From: Ceratodon purpureus
Taxonomy: Eukaryota; Streptophyta; Bryopsida; Pseudoditrichales; Ditrichaceae
Assembly: GCA_014871385.1 (NCBI GenBank)
Contig: CM026429.1
Coordinates: forward strand, 6,120,283 to 6,184,282
Length of the DNA: 64,000 nucleotides
Direction of reading: 5' to 3'
Shown: one piece after another, positions 1 to 64,000 of the stretch
Layout of the letters: each line of letters starts with the position of its first letter
Position numbering within the stretch: position 1 is the stretch's first letter
Made by a program: the position numbers and the translations under genes
The notes under the pieces: model-generated
The model's database searches: none
The model's input: only the letters and a program-made list of their open reading frames with translations
What the model was told of the DNA's origin: nothing

Positions 1-147
1 CATCCGATAAAATTTGACTCATAGGGAGCTTGACCGGACCCTAAATCATACCAAAATTGTTGAGTTGAAGTTGGTTTTTCCATGGAGGGTAAGATATAGA
101 AGTCACTTGTAGCACACCATTCCTATCAAATTACTTTTAGGGGTTAA
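1..147 (-). mobile_element. TTAA-bounded element, copy cut by the window edge
   Basis: This is the terminal part of a member of the TTAA family described at 4845-5777. It ends in TTTTAGGGG followed by TTAA (144-147). The stretch around 8-65 matches, in reverse complement, the first about 80 bases of the copies at 24719 and 27084 (shared blocks such as GCTTGACC and CCCTAAATCAT). About 70 extra bases lie between that block and the end. The rest of the element lies outside the window. Confidence 0.6.
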
Positions 148-240
148 ATAAACTTAAGAGTTGGTGATGATAATCACAATTAGTATGTCAAGTGTCATTG
201 ATGACAATCTTAGTTAGTGACTACTTCATAGAAAAAATCA

Positions 241-459
241 CTCCCTCCGTCTCACTAATAGAGCATGGTTTTCTAATAATAGAAAATTTAAGGACATTTT
301 TAAATTTAGACACAAATTGGATAAATTTAGAAATAAGTGGAAAAATTTAGAAATAAGTTGGCCAAATTTAGAAATATTTTGGCCAAATTTAGAAACGACT
401 ATCTTTTTTTGAGACACATTATTTTATCAAACCATGCTCTTTTAGTGAGACGGAGGGAG
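241..459. mobile_element. Stowaway-like MITE, copy 1
   Basis: A 219-bp element with long inverted ends. The left end starts CTCCCTCCGTCT and continues to an AGAGCATGGTTT motif; the right end is its reverse complement and closes with GGAGGGAG followed by TA. The left flank is CA, probably a mutated TA. The CTCCCTCCGT terminus and TA target are the Stowaway (Tc1/mariner) signature. The interior is AT-rich with repeated AAATTTAGAAA runs and has no coding potential. A second copy is at 12607. Confidence 0.85.
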
Positions 460-3180
460 TAGAATTTTGGGAAGGTTTCAAGAATAACTATTTCCAACGT
501 GATATTCTGAAGATTTTAGAGGAAATATTTTCATTGTAGAAAATAACTATTTTTGACACCCTCAAAGGCAACCATGTTAGGTACTTGTGTAAAACATCTT
601 AGAGGTAACAAAAAATTTAGAGTTGCCCGTTGTGTAAAAAAAATGACCTAGAGGAGTATATTTTTTTCTACAAGTTTAGTGAAAGAAAAAACAATTATTG
701 TGAAGTTGAAGGATGACACTTGACATGCTCAAGTAACTATTAGAATAATGTAGGAACATGTAAGCACTTTGTAAAATGCATTTTACAACCATATAATGAA
801 GAACATGTGAAGAAGATGGATTTAGAGAAGGATTTGAAATTGCTATCATGGTTGTTGGATTATTGAGTGTTTACATATGAAAAGACTTTGTCATATAGGG
901 AAAGAACAACATCTAGAGATATTGCTTGTTTTTATTCCACTAAATCACACTAGTATATTTAAGTTGGTAGATGTCATATTATAAAGAACTTTTAAGAAGA
1001 ACTTCAAGCAAGGATTTGACAATCATGCAACAGAAAGTATTGAGAAATATATTGGTGAAGCACGTTTAAAAATCCCAAATTATTCACATAGATGAAGACC
1101 TTAAAGCTACTTCATGCACATGGCTCTTTCAACCATGAAGGTATATGAACAAACCAAAAATACAAGCAAGAGATTGGGAGATGTGTAAACCAGCCAAAGC
1201 ATTTGACAAGGCTTTTTAAACCGACATTATAAACCCAATGAAAAACATGATAAATCCAATGCTCAAGGACAAAAGATACCGAAGTTGATCAACTAGATTC
1301 AAAAGCAAATGATAAGGAAATAGACAAAGACACCTTTGTTGAAGCTATCATGGAATAGTTTTTTTATGCAAAAGAGTCTTTTGTACAAGTTCTTTTTGAG
1401 AAGTCACCTTTGACTTGTTTGTTGTTATAACTAAATTTGTAACAACAAACAAGTCCAACGTCACTTTTCAAGAAGAACTTGCACAATAAAGTTATGTCCC
1501 TACCAAGATCCAAAAAGTAATTATGTTTCAAATGTAAATTATCATAAGCTTTTAAATTATCATAAGCTCTAAATCATATGCAAAGTAAAGAATTGATTAG
1601 AGGTTTAAAGCTTGAAATTAATACCTACATAAAAATGTTGTAATTTGAATCTTGTCTTTGAGAACCTCTCATGAACAAAAAAACATTGGACGTAAATAAG
1701 AGGCACATATCAACAAGAAAGCAAAATTTGAGATTGCCAAAAGCAAGTGCTAAAAATTTTCAAGAAAAAATGAATTGAAAAAAAGAAGTCTTGAAGTACA
1801 TGAAAAGAAAAAACCACGTGCAAAAAGGCTATACGAGCATCAAAACTGAACGTGCTTGAAAAGATAAGATTGAAGATGAACCTTAAAAATAGGTACTTGG
1901 AATCACTAGCTCAAGGGATAGTACTTGCATTTATAGAGGTTTTGACATTTGGCTCTTGGATTTGCGGAGGCGTCGACTTGCAACACTTGCATCTATAGAA
2001 GAGACTTCGAAGCCAAAAGTTGCAGACAAGGATTCAAAATGGATATCGTAGATTTATATAGAAATTTGTGTGAGAGCAAGTGGGCGCCACTTAGGTTTGA
2101 TATCTTAAGTCAACCTCTACACTCAAAACTTCCATTTGCCTCTTTCAATAGTGTTGGTCAACCTCAAGGTGTGTTGGCATCCTCCAAATTCTTCAAATCC
2201 CCTACTATCTTCTACGTTAGAGCCCTTGGAATCATCTACTTTGGTGCTTCTACCATGTGCCGCTTTGATGCTTTGCAACCTTATACTCAATTGCTTCCGC
2301 AATTGCTCATGCATCTTGATCCCTAGATTGATATAAGTTTGCGCTCCATAACAAACATCCTTGAATATGAGAAGAGAATGCCATTACTTGTACATGTGAC
2401 TTTAGCAAGAAGGGGTGGTGTGAAAATATTCTTCATTTCTACTAACAAAACATGTGCCAAGCACCTTGGCCTTCAACAAAGTAGATATTGTAGTTGATTT
2501 TTGATTATACAAAAAGCTTACGTGGAGTATGTTTACCTTTGTAATTGTCAAATTTATTGTTTTGAATGCTATGGCCTATATGTTTGGTTTTTTAATATTT
2601 TGATACTCTTATATCTTAAATTCTCCTTGGTCTAGTAACCTTATAATGTAATTTTCAAAATAACTTGGCATCTATTTTCATAATTATTTATGAACTTAGG
2701 GGAGGTCTTAGGAGGGGTGTTATCCCCATTAAAAAGTGTGTGTTCACACCTACATGCTTCAGTAATTACCAATCCTACATGGATGTCGGCATGGCAAACT
2801 TTAAAGAGTGGAGTATTAATTAATATTTAGGAAAACAAAAGAGTTTTGAGCAATAGTAGGCAATACTTAAGGGAGTATCAACATTCCTCTCATAAGAATG
2901 ACTTTATGTATTGTCCCATTTGGGGGGCCATTATATAATCCCCTTCTTATTGATAAGGCCTTTACAAACCTCATTGATTACACCTTTTCCGAAAAAAAGG
3001 CATCGCTCCCCAAATTATAGAGTTGTTAAATTTTTAAGCACGCTCTTTGCTAAAGCCAAGAGCGAATGGCACCGGTAAACTGCAGCAAGCAGATGTTACA
3101 AAATGACTACGAGGGAGTTCGCATTCACTGAGATTATGACCGGGCCTGGCAAATGCCATGCCATGGCATGATGGCGGGGA
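460..3180. other. AT-rich stretch without a recognisable gene
   Basis: Reading frames are short and broken. The 125-codon frame near 1949-2326 (+) has no recognisable motif and an overlapping frame on the other strand. The only clear structure is the long hairpin at 1381-1486, listed separately. It may be old, decayed transposon sequence, but I could not name a family. Confidence 0.5.
1381..1486. repeat. Near-perfect long hairpin (about 47-bp arms)
   Basis: The two arms, about 1381-1427 and 1440-1486, are reverse complements with only a few mismatches, separated by a loop of roughly 12 bases (centre near TAACTAAATTTGTAA). The length and near-perfect pairing fit a small foldback transposon or a young small-RNA precursor. 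No TA or TTAA flank and no family relative was seen. Confidence 0.6.
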
Positions 3181-3417
3181 TCATGGATGTGAATGCCCAA
3201 GGACGGGCTCTCCATAAGTTTCTCCATACCCTGCAATGTCCGGAGAGTTCTGGTCATTCACCTGTGTTGTGCAGAATGCTTCAACATCCTCATCATAAAT
3301 GGGATTGCTCCCAAGCTTTTTCATGAGTTGCTCCTGTCCCTCTGGAACCCAAATATTCAGTTTTATATTACAAAACTCTGTATACGGTAGTTCAATAGTT
3401 TTCTCTTGCGACATCAT
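3181..3417 (-). CDS. Small unrecognised ORF, 78 codons
   Basis: An open frame from ATG at 3417 to a stop at 3181-3183. Its composition looks protein-like (balanced charges, acidic middle part with YDEDVEAF, Gly/Pro/His-rich tail), and the local GC content is higher than in the flanks. I recognise no domain. No splice partners or promoter are evident, and the surroundings are transposon-rich, so a gene fragment captured by or left from a mobile element is as likely as a real gene. Confidence 0.2.
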   Translation of the reverse strand: MMSQEKTIELPYTEFCNIKLNIWVPEGQEQLMKKLGSNPIYDEDVEAFCTTQVNDQNSPDIAGYGETYGEPVLGHSHP

Positions 3418-3419
3418 AA

Positions 3420-4160
3420 TACATATTTAAAAAAAGTAAAAACGATGACATAAGCAGAATGATGTATAGTTTTCTGCATGATGGGCTAAAAGAAACTATG
3501 ATAGTGTTAAGTATTTTTTTAAGTATTTTTTTAGTACTTGATAGTTTATAGTCAAGGCAAAATTTTAACTGATAAAGTTTAGTTTTAAAAAACCGGAGTG
3601 CCCAATCAAGCTGACTCAATTTTATTTTTTAATTGTTGTTATAAGTATCAATTTAAAATTAACCCTTTTATGTCACACTTTCCAATTCTACTATAATAGT
3701 TTGTGTTTAAATGTTTTCATAAGCAAGACCCCAAAAAGTACAATTCTATCTCGAAAGAAAAAGTCAAAGGCCAAACCAAGAGTTAATATTTCCATAGAAA
3801 CTTCAAGTTTTCTTTTCTACAAATTTCAAAATCTAAACACAATATGATCTTGAGATTTATAGCATATAACAATAACTTTAGACTTATACTTGAATGACTT
3901 TTCATAATTTTCTTATTAGTGTGAATTTTTTTTTATTATTTTGGCAAGATATTTTTAAGAATTCATCATGTAAATTATATAGTTTTTGAATGATAGTTGG
4001 TGTCATAGATAGTTACGTTGTGAAAATATTAATTTCTAAAGGCCTACAATATAAAGAAGGAAAATAAAGAAGAGACTTTAATTGATGGTGATGGCGGTGG
4101 CACTATTGATCTATTACCATTCAATTTAGCAATTATCGTCACATCATTGAAAGATTTAAG
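3420..4160. other. AT-rich stretch, nothing recognised
   Basis: Very AT-rich sequence with T- and A-runs and frequent stops in all frames, between the small ORF and the first SINE copy. Confidence 0.5.
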
Positions 4161-4164
4161 CCAA

Positions 4165-4505
4165 GTAAATCAAATAAGAAGTTCAAAGCTTTGGTCCCGA
4201 AGGGGCCGACGTGAATATAGTATTTGTTCATTCCATTCATTAATATGATGGTCACTAAACAAAGGATAATGAATCTAGAGCTACTCCCTTTTTTCAAAGG
4301 TAAAGACTTTTCTACACTACCTGCCTTGAAAACAACCAACATGTTATCTCCCCAAGGTCTCAAGACGAGTACCCATACAACGAGATCTCAAGACCCCCTA
4401 CCATAGTTGGGTAGACTATGGTAATAAGCACCACGTCGGCATGGGGATTTGAATCCACAACTACCTCACCGGAAACCACTATACCAAGGCTGTCGTGCCT
4501 TTGGG
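4165..4505 (-). mobile_element. tRNA-derived SINE, copy 1 (reverse)
   Basis: Read on the minus strand, the element starts with a tRNA-like head. A box-A-like GGTATAGTGG is followed by a box-B-like GGATTCAAATCC, as in RNA polymerase III promoters. A body shared with the copies at 6813 and 13895 follows (ACCATAGTCTACCCAACTATGG; ACCTTGGGG; TAGCTCTAGATTCATTATCC). The 3' end carries the hairpin GGCCCCTTCGGGACC and a TTC-rich tail. I did not find a clear target duplication for this copy. Confidence 0.85.
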
Positions 4506-4844
4506 CATCGCAAAACATGGGACCCTATGGCTCTATGGCATATTTATAAACCGTCATAAATCTATATTTCAAGATAAACTATACATTCACTCTTTCAAAT
4601 GATTTTGCATTGAAAATGCAGTTATAGCTTCCAATAAATTTATATTATAAAAAATCTATGATTGAGAAAATACCACAAATATATGTTGAATTTTTTGTTT
4701 TGTGAAAAATCAAAGATTAATACATAAGATTTCTATAATAAGCCAAATAATTATTTATAATTTTAAATATTTAAAAAACATATAATTTAAAGTAATTTAA
4801 AAAACTCCAAATTTTCAAGATTTGAAAAGGAAATCGTGAATGTA

Positions 4845-5777
4845 TTAACCCCTAAATGCCTACAAATTAAACCACATCAAGAATTGCCTTTCAACATTCT
4901 TTTGAGAAGGAAGTTAGTTTTTTCAATTTTATGACAATTTTTTGGAATTTCAACCGTAGGATCTTATAGCTAACTTATTGAGACATTCTTTTTCAAATTT
5001 ATAGAGGAGAAAAAAAACCAATTGCAATATCATAATGTTTAAAGTTTAAGAAATGGTTTTTTTTGAGCAAGCTGAAACCCAGCCTTCAATGAATTTTCAA
5101 AAAATATGCTTTATAAATCTCGAACATGCAACTCCATATTTTGTTAGATAAATGACTTGAGAATCTTCACCAAAAAATTTAAAACAAAAAATATAGGTTT
5201 TCATGTTCAAGACATGTGTAAACCAAATTAGATGTAGAATAAAAGAAAAAACTAAATTGCTAATTACGTCCACATAAAAGCAGATAATGTCACTTTCAAC
5301 GATCCAAATGATGTGATATCATTTTCAACAATCCAAAAACTTTTTCAATTTTAAATTTTGAAAAATTGTCAAAATTGAATTCAAAATAAGTTGTTTTAGT
5401 TATATTTCATGAAGGCTTGACGAAACTGCCCGCAAAATAAAACTCGTCATATCATTTACTTCACTTATTGGAATGGACTAAATCAAAGCTTCTTATTCAA
5501 ATACATATCTCTAATAATTGACGATATTTTTATTTATTTTTCAAAAATATATTTGAATTTTTTTGTGGCTGTCCACGTTGAGATTTAAAACCTTCAACCA
5601 TCCAAAACTTTTTCATAACTTATTGGAATCTTATGAAACAAAGCTTGGCATGTACATAATGACCTAAGAAGTTCAAATACAAAATCTCATAACTTAATAA
5701 TAGTTTTTGACATTGTGGGATCGTGCCCAAAATAGCATGCGACCACATTTTGGTTGCATGGGAGTTTAGGGGTTTAA
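4845..5777 (-). mobile_element. TTAA-bounded non-autonomous element, copy 2
   Basis: Bounded by TTAA (4845-4848) then CCCCTAAATGCC, and on the right by GTTTAGGGG then TTTAA (the expected TTAA is at 5774-5777). It is about 930 bp. Its interior is the reverse complement of the copy at 30136: both share the GACCACATTTTGG block, GCATGTACATAATGACCTAAG-type sequence, and the AACCGTAGGATCTTA motif. It has no open frame of useful length, so it must be mobilised in trans. TTAA targets with ends starting CCC are the mark of the piggyBac superfamily; no transposase is in this window to prove it. Confidence 0.7.
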
Positions 5778-6812
5778 TAATGTACATTGTGTGAAGATCT
5801 ATGTAAACATATAATAACTAGATTGTCTCAAAATATACATAGAAAATAATTTTATGAATTTCAAGTTATAAAAAGGATTATTTGTTTCAAAAACCATATA
5901 ATTTAGGTTTCATGTGAGGTTTCTTATAGAGTTGGTTTTTAATTGACAAATGGATAGAAGAAAACTCTTTTTATAATAGAAAATTTTAATAAAAATCATT
6001 ACTTATTATGGTTTTTTTTAAGAATATTCTGAATTAAAATCTTACATGCTCTTCGTGAATTAATTAAAAATGAAATCAAAAGAGAAATTTTATAGATTTA
6101 TACATACATAAAGCTATTTTTCATATAATTGTGTAATACAAACATCTTGAATTGCAACAAGCTAATTGGTGAATGAAAGAATATTAATACTTCCAGTAAT
6201 CATTTGAGATTTTAGTGCATGATAAATTAGATGTTGGAAATTTTAAAAATTAAGATAATAAATAATAAAATATAATTTTTAATTATAAATAGATTATGGA
6301 GTGGCTCGTCAGCCATTGTAAATTATTGACACCTCTAGTACCTATATATAATTATTTTTATAAAATTTTATAAATTTATATACTTTTAGAAAAGAATACA
6401 TTCACTTTTTGAAGGTTGTTTACCCAATAACAAGTTACAATAGGATTATGAAATTTTCACTTTATTTTATTTAAGTAAATTCATGATAGAAAAAAATAAC
6501 ATGAATACATGTTTAAGTGTACATTTCATATAAATTTACCAAAAATTAAATGAAATAAAATTTATCAGCTGAAATAAAATTTATGAGTTCTTTGTTTCAT
6601 CTTTTAAGCACATATTTCTCTACAATTTCAAAGAGTTTTTTTTTTTAAATTTTAAATTTTAAGTTTTTTAGATTTTTTAAATTAAAAAATTTAGCTAATA
6701 AGTTACGCTTTGATTAGTATTTATAAAATTGTATATTTTTATATAGCTTGTTGATTAATACATGTAGGTGAATCAATACCTGCAAGATTGTTATATAATT
6801 TGGATTTTATTG
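5778..6812. other. AT-rich stretch, nothing recognised
   Basis: Extremely AT-rich (runs such as TTTTTTTTTAAATTTTAAATTTT near 6630, without coding frames). It lies between a TTAA element and a SINE; it holds no identifiable gene, RNA or repeat boundary. Confidence 0.5.
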
Positions 6813-7144
6813 AGGGAGGATGGCTTGGGTGTAGCGGTTTGAATCATGGCACTCCGGTGAGGTGGTTGTGAGTTCAAATCCCTATGCCGAGGTGATGCTA
6901 CGACCATAGTCTACCCAACTATGGTAAGGGGTCTTGAGAGTTCGTTGTATGGGTACCCAAAAAGACCTTGGGGGATTACATGTCGGATGTTTTCAAGGTA
7001 CAATGTGTAAAAAAGTGTTTACTTTCGAAAGGGAAGAGTAGCTCTAGATTCATTATCCTTTGTCCTAGATTAGTGAATGGGATGAACAAACACTATATTC
7101 AGGTTGGCCCCTTAAGGATTGAAGTTCTTCTTCTTTTCTTCTTA
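6813..7144 (+). mobile_element. tRNA-derived SINE, copy 2
   Basis: The element is flanked by a 10-bp direct repeat GATTTTATTG (6803-6812 and 7145-7154), the target-site duplication of retroposition. The head has a box-A-like GTGTAGCGGTTTG and box-B-like GAGTTCAAATCC (about 6829-6880). The body matches the copies at 4165 and 13895. The tail ends in repeated TTC/CTT. Here the 3' hairpin arm is eroded (GGCCCCTTAAGGATT). Confidence 0.88.
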
Positions 7145-7154
7145 GATTTTATTG

Positions 7155-8010
7155 GCTAACATCTGCTTTGTTTGTATTCACACACCATGTACAGATATAC
7201 TTTCATAGATATTTTGTACAGTTTTATTCATTTCTACAAGTTTAAAAAAGTTGATGTTTTATTATTAGCAACCGTCTACGATCAATATGACACGTCTAAA
7301 ATGCAATACATTCTTCAAAGATCCGGCCCATATGAAATACATTTTTAAGGAGCAACATGTTCATGAATATACAAAAACCTTGAGAAAAAACAATACTTAA
7401 CATTGATATACAACCTCACTTTCAATTCCGATTGATTGATATGATAATATACATCACACAATAAGAGATTGAATGTATGATTTTATTTTATTTTTTCTTT
7501 ATTAATTTTTTTGGAGGGATGCAAATGAATGAAATTCATTGCACTAAGTAAAAGTACAAGCCCTCCCATGATCTTGTTTTGCTTTTGTTTTTGTTTGGTT
7601 TCTGTTCTTTTGTTGTTGTGATGCAAAAGCTATTGACTTGTGATGTAAGTTAAGTGCGCATAAAAGGGCAAGGTGACCCACATGAACAAACTCTGGTAAT
7701 GCCTCAATCTAAGGCTACAGTAGGGGAGTCAACTAATCAAGCCTTTGTCTGATCTAATAATTCTGCCCTCCTCTTCTCATTATTGGATCCCTGTTTGCCA
7801 ACTTCTCAACATGGGTCGCGGAAAAGTGCCACACTTATGAAACAAAGTCAATCTAAATACATTGTACTTTGCTTAGACCAAATGCAAAGAGAGTGTCTTG
7901 TCATTAGGTGTGACAATTTGCTGGATAATGAGGTGCGAGGATTGCAGATTCCACAGCATTTAGAGAACTCAATAAATTTATGCAAGTTGAGGTACGGAAT
8001 GTAGGTTAGT
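7155..8010. other. Intergenic stretch, nothing recognised
   Basis: The 73-codon frame near 7783-8004 (+) has no recognisable motif. There is a modest rise in GC content around 7620-8000. No splice-site series or homology to a known protein was seen. Confidence 0.4.
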
Positions 8011-8212
8011 CTCGCATGAATTTTATTTTTTCAGGTTTTGTTTTTGTTTTCTGAATTACTAAAATAATCTTTAGATGGATTTAAAATAGAAAAATATTAC
8101 ATAAAATAATTTCCCATATTTTTTTTTCAATCCTTAAAATTTCCAATTTTTAGGTTTTATTTTTTTAGAATTATTTATGAACGAAACTGCTGTAGACTTA
8201 CAGTACTTGGCT
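8010..8212. repeat. Dispersed AT-rich repeat, copy a
   Basis: This shares an ordered set of blocks with 13318-13575 and 49625-49885: an ACATAAAATAATTTCCCA-like block, CCTTAAAATTTCCAATTTTT, then TTTAGAATTATTTATGAAC and a region ending near CAGTACTT. Three copies in one orientation indicate a mobile element family, but the termini are unclear and I cannot assign a class. Confidence 0.5.
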
Positions 8213-8704
8213 GTGTGTGGCAATTGAGGTTGAAGCTGATCACCTGGATTTTGTCGCTCAAAGTAGTGAAAGGTTACCATCTTTCTAGCATGCTCCCCAG
8301 TGCCCCCACAATCTGTTCTGTAATTACATTACTGGATGTCTAGATCAACCTAATTGTATTTATCTGAAACATGTAACTTAAAGGGGATATCACAGGATGA
8401 CAAGATCAATGACCCAGAGGTCGTTCCTTAAGTTCATATGCTGGAGCAAAAAACATTTGGTAATCCATGTTGTGTTTGGATGACAATTCAAGATAGGTAC
8501 AACAATTTTTTGTGATCTATTCCTGAATTATAAAAGAGTGCAGTCACTGGTGCATAGCTGGGTTCAATAATTTATCAAGTCTAAGATTTTTATATGATAG
8601 GAACATACGATCAAATTTACATCACATCTTTTCTCTTATTCAAGTTAGAAAATTCATCTTCAATTATTGGTATCAATACTTTTTCAAATTTTCTGAATGT
8701 ATTT

Positions 8705-8944
8705 TTTTTTTTTTTTTTTTTTTTGAGTCAAATGGTGAAGTTCCATTGCAAATGAAAAAGAAATACACCGTCGCAAAACCGAGCAAGGATGTACCTGGCC
8801 GGTGAGTAATTTTTTGATTTTTGAGTACCTAATAAAACCTGAGCACCTAAAACCACCTGAACCTATCCGGACCTGGACCTAGCCGGCTCCGAAACCATAC
8901 CTATCGTGACGCTAAATTACAGAAACAGCCCGCAGGGCGGGTGG
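8705..8944 (-). mobile_element. Poly(A)-tailed retroposon (5'-truncated LINE tail), copy 1
   Basis: The insertion is flanked by the 17-bp direct repeat ATTTTCTGAATGTATTT (8688-8704 and 8945-8961). It begins on the plus strand with a T-run of about 20, i.e. a poly(A) tail on the minus strand. The tail-proximal sequence (TTTGCAATGG, CATTTGACTC, then A-run) matches that of the retroposon at 21268 (TTTGCAATGA, CATTTGCCTC, A-run), so both come from the same retrotransposon lineage. It is more GC-rich than its surroundings. Confidence 0.8.
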
Positions 8945-8961
8945 ATTTTCTGAATGTATTT

Positions 8962-9756
8962 GAGTTCCAAGTCCTTTGAATTGAACTTCACTGATCAGTG
9001 ATACACATAACTGTAAGTGTTATATATGTCGGTCATGGATGTACAAGGGAAAAAACTTATTTACTAACAGATTGCAATTTTCATGTTGGAGAAGCAGGAA
9101 ATCAAGTAAAAAGATCAAAGAAAAACATTTGTCCTTCACACTTCCAGCAAAGGGAGTGATTACAATAAAACAAAGGTACAGACAATTCACAACTCTAACC
9201 CACGGAGATACCGGACAAAAGTATGGGAAAACTTACCCTTGATGTGGATGCACAAAGATTGCCCGGTTGTGCACTGCCTCCTTGCAGTCCTTGAAGGAAA
9301 TGGGAAACCAAATCCAAAGAATGGTGACACACTACCAACTCCGTAGCTGCCATATCACAATTGGCGATATTCTCACAATGATGTGGATTATCTTCTTGAC
9401 ATTTTAAAACCAGGGCCGCGGAATAAAAGCCTCCCTAGGCTCGTCGAACCACCTACAAAACATATTCAAGAGATAGATAATAAATAATTTTACACATCGT
9501 TTTTAAATTCAACAATCAAACATTCTATATTGAATGTTTCTACAAGACTATATATAGTCTATGGATTTGTGGTCTAACTCTTCACCATTTTTTTGTCATG
9601 GGCATTTTTTGCAACAAATTGATTTTTGTTAATTTGCACTTAATACTTTGTCTTGTAGAAGAAAAAAAAACATACTGATGAATAGATCTAAAGCATATGA
9701 GTCCATTCATACCAAGATGGCTTCTAAATTTCTAAAATTATGAATGTTACAAGTAT
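8962..9756. other. Intergenic stretch, nothing recognised
   Basis: A 67-codon frame near 9039-9242 (+) is rich in Lys and Arg but has no recognisable domain. No clear repeat boundaries were found. Confidence 0.4.
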
Positions 9757-10517
9757 TTAACCCCCAAATGCCTAAGCCTATGACCACGGAAATTGACTTT
9801 GACTTTGGATACTCTATATTGCTACTATAAATAATGTAAAATATGAATTTTTAATTTTTCATAGCTAGATACACGTGTTATCTACAAGTAAAATTTTTAT
9901 CAGAATTAATGGTTTCATTATGTAGCTAATATAAATTTTCAAATAAAAACAAACAAAAAAATTTCATATCAAATATAGGTTATACTAAAAAAATACAAAA
10001 TATTTACCATGGATGTATATGACAACCAAGAACCGTATACTAGTTACCGTGCTCAAAAATTATGTTTTAATTCAAAAATATGATGAAAAAACTCAAAACC
10101 GTGGAAAATCAAGTAGTAGCCACAGGTATATCCCTTGATCTTATACCAGCTATAGATCACTCCATTTTAGGTATTTTTAATTTTTTTAAATTGGACTAGA
10201 TAATAGATTTGTCAAAATACATTTTATTAGTTTACTCAATTGCAGAAAAGATCATCTCGATAGTCAAAATTGTGATTCAGCTATTTGTATTAAGGAATTT
10301 TTGAATATACACACGGTATTGATGTTTTGGACTTTAAGGAGGCACCAAAATTCATGAAATAATTATTTTGAGAATTCATTAATGAGATTAGATATACTTC
10401 TCACAACTTTACAACATGAAAAACAAATGGATGAAAAATTGTCATTTTGATGACAGATATGGAACTTGGAAAAATGAGATCTACCACTTTTTGGTTGTTT
10501 AGGCATTTAGGGGTTAA
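9757..10517. mobile_element. TTAA-bounded non-autonomous element, copy 3
   Basis: Left end TTAA (9757-9760) then CCCCCAAATGCCTAA; right end TTAGGCATTTAGGGG then TTAA (10514-10517). The inverted ends pair over about 15 bases with one mismatch. At about 760 bp it is shorter than its 930-bp relatives, and the interior is AT-rich and non-coding. Outside TTAA the flanks do not match each other (GTATT versus TGATT), so a longer target duplication is absent. Confidence 0.75.
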
Positions 10518-11606
10518 TGATTCAATTGAGTTTTGGTTGTTTAGATGCTAGAGTTGGTGACGTTGTCTATCAATGACAACGCTCCACAAAGAAATAAAGA
10601 CCATATATATTAAAAGAAATTTGGAGTTTCAGAAGGGTCCTATAAGACAACCCGTGTTAGGTGAACCGGCTGCCCAATTACCCTCTCCATAAAAGCCCAT
10701 TGGTACATGTCGCTGCCTGGTGATAACATTAGAAGCCATAGTGCCGGCAGTATTGATAGCGCTAGTGGTGTCGATTGATTAGACCCCTCGCCGGATCCAT
10801 GGAATTGCACTGCTGACAGCCAGATAACACCACTAGTGTCAACATCAAAAGCGCACGGTTTGGATCAAAATTTTCAGCACGTGAGAAAATCAAAGGCTAC
10901 ATATCTCTCCTAATGGGTACTTTATATAACCTAACTATGGTTTAAGACTAGGGCTGACATTTGGAAAATTGTAAGATGTGGTCATCTTCAACATGGCTAA
11001 AAGCTCAAATATTTAAGGGTAAAGTTTAGTATTGATTCTAGTATGGCTTTTCATTCAACTAGTTTTTCAGATATACTACCATCTATATTCTTATTTATAA
11101 AAAATAATGAACCAAATTGATTTGTTGATGTTTTCAAGAAAAACATCTAGTTGCCATACAAACAATCTATACATTATCAATATGGTCAAAATAAAATCAT
11201 AATATTGAAAAATAAAAAGCATATAAAATAATATCAAATCTAAAAAATATGAGTAGCATTTTTTTTGCTATAATCAGAAAAATTAATTATTTTAGCATGT
11301 TATTTAAAATATATTAAAAAACTCAACAGGATGTACTTCTTTTTCAAATTTCAAATTATGAATTAACTAAACCACACTTTTTTGCTACCATCTATTTAAC
11401 ATACGACTTTGAATTCTTATAAATTTATTCTGCTTAATTGTCTTGAATTTATTTTATAAAATTAAAAATTAAAAATCTAAAAAGAAAAAATTAACAAAAT
11501 GAATTTTACAAAAACATTATATCATAAACAACTTGTGTAGAAAATTTGAAACTAATAATCAAATGTTTATGTTAATATCCCAATTTTTAAGGCTTCTAAA
11601 GTGTAT
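10518..11606. other. Intergenic stretch, nothing recognised
   Basis: Between two TTAA elements. The part at 10620-10930 is less AT-rich (GGATCCATGGAATTGCACTG region) but has no usable frame. The remainder is AT-rich. Confidence 0.4.
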
Positions 11607-12537
11607 TTAACCCCTAAGTGCCCAAGCATGTTTTGGGTCTCAAAACCTCAATAACAGTGATTTTTGACCACCTTGTTCGGATTGAGGTATGGTCAACGTT
11701 TTTACTGATTTTTTCTACTTTTAACCGTAAGATCTTGAACCTAAGTATTGTCAGTACTTCCTCAAAAAATTTAAACCGTTGGATCTTTACCAATAGTAAG
11801 ATCAACTATTGGTAAAGTTGATGCAGAATTGTTTTTGCCTTGCCCAATAGACTTACTCAACTTTTTGCCAAGGAGGACTTGGTGATTATTATCAAACAAT
11901 TTGCTCATATTTTTTTCCATTTAGGTAACTAAATTAGACACGTTCATGCAAAATTTTGGAGACTCATTTTCATTTTTTGGCCTTCATGTAAATTCTTTTC
12001 CAGAAGGAGGTATAAAACCCTCAATACGGTCAAACTTAAATAACGTTTAAGATTTTTGGTTTGCAAAAAACGTGAACGGTAAAAAGTTACATCTATGAGT
12101 TTTTGAATTTTAGAAAAACATATTCTAAAAAATTCCTAAATCTCAAATTTTTACAATTTTTGAAAGGAAAAAATATAAAATTACAAAAAAATTTGAAGCT
12201 TGTTCATGTAATTTTTGGAGGTTGCCCTTCTAAAATTGGTAAACTTTTTGACTTGGGTCACTTTGGATTTTGAGTAGTGATTTGGTTATAAACATATTTC
12301 TAATTTAAAAAAAAAAAAAACCTTTTTTTAAATTGCCCAAAGTTGACTTGAAACCTCAAATTTCTAGTTGAAGGTTCTAGAATTGAAATTTGACTTTGAA
12401 AATTTTACCACGTACACATTGCGGTAAAGGGAACATCCAGTAAAAATTTAGGCAAAAATATTACTTTTAACCTCTTCATCGAGGCTACCTGAAAGAGCAA
12501 AAAGCCATTTTGGCTTTTTTGGGCACTTAGAGGTTAA
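11607..12537. mobile_element. TTAA-bounded non-autonomous element, copy 4
   Basis: Left end TTAA (11607-11610) then CCCCTAAGTGCCCAA; right end TTGGGCACTTAGAGG (first T approximate) then TTAA (12534-12537). Its length, 931 bp, equals that of the copy at 30136. It contains the family motif AACCGTAAGATCTT near 11724 and a short palindrome TTTACCAATAGT/ACTATTGGTAAA at 11788-11818. No coding capacity. Confidence 0.75.
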
Positions 12538-12606
12538 TTGGTATTTTATAATTTAAGTCTTCCTATCTAATAATAATTATACTAATTAAAGTCTCAGTAT
12601 GAACTA

Positions 12607-12778
12607 CTCCCTCCGTCTAACTAAGACAGCATGGTTTGGTAAAATAACCTATCTAAAAAAAGTGGTTTCTAAATTTGGAAACTTATATTTAAATTTGTCC
12701 AATTTGTTTCTAAATTTATAATCGCCCTTAAATGTGCTATTATTAGCAAACCATGCTCTCTTAGTGAGAAGGAGGGAG
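12607..12778. mobile_element. Stowaway-like MITE, copy 2
   Basis: A 172-bp element with intact TA target duplications (12605-12606 and 12779-12780). The left end starts CTCCCTCCGTCTAACTAAG, the right end closes CTTAGTGAGAAGGAGGGAG. Both halves carry AGCATGGTTTG or its complement, as in copy 1. The interior again has the AAATTTAGAAAC-type repeat. Confidence 0.88.
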
Positions 12779-12780
12779 TA

Positions 12781-13317
12781 TATCATTAGATTATCAATAT
12801 GCCTGTGAAGATAAAAATTACTTATTTTTCCGTGTTATGAAGTAATAGAATAATCCAGCTTTAGCAATTATTTTTTTACTTGAAAATTAGTTAGAGAAGA
12901 TTTAAGTATATATAAAATATTCAATAGCTACAAAACCTCTAAAAATCAAGATTATTTTGTCTATCTGCTCATTTTCAAGAAGATATCTCGATTTCAATTA
13001 ATGCGAATTCAATTTGATTTTAATTGAGGCAAGTTCAATTAATTAAAAACTCAAATTTGATTATAAGGCGTATGAGATTTTCAACGCATATCCAAAGTAG
13101 CCACATGTTAGTTTTATATTTTTGAGAAATTTTTAAGTAGGATATTAATATGCAACTATATATTGTGCTCAATTATGTTGCTCTAAATCAACTCTATGGA
13201 TTAAAAAAATTACATTTATAAACCCCACATGAAGTTTTATAGAGTTAAAAATAAAATTAAACAATACCTTAATGAAAGAATTGTAGTGATAGTTTTTATA
13301 AACCGTGCATAGATAAC
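12781..13317. other. AT-rich stretch, nothing recognised
   Basis: No coding frame, repeat boundary or structured element was seen. Confidence 0.4.
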
Positions 13318-13575
13318 AAGTTCACTCATCCTTGATTGAACATTTTATTTTTTGGAAAAATAAGGTTTGTCTTCGAAAAGTTTAATTTCTAGTTCTTGTT
13401 TTATAAAAAAAATTATAAAAATAACCTTAGATGAATTAAAAATAGGTGAATATCACATAGAATAAATTATCATATTTTCCTATTTCCATCCTTAAAATTT
13501 CCAATTTTTTTTGTTTTATTTTCTTAGTATTGTTTATGAACAAACTTGGTATCAATGTACGGTACTTATATTCTT
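13318..13575. repeat. Dispersed AT-rich repeat, copy b
   Basis: Same orientation and block order as copies at 8010 and 49625, including GAAAAATAAG, CCTTAAAATTTCCAATTTTT, TTTATGAACAAAC and a final GGTACTTAT-like end. Class unknown. Confidence 0.5.
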
Positions 13576-13878
13576 AAAATCACAAATTGGCATTTGAGCC
13601 ATAAAATATGAATCAAATAGTTTTACAGTAGACATTGAGAATTAAATATTTCAAAATATTTGAAGATGAATGTAACATCTCCTATAACCATCTAGAAATG
13701 AGTTATGATGGTCTACAAGTCCCATGCCTTAAGTTTGATCATGAATCTTCAATTTCCAGATGAATTGATATCTTCTTCATTCTATTATATTTTATTTATA
13801 CTTCAAGTATTGTGTATCATTCTCACAAAGTTGATGACAATGGATCTAAGAAAGTCTACAACAACATGTCAATATATA

Positions 13879-14805
13879 TTAACTCCTAAAGTGCAGGCAC
13901 CACAGTCGTGGTGTAGTGGTTTGAGTCATGGCACACCGGTGAGGTGGTCATGGATTTGAATTCCTATTCCGACGTGGTGTTTACTACCATAATCCACCCA
14001 ACTATGGTGGGGGGTCTTGAGACCTCGTCGCATGGGTACCCAAAAAGACCTTGGGGGGATGACATGTCGGTTGTCTTCAAGGCACTTAGTGTAGAGGCAC
14101 TTAGTGTAGAAAAGTGTTTACCTTCAAAGGGGAGGAGTAGCTCTAGATTCATTATCCTTTGTCCAGAGGCCATCGGATTAGTGGATAGAACAAACAAACA
14201 CTATATTCACGTTGGCCCCTTCGGGGCCGGAGTTCTTCTCCTTCTAACTCCTAAAGTGCTTTTAAACCCAATTTACATTTTTGATTTAAATGAAGTAGTA
14301 AAAATTAATATTCTGGTGCTAAAAGTTTTAGGAAGAAGATTTTACTGCAAACTAATTGTGTGAAAGTTTTCGTGAATTTACAATTTTTTGGGAATTTTTC
14401 ATTGACAAATCCGTTTTTTTTTCATTCATATTTGGATAGTTAAAAACTTTTCAATTTAAGATATTTTTTGAATATTTTAATTGTAATTTATTCTTAACCA
14501 AATTCCTACTCAAATTACCAAGTTATCCAAGTTGAGTTTTACAAGGGTAGGCTTCAAAGTTTGACAAAAAGAAGTTCCTCAGTTGCAAAAAAATTAAATT
14601 AAATTTACTTTGATCTTTATCATCTCACAAATAAAGAAAAATCAGCTGTCCAATTTTGATATATGAATAGTATGTCAAGATGATTATAAGATTTTATAGG
14701 TAGATCTACTAAAAATTCTTAGATTGAGATTAATCGAACACAAAGTAGGAAAGAGTCTGTTTTGGCAATTTTACTTCAAAAACACCAAGAAAACTTAGGG
14801 GTTGA
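13879..14805. mobile_element. TTAA-bounded element, copy 5, split by a SINE
   Basis: Left end TTAA (13879-13882) then CTCCTAAAGTGC. A SINE interrupts it 12 bases in, and the end resumes after the duplicated target at 14245-14259. Right end AACTTAGGGG then TTGA (14802-14805), a one-base change from TTAA. Without SINE and duplication it is about 560 bp, so this copy is internally deleted relative to the 930-bp form. The nesting order shows the TTAA element is older than the SINE insertion. Confidence 0.6.
13895..14244 (+). mobile_element. tRNA-derived SINE, copy 3 (full length, 15-bp target duplication)
   Basis: The best copy of the family: 350 bp between perfect direct repeats TAACTCCTAAAGTGC (13880-13894 and 14245-14259). 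The tRNA-like head has box-A-like GTGTAGTGGTTTG and box-B-like GGATTTGAATTCC. The body has the inverted motif around CCACCCAACTATGGTGG, the ACCTTGGGGGG block, and a 12-bp tandem duplication (GCACTTAGTGTA twice, about 14082-14106). The 3' end has the perfect hairpin GGCCCCTTCGGGGCC and a TTC/CTT tail. The 139-codon frame that crosses it is incidental. Confidence 0.93.
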
Positions 14806-17800
14806 ATTGGTCATAGCTTGCAAAAAAAAGAAATCATTAACTTTTTAAATAAATTCAACCATTGGTTACAAAGACCAATCAGTTGCCACTGGAAAGAGCT
14901 CTCAAAAATTATACAAGAAGCATCCATCAACTAAACATTGTAAATTAGGACTTGCTTCATAAAAATTACACTCTCAACTTCTCAACATTTCTTCGCCTGT
15001 AACTGCACTTGAAACAAAAAAATTGCTATCACTGTTCCAATTCTGTGAGCAAGCGTACCCCTCCCAATCCACACACCAGCCTTGGATTTTTCTCAACAGA
15101 CATCTGAATCCAAATCAAAAAAAAAAAAAAAAAAAAAAAAAAAAACAAAAACAAAAACAAAAACAAAAACAAAAACAAAAACTACAAAGCCTGGAATCAT
15201 GGCCGAATTGGAAGAGTTTCCAAATGGGACATGAGCTGAGACCATTATCTTTCCATTGCCATTGCCATTGCAACCATAGCCAAGCAAGTACCAAGCTCCA
15301 AGACCAACTCCAATAACTACAAGACCTGGCACTGGTACAAAACCAAAGTAATTGTACAAAAACCAAAGTGTACAATTGTACAAGATGAGGTGATCACCAA
15401 TTAGGCTCTCTACCGTTGTCCCATCAGTCTCACGATGTGCCAAGGAGAATGTCTCACCCTGTGCACACTGCACATGTATGTCATCAACCTCTCCATGTTG
15501 CTCCTCTCCGGACCCAGGACAAGGCTCCAGTTGATCTATTCAACTGAACTGGTTCATTGGAGTAGTTGAATCTCAAGATTTTTTAAATTTACTTAAAGTT
15601 TCTGGCCGGCTGGGCTACGGAAACTATATGCTTGATTGAGGTGGGTTCACATGGTGATCAGTTTTTATGAGCTTGACAGCCTGGTTGATTGCGTCCACCA
15701 CCGAACTCGTTGTATCATCTTTATGGTGAAGATGATGTGAAGTTCCTTTGGTGGTGTCTGTTGGTGATGAGAATCATGTCAGGACGTTTTGTTAGCATGG
15801 TGGTTTCATGGTTAGTATGTGATCAGAAGAGAGTTATGATAATGTGGATCCTTAATCATGATATTGGTTTTTGTTCTTTTCTGTTTTGTGTGAATGTTTC
15901 TGGTTGGTGAAAGAGGTTTTAGAGGAGGTGAAGTCTAGGAGATTGGTTAACAGGGGAGTTTTTTGTAGCAGGATGGTGTTTGGAGTGAGTTGTTTCTCCG
16001 GATTTGCATGTAAATTTCCATAATCCATGTTGATTGAAATGGGTCTAGGTTTAATCTTTGATCTTCTTTGCATAGGTCGGTTCCAGTCCACTTCAGAGTT
16101 TTGCTTTGTATTTCACAAAAGCAGATGCCTAATGGTGTCGCTGTCGTTTGGAAGTTCACGTAAGGGCTTCCACTCAGCTAGAGCTCTGGAAGACCGATTC
16201 CATTTAGGTTAAAGCGTTTCGACATTGACAGAAAGAAGCCATCGTCGTGTGGAAATGATCCTTGTTGGGAAGGTCGGTTACAGTACCCTACTTCATGTTT
16301 TATCGAAATTATTCAATAAAGGGAGAGATATTTCACGGTGTCACTACCATTGATCTGATGAGTGCATGATAGAAGAAGTGGTGTAGGACCGATTCAATTC
16401 AGATAACAATTAGGCATTGCCAGCCTGAAAGGGTGCTTTCGCTTCGAAAATCATCCCATGTCAAGAGAACGTACAAGATTATCGGTTCATCACAATGAGT
16501 AGGAGTTTTTGATTGATTGACTCAACCACATGCCTGACACACGGGGTGTATAAGAATGTCAGACACTCACACACACAGTGCACATGGTCGCCGTGTCAAG
16601 CTAGAAATTCATGCAGGCACTGGACTCTTTGGCCAATTCCCATGTTATCTACACCTCGTTGATGCAGTATTTGATGTAGACCGGCGCTGCAAATCAGTGA
16701 GGGGGCTCAGGATAATTTCTTTCCGACATTTGCAATAATTCACATCTTGTCAAGCACTAAAAATAATTATTTGAGTATGGAGTGACCACGTAAATGGAAC
16801 ACTAAATTTGAGATACATAATTAGGGATGCATAATTAGGGATACACAAGATTGTTGGAGTACCTTTGGTGAAGATAGTCGATAGAAACATAATATCTTCC
16901 GCAATCTGCGAGAAGGAGAATTTCACCGGCCACTGATCTTCAAAGAGAATCAAATTGTCTATCGAGATCAGTTTCCGGAATATTCTTCAATGCATCACGT
17001 AGCAACGTAGAATGACAATCCTTCAAATGAGCATACACCCAAACAGACAGACCATGTTGATAATCTTCGTGATAGAGATGAGCATTGCACTTCAAAATAC
17101 ATGCCCACATGCATATGAAAGCGTAGGCTATGTCATACTAGTTCAATCAGCGGCGTTGCAGAAATTGTGCATGTATTATCCGGATGTTGTGAGAATGGAA
17201 TCGTGAAAGAAAGAAATAATTATTCTGCAAATCGATTGCATTTTGGATATTTACATCAGAGAGATTGCATATTATTTTGGCGATTTTCTCCCTATCTCCA
17301 GGTTTCCTTGTGCTGGTTTTTGGTTTGGTGACCTGGACTCAGCTCAATATATGTAATAAGCATTCTGAAGGAATCCTCTTTTAAGTTGCGCGACTGTATC
17401 ATAGTTCGTATCAGGATCAAATTGTAGAACTTGTAAAGTTGAAAGGAACACAAAATTTGTGCTGTCCTGTTGAGAAATCACCGAATCAAAACACGTCCAC
17501 CTCATATCGGTAATGACTATATATGAACCACCTCCATGCATGAATAGTGTTCGGTAATCAGACCATGTTGATAATCCATACGAAAGATGTAAATTTATGA
17601 GAAATTACAATCACGTCCCAACAAGAACCCACCCACTCAACACAAACCTCGTCATGTCATCGAATGCCCGGGATCCTCAGCAAGATGAGCAAAATTGGCT
17701 GCACTAAGATGAAATGGCTCCGCCCTCCTCCTCAGTACTAAGACTTTGTTCCTCACTGAATGTAGTCAAATGGATTTATTGACCTAGGTGTCACGAGAAT

Positions 17801-18960
17801 CACCCAGACACCACAAACTCCGTGTCAAATCTCTCTCAAGTTTTAGTCCCATTCGCATTACTTCTCGTGGACATCCACACGGTTGCACACACAAATTTAC
17901 CATAAGATCACACCATCAACAAACAAAGCTCGGTTCCATATCCCAACCTCACGACTAATTACCAGTTTAGTGAAACCTCGCCATCATTTACTGATACTAA
18001 TTCCAGTAACCAAAGGATTAATCCATCCAGGCTTGCAAAAACAACACTCTAGATATCGCCCATCCATGAAGAAGTCCCTGCAGCTGCGACCTTGACCTTT
18101 CTTCATGCAAACTATGCGGGAACTCGTAAGACCACCATCAACTGCTTACGACAAGTTTCCACAACAACGAATGGAACAAAGTGATCCATGCATTAAAAAA
18201 AACTCTCATGTGTGTGACACATCGGTGAACTTTTCCTCACGATCATCGCAACATAAACCGTTGATGGATCATCACAACGTGCTACTACTCTCCAGTGAGT
18301 CCCCTTTTTTCCATTGGTGTGATCCCATCGAAGTCAGTGATCATTCTGCAGAGCTGTGGAGATCTGCTCACACACAATGCACCTTGAGTGATTCGTCGCC
18401 ATTCGGAGAAAGTGCAAAAGAATATCAGTCCTCACGCCGTGGAAAAAGTTTCTAGAAAAAGGGAGGAGCTTCGATCGAAGGTGAATGATCAGCTACTTGG
18501 AAGCAACCATGTCATGCACGTTGTTGATTTGTTTGCTACGTCTTTGGCTTGGTTGCTTTTGCATCATGCCAGCAGTTTTTGTTCCGAATTCAGTTCTTGC
18601 TGTAAAAATGTTCCTGGTATATGGTTAGTCTCTTGGCTGGTTTTGTTGTTATGCTAGGTTTATTGCAAACATCGCCGTATTCATTAAATTGCTGATATTG
18701 TTCCATATTTATTAAATTCATTGAATTGCTGATATCATGTTTATATTGGCTGCTTAAGTAGTGTGATTTCAATTTAGTTTCTCTCTTTTTTGGATTAGTG
18801 TTGCAGAAAATATAAGTTGGTTTGACCCATTTAATAAATATGGCAATAAACATGCTATTGACCACACCTTAATTTCAAGGCCATGCAGCTAATTCAGCTA
18901 CTAGGATATAATGGTATGAAGTTTTCCTTTTTATTACTTTGTTTTTCTTGAGTCTTTAAT
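14806..18960. other. Long stretch without a supported gene
   Basis: 14.8-15.1 kb is AT-rich. 15.2-18.5 kb has a more balanced composition and several 60-116 codon frames on both strands, none with a recognisable domain or a consistent exon-intron series. It could be decayed gene or retroelement sequence, or host an unannotated non-coding transcript; I see no direct support for either. Only the simple repeat at 15117 is clear. Confidence 0.4.
15117..15182. repeat. A-run followed by (CAAAAA)n microsatellite
   Basis: About 29 A's are followed by six or seven 6-bp units CAAAAA. The order (pure A then A-rich hexamers) is typical of an expanded retroposon tail. The flanking frames on both strands (poly-Lys/Gln and poly-Phe/Val) are by-products of this repeat. 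Confidence 0.9.
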
Positions 18961-18974
18961 ATCTCATGAGAGAA

Positions 18975-19051
18975 GTGGCTATCGGATTAGTGAATAGAAT
19001 GAACAAGTACTATATTCACGGCAGCCACTTCGGGAACGGAGTTTTTCTTCT
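18975..19051 (+). mobile_element. tRNA-derived SINE, 5'-truncated copy
   Basis: Only the last about 77 bases of the SINE are present (GGCTATCGGATTAGTGAATAG, ACTATATTCACG, the eroded hairpin GCCACTTCGGGAAC, TTCTTCTTC tail). It is flanked by the 11-bp repeat TCATGAGAGAA (18964-18974 and 19052-19062), so the truncation occurred at insertion, as in target-primed reverse transcription. Confidence 0.85.
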
Positions 19052-19062
19052 TCATGAGAGAA

Positions 19063-20680
19063 CAAATTAGAGTTTGTGATTCTTTACTCAATCAGCTATG
19101 TTATTTCCAAACAAAAATAAATAAAAATTTGTGACTTGAATATAGAGAATTAGAAACTAGCTGCAAAGTTTATTCATTTGATTTTAAAAGAAAAATCATT
19201 TTTAAATAATAATTTAGCAGGAAAGATGGTATCTTATCTTAAAACATTTTAAAGAAAAGTTATAAACAAAAGGTGGTATAGAATATAGGCTTTACTAAAG
19301 GCTTTACATCTTGTAAGAAGGCTTTTTTGGCATAAATATACTATAGTCTAAAAAAATATCAAAAACTTCTTTTAATCTACTTATAATTCAAAACTATAAA
19401 CCATGATTTCCTATTAAATGTATATTTATTTTTAGTAAAATTGTAAACATTGTTATTATTGTAGGACTTTATAAATGTTTATGGCAAAAAGTTCACTTTG
19501 AAAAAAACAAGAAAATCTTGAGAAAAATACCAAAATAGATACGCACTTAATAAATATTCTGTTCTACTGATATTTTTTTAAACTACACATATTTTTTTCA
19601 AACATGTTATAATTTTCATACATTGTAATATTTATATACTATAATCTTCCAATGTGTTAGTCAACTTCCATAAAAAATAAAAAACAAAAAAACTGCATGT
19701 TCCCTTACTAGTATAGAATCAACTGTTAAGATTGAAGATAGTAATGAAGCTTTTCATTTTTTCACTTTATTCACAAAAAACACAATTATAAATTATTTTT
19801 TATTAAAAATATTTCAAATAATTTTTTAGATATGATTGCACAAGTAGTAGTAGAGATTTTTTAAGTTGATAGGTAGGTAGAAGATGCATTAATAGCTAGG
19901 GATTAGTTTCAACATCTATACAATCTATCATATTTAACATATAATCTATCTAGACAACAATGCATGACCTAAATGAATGTTTGAAGGAATTTATATAGCA
20001 ATTAAATATCTATTATTTTTATACATTTTACATGTAAAATTTATAGATGGAAATCAAAATATTGACTACTAACTTATATAAAAGCGTTGAAAAATCATCT
20101 TGAAAGAATTATAAGAAACCAACATGTTAAGAGCAATAATTGTATTATTTTTAGATTTGTAACCCAAAGTTAAATGTCAATGCAGTTCAATCTCTATCTC
20201 AATGAGACATTCTTTGATGAAAAAATACTCATATTTGAATCATAATTAAATTCTTCAACTTCCTCCCTCCATCTAAGTAGGTCTGGTCTCGATTGTTCAT
20301 TCAAATATTTTAATGTGTTTTAATGCAATTTGTTAAAGTTGAAAATGAATCCAATTAAAGCAATCAATCATTCAATTCACATGTGGCATATCATTTAATC
20401 AAATTGATGTACTACTTAACATTCAAACACCTCATTTATATTCACATGTGAAAACTCATATTCAATTGTAGATAATTTTTATATGTAATAAGCATGTTGA
20501 AGTTCATTTCTAGATTTGGTTTTATTTCTACATAGTGTGGATTATCAAAGGACGTGATGCTCAACTAGCAAAACCCACATAGATTATACTTATTATTTCA
20601 ATAATGTAAGTGTTTAATTTGCATAGTGATGCATGACTTACAAGTATATGTTATTATTAAATCTATTTATTAATGATTGG
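19063..20680. other. AT-rich stretch, nothing recognised
   Basis: Very AT-rich with long A/T runs and no open frames of note. A CTTCCTCCCTCCATCTAAG motif near 20261 resembles a degraded Stowaway end, but I found no matching right end. Confidence 0.4.
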
Positions 20681-20689
20681 GGCCATAAC

Positions 20690-21210
20690 ACAACTCAAAT
20701 AGTGTCAGTTTCATAATTAAAGAGGCCACATGTAGATTGCTCGAAGGTTATGTGTTAAATGATCATGATTATAATACAGCTCAGATGATGTTAATTTCAT
20801 AATTAACCAGGGCCAACAGTAATAAACGGTCATTTGAATCACGTAGTTTGCTCCAAGGTTATGTATTAAATGATCATGATCATAATACAATTCAAATGAT
20901 GTTACTTTCATAATTGAACAGACCCTCATTAATAGACGGTTTTTCCAAATCATTTAGATTGTTCAGAGAATGTGATAAATAATCATGGTCATAATAGAGT
21001 TCAAATAATGTTAGTTTCATAATTAAACACGCCCAGCAATAATAAACGGTCATTTGAATCATGTACTGTAAATTACTCCAATGTTATGTGTTAAGTAATC
21101 ATAGTCATAATACAGCTCAAATGTCAGTTTAATAATTGAGATTTTCATAATTGAAGAGGTTTACTATAATAGAGGATTTTCCAAATAATGAAGATTGCTC
21201 CAAGTAATGT
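20690..21210. repeat. Degenerate tandem array, four to five units of about 110-120 bp
   Basis: Each unit repeats the ordered blocks TCATAATTAA (variants TCATAATTGAA), AATAAACGGTCATTTGAATCA, TGCTCCAAGGTTATGT, TTAAATGATCATGATCATAA and CAGCTCAAATGATGT. Units have diverged by substitutions and small gaps. Nothing coding. Confidence 0.75.
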
Positions 21211-21267
21211 GGTATACTGTAACCTGAATGGAATTAAAAGTGTAGCACATTTAAATCCAAGGCTTTA

Positions 21268-21474
21268 TATCCTGGGTAGAAGAGAAGGTCTAACCGTTAA
21301 GTGGAATTTACTACCCCCGGGTGGGATTATCCCTAACTGGTTTTAGTTGGTTGTGCTTTGTGATGACTTAGTTTCATGGTCCAGAAGTCCGTTTCTACGC
21401 CCTAGACCTCGGTCTGATGAGGGTTGTATTTTACTCCTTTGCAATGATATTCTTCATTTGCCTCAAAAAAAATA
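21268..21474 (+). mobile_element. Poly(A)-tailed retroposon (5'-truncated LINE tail), copy 2
   Basis: A 207-bp insertion flanked by the 15-bp repeat AAATCCAAGGCTTTA (21253-21267 and 21475-21489). It ends in TTTGCAATGATATTC, CATTTGCCTC and an A-run, matching the tail of the retroposon at 8705. The upstream part (CTACCCCCGGGTGGGATTATCC region) is GC-richer than the surroundings. Short length and poly(A) indicate a 5'-truncated LINE. Confidence 0.8.
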
Positions 21475-21489
21475 AAATCCAAGGCTTTA

Positions 21490-22690
21490 GTATAGTATAG
21501 CCTGCAACATGTTGTTTCCTAAAAGCTAAAGAATAACACCATACAACAAATAATAAATGTGATATCAGCTTGTACAGTTCAAAAATTCTAGGAGTCTACA
21601 TATGGTTCTTGTTTTTTTGCGAGGTATGCATCTTGTTATTTTAGCCATTTCAAAAAGCCTAAGACCACAACAATTCAATTGATATTGAGGGAGGTTTGAA
21701 CATTTAAAGAATTGATATTTTATTGTTCACATCGTACTAAAACCTACTCAAATCTTACTTATGACATTTGCGTTCCCAATTTGGCTGATTTTGTCCAGAT
21801 TTAGAGTCTCACCCTCGCAGGCTTTGTCAGATCTTTGGCTGTGCCAGCGGCATCGTGCCACCTCATTGCTTGCGAGAATCTCCAACGAATATGTGTGAAA
21901 TTTGACGCGGAGGGGTGGGGGGTCGGATTTTTGGTGAGTCAGGGGAGGCTGTGAGGGCCCTGGAAACAGGCTTTGGCGAGTCTGCCATTTGGAGCACGGG
22001 TGCGGATGCTCTTACACGCACACATTGCATTTGGAACACAAATGGACATTTTATTCCATCACAGAAGCCTACACTGATCAAACACCGTCTTGGAGAAAGG
22101 CACTGCTGATGAATCCCACATCCCACTCCAAAATATTCCAGTGCTTTTAACTTACCGGTATTAAACACCGTTTTCCAATAATTAAATTCATAAAAAACCA
22201 AAAATACATATATAAACCCCAAAAGAAACCAAAAAATAAAAAATAAAAAATCACCGATATGAAAAAATCGTTCACTGAATCTGACATCCACGTAACCCCC
22301 ATATTAATAAATGAATAAATGGAGAATGTTCTGACAAGGAGGGAATCAGAGAAGATTAAATTATTGGAGGGGGTGGTCTAAAAATGAGGCCCTGAAATGG
22401 GATTCTGAAATGAGGAGTTGAATGGGGCTGATGATTGTTGGTTCCACTTGGATCCAGTTCTTTTGGTTCCTACAAACCAGGAGGAATAGGAATCAGGCTA
22501 TGTTGGGGTTGGGGAAAAAGCATCCCCAGCGCGCTTTCCCACTCTGGCCCACAGTAATTGATATGTATTTACTGGGAAGTGAACATTCTTGTATCTACCA
22601 CTCACTGCTATTGGGTTATGGGGTTCAAATGCAATACTTTCTGTAAATTTCCTTAGAGCATCCTCAGTCGTGAGAGTTTGGCTCCCTCTA
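21490..22690. other. Intergenic stretch, no supported gene
   Basis: A 142-codon frame on the minus strand (21863-22291) overlaps smaller plus-strand frames. Its hydrophobic start and Ser/Pro-rich end match no family I know, and no splice partners were found. The 22.4-22.8 kb part is mixed composition without a gene. Confidence 0.35.
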
Positions 22691-23078
22691 AGGTAGAACC
22701 ACCCATCTCCGACCGGGGACCCATAACCGATCAGTAGTCTTCTCCAATTCCAACCTTCTGTCAGATTTAAAATCTTGAGAGATCTAGAAGAAAGTATCAA
22801 GCATGATTGGTAGAAAGGGAATCATATGGAAATATTCTGGTGATCAAGTTTTGGTGTTATGGTGGTCGGTTTTAGGTGGGCCTAGTGATTACTTATGGGT
22901 GGTTTTCCGCTTTTCACTTTAAAAATCTGTAACTATTTCGAATTTGGGAATAAAATTCCAAAAAAATTTGCATTCAAGAATAAGCTTATGTCTCCACAGG
23001 GGAAAAATCCTCATCAAATTCGTCGCCTCAAAAACACATGCTCAAACCTTAACTGGTCGGAGATAGATGGTTCTACCT
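22691..23078. mobile_element. TA-flanked MITE, AGGTAGA-end group (member A)
   Basis: The left end AGGTAGAACCACCCATCTC and right end (reverse complement) AGGTAGAACCATCTATCTC pair over about 25 bases including CCGACC. Both sides are flanked by TA (22689-22690 and 23079-23080). It is 388 bp, non-coding. The first seven bases of the end are the same as in the elements at 28944, 32873 and (eroded) 50216. Confidence 0.75.
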
Positions 23079-23119
23079 TATCGGCAAAAGGGGGAGCATG
23101 AGCTTGTGGCACGGGCCAA

Positions 23120-23400
23120 CGAACTATCTATGCATCCCGTCACTGTACGGATCTCGCCAAAAGAGCTCCCGGTCTCTGCAAATTTTGCTCATTTCCCGTG
23201 AAGGAGAGTCCTCCCGCTGGCAGTCATGACTACTACCAGCGATGCTAATTACAGTCTCATCCAAGATCTAGAAGCCCACATGTAATCATATGGACCGACG
23301 CGAACCACTACGGGGGAGCCACATGTGTAGGAGGAATCGAATCCGGGACCTTTCCCCAAGAGGCCACTCGGTCCAAAGCCCGGCATATCCCTCCCGTTAC
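23120..23400 (-). mobile_element. Possible second tRNA-derived SINE (reverse)
   Basis: On the minus strand from about 23400, a box-A-like TGGACCGAGTGG is followed at tRNA-like spacing by a perfect box-B-like GGATTCGATTCC. The following sequence is GC-rich compared with the neighbourhood. It does not fold as a complete tRNA and differs from the SINE family at 6813. I could not define the 3' end or target duplication. Confidence 0.45.
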
Positions 23401-23680
23401 TCAGTCAGAGCCCGTCAAGTTCCGTTGGAGGGAGCTGACGACGGGACCTGACTGGGGTTGCTCTTACATGGGTTTTGTGTCATGAGGACTTAGGATTAGG
23501 GCGGGCTTTCGTGTATGATCGGTTCTGGTCGAATCAATAAAACAACCAGGATTGAGTTTCAAACTTCACTGGAAGAGGGTGATGGGAGAAGCATGACATT
23601 TAGTTTCACTACTTATCGGTGGCACCTTTCATTGGTTCTTTTCTTTGTTGCATTTAAGTTTAGATGCATGGCAGGTATAT

Positions 23681-23815
23681 TTGAGTGTGCGAATTAGTGG
23701 GGGTCCTTTCTACGGGTGGATATGGTTGAGTGTGCGAATTAGTGGGGGTCCTTTCTACGGGTGGATATGGTTGAGTGTGCGAATTGGTGGAGGTCGTCTC
23801 TACGGGTGGATATGG
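23681..23815 (+). repeat. Tandem repeat, 3 x 45 bp
   Basis: Three consecutive 45-bp units (23681-23725, 23726-23770, 23771-23815) start TTGAGTGTGCGAATT. Units 1 and 2 are nearly identical apart from the preceding base context; unit 3 differs at a few positions (GGTGGAGGTCGTC). Because 45 is divisible by three, the open frames through it show a 15-residue repeat, but there is no gene evidence around it. Confidence 0.9.
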
Positions 23816-24718
23816 AAGTGCTTTGCAGATTTTGGTGGTGGTGAAATCATTGTTTACTGCTGGAGTGATCCAAACATGGAAGAAGGCCATTAGTGATGGA
23901 ATGAACAAGCGTTTTAATTACAAATTTTTCAAATTTTTTCTTTATATGGTAGTGTTTTTGAATTTGGTTTTTTGTTTGTTTCATATGAGTAAGTAATATT
24001 GGAGAAATGTTCATATTTGCATGTTTCATACTTGTATTTTTTTCATAAATGAACTAAGTGGAAAGTTATTACCTTCAATTTTACTTTGTGTAGGTTGCTA
24101 GATGATTTGATAGTGTTTCAATTAGGAAGGCCTAATTTTAAGAATTGATCATCTTAAACTATGTGGGTGTTTAATTTGTATAGTTATGCATGTATTTACT
24201 TATTTACTTATTTGTATAGTTATGCATGTATGCACTTATTTACACCAAACAATTAGCAAACAACTTTAGTACCTTGCTTTTAGGATTTGCGCCAACAATA
24301 ATCTTAGGTTTTTTGTGGTCAATGAAAAAATTTAGTTGAATATACAAGACTTTTGCATAGAACAAATTCCTTCTCACATCATAATTAGACACATCATAAT
24401 TAGAGAATTTTTTTCATTTTTTAAATTTAAGCTTAAAAAAAAGGTGAAAATCTACAAGAAAGATTATTGAAATACATATTTTAAAGATAATATGGCCCTA
24501 TTCCACTTATATGATTTTTTTCTTAGCACAATGTCCTTTAATACTTATAAAATCTGTTTTACAAGAAACTAACATCATTTGTAACTTAATTCTAATTAAT
24601 TGGGCCTTGTATACTACAAATCATTGATATTTAGAGAAGTCTAATTTTATTGACCATACTTGGGCAAGCTAAGAATTTTTATTTTATTTTTCCTTTTTAC
24701 TTTTGATTCTATAGATTA
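23816..24718. other. AT-rich stretch, nothing recognised
   Basis: Contains a short local duplication of TTGTATAGTTATGCATGTAT (about 24176-24233) and otherwise no recognisable feature. Confidence 0.4.
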
Positions 24719-25557
24719 TTAATCTCTAAAGCATCAACTCAACAAAAATAATATGATTTAGGGTTTGGTCAAGCTTACTATAAGTCAATTTTTAAAGGAT
24801 GAAGCTGTAATTTTTGACACAGTATAGACAATTTTCATATTTTTCTAACAAGACCATTCATGCTTCAAATTCCTCATACTTTATGAGATGTCTACAGTCA
24901 AAGTTTGAAAATACTATTAGGGCATATTGAAATTTGCCCAAAATTGCAGTACATATGCTCGAAATCTGACCAAAATTAATTAGATCACATAAACTTAAAA
25001 AATCACCAAATTTGTGATTCAATTTTTTTTCAAGTTCTGTTCCCGTCCATGAAAATACAATTTTAAAGCATGATCTCACCACTTGGATTTTAAATCCAAT
25101 GTTTTTCCATATGCCTTTTTTACTATCACAGACCAGCCTTTGGATTTGAATTTCAGAATTCCCCCATATAAAAATCAAGCATTTATTTAGATTTTATAGG
25201 TTGTATGAAGAAAAGAAGTGCATAGACATATTCCTGACCCACCTAGGAACATGAAGTTGATGAGCCTCACATCAAATTTGCTTCTGAAATTGATTTTTTT
25301 GGCTCACTAAACACTTGAAATCCATTTTGCAATAAGGAAAAAAAACTTTTTTCCAACTTAGAACATTATGATCTCACAAAAGGCAAAGAATTTGAATCTA
25401 AGATTTAAGGTATAAATACATGTACAAGTAAGGTACTAGATCTTACGGTTATTTTCCTCCAAAATACATCAAAACTTTAAAACTTACACCTTGTATTGAA
25501 AGACTCTAGTTTTGAGAGTTTTTGGCAATTTTAAGGCCTTTCAACTTTAGGGATTAA
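24719..25557 (+). mobile_element. TTAA-bounded non-autonomous element, copy 6
   Basis: Left end TTAA (24719-24722) then TCTCTAAAGCATCAACTC; right end CAACTTTAGGGA then TTAA (25554-25557). It is 839 bp. The whole length aligns in the same orientation with the copy at 27084, which makes these two a subfamily. Shared landmarks include GGTCAAGCTTACTATAAGTC, GGCATATTGAAATTTGCCC and GATCTTACGGTT. The 106-codon minus-strand frame inside is not shared in open form with the other copy. Confidence 0.8.
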
Positions 25558-27083
25558 TTACGTGATCAAATTTTGTACATGTTATCCAAGTAGTCTTCAA
25601 TAAGATCCTACCACTGAGATTCAAATAAAATTATTTTTTGCTTCTTTCAGTCTTCAACTTCAAAAGGAACAATCTTAAAATAAGTAAAATAGAGCTTTTA
25701 CTAACTTCTTTTTTGTTGATAACTAAGGAATAATCAAATAAATGGGTAATTCCATCTTAACCGTTAAAAAAAAATTGATTCTCATTGGTGGGAATAGGTC
25801 AAGGTCTTTAAGCTTAAGGATACTCATTTAGTTAGATTTAGGTAGTTTTTTTTATTTTTTATTTTTAAAAATAATTCATCAATAAAAGTCCGTTCTTCCT
25901 AATGGTACTTAGTTCTAGCCTAGGTAGTTATAGTGTTCACCTTTGAAGGAAGGCATCAAGGTTAGCATGCACTCTGTAGGTCCTGGTGGCATACTTAGTA
26001 TCACTATCTCCAACGGACACTTAATTCACGCGGGCCTTTGGCTTGAGTTACTTTTTCATCAATAAATTATTTATAAGCGACTTTTTGCCTTCTCTAATGG
26101 CTCTGCCCTGGGTAGGGGACTTCATCATTTAAAGGAGGGCAAGGTTTATGAAAGTGTCTAAATCCCTCCATCGAGGGTGGCTCAAAGAGCCAAAGGCCAT
26201 GTTTGGGAGGGGTACGGTGGGACAAGTTTTTACCCTTATTATTATGCTTAAGTGAGGTCCTACCAATCTCAAGGGGACCTCTTCGCATAAATTTGGGGAC
26301 TCTGGTCTGGAATTTAGAAAAAAAAAAAAACAAACCCACAAGCCGAAAACGGGGAGGGGCACAAAATGGAACCCACCGAACCAGGCAACCGAGCCACGCT
26401 CAATGGGGAGAAATGAAGAGACCCAATTAGGTTTAGCCCCAGGTCAAAATCCTTTCACTCAAAGATGTACAATCTTAGTCCACACCAGCTGCTTGAAAGA
26501 GAAGGAGATGTCTCTTTGATGTGAGAATGAAGAGCAAATGAACTTGGTCTGGACCTACAAATTTCCTTGATAGGTTTGGTGCATATATATGATACTTGTT
26601 TCTGTTGCCAAATGAACTAGACTTGTAAGCACCACTGCCACACAAAGTTCACATATTACTGTGCTACATGCACATAGAATTGGGCTTCAATTGGTTGAGA
26701 TGAGGTTCACTCCCAAAAGTATGGAAGCAACTTGATCATGATTTGTATGGGAAGAAGCTGTGCATTTGGAGTATATGAACCATTCTCAATGTAACCAATA
26801 ATTTCTGACACTAAACAATGACAACCTACATGAGTTTCTCTTGTTTGAATGGCTATTTTATTTGGTTTTGTTGTTAGTTTTTACTTCCAAAAAATAATAC
26901 TCTTAATTCATGCTGGAATGTCAGGTAGAGGCAAAATGACTTCATGTTTTCATTTGTCATAGATATTTTTTTACACTATTTCTAAATCAATAAGTTTGTT
27001 GATCATAATTTGATATGTGAGTTGATCCACCGATACATTAAAAATAGAAGATATGAGAAGTCAATTGCTCTATAAAAATATGT
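25558..27083. other. Intergenic stretch between two related elements
   Basis: AT-rich at both sides, with a GC-richer island at about 25900-26450 that has overlapping short frames on both strands and an A-run. This could be another MITE, but I found no matching ends. No gene recognised. Confidence 0.4.
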
Positions 27084-27928
27084 TTAACCCTAAAGCATCA
27101 TCTCAACATAAATGATACGGTTTAGGATCCGGTCAAGCTCCCCATAAGTCATTTTTTATAGAATGAAGCTGTAATTTTGGCACAATATAAACAGTTATCG
27201 TATCTTTGTAATAAGACCATTCATGCTTCAAAATTCCTCATATTTTAGGAGATATCCGCAGTCAAAGTTTGAAAACACTATTAGGGCATACTAAAATCTG
27301 CCCAAAACTGTAGCATATGCTCAAAATCTGCCCAAAATTAATTAGATCACAAAAACTTCAAAAATTCACCAAAATTTGAGATTTTACTTTTTTCAAGTTT
27401 TGTTCTTTGAACATGTAAATAAAATCTGAAGGCATCTCACTGCTTGGATTTTCAATCCAATATTTTTATATATGCCTTGTTTACTATCATAGACTGACCT
27501 CTATATTTGAATTTCAACATACCTCCATGTGGAAAATGATGCATTTCTTTAGGTTTAGTAGGTCGTATGAGGAAAAGGAGTGCGTGGATATATTTGTAAC
27601 ACGTCTAGGAACAAGAATTTGAAGAGCCTCACATCAAATTTGTTTTTGAAATTGGTATTTTTGGCTCACAAAACACTTGAAAGTTTGGAACCCATTTTGC
27701 AACAAGGGAAAAAATCTTTTTTTTCAACTTTGAACATTATGATCTCACAAACGGCAAGGAGTTTGAATCTAAGATTTGGGGTACATATACATGTCCAGGT
27801 AAGGTACTAGATCCAACAATTATATTCTCTCAAAATACATCAAAACTCAAAAATTTACACCTTGAATTGAAAAAGTCTAGTTTTGAGGGTTTTTGGCAGT
27901 TTTAAGGCCTTCGAACTTTACGGGTTAA
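27084..27928 (+). mobile_element. TTAA-bounded non-autonomous element, copy 7
   Basis: Left end TTAA (27084-27087) then CCCTAAAGCATCATCTC; right end CGAACTTTACGGG then TTAA (27925-27928). It is 845 bp and collinear with the copy at 24719, including the shared block CAAAGTTTGAAAACACTATT. The left end begins CCCTA, close to the classical piggyBac terminus. Non-coding. Confidence 0.8.
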
Positions 27929-28269
27929 GGTCATGTGTTTTATTGTACTGGAAAATGCTATTCTAATTCTCAAAAACCCCCACCTTAGAACAACCGTCCT
28001 TTAGGGGCTAACATTCCCTACACCACCTCCTTTCATGTTCTATTTCCTTTTAATTATTATTTTTCCAAGCACATGCAAACACTTAATTCTAGAGGTTCTC
28101 TCCCATTCCATACATAATTTCTTAAAAAATTGCAATTTTCCTTTTAGGCTCTCTTGGGGGTCTTGAATCTACTTTGGCAACTTGGCTTTCACTTCAAATA
28201 CCAATGCCTTGGTAAAAACTAACCCTCTAGGTTCAAACTCCAGCCCCTCTCATCTTATTTAAAAAAAAT

Positions 28270-28400
28270 TAATTATTTTTTGACACAAGTCTCTGGTATA
28301 TTCAGATTTTATTACTATTTTTCAACACAAGTCTCAGGGATATTCAGATTTTATTATTATTTTTTGACACAAGTAAGCCCCTAGCATATTCAGATTCAGT
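28270..28400. repeat. Tandem repeat, about three units of 46-50 bp
   Basis: The unit contains TTTTTGACACAAGTCTC, then GGTATATTCAGATTTTATT. Three diverging units run from about 28270 to 28400. A further single TTTTTGACACAAGTGAC occurs at 29428. Non-coding. Confidence 0.7.
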
Positions 28401-28943
28401 GACTGATTCCCCTTGTCCTGACTCCTCACCAGATTGGCAAACCCTCTGATTGTGGTTTTGAACTTTTAAAGCCTGAAACAGGTGCGGAACTTGGAACCTG
28501 TTTGAGGTGTCACCACAATAAGACCCACTAACCCACCAACATAGCAAAGTGACATGCGGTGGGCATGAAAAACTGCCTTGTTTCTTGAGCACTACAGAGC
28601 TCATGAACCTGCCCAATTGGCCATTTCAAGCCATCTCCCCAATGTGGGGATGCTTGCAAATATCTCTTGCTTAATTAGACCTGGATGGTACTCTAAGTAA
28701 CTTGCTTTGACCCACAGAATCTTTCTTAATTAACATATTTTTATAATTTTATACCACTAAACTATTGGTGTCCAAATTCAGAGGTGCTGAGGTGTTATGG
28801 GGATTGCCAATTACTATGATTGTCAATTTGTGTAATATTGTATCATATTCCTACCATTTGATTATGGTTTTAATCCTTTGGACAAGGACCCATCAGTTTC
28901 ATGCCTTGCTGGTTCTGAGGTGCTCACTGCTCAGCTACAACTA

Positions 28944-29362
28944 AGGTAGACGACCTGTTTCCGATCACCTTAAGCAATTTAACATACTTCCGATGAAGTG
29001 ATGAACACGCAAATGATTTTGGAGCGTAGGGAAATAGATTTGAGGAAGATCATATATTTTTGAACAAATTTTGGAGCAATGTTGAATTTACTATGAATTT
29101 TCAAAGTGAAGATTCTCTCCAACCCATTCTTGCTATATAGGCTGATCTATTTCCAAGAACTGAAAAACTTCATTCCAATACTAGTGCAAGAACACATGAT
29201 ATCCAAAAATCAAACTTTCTTCCAATTGGAAGTGAACACTTGTGAACTTTATACTATATCGCCATTTACAAATGAATTTGAAAATAATGCGAGCCTATGG
29301 TTGGAAATAGGTCGGCCTATACTACGTTATTGGGGGCCTGATCAGAAACAGGTCGTCTACCT
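28944..29362. mobile_element. TA-flanked MITE, AGGTAGA-end group (member B)
   Basis: The left end AGGTAGACGACCTGTTTC and its reverse complement at the right end (GAAACAGGTCGTCTACCT) pair over about 24 bases; TA flanks at 28942-28943 and 29363-29364. It is 419 bp. The 93-codon frame within is not recognisable and probably incidental. Confidence 0.8.
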
Positions 29363-29759
29363 TAACTCCGGTGTTGCCCTGGGCTGAACTTTCTAGTGTT
29401 TTAAAAACAATTAAACCTAAAATTAATATTTTTGACACAAGTGACACTTTATTCAATGCAAAAGACGCCGGGAAATTGCTAAGGGATCCTTGGACTTTGA
29501 AGAATTTTTGTTTCTGGTTTTTTTGAAATGCTTACTAGTATTATTTGTTGGTGGTTTCATGAAATGAACTTAGCATTATTTAGATGGTGAGGCCTGTTCC
29601 ATGTCCACAGTAGTCCATCAGGAATCAGAGAATCAGAATTTTAGGTCTATTTATATATTTAATTTGAATATTGTAAGTTCAGTAAAAGGTGAAGGGGTGG
29701 AGTGGGGATAAAATAAATTGTGATTGATATTTACAAGTCTTTATTTATTATCATATTTT

Positions 29760-29940
29760 TTCGCTTTTTTTTTGGGAATTCACATATTACTTTTCGCAAT
29801 CCATGGCTAAGCGGACGAGTTGCTTTTCGCAACCCATCGCCGGGGTTATCCATCCGGTACACGTGAGATTTTACGGCCGATTGGAATCGAACCACCAACC
29901 CCTAGCACCCCGGCAACAACCGAGGGTACCCAAGTCCATC
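29760..29940 (-). mobile_element. Possible tRNA-derived retroposon (reverse)
   Basis: On the minus strand a box-B-like GGTTCGATTCC lies near 29890, preceded by GC-rich sequence, and the element ends in an A-run (plus-strand T/A-rich at about 29760-29780). Internally GCGAAAAGCAACTCG and GCGAAAAGTAATATG form a short repeat. No box A or target duplication could be fixed, so the SINE assignment is tentative. Confidence 0.4.
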
Positions 29941-30135
29941 ATCTAGTAGTTTAAGGTCATTTTGGACCTGATTTTTCCGCTTTTTAACTTTACAACTCTC
30001 ATTCCTTGATGACCAAACTCATTTTTTGATACAATGATATGTAGTTTCTTTCCTTACAAGTCTTGTCTCTCCATTGAATAATAGGGAATAAAAGATTACT
30101 AGAGTCTAATCACATATTTTTATTCACTTTTTTCA

Positions 30136-31066
30136 TTAACCCCTAAATGCACTGGCGACCAAAATGTGGTCGCAGCCTATTTTGGGCAGGCTGCTATGCC
30201 TTCAAAAATAACTATTAAGTTTTGAGATTTTGTATGTAGATTCCTTAAGTCATTACGTACATGTCAAGCTTTGTTTCATATGATTCTGATATGTAATGCA
30301 AAAGTTATGAAGGATTAAAGGTTCAAAATCTCAACGCGGGCAGCATATAAAAAACTCAAATCTTTTTCTAAAAAATAAATTAAAATATCATCATTTTCCA
30401 CTGATTTGTATGCACATAGGAAGCTTTGAGCCATGCCAATCCAATATGTGAGGTAAGAGATATGAGAAGTCATATTATGCGGGCAGTTCGGTCAACTCTT
30501 CATCAAAAATAACTTCAACTATTGATTTTGAACTCGATTTTAGCAATTTTTCAAAATTAAAAATTGGAAAAGTTTTTGGTTACTTGTTACATCATCTTCA
30601 CCGTTGGAACTGACAATATCTATTTTCATGTGGACAAAATTAGTAGTTTAGTTTTTTTCCGTCTATTTTACATCTTATTTTTATTATTTATGGTTTGAAG
30701 ATGAAAATCAAGGTTTAATGTTTTGAATTTTTTTGTGAAGAATCTCAAGTCATTTTTTAAATAGAATATGCAATTGCCCATTCTAAAATTCTAAAGCATA
30801 TTTTCTGAAAATTCGTTGAAGACAAGATTTTAGTTTTTTGAAGGATTGGAAATAACTTGTCTTGGAAGTTTAACCAACATGATCTTGTGATTGGTTTGGT
30901 TTTTGACTCTAAGAATTTCAGAAATAACTTTTTGATGAGTTATTTATAAGATCCTACGGTTGAAATTGCAAAAGAATGTTATGAAATTAATAAAATCAGC
31001 TTGCTTTACAAAGTGGTATCAAAAGACAGTTTGAGCCTGAAATTTTCAAGAGCATTTAGGGGTTAA
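30136..31066 (+). mobile_element. TTAA-bounded non-autonomous element, copy 8
   Basis: The best-preserved copy: TTAA (30136-30139) then CCCCTAAATGC, and GCATTTAGGGG then TTAA (31063-31066). The 11-base ends are perfect inverted repeats. It is 931 bp and aligns in reverse complement with the copy at 4845. It carries a near-palindromic block with GACCAAAATGTGGTC close to the left end and the family motif GATCCTACGGTTG near 30950. No open frame of note. Confidence 0.85.
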
Positions 31067-32738
31067 ACTCGTCAGTTGTCTGAATTTGTTTCTTCCAACA
31101 CTTATGAGTTTTGGAAATTTTATAAACCAAATATTTCATTGATCATCAAAGTTTTAAATCTACGTGATGTTTCACATAAATGTAAGTCTAAGGCCTACAC
31201 ATGCCAAGCAAGACTCCAACTATATTTTTTATTCATCAAAGGAAAAAAAAGGAGCTTCAACCCAACTTTTCCTTGGTCAAAACCCAAAAACTACTACAGG
31301 TACGAAGCCTATCCACCAATGAGAATGCTCCATTTTCTTGGGCAGTACCCAAATATTTTTCAGTGTAAACAGGGCCTCCTAGACTCAAGCATAGGGCAAT
31401 GAGCACTGTGTTTTGCGCCAACATTTTTCAGCCTAGATTAATGAAAGCTGCATGCAGAGACTATTGATTCCCTGGTAAAAGAATAGCAGCGTGCAGCAAT
31501 GCAGCCTTTGACTGTGTGGACAATGGAAGCCCAGACTGCCCAGAGTGCCATCCAAGGGCAGAGGGTCCAATGATCTCAATTGCTTGATGCCAGGGTAAAG
31601 TGTTTTGTGTCATGTGAATTTAATTTACCACGACCCGCCGGAATGACTCAGAATATCCAGATATACGTTACTACAAGATAGTGACCATGGAATATCTTGC
31701 ACCAGGAGGTAGAGGTGACCCTCGTTTGAAGTTACCATATCATTGCCGTGGAATAAAGTACCATTTTGTGTAAGCAAAAAGAAAAGAGGAAGACGAGAAC
31801 TTGGGGAAGGGAGAGGGGCCATTGAATTGTTTACGTAGTTGTGTATGAAGACAAAAGGACTTCTGAGCATCTGATTTTTTTGATTACGGCCACCACATGG
31901 CACTTGTAGGTGTAAAGATTTTCCCTGCTGCTTGCAAAAAGCTGCTCGGTTTGCTTTGTCAACACTAATATCAGGGGCATATATTCAGGAATCAGTAGCA
32001 CCATCGTAGTGCCTGCTTTCTACGATACTGCATGGGGCTGTGAATTCATCAAAGCATGAACAAGTTATACTAAAGTCGTGAAAATGCCAAGCTTGTACTA
32101 CCAAATGGAAAAAATGAAATGACTGGTCAGTACTAATGAGACAATCAATGTATCTACACACACAATACTTTCACAGCAAAACAACAGAAGCTACACTGCT
32201 ACAGTTCCCTATTGTGAGTTACATTGAAACTATTCACCCAAAATGGATTCCTCTCATAAGACAAGCATGTACCTGTAGGGCTAAAGATGGGGGAGTTCCT
32301 TCTATAACCGGCTCGACATTATTTATTTTCCGATGACCATGTTCCTTCAACCTCCCTCAGGCATTCCTTCATACATGTTGATGGATGGATGGACACAATT
32401 CAACAACCTGGAGTTCTATTCTGATTCCACTTGAAGTAAAAGACAAAGTAGGGTCACTGACCCCAAAGCCTCTAATTGCTGTAGTGGCCACTACTCCGCC
32501 CCTGGTCACTGGACCTCCATCTCGTCAATGGTGTTGTACTCTGCGCAACCCCAGCTTCCATGAAAATAAAAAAAAAAAAAAAGAACCTGCCCAAGAGTAC
32601 TTTTCAGGCCTGGCACCTTCATTTCTACTAGAAATAATCTTCATTGATTGAAAATACCACTTCAATTCAAAAACCCACATTGTTTGAGCAAAATTACAAC
32701 CAATATTGTTTGACAATGTAAGTCACAACATACCACTA
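31067..32738. other. Intergenic stretch, no supported gene
   Basis: Several 60-108 codon frames on both strands without recognisable motifs. A run of about 14 A's is at 32569. No repeat ends were identified. Confidence 0.4.
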
Positions 32739-32870
32739 GTGGAAACCATGCCCGCAATAACCATAACATGTAACTAGGATCATGACCATTATAACCAAAT
32801 TTCCCATAGTTTGGTCAGAATTATCATGATCCTTGTCACTTGTTCGGGTCATTACAAGCATGGTTTCCAC
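32739..32870. mobile_element. TA-flanked foldback element, 132 bp
   Basis: The whole element folds on itself: the ends are GTGGAAACCATGC and its exact complement, and further inside GGATCATGA/TCATGATCC and AACCAAA/TTTGGT pair. TA flanks at 32737-32738 and 32871-32872. The right TA is also the left TA of the next MITE, so two insertions abut at one dinucleotide. Confidence 0.75.
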
Positions 32871-32872
32871 TA

Positions 32873-33217
32873 AGGTAGAGATGGGTATTCCCGTCAGGGT
32901 TCTAATTCCGTGGCCTATCAGTGCACCAATATCTGAGCAGACAGCACCTGACTACCACACTCAGCAGATTCTATAACAACTTATCATGTTCTCCATGCAA
33001 GAATCTTTGTATTGCATATACCTACTCACCGAAATAGTGGTCTACAATGTTGCACTTCAAAAATTCATGAAAATTTGATAAATTTTGAAAAAAATAAAAA
33101 AAAATCAGATTTGTGATTTTCGACCTAACTTCTATTTGTATAAATTTTATCCCCATAGTTTTCTCAATCCCAAATATGCTGAATGGCTTAAACTGACGGG
33201 AATACCCATCTCTACCT
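32873..33217. mobile_element. TA-flanked MITE, AGGTAGA-end group (member C, copy 1)
   Basis: A 345-bp element with about 25-bp near-perfect ends (AGGTAGAGATGGGTATTCCC and complement), TA at 32871-32872 and 33218-33219. It is collinear with the copy at 50216 over its entire length (shared GAGCAGACAGCACCTGACTA, CATGTTCTCCATGCAAGAAT, CCAAATATGCTGAATGGC). Confidence 0.9.
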
Positions 33218-35702
33218 TAGTATACCTTTGTAAATCACGCATGACCATACATACCAAAAACCCACATCATTTGAGATCGTAAGTACATTCACCGTAGACT
33301 CACTCTGCAAATTAAGAGTCACACTATTTCATAACCCACACTAAGTAAAATCAAAATATGTATGCAAAAAAGCAACAACACATTACTCGACAACCCGCAC
33401 TAACTAGAGTTAAAAAGCGTACTTGCCTGCACCGCGAAAAAGTGACAAAAGTGGAGCCCCCTACACTGTTTGTCACGGAACTCAAAACCAAAAAAAACCA
33501 CTGTAGCTCTAATTCCAAGCCCAAAACACATCCCTCAACTGACCAAAAAATTAAAAAAATTGGGAGGGAGGGAGTCACCATATGGAATCCACATCATGCG
33601 CTCATGCCAAAACACCCCCCTCTTTAAGGATCCTCCACGTTCCCTCCCATGACCTGTTCCCTTCCGACACCCCCCAAGATCCCCCCCATGCCTCCTGGTT
33701 CCCCTTGTTCCCTACACCCCCCACCGCCTACCCCCAGTCACCACCCCACTCGTTACCAAACACACCACCGGGTATCGCCCGTCGCCCGAATAATAACCGT
33801 CTGTACCCGGTAGCCGTCCCTCTCCCGTTGCTAGATTCTCCCCTTCCCAGGTACTCGCTCCGGAGTACTGTAGCGTTTAGTCATTTGCTGCACTTTCCCT
33901 GCAAACTGCTACTCCTTTTTCAACCATTATTTTTTCCTGCCCTTGGTTTTCTCTTCGGAGAATTTTACGCATTTTTGGAGGATTTTTTAAGGATTTTTTT
34001 GAGTTTTTTTTGAGTTTTTTGGAGTTTTTTTTTTTGGGAGTTGTTTTTGGTGCAGTTTCGGAGGAGTCCTGCAGAGGCGGAGTCGGCCTCGGCCTCCTTT
34101 TCGTTGCTGCGATGTAGAGCCACACGTGAGACGGAGTGCGCCCATGGATCACACGGCTCCTCTGCTTTCCTGTCGACCAACAACGGGAATCCTCCCTGTC
34201 GCTCGTCACTTCATGAGTTTTCTTGAGATCTAGAGTTCTAGATTTCGAAGCTTCTGAGTTTCGGAGTTTTTGTGTTCTAGAGCCAGCCGATGCAGACGAC
34301 GATGCAGAGAACTGGGAGGGTGATACTTTAAGCTAGAATCTTTCTGGCTTCAGTCGAAGTTAAGTTAGACTTCGAGGACTGGAACAGAATCATCGATATC
34401 AGGCTACTGAGTTGGGACTTGGTGTACGTGTTGGTGTTGCAGATTCAGCTTTGGGCCTGCTAGCTGCTGTTGCAGATCCTCTTTCTAGAGTTTTCTGCCG
34501 AGGAGGTGGTGTTGTTTGGCGGATGTTGAGGACGTTAGATTGGTCAGGACTCAGGAGTTTAACTTTTTTTTTTTCCTCCGGTTTTTTGGTTCTGGTGTTT
34601 CTAGCTGTGACGAGTTCCATCTCTCTGGTTTGAAGGAGTTGAGATTCTCGATTAGCGGGTTGGTTTGTTGGTTGGGTGAAGAGGTGGTTGGGAGGAGGTA
34701 TGGGGGAGGGTGTGGAATGCCGCATTCTCGTTGCGTTGCAACTGTAGCTATCGGATGTAGGTACGAAGTGGAGGGTGGATCGAAGTGCGCTTGGGTCATC
34801 GCGCGTTGACAGCGAACTAGCCCCGGTAGCAACTCGTAGAGGTCAGGTTCGGTTACTTAGTGGTTATGTAGTGGAGCTTGTTTCGTTAAAGGATCGTCTT
34901 ATCTGAGTTTCGAGATCTTCTCGTCGGCGGAGAGTTGACGTGAAGGCAAGTGTGGCGGCATTCCTCGTCGCGAGTTGTGCGGTGCCCTGATCTCTCGAGC
35001 TTACTCTTCGTGCCGGGAATTTTTTAGCAACTGCGGATTTAATCTTTGGGAAGCAGGTCACTATTCATCGGAGCACTCCTGGGATTGCGCTGCCGGTAGA
35101 TGTAGCAGAAAAGCGTGTCGAGCACACGCACCGGCCGGTATAATTTCAGTTTGGAGTCACGTCAAGATTCATCAGCTCTCCAAGGCTTGCAGTAGATCGG
35201 TCAGCGTGAGCGAGGCTAAGGTGTAGAATTTGTTCCACAGTGGAAGTTGAAGGTTGGGCAGCAGGTGGGGCCAATTCCGGAACGATGAGCATTGGGGCGG
35301 AAGTTGTCGGCGGCACGGCTAGCTCGTGAGTGATTCTCCACCATGACACTTCGCGCTAGCCGAAGCCACTTCGCATTTGAACCCAAACTCGTCGGCTTGG
35401 GTGGTTCCTGGGAGGATAACCGCGGTTGCTTCTCCTCGGCCGGCCTTGCTCGCCTTGCGTCCCACATCGCTGCGTGGAATCGTTGGCTCAGCGATGAAAC
35501 CGTGGGAGACACACGCACCCTCATCGCTGTTTACCATGGCCATCTTCCGACGCACGAGAGATCTGGCTGCGCAGTCTCAGAGTATAATACACACACAAGT
35601 TTTTTGCTGTAAGTGAAAGTTGAGTGGAGACCTCGAGTTTCTGGAAGCTTTGGTTTGCCGATCAATGCGAGCTTGCTCTAGGTCGACTACAGATTGGACG
35701 AG
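33218..35702 (+). promoter_or_regulatory. Upstream region and probable 5' leader of the SnRK1 gene
   Basis: Composition shifts from AT-rich to mixed: a C-rich patch (33.6-33.85 kb), T-rich runs with GAGTTTTTT units (33.98-34.04 kb), then GC-richer sequence up to the start codon. Many short frames exist on both strands, none convincing. A long 5' leader, possibly with an intron, would explain the gene-like composition of 34.3-35.7 kb; the transcription start cannot be placed from sequence alone. Confidence 0.4.
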
Positions 35703-38817
<3,115 letters not shown>

Positions 38818-40118
38818 GTATGCTTCCTTCTGATTCTGGAGGTGTTGGTTAAGAAATCAAAGGAATGTCTCTCGCATAGGCGTTCATGAGATTTACGAGT
38901 CAAGCCAAAAATCCATGTGGTATGTAATTCTTTGATTCTTGCATACCGGTATCATTTTTCTGCCTAATATGATCAGGAGAAGAACTTCCTGGTTGTCTGA
39001 AGTAGGCATTTCTGGAGTATTACTTGAATTACAAGTGGTTATAACATTTAGTTGGAGAATGACTGTCTGCTAAAGAAGATTTTTGCAATTTGTGCAGGAG
39101 CTACGAGCGTTACGTGAACAGCATGTTTTTTTGCATTGTGTTTGCAATCTAGTTGATAACAACGCAATATTTTACTGTCCTCTGAGCTGATTGAATCGGA
39201 GGAGATAGAACTGACCACATTAATACTCACTTCAGGGGTAGTGATTAACTTTGGTTGTCCTAGCCCCTCCACGATTTTTTAGTGACTTGGTGTGGTACAT
39301 TTAAACTGTATTTTACCATTAAAGTTGTCTTAGTGATGGAGTTGCCGCTACATAGACTCCATCAACTTTCAATTCTGATGGAACAAAAAATATATCATCA
39401 TTTCTGAAGCGAGTACTTCTCTTACCAAAGTGAAACATGTTTGTGTAGAGTGCTGAATAATGCATGTACGTACATTCTTGGAAACTTCAGTGAGCCATTT
39501 CATCAGCAACGTGTTTGGTTTTTGCAACGTAAGCAGCATTTCAAAGCTTCAAAATTCCCAACCAAAACTAATTTCATTCTCGCGTTCATTCCTTGCAATT
39601 CTGCAAATAGCAACATTACCCATACACGGTCGACTAACATCATCGAACAATCATCTGTTGTCCAAATTTTGGCACTTGTGGATGTTCAAACTATTATCTA
39701 AGTTACCAATCACCAACTCTACAAACAACAATTTGCTGCAGTTCAAATTTTACAATAATTCAGTTGTAAATTTCACTTGTGTTTACAGCGTTGTGTGACA
39801 AGAGACAAAGCTTAAAATCCCTATGACTAGCCTTTACCTGACTAGATAGCTGTAACCTCAGCATCTGGTATGCACAACTGAATACTTCCATGCCGTCATC
39901 TGCCGTGGCTTTCTACAAGCCATTGAGCAATCTTCCTCAGCAACATTCCAACACGTTACAAATGAGCTTTCAAGCTCGTCTGCATGGTCATTGCTAGTGG
40001 GACAATTTACTCTGCGCCCAATGTTAACTACCTCTCTGAATTCAGTGAATTCCAAACCTAAATCTTCTGTACATATACATTGCCATGACAAAGCAATTCG
40101 CTTTCTCACTGCGTTCAA
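38818..40118. other. 3' regions of two convergent genes
   Basis: Between the stop of the SnRK1 gene (+) and the stop of the glucosidase II beta-like gene (-). Short frames (e.g. 39441-39798 +, 39858-40118 -) have no recognisable motif. Expected to hold both 3' untranslated regions; no further gene seen. Confidence 0.5.
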
Positions 40119-42238
40119 TTACACCAAGGAAGGCCTTAACACTTTCTTCCGTCGGAACTGTGGCCGCCGGCGTACCCGAGCCCACATCCAGCCCAACAAG
40201 GAAAGGAGCGAGAATAGGGGTAGCCACTGCATCACCAACATAACTGCCTTCATTTCTACAAAACACACCATCTCGAGTGTCAAATGAGATGTAAGCCTTT
40301 CATACAAGTCGCAAAACAGAAGATTGACATTATTTCCTTTCGCATTTTATGCAAACTGAACTGTAAAAACGACATACAAATCAAGCCCAACAGAATAACA
40401 TAACGTAACACATAAATAATCAAATCTATTAAAAAGATGAGGATCATTGGTATTGTCTAACAAAGACCCTCGGTGCATAGAATTGAAAGTTGTCCCAGCT
40501 TCACATTAGTTAGTCTAAATCGGATCAACTGCAAGAACACAACCTACCTTTTAGCTTGCTGACAAAGTCCTCACCGAACATTTTCTGCTGTTGATCTGGA
40601 ATGGCTTCGAAGTCATCATCTGTGTCCAAGTTTGTCGACTGCCCTAAATCATCCTCCAATATCCCACTTAATTCTTTGATCGCCCCTCCACAGGTGTTGG
40701 CACAATCAACTCTCCTCTCGTACTCGTCACTTCCGTCGCAACAGTCTGCATGTTTGGAAATCCGAAGTTTTATTAGCTGGCCTTACATTCTTGCAAGAAA
40801 CGAACATACACGTAGTAGGTCATGGTTTTAATAATCAATACGTTGCCCTAAGCTTTGATAAAACCAGCCATGGTGGCCGGAAACTTTGGATGCTCAAAAC
40901 ATGAAAGAAGAAAAAATGCAGGCATATTGACAGTAATTCATTGACTGTTGTTGATATTACATTGACTACTTCGGACAAAATCACCCATGTTCTAGTGTAT
41001 CCATATTACACAATAGAAAAATAGCACGAAGAAGCTAACCACAAATTCCGTCATTAACTCGTGAGGCATACACCAATTTCGGAGCTGATCCAATATTTTG
41101 GCAGTAAAACTTGCCATTAGGACAGGCCGAGGTTCCTGAACGACAACAATACAGAAGTTCGAATTAGACATGTTGCAATCTTGTGCACCATATTCTCATC
41201 CTGGCGCAGACTCGAGCGAAATTGAACGAGGATTGCCTGACTATGGACAGACCATACACATCTCAAACTGTTGGGACTGCATTTGTAATCGCCAAAGTTC
41301 ACTGGCAATGGGTGATCAAACAGTAACTATCTTGCTTTGAATAATTTAGGTTTGTTTTGTTCAAGACAGTTGCAGCCCTTGGGATTGGTAAGAGGGACTT
41401 GGCTTAAATTCCAAGCAATGAGACTCAAAATGAAGATAAGTGGGTTTTCAAACATTGCTTATTTCATTGCAATTGTTGATGATTGGAAGATGATTGAGAG
41501 ATCATTCAGAGAGATCAACTAAGTTTTAGCTTGAACCCCCTGTCAAGAGAAAACGTGAGCATACTCACCAGGCTCGTCTGTCCCATCTGCACAATCACAG
41601 AAATTGTCGTTGAGCCGCTCCCGAGGAAACGACTTGGACCCATCCTTGCACCAGATAGTCTCACCCTGGTAATGAGCCAAATCTGTGTCCAAAACCTCAT
41701 CCATGTCAACACCCCACCCATCGTTCCACGACCACCGAAGACCCATCCCGCAGACAATATTCCATTCCGAACCCACACAACATAACCCCCAAATACTCTC
41801 CTCCCAAAACAATCAAATCCTTCATGATCCTCCACCCTAATCTCATACACAACTGTTTAATACTCTCCTACACCATGCAACCACCTGAACCTGATCATAA
41901 CTCCAACACATACCAACTTGAATTCACCGCATTTCCTCCACAATTCCGATCAAGGCAGTTCAAGTACGTTCATCTGAACCCCCATCCTAACCCATCTCAA
42001 ATCAAACTCCAGTAATATAACTGTCAACCGCTAGATCATGAGAATCTGTAACTGAAACTGAGTGATGAGTTCTGATCCTAAAGATGAAGATCGGATCAGG
42101 TGAGCTTGATTACTTACCTCGAGGATCGATTCCACGGATCGGTGAAGACTGGTCTGCTATGGTGAAGCATGTCACGGACGTCGACAGTATGATTGCTAGC
42201 GTGAGGTGGAAGCTCCGGCATTGTGGAAGGTGGAGCAT
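40119..42238 (-). CDS. Short glucosidase II beta-like (PRKCSH N-terminal) ER membrane protein, 5 exons
   Basis: Exons on the minus strand: 42238-42118, 41682-41569, 41135-41040, 40745-40548, 40255-40119. Every junction is GT-AG in phase 1; total 221 residues. Residues about 1-28 are a signal peptide (hydrophobic core [16 protein letters not shown]). Two cysteine-rich LDL-receptor-like modules follow, with [23 protein letters not shown], then [23 protein letters not shown] and CANTCGG. An acidic stretch leads to a C-terminal membrane anchor ([17 protein letters not shown]) followed by a basic [12 protein letters not shown] tail facing the cytosol. In the family the N-terminal modules bind calcium and the glucosidase II catalytic subunit for trimming N-glycans. 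This protein lacks the coiled coil, MRH lectin domain and HDEL signal of full-length beta subunits (over 500 residues) and resembles the short plant form (Arabidopsis At2g42390 type). It is probably a membrane-bound partner, but its role is not established. Exons 3-5 are too short or phased to show as long single frames. Confidence 0.88.
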
Positions 42239-42279
42239 GATGGATGATGAGGTTTCGATGAGGGATGAGTTGGTCTAGT

Positions 42280-43377
42280 AGACAGTGGAGTGCATTTCGG
42301 AGTCACGGCGATCCTCGTGCAAGACGATGATCATGATGATCATCGGAGGTCAGACATCGCCATCGCCGGAGTGTTTGTTGCCAACAGTCGCAGCTTTCGT
42401 GCCAACAGTCGCAGCTTTCGTGCCAACAGTCATCACTCATCATCATCGTCATCGACTCTCCTTTTCATTCATCATTCGATCTGGTGCTTTCATCCCTCTG
42501 GGATGCTTCTTCCCAAGTTGGACGGAGTTTAAGTTAGTTTGTGAATTCCAAGGTATTTTTTTTTCAACTAAGATTCACACTGAGCCAGCCACCAAAAACC
42601 AGGGGCAAGGTAACTTAGTGGTGCATATTTTTGACTGAATTTCAGCTTTGCATACGTAGGCATGTGATACAAAAAGTTTGTAAGTTTCGGATGCTCTGCT
42701 TAGTGCAAAGGCATTTAAAAATTTAAAAAAAATTAAAAAAAATAAATTAAAAAAAAACACGTTATTTGAGCATTTCTATAATTTGTGTGAGTTTTAAGCT
42801 TTCAAGTATTGAGTGGCCATTAATTGCCAAGTCTTGGTTGTCACAAGAGGTTGGATTTTGAAAATAGTGCGCTTACTGTGCTAATATGCACTCAACTTTT
42901 CCAAGCACATAGATAATGAGAATATTATTTGACACTTTTGAAACTATGTTGGGTGGTTTTTGGAACACAAATCCTTAATTTTAGGAGTTGGAGATATACA
43001 TTGATACTTTAATATGAGTTGGCTAGAGTGGTTGAAGGGATGGGGTTAAGATTACATCTAGCCTGCTTGGCTAAACTTGGCTCGCTCCCACTACATCACC
43101 TTATTTGAGTTTAACATTTTTTTTTTTTTACCTCATTTATGCTTATAGTTGAAGAAAATACTTGAATAAAACAATTGTAGACCTCATTTGATTAAAATTT
43201 GTTTTGAATTGAATTTTGCGAAGATATTGACAAGAGTGGTATTAAATACAATAGTGACAATATGTTGCCAAGAGAATAGTTTTATACTTCTTTTAGCATG
43301 AGTAAATTATGGGGCACTCATTTGGTGCTAATGCACAATCATTTTTATAAGCTCTTATTAATCTTCATTGTAAAAAG
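42280..43377 (+). repeat. 1.1-kb direct repeat, copy A
   Basis: Starts at ACAGTGGAGTGCATTT and is collinear with 47189-48345 (copy B). Matching landmarks: the GC-rich first 330 bases (CGGCGATCCTCGTGCAAGACG, GGAGTGTTTGTTGCCAACAG), CCAGCCACCAAAAACCAGGG, GGTTGGATTTTGAAAATAGT, GGGTGGTTTTTGGAAC, GTTGAAGGGATGGGGTTAA and TTTTAGCATGA. Similarity fades near 43377. Copy A begins about 40 bases upstream of the glucosidase-like start codon, so it occupies that gene's promoter and 5' leader. Near 42390-42430 it has a 21-bp tandem duplication (GCCAACAGTCGCAGCTTTCGT) that copy B lacks. Confidence 0.85.
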
Positions 43378-43448
43378 AATTGTGCCAGTCATTTTTGTGG
43401 CTCTATACTCATCAAAAGCTTAGGTCAGTGACTCAATGATTAACTTAC

Positions 43449-44548
43449 CATAATTTTGGCATGATCATTAGGAGTAAGATCACCATTCACATCAACCACA
43501 AGTGGCTCAAGAGCCCATTCATGGTTGATAAGCAGATGAAGAAACCTACATGGTTACAAGGATTTCTGACATGTCAGAACAAATAACAAGCTCTCAAACC
43601 CTCTTGCAGCAAAAGAAACATATAGAAATGCTGAAAATTTTTGTGATTTATTTGGAGAGATCCAAAAAACAGACGCAATAATAATTGATCAGACTGGGAA
43701 AAATCTCAACATCAATTGATTTCCACCAATGATCTAATGGTAACAAAAATATCCATTCTTGCTCAACTAAAATCAGAGCTTAACCTCTCAACATTGAAAA
43801 AAAGTGAATTGTAAGACATAAACCAAGCCACCTTAAGAACCCGGTAACACTTGACGATGGAGGGAGATGTGGAAAGGGATGCACACAAACATATGTCACC
43901 AGTAATTCAATAACCTCCTTGGTCAAAACACCTGAAAAGAAATGAGACCATATCCATCGCTTTGCAAGACGAACAGTTGGCCCAAATGCCGGATATGTAC
44001 CATACAAGCCCTGTATTAAACTTGAATGTGAACTTTGAAGCAATAGGTCTTGAGTAGAAGAGACTGTCCCCAACTGCTCATCATCCTTGGAAGTCATGGC
44101 TCTTGTAGGATCCTTGTCGTACATGAGTAACAGTCTGAAGACATAACCCTCCATTATGATATCAACCGCATCCTCAGAGGCAATGCACCCAACACCGTAT
44201 TTCTTTCGCAAGCTGTACAGAAATTATGAAGAGCATTTATCAGTCCAGTACACTCTTCGTCATCAGAGTTTACAATATGAACAACAAGCTAGTGTCTGGT
44301 AAGACCTGAGGGTTTCGGCATTTCAGCGTTCCATATCTCTCTAAGCAATAAACAAATCTATGGGGTAACTGCAGTCACATTAATGATCATTTTATATCAG
44401 CAAACGACTAAAAACAGGTAATAGTTGAAGCCCTCCGGGAATGTAATCAGTTGGGGCCATTTTACCTTTGAGCAATCTGTAAGCAAAAAGCAGCCTTTGT
44501 TTCCCTTATAGCAACTGGAGCTTCAGGCCAATTTCCGGAACCTTCCAG
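43449..44548 (-). pseudogene. Intron-containing fragment of NRAP/NOL6/UTP22 (nucleolar rRNA-processing protein)
   Basis: Three exons on the minus strand join in frame: 44548-44466, 44212-43832, 43545-43449 (187 codons, no stop, GT-AG introns in phases 2, 2, with an exact codon end at the last donor). The protein shows hallmark NRAP blocks: LEGSGNWP, EDAVDIIMEGYVFRLLL, HSSLIQGLYGTYPAFGP, VRLAKRWIWSHFFSG, EVIELLVTYV, TGFLRFLHLLINHEW and EPLVVDVNGDLTPND. The complete protein is about 1,000 residues and works in the small-subunit processome with UTP22-complex partners. Here only a central to C-terminal part is present. Downstream of 43449 the sequence runs into repeat copy A; upstream of 44548 I found no further NRAP exon. 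The retained introns and open frame indicate a fairly recent DNA-level duplication rather than a retrocopy. Distant exons cannot be excluded, but the glucosidase-like gene at 42238 leaves little room. Confidence 0.8.
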
Positions 44549-45734
44549 CTGCAATCACCAAGTTGACAACAGGAAAGTCATGCACAAGATATTCTTTGTA
44601 GAAATTTTCATTTCAAAATAAAACTCTCGAACAATGGCCACAGTGGTAGTGAGGTAGAAACACTTTTGCAAAATGGAATGTGAACAAATGGAAAAAAGTG
44701 CACATGGAACCAATGCACACAACAACCAACTACCAGGCGCATGATCAAAGAGAAACAGCAGAAACACAACAAATAACAATATCCACGCAGTTTATAATAA
44801 ACACGCACAAAAACGAGCCTGAAGGCGCACAGAACAGTGACCTTGTGGTTGCTAATCACTCATGGCACTCTCTTAAAAAATTAAAATTTCAAAATTTACC
44901 AATACCGTAAGCCTCCAGACCATTACCGATAACAAGCGTGTGTTGAAGTACCTGGTTCCCATGCATACACCCTGAGCATTGTTTTGAGTTTGTAGCGGAA
45001 TGGTTTTTGCAATCGATATGGATTTAGGGTCAGGGTTCGGTCGATGACCAAACCGTAGTTGGATTTTCGGTTTTGGAGGGGTCTGACTACCCCCCGAGGG
45101 AGGGCTCCCATATGTGCTCATAGCTCTCTCACGCCATGACTTGTCGTTCCCGCTTGCACCTCTCTTTATCTGGGTTCGATCTGGTTGGGAGGTGGGAGGC
45201 TGGTTTGGATGCGTAGCTTCGTGCTCTTATCTCTCTCGCTTATGTTATCTCTGCTGGAGTTTAGGGGTTCTGTTTAGGTTCGTCTTCTAACATGTTTGTG
45301 AGGTTTGGTTGTCCGGTGTCGAGTCTCGTACGCTTTTTGTGTAAGTTTTTTGACTGGTGCTCTGAGGCTGTGAAGCCTGGTGGAACCTTAATAAGCTCAA
45401 ATTCTAAATCTGACATATAAGGTTTAGTGGATTAAGAAAGAATGTTCTCTCGCCTGATAAGGACCTTTGTGATCTGTGCCCACAGAAATGTTCGATGTTG
45501 TTGCATGATTTCTTTATCGAGATAACAAAGTTTTCAGCTGTTCCTTGTGGTGGATTGCGCACTTGCGTGATAAGGTGTAGGTGTTGCAGTTGCAATGGGT
45601 GACTGGAAAATTGCTTGGGAAATTTTAGAGGTTTGTTGTGGTGTTTTCAGCAGTTCTTTTGTTTTACTACTGCCGGTATTGTTGTGAAGCATTCTAAGAG
45701 GTGAAGTTGCATGTTTTGTTGCTGCCAGAGCTCC
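44549..45734. other. Region between two divergently oriented genes
   Basis: Between the NRAP fragment (-) and the start of the unrecognised gene (+). Frames on the minus strand at 44873-45121 and 44555-44859 show no NRAP or other recognisable similarity. The part at 45120-45734 is probably the 5' leader/promoter of the plus-strand gene. Confidence 0.4.
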
Positions 45735-47240
45735 ATGATGGCCTCCATAGACCTGGACACGTTCTTTGAAGGTTTTGGACTTCGACCTGAAACCGTTCGT
45801 AAAATCAAGGAGACGGGATTGACTGCAACAACGCTCATATCTAACGTTGATGAGCTCCCGTCGTTATTAGAGGCGATTAATCGACATCACCAGCTGACGC
45901 TTGCGGAGGAATGGGGCATCAAAGGCGCTGCGAAGAAGTGGCTACGAGGTGGGAACTGTGACCTTTTGCTAGAATTTTCACTTCTAAAACTAGTCAAGAA
46001 GTAGGGTATCATGCGGTATGATTTTATTTTTTTGCGACCTGACAGGGTTTAGGGTTTATGGTGTGAAGTCGTATCATATTAGAAAGAGCTACTACTTGTT
46101 GGATGCTCTGGCCTTTTTTTAGGTGTCTTGAAATTTTTTGGATTGTTTTTCATTTGTTGTTTGATTGAATCCGTCCTCTCGTACTTCAAGGTTTTTGTTC
46201 TTCACCTTGTGAACTTGCGCTCTTTTGGCAATGCTGGTTTCTTAAGGTTTCTTCAATGCACTGATTGCAAACCTAGAGATTGTTGTATTGATTCCTATCT
46301 CGTCTTTTTGCTTAGAATAGCGGGTTAGGGTAGTACCTCATTTAATCGCCCAACATTGACTGTGACCGTTGTGTTTGCAGAGGAAGTGCGAGCTTCAAAG
46401 AAACCAACGGTGCCAAAACTGGATTCAGCTGCGATATTTGCTAAACAATGTGCGTATATGCAGGACCTGTTGGCGCCCCCTGATGAGCTCCCCATTGCAG
46501 CCGCAAAAATTAAGGAATTTTTGGCCACAATACAAGGACCGCTTCCAGTTCAGAATCGTCACACGATGGAATCTGTAAAGGATGATCGGTTGGTCAAGTT
46601 ATGTAGTCCAGGGGAGCAGAAAATTGCAATGCAAGTGGACATTATCTTGTCTCATTATTGCAAGATTCCTGTACGCAATGAGACAGATAGCTTGCACATT
46701 TTGCGGCTACTCACTGGAGATTTTCTGCTATTCATAAACTCCTTTGCCCCAGCCAAATGCGAATTGCCGTCCTTAGAGACGTCAATGGATTCAGGCAGAA
46801 TTGTCACTTCCGCTGCCGTTTCGGCACTTGTTCACCTCATGCGTCCACATTATACGCTGTATCTGAGGAACGCACTCATTCTCCGGTGGAAGAATAAGTT
46901 AGACGAAGGAGAATTTCAAACAGCTTTGGAAGAAAACACCAATAAATTGAAGGTATGGAGCCCTCTTTACTATGGTGAATTGCCGTATGTGATCGGAGGC
47001 TGCAGCACTGGAAGATCATTTCAGTGGTTAAAGCTGTCACCAAAAGATAGGAAGATTATTGCTGAACCTATCTCACAGATCTTTGATACACATCGGGAGA
47101 CTAGTGTAGCTAAATTGCTGCATAGTGTAGTTCAAATGCATCGGCTCTTACAAAAGCTGGAGCAAAAATTAACCACACCTATCCCTATACAGTGGAGTGC
47201 ATTTTGGAGTCACGGCGATCCTCGTGCAAGACGATCATGA
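45735..47240 (+). CDS. Unrecognised two-exon protein, 3' end within a repeat
   Basis: Exon 1 is 45735-45948 (ATG at 45735 or 45738), exon 2 is 46381-47240; the GT-AG intron joins in phase 1 to give about 357 residues. I do not recognise the family. The N-terminus (about 1-71) looks like a small helical domain (LDTFFEGFGLRPETVRKIKE, then LPSLLEAINRHHQLTLAEEW) of SAM-like size. The rest contains ALILRWKNKLDEGEFQTAL, LYYGELPYVIGGCSTG, FQWLKLSP and a C-terminal amphipathic helix VAKLLHSVVQMHRLLQKLEQ. The long open second exon with balanced composition argues for a real gene or a young pseudogene. The final 16 codons (starting QWSAFW) are encoded by repeat copy B, which begins at about 47189, so the original C-terminus is probably lost. 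A link to divergent kinase-like families with an N-terminal regulatory region is conceivable, but unproven. Confidence 0.55.
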
Positions 47241-48345
47241 TGATCATCGGACGTGGGGCATCGCCATCGCCGGAGTGTTTGTTGCCAACAGTCGCAGCTT
47301 TCGTGCCAACAGTCATCACGGCTGAGAGTCATCATCATCATCGACGTACTCTCCACTTTCATCCATCATTTGGTCTGAAACTTTCATCCTTTAGGAAGAT
47401 CCTTCCCTTTAAATTTGTGAATTTAACCCTCTTTTTTTTAACCAAGATTCACAAGGGGCACACTGGACCAGCCACCAAAAACCAGGGGTAAGGTAGTGGT
47501 GCATATTTTGGATTTCAGCTTTGCATGTGTAGTGCTCCTACAAGGTTAGTGCAAAAAGGTTAGTGCACATACAAAAAGTGCAAAGCATCCAAAACCTTTA
47601 TAAACTTTATATGTTTGCTCATACACACACAAAATGTTTATAGGTTTTGGATGCTCACCAAGGTTAGTGCAAAGGTTTTTTTATAAAAATTTAAAAAATA
47701 ATAATAATAATAAAAATTAAAATTAAAAACCAGGATTTTTGAGCATTTTTGTAAATTTTTATGAGTTTTTTTAAGATTTATGAGCGTCCTAGTTGTTATG
47801 AGAGGTTGGATTTTGAAAATAGTGCGCTTACTTTGCCAATTAGATGGACTCAATTTTCACCAAGCATAGAAGTAATTAGAACATTCTTAGAAATTTTTGG
47901 AAACTAGATAGGGTGGTTTTTGGAACCCAACCCCTGAATCTTAAGAGTTGGAAATTGGGCTTAGTTAGAAATGGACATTGCTACTTTAATATGAGTTCGC
48001 TAGAGTCGTTGAAGGGATGGGGTTAACATTACATCCAGGCAATTTGGCTAAACTTGGTTCGTTGGCCTATACATCATCCTATTTAAGTTTAATACCTTTA
48101 CTTTACCTCATCGATGCTTAGATTTGAAGAAAATACTTGAATATAGCAATCGTAGACTTCAATTGTTTTAAATATATATTTTGCAAAAATATTGACAACA
48201 GTGATTATAAATACAATAACGACACAATAACAACAATAAATTGCTAAGAAAATAGTTTTATACTTCTTTTAGCATGAACAGATTATGCGGCCGCCATTTG
48301 GCCCTAATGTACAAGCATTTTTATAAGCCATTATCAATCTACATA
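47189..48345 (+). repeat. 1.1-kb direct repeat, copy B
   Basis: Collinear with 42280-43377 and in the same orientation, starting at ACAGTGGAGTGCATTT. It has lost the 21-bp tandem duplication of copy A and contains extra GGTTAGTGCA-type short repeats at about 47545-47680. It supplies the stop codon of the upstream open frame. No downstream coding exon accompanies this copy. Confidence 0.85.
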
Positions 48346-50215
48346 ATCAAATAAAAGAATGTACATCCATTCTATCATGATATTTTTAGATTAACAAAAT
48401 AATTATGACTTTCCAATAAATAACATGTATATGTATGTTTGATTATATACACATACATACATAAATTTCATTGTATATCTTTGGTATGGACTATATTAGT
48501 TTAAAGTTCAAAAAATTATTTAGAAAATATAAAACACAGTCATTTTTCAATATTTTAGATTTTTTTATTTTTTTTAAATCACGAATTCATTTATAACGTA
48601 CACTATGTGAAAATATAGATAAATATATAAATGTAGATTGTATCAAAAGATGCTTAGAGGTATTTCAAACGACATGTAAAAAATCCTTAAGTGGTAGAAA
48701 ATGTTACATGTTTTGAAAAGACATTTAGATTGAATTTCATGTAGGGATCCTATCAAATTGATTTAAGATTGAATGAAAAGGACACAATTTTTTTACATTA
48801 TGCATTTAAAATCAAAAATACTAAATCTCACGATGTGTTGAAGCTCTTATATATAAAACATATATTAAAAGAAAAGAACCATTGTTACATTTCTTTAGCT
48901 ATAGACAAATTACAATTGATTTTCAATGACTTTTACGGAAGGAGTAATTTATTATTTATGTATTGTATCTATTATATTTATTATTGTAGTTGTTATGGAA
49001 TTTGCAAGTTCATCATGAAAACCATAAATACAATGTAAGATATCTGAAGCAAATGAAATTAAGAACGTAAGACAATCTTAGTTTTATGTTAAAAAATATA
49101 TTTATTATATACTATAAGAATTTGTTTAGTTTGCATTAAAAAATTGTTTTGCAAAGAATTCATGTCTACAACCTTGTTAAATTCTACAAGTATTCTTTAA
49201 TTGGTTTTTTCACTACGCTCTTATCTAGATTTTTGGCATGTATTTTTAGATATAACTTTCATTTATTTTTTTATTTATTGAAAATGGTTTTCACCAGTAA
49301 TTTACTCACTTTTTGAAGAAAATGTATTAGATGAGTGAAAGTTAGTACTACATATCATGGACATAGAAGAACATATATAACAATCTTTAAATATGAAACA
49401 TACAACTACAATAATATCTATTTTTTTTATAAAGTACATTGGTCAACTTTTCAATGGAATGATTATAAAAGTGCACCACACCAACTTTTAATGGTCCCAC
49501 AATTACACTTACACATCACAAATCTATCCACAAATGAAGGAATCACACAACATCCTCCTCAAGTCTACCAAAATATTATCAAAGCTTTGTGGTAGAATGT
49601 CATAATACCGCACGTTGATAGCAGGTTTCTTCACCCTTGAACAAATATTTATTTTTAGAAAAATAAGTTCCATCTCCCAAAAAATCAATTCCTTGGGTTT
49701 TTGGTTTTTTTCAAAAAAACACAAAAATATCCTTACATGGATTAAAAATAAAGAATTTTCACATGAAATAATTTCTCACGTTTTTAATTTCCCATCTTAA
49801 AAAATTTCTATTTGTTTTGTTTTTTAGAATTATATATGAACAAACCTGCTATCCACGCACAGTAAATTATCATGAAATCTCAATGTACTAGCTACTTCAA
49901 AAATTCATACTAACTTCAATCTCCAAAATAAAAATGTACAAAATCACACATTGGTCATTAAAATAGAAGTATAGAGTACAAACTTCTAAGTTACCTCGGT
50001 GTTACTATATTCAGAGGTCAAAAAAAACTTGACTACTTCTGTGATTGGAAGAGAGCTCCAAAAGAGGTGGAAAACCCTCACATGATTAAGGTTAGAAATG
50101 ACTCAGGCCCATTGCCGCTTTATAGACTCATACCCCGATTTAATCCTACTAAAAAGAGATTTCTAAAAAAATCCAAAGACGGACCTATTAAAAAACACAT
50201 GGATCTTCTAATTTA
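48346..50215. other. AT-rich stretch, no supported gene
   Basis: Very AT-rich. The 89-codon frame at 48769-49038 is Tyr/Ile/Lys/Asn-rich, as expected by chance here. One dispersed repeat copy (49625-49885) is listed separately. Confidence 0.45.
49625..49885. repeat. Dispersed AT-rich repeat, copy c
   Basis: Same block order as the copies at 8010 and 13318 (GAAAAATAAGTTCC, GAAATAATTTCTCA, TTTAGAATTATATATGAAC, CACAGTAAATT). Class unknown. Confidence 0.5.
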
Positions 50216-50542
50216 AGGAAAAGATGGGCATTCCCGTTAGGATTCTAATTCCATTCCCTAGCAGTACACCAATATTTGAGCAGACAGCACCTGACTACCA
50301 CACTTAGCAGATTGTATAACAACCTATCATGTTCTCCATGCAAGAATCTTCGTATTGCATATTGCATATGCTGTTGCACTTCATATATTCATGAAAATTT
50401 GATAAATTTCCGAAAAAAAAGTTAAAAAATCAGATTTGTAATTTCTGGCCTAACATCAATTTGTATAAATTTTATCCCCATATTTTTCTCAATCCCAAAT
50501 ATGCTGAATGGCTTAAACTGACGGGAATACTCATCTCTACCT
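50216..50542. mobile_element. TA-flanked MITE, AGGTAGA-end group (member C, copy 2)
   Basis: A 327-bp element collinear with 32873-33217. TA at 50214-50215 and 50543-50544. The right end is intact (CCCATCTCTACCT-like, here with ACTCATCTC), while the left end is eroded to AGGAAAAGATGGGCATTCCC. It differs from copy 1 by scattered substitutions and short deletions in the middle. Confidence 0.9.
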
Positions 50543-50639
50543 TAGTTGCTTGTTTCATGGCAATCAACGTCAAAAAGCAAAGCACAGTGTTCATGGGTCG
50601 GAAATGCAGAGGCGTTGAGAACGCCATGGGAACCCGGAA

Positions 50640-51140
50640 AACAGATAGAGAACAGATAGGGAACAGGTAGAGAACAATTGGGGAACATGTGAGGAACACA
50701 TGGGGAACAGATGGGGAACAGATGGGGAACAAGAGGGGAACAACTGATAGAGAACACAAGGAACAAGAGGGGAACAAGAGGGGAACACGAGAGGAACAAG
50801 AGGGGAACACGAGAGGAACAAGAGGGGAACAGGATGGGAACAAGAGAGGAACAAGATGGAAAGAAGAGAGGAACAAGATGGGAACAATAAGGGAACAGGA
50901 GGGGAACAAGAAGGGAACAAGAGAGGAACAAGAGAGGAACAAGAGGGGAACAGGATGGGAACAAGAGAGGAACAAGATGGGAACAATAGGGAACAGGAGG
51001 GGAACAAGAAGGGAACAAGAGAGGAACAAGAGGGGAACAGGATGGGAACAAGATGGGAACAATAAAGGAACACGGGGGAACAAGAAGGGAACAAGAGGGG
51101 AACAAGAGGGGAACAAGAGGGGAACAAATGGGAAAGCAGA
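50640..51140. repeat. 11-bp minisatellite (GGAACAAGAGG)n
   Basis: About 45 tandem 11-bp units with variants GGAACAAGAGG, GGAACAAGATG, GGAACAGATGG, GGAACACGAGA and GGAACAGGATG. Variants recur in higher-order blocks: about 50820-50985 and 50940-51060 repeat the same order of variants. Strong purine bias on the plus strand. Because the unit has no stop codon in any frame on the minus strand, three long overlapping minus-strand frames result (PSCSPLVPLLF-type repeats); these are not genes. It ends about 200 bases before the RPN1 start codon. Confidence 0.93.
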
Positions 51141-51349
51141 GTACGAGGATGCGAAGACGACGCCATCGACGCAGGGCAGCCTGAGCAATCGCACACTCCG
51201 AACCCACCACCACAATCCTCCGCAAACGCCCGCAGGGGCTGCGATTACACTCCCCACGCCACGCCCATCGCCACCCCTGCCTCCACACCTCTCCATCGAC
51301 CCCCGCCTCGCCCCATTTGGCACACGGGCGAGCATTTCCGCCCCCCGCC

Positions 51350-54300
51350 ATGGCGCCCGACCCCAAGGAGAACGGAGGAGCGCTCGGGGAGCACATGGAC
51401 CTCGACGCAGGCGCGCTGCCGCCCTCCGGAAACAAGGACGCCGTGAAGCCGTCCAGCAAGAAGAAAAAAGACGAGAAGAAGAACAAGGACGATGACTTGG
51501 TGAGTCTCCCCTCAGCTCGAATTTTCGGTAGTTTTTGTGTTGGGGAGTGGCTCTGGGGTGTGTTGTGAGTGTTCGATTGCGTGTTCGATTGCGTGTTCGA
51601 TTGAGTTTCGGCACTGGGAGATTGGTGGAGTTTGGAGAGGGTGAGCTGCGGGTTGCAGGTGTGGTCGGAGAGGAGAATTGCGGTGAAACCCTAGTTTTGG
51701 TGGTTTTTGGGTGCGTTGATCGGGGGATTGGGAGGAGGTTGGGATTGGTGTCGGTATGAGGTTTTGGATTGGAGTGCGATCGTGATTAGGTTTTTGGGGT
51801 TTTTGATGGGGTGAGTGGTGAGGTTGGAGAGAAGACGAATTGGGGTGAAACCCTAGTTTGGGGGTCGTTTGATGATGTGGGAGGTCAGTGGTGGTTGTAA
51901 TTTGCTGTAGCTGTGGTTTTTCGATTGGGTTCTGGTGGTAGTAGCTCGTTGGAGTTCAATTGGAGGGAGCTCTGGTGAGAGACGAGGTCGGAGTGAAGAA
52001 TTGGGGATGGAACCCTAGTTTGTCAGTTTTGATTGTGTTGATCGCGCGATGGATAGTATCGTACGAGGTTTGTAGATGGAGATGTTGGATTGGAGCCCGA
52101 TGATGCCAGCTCAACGGAGTTTCAACAGGGTGCAGATGAGTCGTGAAGACAGAATTGAGCCAAAACCCTAGTCTGTGTATTTGACTGTGTTGATTGCGCA
52201 ATGGATAGCAGCCTAGGAGCCTTGAAGATTGAGATAAGCTGCACATACAGTAGGTCTTTGGTGCGGTTTTAGTGCGATACTCTGTAGTTATGGAGCTGAC
52301 TGGTTGGGGATCATGGGATAGTGTCTTTTGTTGTTAGGTTGGTTTATTGTAATTTGTTGGCTCGTTGAGTTAGAATGGGTGGCTCTGGTCGAAGCCAATG
52401 AAGTGAACCGAAAGCCTAGATTTTTAATTTGATGATGCTGGAAGTCAGTGGTGATCGCAGAATTGATCGCACAATTTATAGATTTAGATTATCAGGTTTT
52501 TGGTGTCTCTTTAGTATTCAAGCTTTCATCGGGAGGATTCTGGTTTTGGGATGAGATGTTTGCGAATTTGACGCTGTTGCCAGTCATGGAGCTGATTGGT
52601 TGGGTAATCATGTTGTGGAGGTTCAATAGTTTGCGATTGTCGGTTGATTCAAGAGGAGCCCTTGAGTTGGGCTGTTGTTTAAATTGTTGATTCGGAGTGA
52701 GGCCTATGGAGTTGAAGGAAATGTTCTTGGTTACGAAAGCCATTTGACGGATTAGATTGTCATGGTTCTAAGTTATGTTCTATTTGAATGACCTGCAGTC
52801 GGAGGAAGATCTTGCTCTTAAGCAGCAGTTGGAACTATATGTCGAAAGAGCTCAGGATTCAGATGAGGGAATTCAACGAGTTGCTTTGGAAGCTATGAGG
52901 TACACTTTGCAGAGCATAGTATGTGATCAAGTTTTAATTGCAATCTCCACAAGAGTGGCTTGATTCGGACTGACAGCTAAGAATGATACGTTCGATTGTG
53001 AATGCTGCTGGTTTTGTGCCTGGATATGATATTGCACGTAGATGGGAGTGGAGTCGTATGAAGCAGATAGTGTCTCATTTTGTGGAATGCTTGTTGCAGG
53101 CAAGAAATCAGGACAGCTACCAGCTCCATGACTTCAGTTCCTAAGCCTCTTAAATTTCTTAGACCGCACTACAAAACCTTGAAAACACATTACGAAAAAA
53201 TGCCCGAATCTGAACTCAAGGTAATACATCATATCTTGATTCTCTAAGTGGTGTTCTCTTGGGTTTCTTTCATTCACATCGTATGAAAGATGTTTTCTGT
53301 ATCCTATGACATTTCTGCGACATTTTGAGGACGCTGAGTGTTTTATTTCGACTTTTATTTTGCAGAGATTCATGGCGGATATTATATCAGTGCTTGCACT
53401 CACTATGTCGGAAGAGGGTGACAGAGTAAGTCGTTTCCATCATTCTAGTTGTATCTAGTCGCAATGTCTTTGGGTTTGCAATGTAATCTGTGTGAGTGAG
53501 TTGATGTAAACCTCGGCGTTATACCTTGTGCAGGAAAGTTTGCGCTTCAGATTGCAGGGTACAGTCGGAGATATTGGTTCTTGGGGTCACGAATATGTCA
53601 GGTGTGTATAAGTTATTTCTTTTACTAAAGGAAGAATAGGCGTGTATGGTGATATCACACTAGAAACCTAAGCCATTACCTTTGGAATATGCTAGTCCGG
53701 TCGCCAGTTTTTTTGGTGGAAATCATGACGGGACTTAATGGGTAACTTGCACTTTGATATTCTGCAGGAACTTGGCTGGAGAGATTGGCAACGAGTTTCA
53801 ACAACGGCAGGTATTTATTTTATACTCAAGGCATTCATTTTCTTGTTGTCTATTGCTTAGTTTTGACGTGTTTAGTTTCCCTTCAAGTTTTATTAAAATG
53901 AATTCTAGTCGGACTTAATGGACCCTTTTGTATTATTATATTGATAGTTAATTATATAAATATGTTGCCCTTTTTGTTGATATCCTTGCAGGCTGCTGAG
54001 GAACCTGTCGATGACTTGATGGATCTGATTAAGCAGATTGTTCCATTTCATGTGAAGGTAATTATGGAATCACATGTTACTGTTTTTTACACCAGTTTGG
54101 TACGTCAGCTCGTAATAGTTGTTGCTTTGTCTCAGCAACAGAAGACTTCACTGTGGTGCCTTAATTAGATAAAGCGTGCATATCTGACAAGGTCTTGGTG
54201 CTATCTCTGCGCAGCATAATGCAGAACCCGAGGCTGTGGATCTTCTAATGGAGGTTCGTTGCTTGAATCTTGACAATTTGGTTCAAATATGAAATATGGC

Positions 54301-57300
54301 AGAATATCACGGGGAATGTTGGTACAGGATTATTAATATTATATCTTAGTTCATCGTTCTCGTTTGCGCTTTCCTTGTCTTTTACTTTGTATTTTGTTTG
54401 TTTTTGTTGTTGCTAGCACAGGATGCTCACAATTTCTGTCTACTATGACTGAGGATTTTTCCATGGTTACGAACTCTTTCTACAGGTAGATAAGCTTGAA
54501 ATGCTTATCGACCACATTGACAAAGCCAACCACAAGCGTACCTGTTCCTATCTTACCAGTTTTGCTAGGTATGAGCTCCTTCAGCATACTCTTTTTTTTG
54601 CTCGTAAGTTCCGTACTTTAAATGCATCTTTTGGGTGCCTATTTGGAATATCTTTCAGAAGGGTGCAATCGAGTGATTGTGAATGGACATGCAGTTATGT
54701 CCCAGAACCAGATGATATGGCGGTTCTGAGAATTGCGTATCAGTTGTACTGCAAGTTCAACAAATTTCCAGAGGCCTTGCGAGTTGCTCTGCGAATGGGA
54801 AATGCACAAGTATGTCATCAAAACTTGAAATAGTGGTTTTGGTCTTTCTGAAACATTTTTGTTAGCTAGTATGCAGTCAAAGTTCGAGTTACATATTCAA
54901 TCACGAACCCTCATGGTTCGTTGTCGTTGAGCACTCAAATGATTGCAAGAGTTGGGCAAGTGCTAATGGTTATGTTGATTGTGCAGTATGTAAAAACAAC
55001 ATTTGCGGCTTGCAAAGATCCACTAGAAAAGCAGCAGCTTTGCTACATTCTAGGCAGACAGGTGAGCGTCTCGTTATTTTCTTACTTCAAATGTTTCTGA
55101 TTAGTCACTGTTGGTCGTGTAGGATAATAGGTCTTGATTTTAGATATTCGATGTTTTCACAGGTATCATTTTTGTAAAAGTAGTTATTCAAGCGTGTTTG
55201 TCTTCATTAGGGATATCATGTTTAGGCACTGTTGAGCATTTCAACGCCTTGCTTTGTGATTTGTTTTAAATATCTGCAACTCTTATCTCTCTTACGAAAT
55301 GGTGGTTTGATGCAGGGTATCTCTATTGAGCTTGATGAGGAAATGACCGATAATGAGGAGCAACGGGAATTGCTTCAAGAACTAATAAGTAATAGCAAGT
55401 TGAGCGAGGGCTATCTCACTCTAGCTCGTGATCTTGATGTGATGGAGCCTAAAACCCCTGATGATTTGTACAAGGTGAAGATAGTCTTTGACATACAATT
55501 TTGTCAGAGTTTACCGGAGTATTGAGATTGAGCACCTTATATTTGGGCAACCAACTAGGTAGAAAAGTTTCCTCATGTGTGGTCTTAGTTATGTCGGCGA
55601 AGATTTTGTGATGGTCGCGCGGGGGAGTTAAAGGTGTTGCTAATGAAGTTTATTTCACTAAGCAGTGAGAACCTAGCCACACACACTTCTTTTGATCTAG
55701 TAAGGTGTGAATGTCCTGGCTTGTACCAACACTGTGTTTCTGTGTGTCTCAGGCTCATCTGGTGGATGGCCGTGCAAGTGCAGGAGCCAGCGTAGATTCA
55801 GCTCGTCAAAATTTGGCTGCCACTTTTGTAAATGGATTTGTAAATGCTGGCTTTGGAGTGGTATGTTCTTGAATGGAACTTATTTTAATGAGCTGGTGCT
55901 GGGCCTGTTTGATGTTTAGCTGCCTGTAATCTAACGCTACAGTAGTTTTACTGTCTTGTTCATGCCACTTATATTTCTTCATGTACTTAACAGTTTTCTC
56001 TGCTTAGCTTGTTTAATATTTCTTTCTTGTCTTTCAGGACAAGTTAATGACCGCTCCAGTTACTGAAGGTAGCTCTGGGGGCTGGCTTTTCAAGAATAAG
56101 GAGCATGGAAAGGCCAGTGCAGCAGCAAGTTTGGTAATGATTAAGTTCATACTCTATTTATTTGAAGATTGACATGATCAAATTTATCCTTCATTTGTGG
56201 AGAGTTATTGCTAATCCTTTGACTTTTACCTGTGCTTGTTTTATCAGGGGCTTATTATGCTGTGGGATGTTGATGGAGGTCTTCCGCTTGTTGACAAGTA
56301 CCTGTACAGCAATGACAACCATGTGGTAGCTGGGGCCCTTCTTGCTGTGGGAATCATTAATTGTGGTGTTCGCAATGAGTGTGACCCGGTAGACTCCTCA
56401 CACTCCAATTCTTTTGCAAGTTGTTGTATATTCTGATAGACTTGCCTTGTGGTAGGTAAATTGCAAAATCGACTTGAAACATTGAACTCTTGCAATCTTT
56501 ATTTCGTTGGTCCTAGTGATTATGCGGATTGATTTATGTGAAGCGGATGTTAGGGTGTGTCTAGTCATCTTTCTGACTAGAAATGTGGACATGTACTCAC
56601 CTCTCTGAACGGGGTACTCGCTGGTGGCAGGCTTATGCTCTTCTCTACGATTCTGTCAACAAGGAAGATGTAACAATCCGCATTGGAGCTATCTTGGGTC
56701 TTGGATTAGCATATGCTGGCTCACAGAAAGAGGAGGTCAGAAACTATTTTTCAGCTATCTTTTTGTTCTTCCGGGTTTTGTGACATCAAAGAATTACAGT
56801 ATTCTTCTACAAATGTGCTCATCTTTTAGCTCTTGGTTGGGGCTTTAATTCTTGGAGGATGAACGGTGAGTACATGGTAGCAGGTGAAAACCTGGTTGTG
56901 GTTTTTCGAGCCAGTATGAAAATTGTGTTTATATTTTGTGATGGTTGCTGTTTATATGCAGGTGTTGGATCTACTTACACCAATAGTGCAGGATTCGAAG
57001 GTTGGAGTTGATTTAGCAGGGTTTGCTGCTGTAGCTCTGGGTCTTATCTATGTAGGTTCTTGCAACGAAGTTGTTGCACAATCTATTGTACTTGCTTTGA
57101 TGGAACGTAGCGAAGCTGAGCTTGGAGAACCACTCGCCCGCTTTTTGTGTCTTGGGCTGGGTCTTCTCTACCTCGGAAAGCAGGTATCCGTCTGATTCTT
57201 GTTATTCCTGATGTTCCGCTTTCTTCTAGTAGGCTTTCTGGAAACCTTTAGTTGTTGCATTCTTAACTAGTTTCGAGTCCTTAAATCAACAAGTGATTTA

Positions 57301-57728
57301 AGAAGTCTGATTTTGTGTAATATTGGGATTATGATGGTAACAGACGTCTCTATTGTTGATATATAGTAAAAGGATTAAGTGTTGAGCCTGAGGTTGATAA
57401 GTTACTTGAATTGGAATCTGCTTTTGGTCTGCAGGAGGCTGCGGATGCAACCATGGAGGTGGCGAAGACATTGAATGAGAAAATTTCCAAGTATTGTCTT
57501 GTCACGATAGAAACTTGTGCGTATGCAGGCACAGGCAACGTCCTTAAGGTCTTCTTTCCTTTTCCTCTTTTATGACCAGTGTAAAGCATCGACAGTGTGC
57601 CTGCTCAATAATTGATGCTACAATGACATCGATGATTTTCTTTGTTGGAAGAGATGGCTGCTTTGCAATTAGTAGTACATTTCTTGTTAGAAAACTTATT
57701 TTAGAGTATCTGTTATTTGTTCTGATCT

Positions 57729-57778
<50 letters not shown>

Positions 57779-59830
57779 CAATGCAGGTACAAGCCCTGCT
57801 TAGCATGTGTGGTGATCATTTGGAGAAGGGTGATAACCACCAGGCTCCTGCTGTTTTGGGCATTGCTTTGGTAGCAATGGCTGAAGAGCTGGGCTGTGAC
57901 ATGGCCATTCGATCTTTAGAACATCTGCTTCAATATGGTGAGCAGAACATCCGGCGAGCAGTGCCGCTTGCTCTTGGGATCCTATCCATCTCAAACCCGA
58001 AGGTAAATCAGAGGTTATTCTTGCGGCATTAGTTTTAAAATATAGCCCCGTTTTTTCACAAGTACTTTCGAGCTAGCTCTCCTTTCCAATGTTCTTTCTA
58101 GTTCACTCAAGACTCATCTTGTCATCGAATGTTGCATTTGTTTGTTTTTCTACATTAATTGCTCACAACATTAAACTGCTGTCTTTGTCCAAGGCTTGTT
58201 TACATGTTAATTTTTCATTTCTGGTTACAGATAAGTGTCATGGATACATTGAGCCGACTCACTCACGACAGCGACTCTGAAGTAGCCATGGTATTATTTT
58301 TCTCCTTCGTGGTTCCTTCGTCATGTCATTCATTAATGTTGTACTCAAGCTTTTAGTAGTTCTTGTAAGTGCATATTGCCTGCTTATGGAAATGGATTGT
58401 AGCACACGCAATCTGTATGTACTGACTCAGATTTGTTTTTGTTACAGTCGGCTACAATTTCTTTGGGACTTATAGGAGCAGGGACCAATAATGCTCGTAT
58501 TGCTGGCATGCTTCGCAATTTGTCTAGCTACTATTACAAGGACGCAAGCCTTCTCTTTTGTGTATGATGCTATCCTTCATCAATAGAATACTTCTCAGTT
58601 TCTTCGTTGCTTTCGATAATTTTGGTCTATAGCTTCTTCCTTTTCTGATAACGTGTTGACGACATGCAGGTCAGGATTGCACAGGGGCTTGTTCACATGG
58701 GAAAAGGGCTGATGACTCTCAACCCTTACCATTCAGATCGATTTCTGCTATCAAAGTAAGCCACCAAGCATCCCAGGCATAACCTTGTCTTAGCTGCCCA
58801 TCTTGCAAATGTGTATTAGAAATTTTTCTGGGGCGAATTTTACTTCATTCCTCTTATATGATTGTGTAAATGTTTACAGACTTGGGCTAATTAAATGTGG
58901 ATTTGATGCTTTGATCTTTTGGTTTAGTATCTGTGGGTATGGCAACCCAATTCTGACGGAGTAAATTTCTCTGGTCTGCAGTGTGGCATTGGCAGGATTG
59001 ATTACATTTTTGCATGCAAGCTTTGATATGAAATCTTTCATTCTTGGCAAATACCACTATGTTATGTATTTCCTTGTCCTTGCGATGCAGGTAACTTTTC
59101 AACTGTCTACCAAATGCTGACTTGCCTACAATTTAATTCCAAGGCTCGCTTGTTAGAAAAATTATTCTCCATGCTTTTTACAATGAGATTGTTCTACCTC
59201 TTTCTGTCTTTGTATGTATCCTTTACCTGAAGGTGCGTTTTTTTAATAATATGTTTTGTTATGGATGACAGCCTCGGATGTTGATAACTCTTGATGAGAA
59301 TTTGAAACCTCTTCCTGTTCCCGTACGAGTGGGTCAAGCTGTGGATGTAGTTGGCCAAGCTGGTCGTCCTAAGACCATTACTGGGTTTCAAACACACACT
59401 ACTCCAGTCATTTTGGCCACGGGTGACCGTGCAGAGCTAGCTACCGAAAAGTAAGAATCTTAGTCAACCTGACGCATTGTTATTGCATTTCATGTTGAAG
59501 TAAGTTTGAACCTGCATCTGTAAAGTAGCACATGGAACTCCATTTACTGTGGTTACGGTGCCCATAGCGGGCTAGGCAAATATTGTTGCGAGCTATTTAC
59601 ATCACCGAATTCGGTATTTTTTGTTCACATCTGGTAATCTTAATCAGTAAGTAACGCAGTTGTGTACTGGATATAGTAAGTTGAGATCACTTAAAATGAA
59701 TTTGCGAAATTTCTCTGACCTGAACTCGTGGTGGATGTTTTGCAGGTACATTCCTTTGTCAACGGTGCTAGAAGGTTTTGTGATTTTGAAGCTGAATCCC
59801 GATTACCAGCATGACCATTTGAGTAGCTGA
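51350..59830 (+). CDS. RPN1: 26S proteasome regulatory subunit RPN1 (PSMD2), 25 exons, complete
   Basis: Exons: 51350-51499, 52799-52899, 53100-53220, 53366-53425, 53534-53601, 53768-53810, 53992-54057, 54215-54253, 54486-54568, 54695-54809, 54987-55061, 55316-55474, 55753-55860, 56038-56133, 56248-56388, 56631-56735, 56962-57183, 57435-57548, 57787-58002, 58231-58290, 58448-58561, 58670-58755, 58982-59090, 59272-59450, 59746-59830. All are GT-AG, phases agree, 904 residues (Arabidopsis RPN1 about 890). RPN1 is the base scaffold of the 19S particle that binds ubiquitin receptors, shuttle factors and UBP6. Seen: a Lys/Asp-rich N-terminus ([13 protein letters not shown]), the conserved [13 protein letters not shown] block, and proteasome/cyclosome repeats from about residue 415 ([74 protein letters not shown]). 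The C-terminus has [20 protein letters not shown] and [13 protein letters not shown]. The start is the first ATG of exon 1, giving the standard MAPD-type start. At the exon 9/10 join a Ser replaces the usual Arg ([10 protein letters not shown]). Introns are 70-450 bases except intron 1 (1.3 kb). Broadly expressed housekeeping gene by function. Confidence 0.97.
51680..52420 (+). promoter_or_regulatory. Telo-box motifs in a degenerate repeat, RPN1 intron 1
   Basis: AAACCCTA occurs at 51686-51693, 51848-51855 and 52163-52170, with one-mismatch forms at 52010-52017 (GAACCCTA) and about 52410 (AAAGCCTA). Each is embedded in a similar context (GAATTG-GGTG-AAACCCTAGTTT, then TTGATTGTGTTGATCG, then GATGG), so intron 1 carries four or five diverged units of about 155-240 bases. 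In plants the telo-box is a known element of promoters and first introns of translation and growth genes; activity here is inferred. Confidence 0.55.
57731..57778. repeat. Long T-run in RPN1 intron 18
   Basis: About 48 consecutive T's end just before the AATGCAG acceptor of exon 19. It may act as an extreme polypyrimidine tract. Homopolymer length is likely to be unreliable in assemblies. Confidence 0.85.
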
Positions 59831-60571
59831 TTTTGTAGAAATGTCTCCTTTTAGTCTCATATTTTCAACCAAGTTCGCAACTCAGAGGTCCTCGATATTT
59901 TTTCTCTCCATTGGTGGAGACTTGTTCTTACCAGGTTGAGTGTATATGAAGTGTATTTCTGCTATGACTCTGTTGCGGCTTCTTTATGGTGCTGGTCCTT
60001 ACTAATGTTCAATTATTTTTTTGAACATGAAGTGCTGTTGTTCCAGGTTTCAAGTTTTGGCTTTATTCATATGACTAGGCTGTAACTGTTCTGGTTCTTG
60101 GTAGTTGCTGGAAATGGGTGCAATAATTTGCTATTGGTGCACCTTGTAATCAACCTGTATATTTGGATAAAACTAGTGTCTATTTTGTTTAACCAACTCC
60201 GATCTCAACAAAAGCGTCTACAAACTAGTGACTACTAAATAAATGTCCTTGAGCTCGAAAATGACATGAACTCTGTGTGGCACATGTGAAACCTAAAATG
60301 ATCAACCCTGCTAGACTGTATTCTCTTTGTGACTGCCGTCGAGTGCTCCTAAATGACGTTGGTTGCGACCTTGCAACTCTCCGTGTAACCGTCTTCCAAA
60401 ATTTCTCTGCAAGGCTCATCTGTTAGGGCTTCTCCTCAACACAACTAACATCTTGGTTTCTGTCTTCCAGAGTTTGCATAAATCTGTGTCTTGACACTCC
60501 TTCACCTCCGTGTAGCTCCTTAATTTCCCGAGTGACTTATCATACCAGCAGCAGTGTGCTTTCTGTGAAGC
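59831..60571. other. RPN1 3' region and QCR9 promoter
   Basis: Between the RPN1 stop and the QCR9 start codon, on the same strand. Two 63-64 codon minus-strand frames (60225-60607) have no recognisable motif; one overlaps QCR9 exon 1 antisense. Confidence 0.5.
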
Positions 60572-61006
60572 ATGGGGCGTTTCCAGACTGACTCTGTCGC
60601 AGAGCAAATCTATCGAGCTTTCACTCGGAAAAACTCTGTTTATGTCTCGGTCATTATGGTTGGTGCCGTCGTCATGGAAAAGGTTAGCATGAAATCATCC
60701 AAAATTGCAATAGTTTGACCCTTTCTTAGCTCTTTTGGAGATCGTCAGGACGTTGCTATGACATGACTTTGATTTCGGTTTCGTGAACGCAGATGGTGGT
60801 GGATTTTGTAGATGGATGTTGGCAGTCGAGCAATCAAGGAGTAAGCCGCTCATTCACTGATCTCCATTCTGTTTCGCATCTGCTTCTGCAAGTAACCTAA
60901 TGACTCTTTTAAATAACTTTTCCTTTCTCTGAGCAATGTAAGTGATGTGCAGAAATTCTATGAAGACATTCCCGTTTTAGGACAACTAGCCGAAGGAGAA
61001 GAATGA
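60572..61006 (+). CDS. QCR9: Cytochrome b-c1 complex subunit 9 (QCR9/UQCR10), 3 exons
   Basis: Exons 60572-60682, 60793-60840 and 60953-61006 join in phase 0 at GT-AG introns to give 70 residues, the normal size for plant QCR9 (about 72). The protein reads through AEQIYRAFTRKNSVYVSVIM, a single inner-membrane helix (VYVSVIMVGAVVMEKMVVDF), and the conserved C-terminal KFYEDIPVLGQLAEGEE. QCR9 is a small structural subunit of mitochondrial complex III near cytochrome c1 and the Rieske protein. Each exon is too short for a standard ORF scan, so the gene is easily missed. Oddity: the second exon (GCWQSSNQG) is more divergent than the rest from the usual WEHNN-type segment. The start is the first ATG, which gives the expected short matrix-side N-terminus. 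Confidence 0.9.
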
Positions 61007-61986
61007 AGAAGAAGAAGAAAACACTCAATCCAATCTGCACATGTCGGAAGTTGGAACTCAAATCCAATGTTCTGATAAAAGCTATGTCCTGTGTGAGGAT
61101 GCCAAGATCACAGACTAGAAGAATAGCCTGCCTAACCATGGTCTTCTTCACCACAAGCCTGTGCGTTTGTGGGTGGATCATGAACCAATGTAAACAACAA
61201 AACAAGAGAATAAAAAGCAGCGAATTAACTTGACATAATCTCTTCATCAAATCACGGTATCAACACAAAATCACTACCACTGCACATGCTACACGCTCAC
61301 GTAACATCATCGCAACCATGACAAAACCTCACAAAAAATCACGTGAGCATGTAGCATCAGAAACACGGCAGTTTAGTCACCGTATGTCGAATGCTCACAA
61401 ACATGCTTCAACACCATGAAAGAACTCACTCAGGGCTAAAATACGCACACAAACCGAATTCCAATCCCTTCCTCCAAACCAAAACCATCACTCCCAACAC
61501 AGACAGAAACTATCCGAACAATCTCCCGAAGAAGCTCCCTCATGTGCACCGGGAAAGCAAACCCTAAAAGACGGCCAAACCTGGAGCAACCTCAAGAAAA
61601 GGATGAAAAGCTAGCCCCCATCTGAACATATGCCATGTGATCATGTGCATTATCCACATATATGCAACCAATTCATGTTTCTCTGGATCACAGTGAGTAT
61701 TTGCAATGAAGCCAACATCAGTAGAGCAGCAGAAATCACACATAGATGAGATGTCCGATGTGAGATAAGATGCTCATCTCTCAGTTCTCGGATTCATGTG
61801 TTGTTCTTCTTCGGATGGGATAACTTGAGGTGGTGGAATTCACTCTGGGCTGTTGTTTGCATGAATTTTCAATGGTGGCGTTTGCAGATGTGTGCTTGAG
61901 TTTGGGGATGTGCCCAGTTTGTGGAGAGTGTGGGTTTTGGTTTGCATGGTGAGGAGGATTTGAAATTTGGAGGATTAGGTTTGGAG
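61007..61986. other. Intergenic region with the promoter of the Ycf20-like gene
   Basis: A/C-rich sequence with a TTGACATAATC region near 61230 and CACATGTA-type palindromes near 61620-61670. Minus-strand frames at 60909-61250 and 61781-62014 are not recognisable. No further gene found. Confidence 0.45.
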
Positions 61987-62478
61987 ATGGCGGGGTTGAT
62001 GGTTGCTGGGACACCGTTTTCTGGTGTTAGCTATGGGGGATTGAAGAGCCAGGGATTAGGTTGCATGAGCTTGCGAGATGTGGGAGTTGGGAGAGTTTCA
62101 AGGCGAGGGAGGGGAGTTGTGGGGTTGAGAGTGAGTGCGACGCTGGAGAGTGATGTGGGGAGCAGGAGGCTGGTGGATGTGGTGCGTCGGCTGCCTCGGA
62201 TTGCGAGGACTTATTTCAAGGACCCAATGCGGCGGGCGCTGTTCGGGGGGATTGCAATTCTGGGTGGGTTTTATGTAGCGCAGACGATCTCCTTGTCTTT
62301 CGGTGCGTTGGGTGTGAACGATGTCATTGCAGCCGCCATGTGTGTGTTGTTCACGGAGTATATTACGCGCTTCACCCGCACCCGGAAGAAGATTTCGTTC
62401 TCTGTGGCGCTGGTTAACAACTTCAAGATGGGCTTCACTTATGGCCTCTTCATCGACGCTTTCAAGCTGGCCAGCTGA
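61987..62478 (+). CDS. Plastid Ycf20-like membrane protein (NPQ7 family), single exon
   Basis: A 163-residue frame from ATG 61987; a GTG further upstream is in frame but not a plant start. Residues 1 to about 50 are rich in Gly, Ser, Arg and Val with almost no acidic residues (SRRGRGVVGLRVSA), fitting a chloroplast transit peptide. The remainder is the Ycf20 domain: RTYFKDPMRRALFGG, two or three hydrophobic segments (IAILGGFYVAQTISLSFGAL; VIAAAMCVLFTEYITRF) and the conserved end NNFKMGFTYGLFIDAFKLAS. Ycf20 proteins are encoded by plastids in some algae and by the nucleus in land plants; Arabidopsis NPQ7 affects non-photochemical quenching, and the molecular function is not known. The GC-rich frame contrasts with its surroundings. 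The minus-strand frame at 62098-62496 is a shadow. Confidence 0.92.
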   Translation: MAGLMVAGTPFSGVSYGGLKSQGLGCMSLRDVGVGRVSRRGRGVVGLRVSATLESDVGSRRLVDVVRRLPRIARTYFKDPMRRALFGGIAILGGFYVAQTISLSFGALGVNDVIAAAMCVLFTEYITRFTRTRKKISFSVALVNNFKMGFTYGLFIDAFKLAS

Positions 62479-63864
62479 GAATCCTGGAGCTCTCAAGTAT
62501 TAGGGAAGCAACTTCGTTTGTGTGCGTCTTCGCACGCGCTGCCCTGCTCTCTCAGTCATGGGGCCCACTGCACGCTTTCAGGGACTCTTCGAGATTTGTC
62601 GAGGGGTTGAATGGGATTGATCTCTTCTGGGAGACTAGCAGTGGATTCCATTACAAGGGGAAGCGTTTCACTACACCATGCCGTCTGGCTACTGCATTAG
62701 CTCGCCAATCTCTTTGAATCTTCCGGGTAATGTGAACCGAAACTTCTGTATATAGTTTACTTCATGCTCTTTCAGGTATCGGTATTCTCATATTGTGCTC
62801 TTTCGTAGACCCAGGTCATAGAATACGAGAACTGCGTTAGTCTTGTACTCATATAAATTTTCCACGGATGAGAGATTTTAGGTGATTGAGCTTGTGATGA
62901 AGTTTTAAATTAAGCTCGCAGTCAGTGGACGCAATGGCTTGATAGTTTCTGGTGATGAAATGAGATTTTAACGTCCAGTGAGACACCACGGTTCATCCTG
63001 TTTTAGACGACCTGGTCCATGGGTTTTAAATTTTCAGTGATGGTATTGGGATGAGTTACTCATGCCATGATGCTCTTGCAAGTTATAAGCAAGCAGCTTG
63101 TATTGCAATTCTGATTACATTTTAAATGGCAGCATCTGGATACAAGGAGAAGTTGCTTGATATCTACTGCAAAGAGAGATGCAATTGATGGTTCAATTTT
63201 GGGGTGTGATTCTTCAACGAACGTAACTTGGTATTATATTAGGACTATTGGAAGGCACTCAATGGTTTGAGTTGAAATACTCTCAAGTAATGATGTTGAG
63301 AGTTATTTAATGGAGTCATGCGGGGTTTTTTTTTTGGGCACATTGATGGTGTAGATGTCATCCTTGTCATGGTTCATAGTAGCTGAGATTAGCTACTTGT
63401 AGTTGAGAACACGTCTTGAAGTGTTGTAACAGGTTGTTAGTGGAAAGAATGCACGTAGTTTGTGGATAACTGGACCCGCATGGGGCTCCGGTTGATGAGT
63501 GTTAAGCTATTAACCACATGTAATACTACAGCATCTGAAGTTTTTTCAAGTTATGTGCATTTTATGCTTCGTTTCTTCTTGCTCTCTCTGTCTTCGGCTG
63601 TAGTTTGAACTCCCCCAAAACGGTCGGTTCCTTGGTTCTGAACAGTGATGTGACCGGGCCAATTTGTCTGGCTGTCTGAATCTTATAAGCATCTAACGTA
63701 CGTTTTTGGACACTTTGCTGTGGAGAGATGAGATAAAGTGACGGTGAAGTTGCAGGGAAATGAAAAGCCCAAGTTGAACATCCCAGTCGTGGTTTGCCCA
63801 ACGCCAAGATTAACGAGCTCTTTCTAGAAGAATGTTAACCTCTACTTAACTTACTGTTGCAGAC
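62479..63864. other. 3' region of the Ycf20-like gene and intergenic sequence
   Basis: No recognisable gene. Frames at 62520-62717 (+) and 63562-63807 (-) have no conserved motif. Confidence 0.45.
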
Positions 63865-64000
63865 ATGAATACCAAGACTTTGGTAAGTTTCCTGTTAGAA
63901 ATATCTTGTATTTTTCGCCATTTCCAAAACGTGGAAACTTTGCAGCAAAAGCTGGATGATTTCACTCAGCATCCTTGCCAAGATGCTTGGAATCTCGTGA
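63865..64000 (+). CDS. Possible 5' exons of a gene continuing beyond the window
   Basis: ATG at 63865 opens a six-codon piece ending at a good donor (TTTG then GTAAGT at 63883). A good acceptor (TTTGCAG) at 63945 leads into 63946-64000, in the same frame and open to the window edge: MNTKTL then QKLDDFTQHPCQDAWNLV. The 62-base intron is at the short end for this region. Evidence is limited to splice signals and an open frame. A TTGCAG directly before the ATG suggests a further upstream intron, so the ATG may be internal. Confidence 0.35.
   Translation, partial: MNTKTLVSFLLEISCIFRHFQNVETLQQKLDDFTQHPCQDAWNLV

Follow-up and report, generated by a model that had tools for sequence, protein, structure and literature searches.

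Short TTAA-bounded elements of the moss Ceratodon purpureus are very probably non-autonomous piggyBac derivatives

Short repeats bounded by TTAA in a moss contig raise the question of whether they belong to piggyBac, a superfamily known mainly from animals and fungi. The repeats lie in a 64,000-nucleotide stretch of Ceratodon purpureus DNA (GenBank assembly GCA_014871385.1, contig CM026429.1, positions 6,120,283 to 6,184,282 of the forward strand), the whole of which is called the window here, and a sequence-only reading had described seven complete copies of one piggyBac-like family plus one cut at the left edge. That observation is partly confirmed and holds after corrections: we put a probability of roughly 93% on the window elements being non-autonomous (MITE-like) piggyBac DNA transposon derivatives that diversified within this plant genome. 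Many full-length piggyBac elements that might be able to mobilise them are present in the genome as well, unexpectedly so given where the superfamily is mainly known.

All seven elements were found where they had been placed. On the forward strand they occupy 4845..5776 (932 bp; family A, inverted relative to the copy at 30136), 9757..10517 (761 bp), 11607..12537 (931 bp), 13879..14805 (a composite, in which a 562-bp TTAA..TTGA element has a SINE-like unit inserted 16 bp in from the left), 24719..25557 (839 bp) and 27084..27928 (845 bp), both of family B, and 30136..31066 (931 bp; family A); each is named below by its first position. TTAA stands at the left of all seven and at the right of five, so that five, 9757, 11607 and 30136 among them, are exact on both sides as claimed, and the other two have a single change on the right (TTTA in 4845, TTGA in 13879). 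Left ends start with CCCC or CCC in 5/7 copies and are degenerate in 24719 (TCTC) and 13879 (CTCC), and right ends carry the inverted form.

The claim of a single family did not survive pairwise comparison. With 13879 left out, the six elements fall into four identity groups: best-orientation identity is 0.73 between 4845 and 30136 and 0.81 (about 82%) between 24719 and 27084, with the remaining 13 of 15 pairs at 0.37–0.48, which rules out reading the window copies as one family and indicates several families instead. The copy cut by the window edge (1..147, reverse strand; ends GGGGTTAA) was upheld in its inner part, where homology to 24719 begins at its 80th base and runs inward, the inner 68 bp matching the 5' region of 24719 and 27084 as well as the transposase-5'-side end of a long element, L036. 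Its outer part is nonhomologous, with about 64 extra bp beside the terminal inverted repeat (TIR), between a TTAACCCCTAAAAGT tip and the region homologous to 24719.

Could such boundaries have been assembled by eye from TTAA-flanked, AT-rich repeats that have no transposon boundary at all? In the window, single TIR-like ends with at most two mismatches show no enrichment (31, against a mean of 21.5 and a maximum of 34 in 100 shuffles; reversed controls 19 + 21), and one of the seven lengths, that of 13879, is coincidental, both of which fit a chance origin. It is paired ends and homology that carry the argument, and chance is extremely improbable as an explanation. The tip CCCCTAAATGC occurs 249 + 261 times genome-wide versus 29 + 20 times for its reversed control (about tenfold); among the 100 matches listed, 17 convergent pairs were counted by eye, 15 of them spaced 890–970 bp and 8 exactly 910 bp apart; TTAA lies outside the tip at 8/8 CCCCTAAATGC sites fetched without selection (the first eight places; ends of six loci); and copies from other contigs end at that same TTAA while their flanks differ. 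Across the 28 elements examined, TTAA is exact on both sides in 26 and has one change on the right in the other two, the exactness being partly selected in the 15 long elements among them, as the pattern used to find their ends includes TTAA. The reported lack of any duplication longer than TTAA was borne out, since a longer one would carry a G or C of the element itself into the flank, and the outer flanking base is G on the left in 1/28 and C on the right in 1/28.

The window had been said to hold no transposase, in agreement with our search: none of the 116 scored PF13843 matches (of 998 candidates) lies inside it, and two of its ten open reading frames of at least 150 aa, scanned with Pfam, gave none, one being DUF565 and the other without a match. 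In the 362-Mb genome as a whole, the transposase search, made with the PF13843 profile only, returned these 116 scored matches among 998 first-look candidates (882 left unscored), all 116 above the curated cut-off and the best at 5.3e-84, and the identical search was positive in 0/14 control genomes. Paired inverted TTAA-CCC ends enclose the transposase at 15 of the 20 loci fetched, giving elements of 3,902–6,776 bp (3.9–6.8 kb), and the other five loci had no clear end pair. The DDE_Tnp_1_7 element with the same ends that the sequence-only reading had proposed to look for is therefore found in this genome. Both Pfam and similarity to the transposases of Trichoplusia ni (T. ni) and of a bat identify the enclosed transposase as piggyBac. 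Among 17 stop-free domains compared, which form seven groups with 36–60% identity between groups and of which one group supplies nine, D columns 149, 237, 354 and 357 are invariant in 17/17 and align with D residues of T. ni piggyBac that we take to be the catalytic ones, and a CxxC..CxxC tail follows the domain in 16/17, the reading at L018 being without it. NCBIfam gave no match for 4/4 proteins, and a search for transposase relatives in bacteria and archaea gave 24 pattern matches, none confirmed.

Long and short elements also share subterminal sites. The interior motif ACCGTAGGATCTTA that had been noticed in the window copies is genuine, and its distance from one end is fixed. Of the 15 full elements, 11 have a right-end box, AACCGTAGGATCTTA, at 105–107 bp from the transposase-3' end (on the transposase-3' side in 11/11 that have it at this position; missing there in L022, L029, L034 and L035), and 5/6 window copies have it 106–117 bp from one end. 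A left-end box lies 45–46 bp from the opposite end, being missing in 5/15 long elements. Counted, as both boxes were, in the same sequences from which they were derived, the right-end box (at most five mismatches) starts at 103–118 bp in 16/21 elements, compared with 0–1/21 in five other positional windows, and at no more than three mismatches it is present at 13 of 42 ends, against a mean of 0.08 and a maximum of 1 in 500 shuffles. Within the window, the right-end box is exact in 4845 (4952..4966, forward strand, 108 bp from the left end) and in 30136 (30947..30961, reverse strand, 106 bp from the right end), and it occurs with two mismatches in 11607 (11723..11737, forward strand, 117 bp from the left end), three in 24719 (25436..25450, reverse strand, 108 bp from the right end) and five in 27084 (108 bp from the right end). 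The left-end box is found in 4845 as TTTGGGCAcGaTCCcA (5716..5731, reverse strand, three mismatches, 46 bp from the right end) and in 30136 as TTTGGGCAGGcTgCTA (30181..30196, forward strand, two mismatches, 46 bp from the left end), and neither box was found in 9757. A second box-like site, with two mismatches, is seen in 11607 at 11774–11788. Boxes at fixed distances provide a search key for such elements, for example TTAACCCCTAA followed after 80–105 bp by ACCGTAGGATCT, and having two of them allows a direct test of end recognition.

Window copies differ in how they are tied to the long elements. Both ends are shared by 24719 and 27084 with L036, whose PF13843 protein lies in a 1,194-aa open frame: the two copies align with both L036 ends at 70–78% identity, and the first 138 bp and positions 621–745 of 24719 match the two ends of the full-length element (L036:2532-8440). 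For 9757 one end is shared, its 3' 48 bp matching the end of full-length L035 (89.6%), and 4845, 11607 and 30136 are linked to long elements by the end box only. Identity of 11607 to sequences in L019 and L033 is 76–80%. No link to long transposase-bearing elements was found for 13879, and no long element matching family A along its whole ends was found among the fetched loci.

TTAA is also used by other superfamilies. The window elements might accordingly belong to one of these (Kolobok, Sola3, or a Tc1/mariner-like group with a TA target inside TTAA) and only resemble piggyBac: whether the target is TTAA or a TA within it is not decided by TTAA-to-TTAA junctions on their own, as these fit a TA duplication with element tips A..T equally, and one review lists Sola1 from Physcomitrella in a table (PMC9033089). 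A piggyBac transposase is nevertheless encoded by elements that share these tips and the box at its fixed position (the genome-wide search having covered PF13843 only), and membership of another superfamily, which we hold to be very improbable, is largely refuted by L036, in which ends homologous to 24719 and 27084 accompany an encoded PF13843 protein. The piggyBac assignment is thus supported by PF13843 elements with TTAA-CCC ends, by the match of L036 to both subterminal regions of two window copies, and by an end box common to five of six.

Paralogous empty sites bear on the same question. Of 30 junctions tried, 7 had a spanning match; three long elements were readable and gave sites gapless at the junction, L034 (one paralog with TTAA, another with CTAA), L023 (TTAA) and L025 (TTAT), all of them in diverged paralogs 72–81% identical, that of L023 lying inside a palindromic repeat. 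The other four junctions, including those of 4845 and of a copy nested in L023, were not cleanly readable, and none of the seven spanned junctions supplied a window copy with a clean empty site. For the nested copy the only candidate was rejected, being a 66% alignment to L021 that contains a gap and has TTGA where the site should be. Two outcomes had been named as counting against the sequence-only reading, empty sites that assign TTAA to the element and a linked transposase of another superfamily; what we found is a single TTAA-like 4-mer at the readable empty sites and piggyBac transposase between the ends.

Under the piggyBac reading, transposases of the long elements would recognise each end by its tip and inner box, excise the short copies and reinsert them into TTAA sites. 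An L036-like element may have given rise, via internal deletion, to family B, which comprises 24719 and 27084 and probably also the cut copy. Family A (4845 and 30136) would use a transposase from the L020/L025/L026/L030 group or from one closely related to it, the long element encoding it presumably lying outside the fetched loci. Two exact family-A tips stand 3.35 kb apart at C2:26397724-26401078, a candidate position for that long element. A sub-question of this explanation, with odds that are not exclusive of it, is whether the copies are dead relics that no transposase in this genome is still able to move. Window copies within a family are 73–82% identical, two right-hand TTAA are mutated and 23/116 scored transposase matches contain stops, all of which agree with dead relics; yet 93/116 matches have no stop in the matched domain, with open frames reaching 1,207 codons, and L003, L007 and L023 hold family A copies that are 94.5–96.7% identical to 30136 (87.9% at L006; 76% at L001 and L005). 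Several groups of PF13843 matches, compared by score only, have identical scores, among them C1:21373195, C1:21386739, C5:17359582 and C6:75489330 in one group and C10:5926797 and C3:4650397 in another, suggesting recent copying, and on this evidence we consider extinction of the whole set rather unlikely. A broader picture, of an old and strongly diversified moss piggyBac population with a distinctive asymmetric end code (the tip, then a box at 45 bp on the left and one at 106 bp on the right), in which recent movement of some members is possible and which is perhaps general in mosses, so that the superfamily would join the land-plant list, seems to us evenly balanced between right and wrong.

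T. ni piggyBac and Myotis lucifugus piggyBat resemble the moss elements in their TTAA target and in tips starting CCC. Both transposases (PDB 6x67, 9c0f) have the DDE_Tnp_1_7 core, aligned D residues and Cys-rich C-terminus seen here, whereas the moss open frames span 790–1,194 aa, with N-terminal parts without a Pfam match and with starts and introns not fixed, compared with chains of 594 and 578 aa in piggyBac and piggyBat, respectively. The moss elements differ further in their two inner boxes, placed 105–107 bp from the transposase-3' end and 45–46 bp from the opposite one. MITEs of the Stowaway (Tc1/mariner), Tourist (PIF/Harbinger), Mutator, hAT and CACTA types are also small, repeated and non-coding with inverted ends, but their transposases differ, as do their target duplications from TTAA. 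The moss TIR is about as short as that of piggyBat, described as having simple 15-bp TIRs (PMC8086355). Angiosperm TTAA-type or 'PiggyBac' MITEs are likewise short and non-coding, and PiggyBac is counted among seven angiosperm MITE superfamilies in a passage that gives no linked transposase (PMC10004981); unlike these MITEs as reviewed there, the moss genome itself holds long elements with matching ends.

Elsewhere in the plant literature, a MITE survey of 207 genomes, four of them bryophytes, sorts by the five superfamilies just named, and its main text contains neither 'piggybac' nor 'ttaa' (PMC12550479), while a 2022 review of land-plant transposable elements gives six plant TIR superfamilies in a text from which 'piggy' is absent (PMC9033089). 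Another plant review names PiggyBac in a list, citing a general classification (PMC10794571), piggyBac-like elements in plants are mentioned in passing (PMC8086355, PMC10813416), and a fern genome table has a PiggyBac entry with the figures 1230 and 122417 (PMC6890710). No paper on piggyBac in a moss was among the matches listed in our literature searches, and an earlier report is possible. Many stop-free piggyBac transposases in a plant would add the superfamily to the plant list on direct evidence, would explain a TTAA repeat class unnamed in the main text of the MITE survey (PMC12550479), and would provide plants' own transposases of a kind employed in seamless genome engineering.

The copy at 13879 adds a minor observation. 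The SINE-like unit inside it (13895..14244, forward strand) appears tRNA-like on our own reading, and on that reading only, because Rfam and ARAGORN had no matches on the window. It is flanked by a perfect 15-bp target duplication, TAACTCCTAAAGTGC (13880–13894 and 14245–14259), and 13879 is accordingly rejected as a 927-bp element. Of the length clusters reported at about 930 and 840 bp, the former thus loses one member, since 13879 measures 562 bp without the SINE-like unit.

The piggyBac superfamily is already known, and its abundance in a moss was absent among the matches listed in our literature search; piggyBac-like elements in plants are mentioned in passing (PMC8086355, PMC10813416), and PiggyBac is named for plants (PMC10794571) and for angiosperm MITEs (PMC10004981). 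A profile search of the assembly (362.5 Mb in 151 contigs, with the window at C9:6120283-6184282) for PF13843, the Pfam piggyBac transposase domain, gave 998 first-look candidates, the best 116 of which were scored; all 116 lay above the cut-off and 93 of these 116 were stop-free, and the same search was positive in 0 of 14 control genomes. Four open frames of 790-1,194 aa, with mechanically set starts, each matched the PF13843 family and no other in a Pfam scan. Three of these four proteins matched Trichoplusia ni piggyBac and piggyBat in the PDB (E 2.7e-25 or better), with no further match up to E 0.01. Stop-free transposase domains, present at 17 of 20 fetched loci, fell into seven groups with 36-60% identity between groups; D columns 149, 237, 354 and 357 were invariant across all 17, and a CxxC..CxxC tail was present in 16.

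Contig C6, the largest seen (110,524,308 bases, 30% of the genome), carried 19 of the 116 scored matches (binomial p 0.0008), a deficit that may mean fewer intact copies rather than fewer copies, since the scored set comprises the best 116 of 998 candidates. Two matches of identical score at C1:26682207 and C1:26687522, 5.3 kb (about one element length) apart and in the same orientation, are possibly a tandem pair.

All seven TTAA-bounded elements of the window (starts 4845, 9757, 11607, 13879, 24719, 27084 and 30136) are present, with the exact border on the left in 7/7 and on the right in 5/7, as the sequence-only reading had described. Its treatment of them as a single family did not hold. 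Among the six copies compared (13879 left out), two pairs were related, namely 4845 and 30136 (family A; inverted, 74% in the window self-comparison) and 24719 and 27084 (family B; 82%), and the remaining 13 of 15 pairs had identities of 0.37-0.48; the proposed "family" therefore comprises several families that share one type of end. The interval 13879-14805 was rejected as one element: it contains a 350-bp SINE-like unit (13895-14244) bounded on both sides by a perfect 15-bp target duplication, TAACTCCTAAAGTGC. Without this unit the TTAA element measures 562 bp, and it had no match in the fetched sequences except 48 bp in L033. The SINE-like family (about 350 bp) has further window copies at 4193-4500 (-), 6828-7135 (+) and 18974-19053 (partial), and one outside at L018:8769-9106; its start can be read as tRNA-like, and ARAGORN found no tRNA in it.

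The ends had suggested piggyBac, and piggyBac-transposase elements sharing them were indeed found in the genome. Inverted ends (TTAACCC..) flanked the transposase at 15 of 20 fetched loci, delimiting elements of 3,902-6,776 bp; at L017, L018, L019, L021 and L024 no clear end pair was found at ≤3 mismatches. The long element of L036 aligns to both family B copies: to 24719 over the first 138 bp (78%) and a further 128 bp (73%) lying 94-219 bp from the opposite end; the two stretches aligned in 27084 measure 137 bp (74%) and 130 bp (70%). Copy 9757 has 48 bp of one end in common with L035, and a copy nested within the long element of L023 shares 95% identity with 30136.

The motif ACCGTAGGATCTTA is indeed shared, as had been proposed, but as a box at a fixed distance from one end, not as a motif placed loosely in the interior. 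In 11 of 15 long elements (≤4 mismatches) its start lies 105-107 bp from the transposase-3'-side end; among the window copies the distance from one end is 108 bp in 4845, 24719 and 27084 (0, 3 and 5 mismatches), 106 bp in 30136 (0) and 117 bp in 11607 (2). Overall, 16 of 21 elements have its start at 103-118 bp (≤5 mismatches), and the figure for each of five further positional windows is 0-1 of 21. At the opposite end, TTTGGGCAGGTTCCTA lies 45-46 bp in; 10 of 15 long elements have it there (≤5 mismatches), as do 2 of 6 window copies (≤3 mismatches). These counts are not independent, since both boxes were derived from the sequences counted and many long elements are close kin. The spread of ACCGTAGGATCTTA from L025 to L036 and L033 (59% and 42% transposase domain identity to L025) argues that it is kept by function, and we infer a putative transposase binding site.

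Of 30 elements whose flanks were joined and compared with the sequence analysed, seven gave matches spanning the junction, three of them readable without a gap there. The empty site of the L034 element reads TTAA in a paralog some 260 bp distant and CTAA in L029; that of the L023 element reads TTAA at L023:890-1089, a palindromic repeat, and a second match overlaps the element's own flank; that of the L025 element reads TTAT in L033. These three junctions tend to support a 4-bp target without longer duplication, although the paralogous sites have diverged (72-81%) and all belong to long elements rather than to window copies. At L002:1470-1540 (C1 ~1981784), a solo 11-bp tip, GCATTTAGGGG, lies between two copies of TTAAATTGATACACT, a structure that looks like a repair footprint after excision.

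Related copies within the window share 73-82% identity. Family A copies elsewhere match 30136 at 94.5-96.7% (three), 87.9% (one) and 76% (two), and several transposase matches on different contigs, among the best 116 of 998, have identical scores, a hint of recent movement.

Elsewhere in the window, long open frames overlap on both strands of a repetitive stretch at 50472-51785 with LFPSCSPLVP-like repeats, and are probably not genes. A 303-aa open frame (46329-47240) with no Pfam match adjoins the second member of a direct repeat pair (42279-43368 and 47186-48344; 74-76% identity). As would fit a plant, the window also codes for a DUF565 protein (Pfam), which we take to belong to the Ycf20 family.
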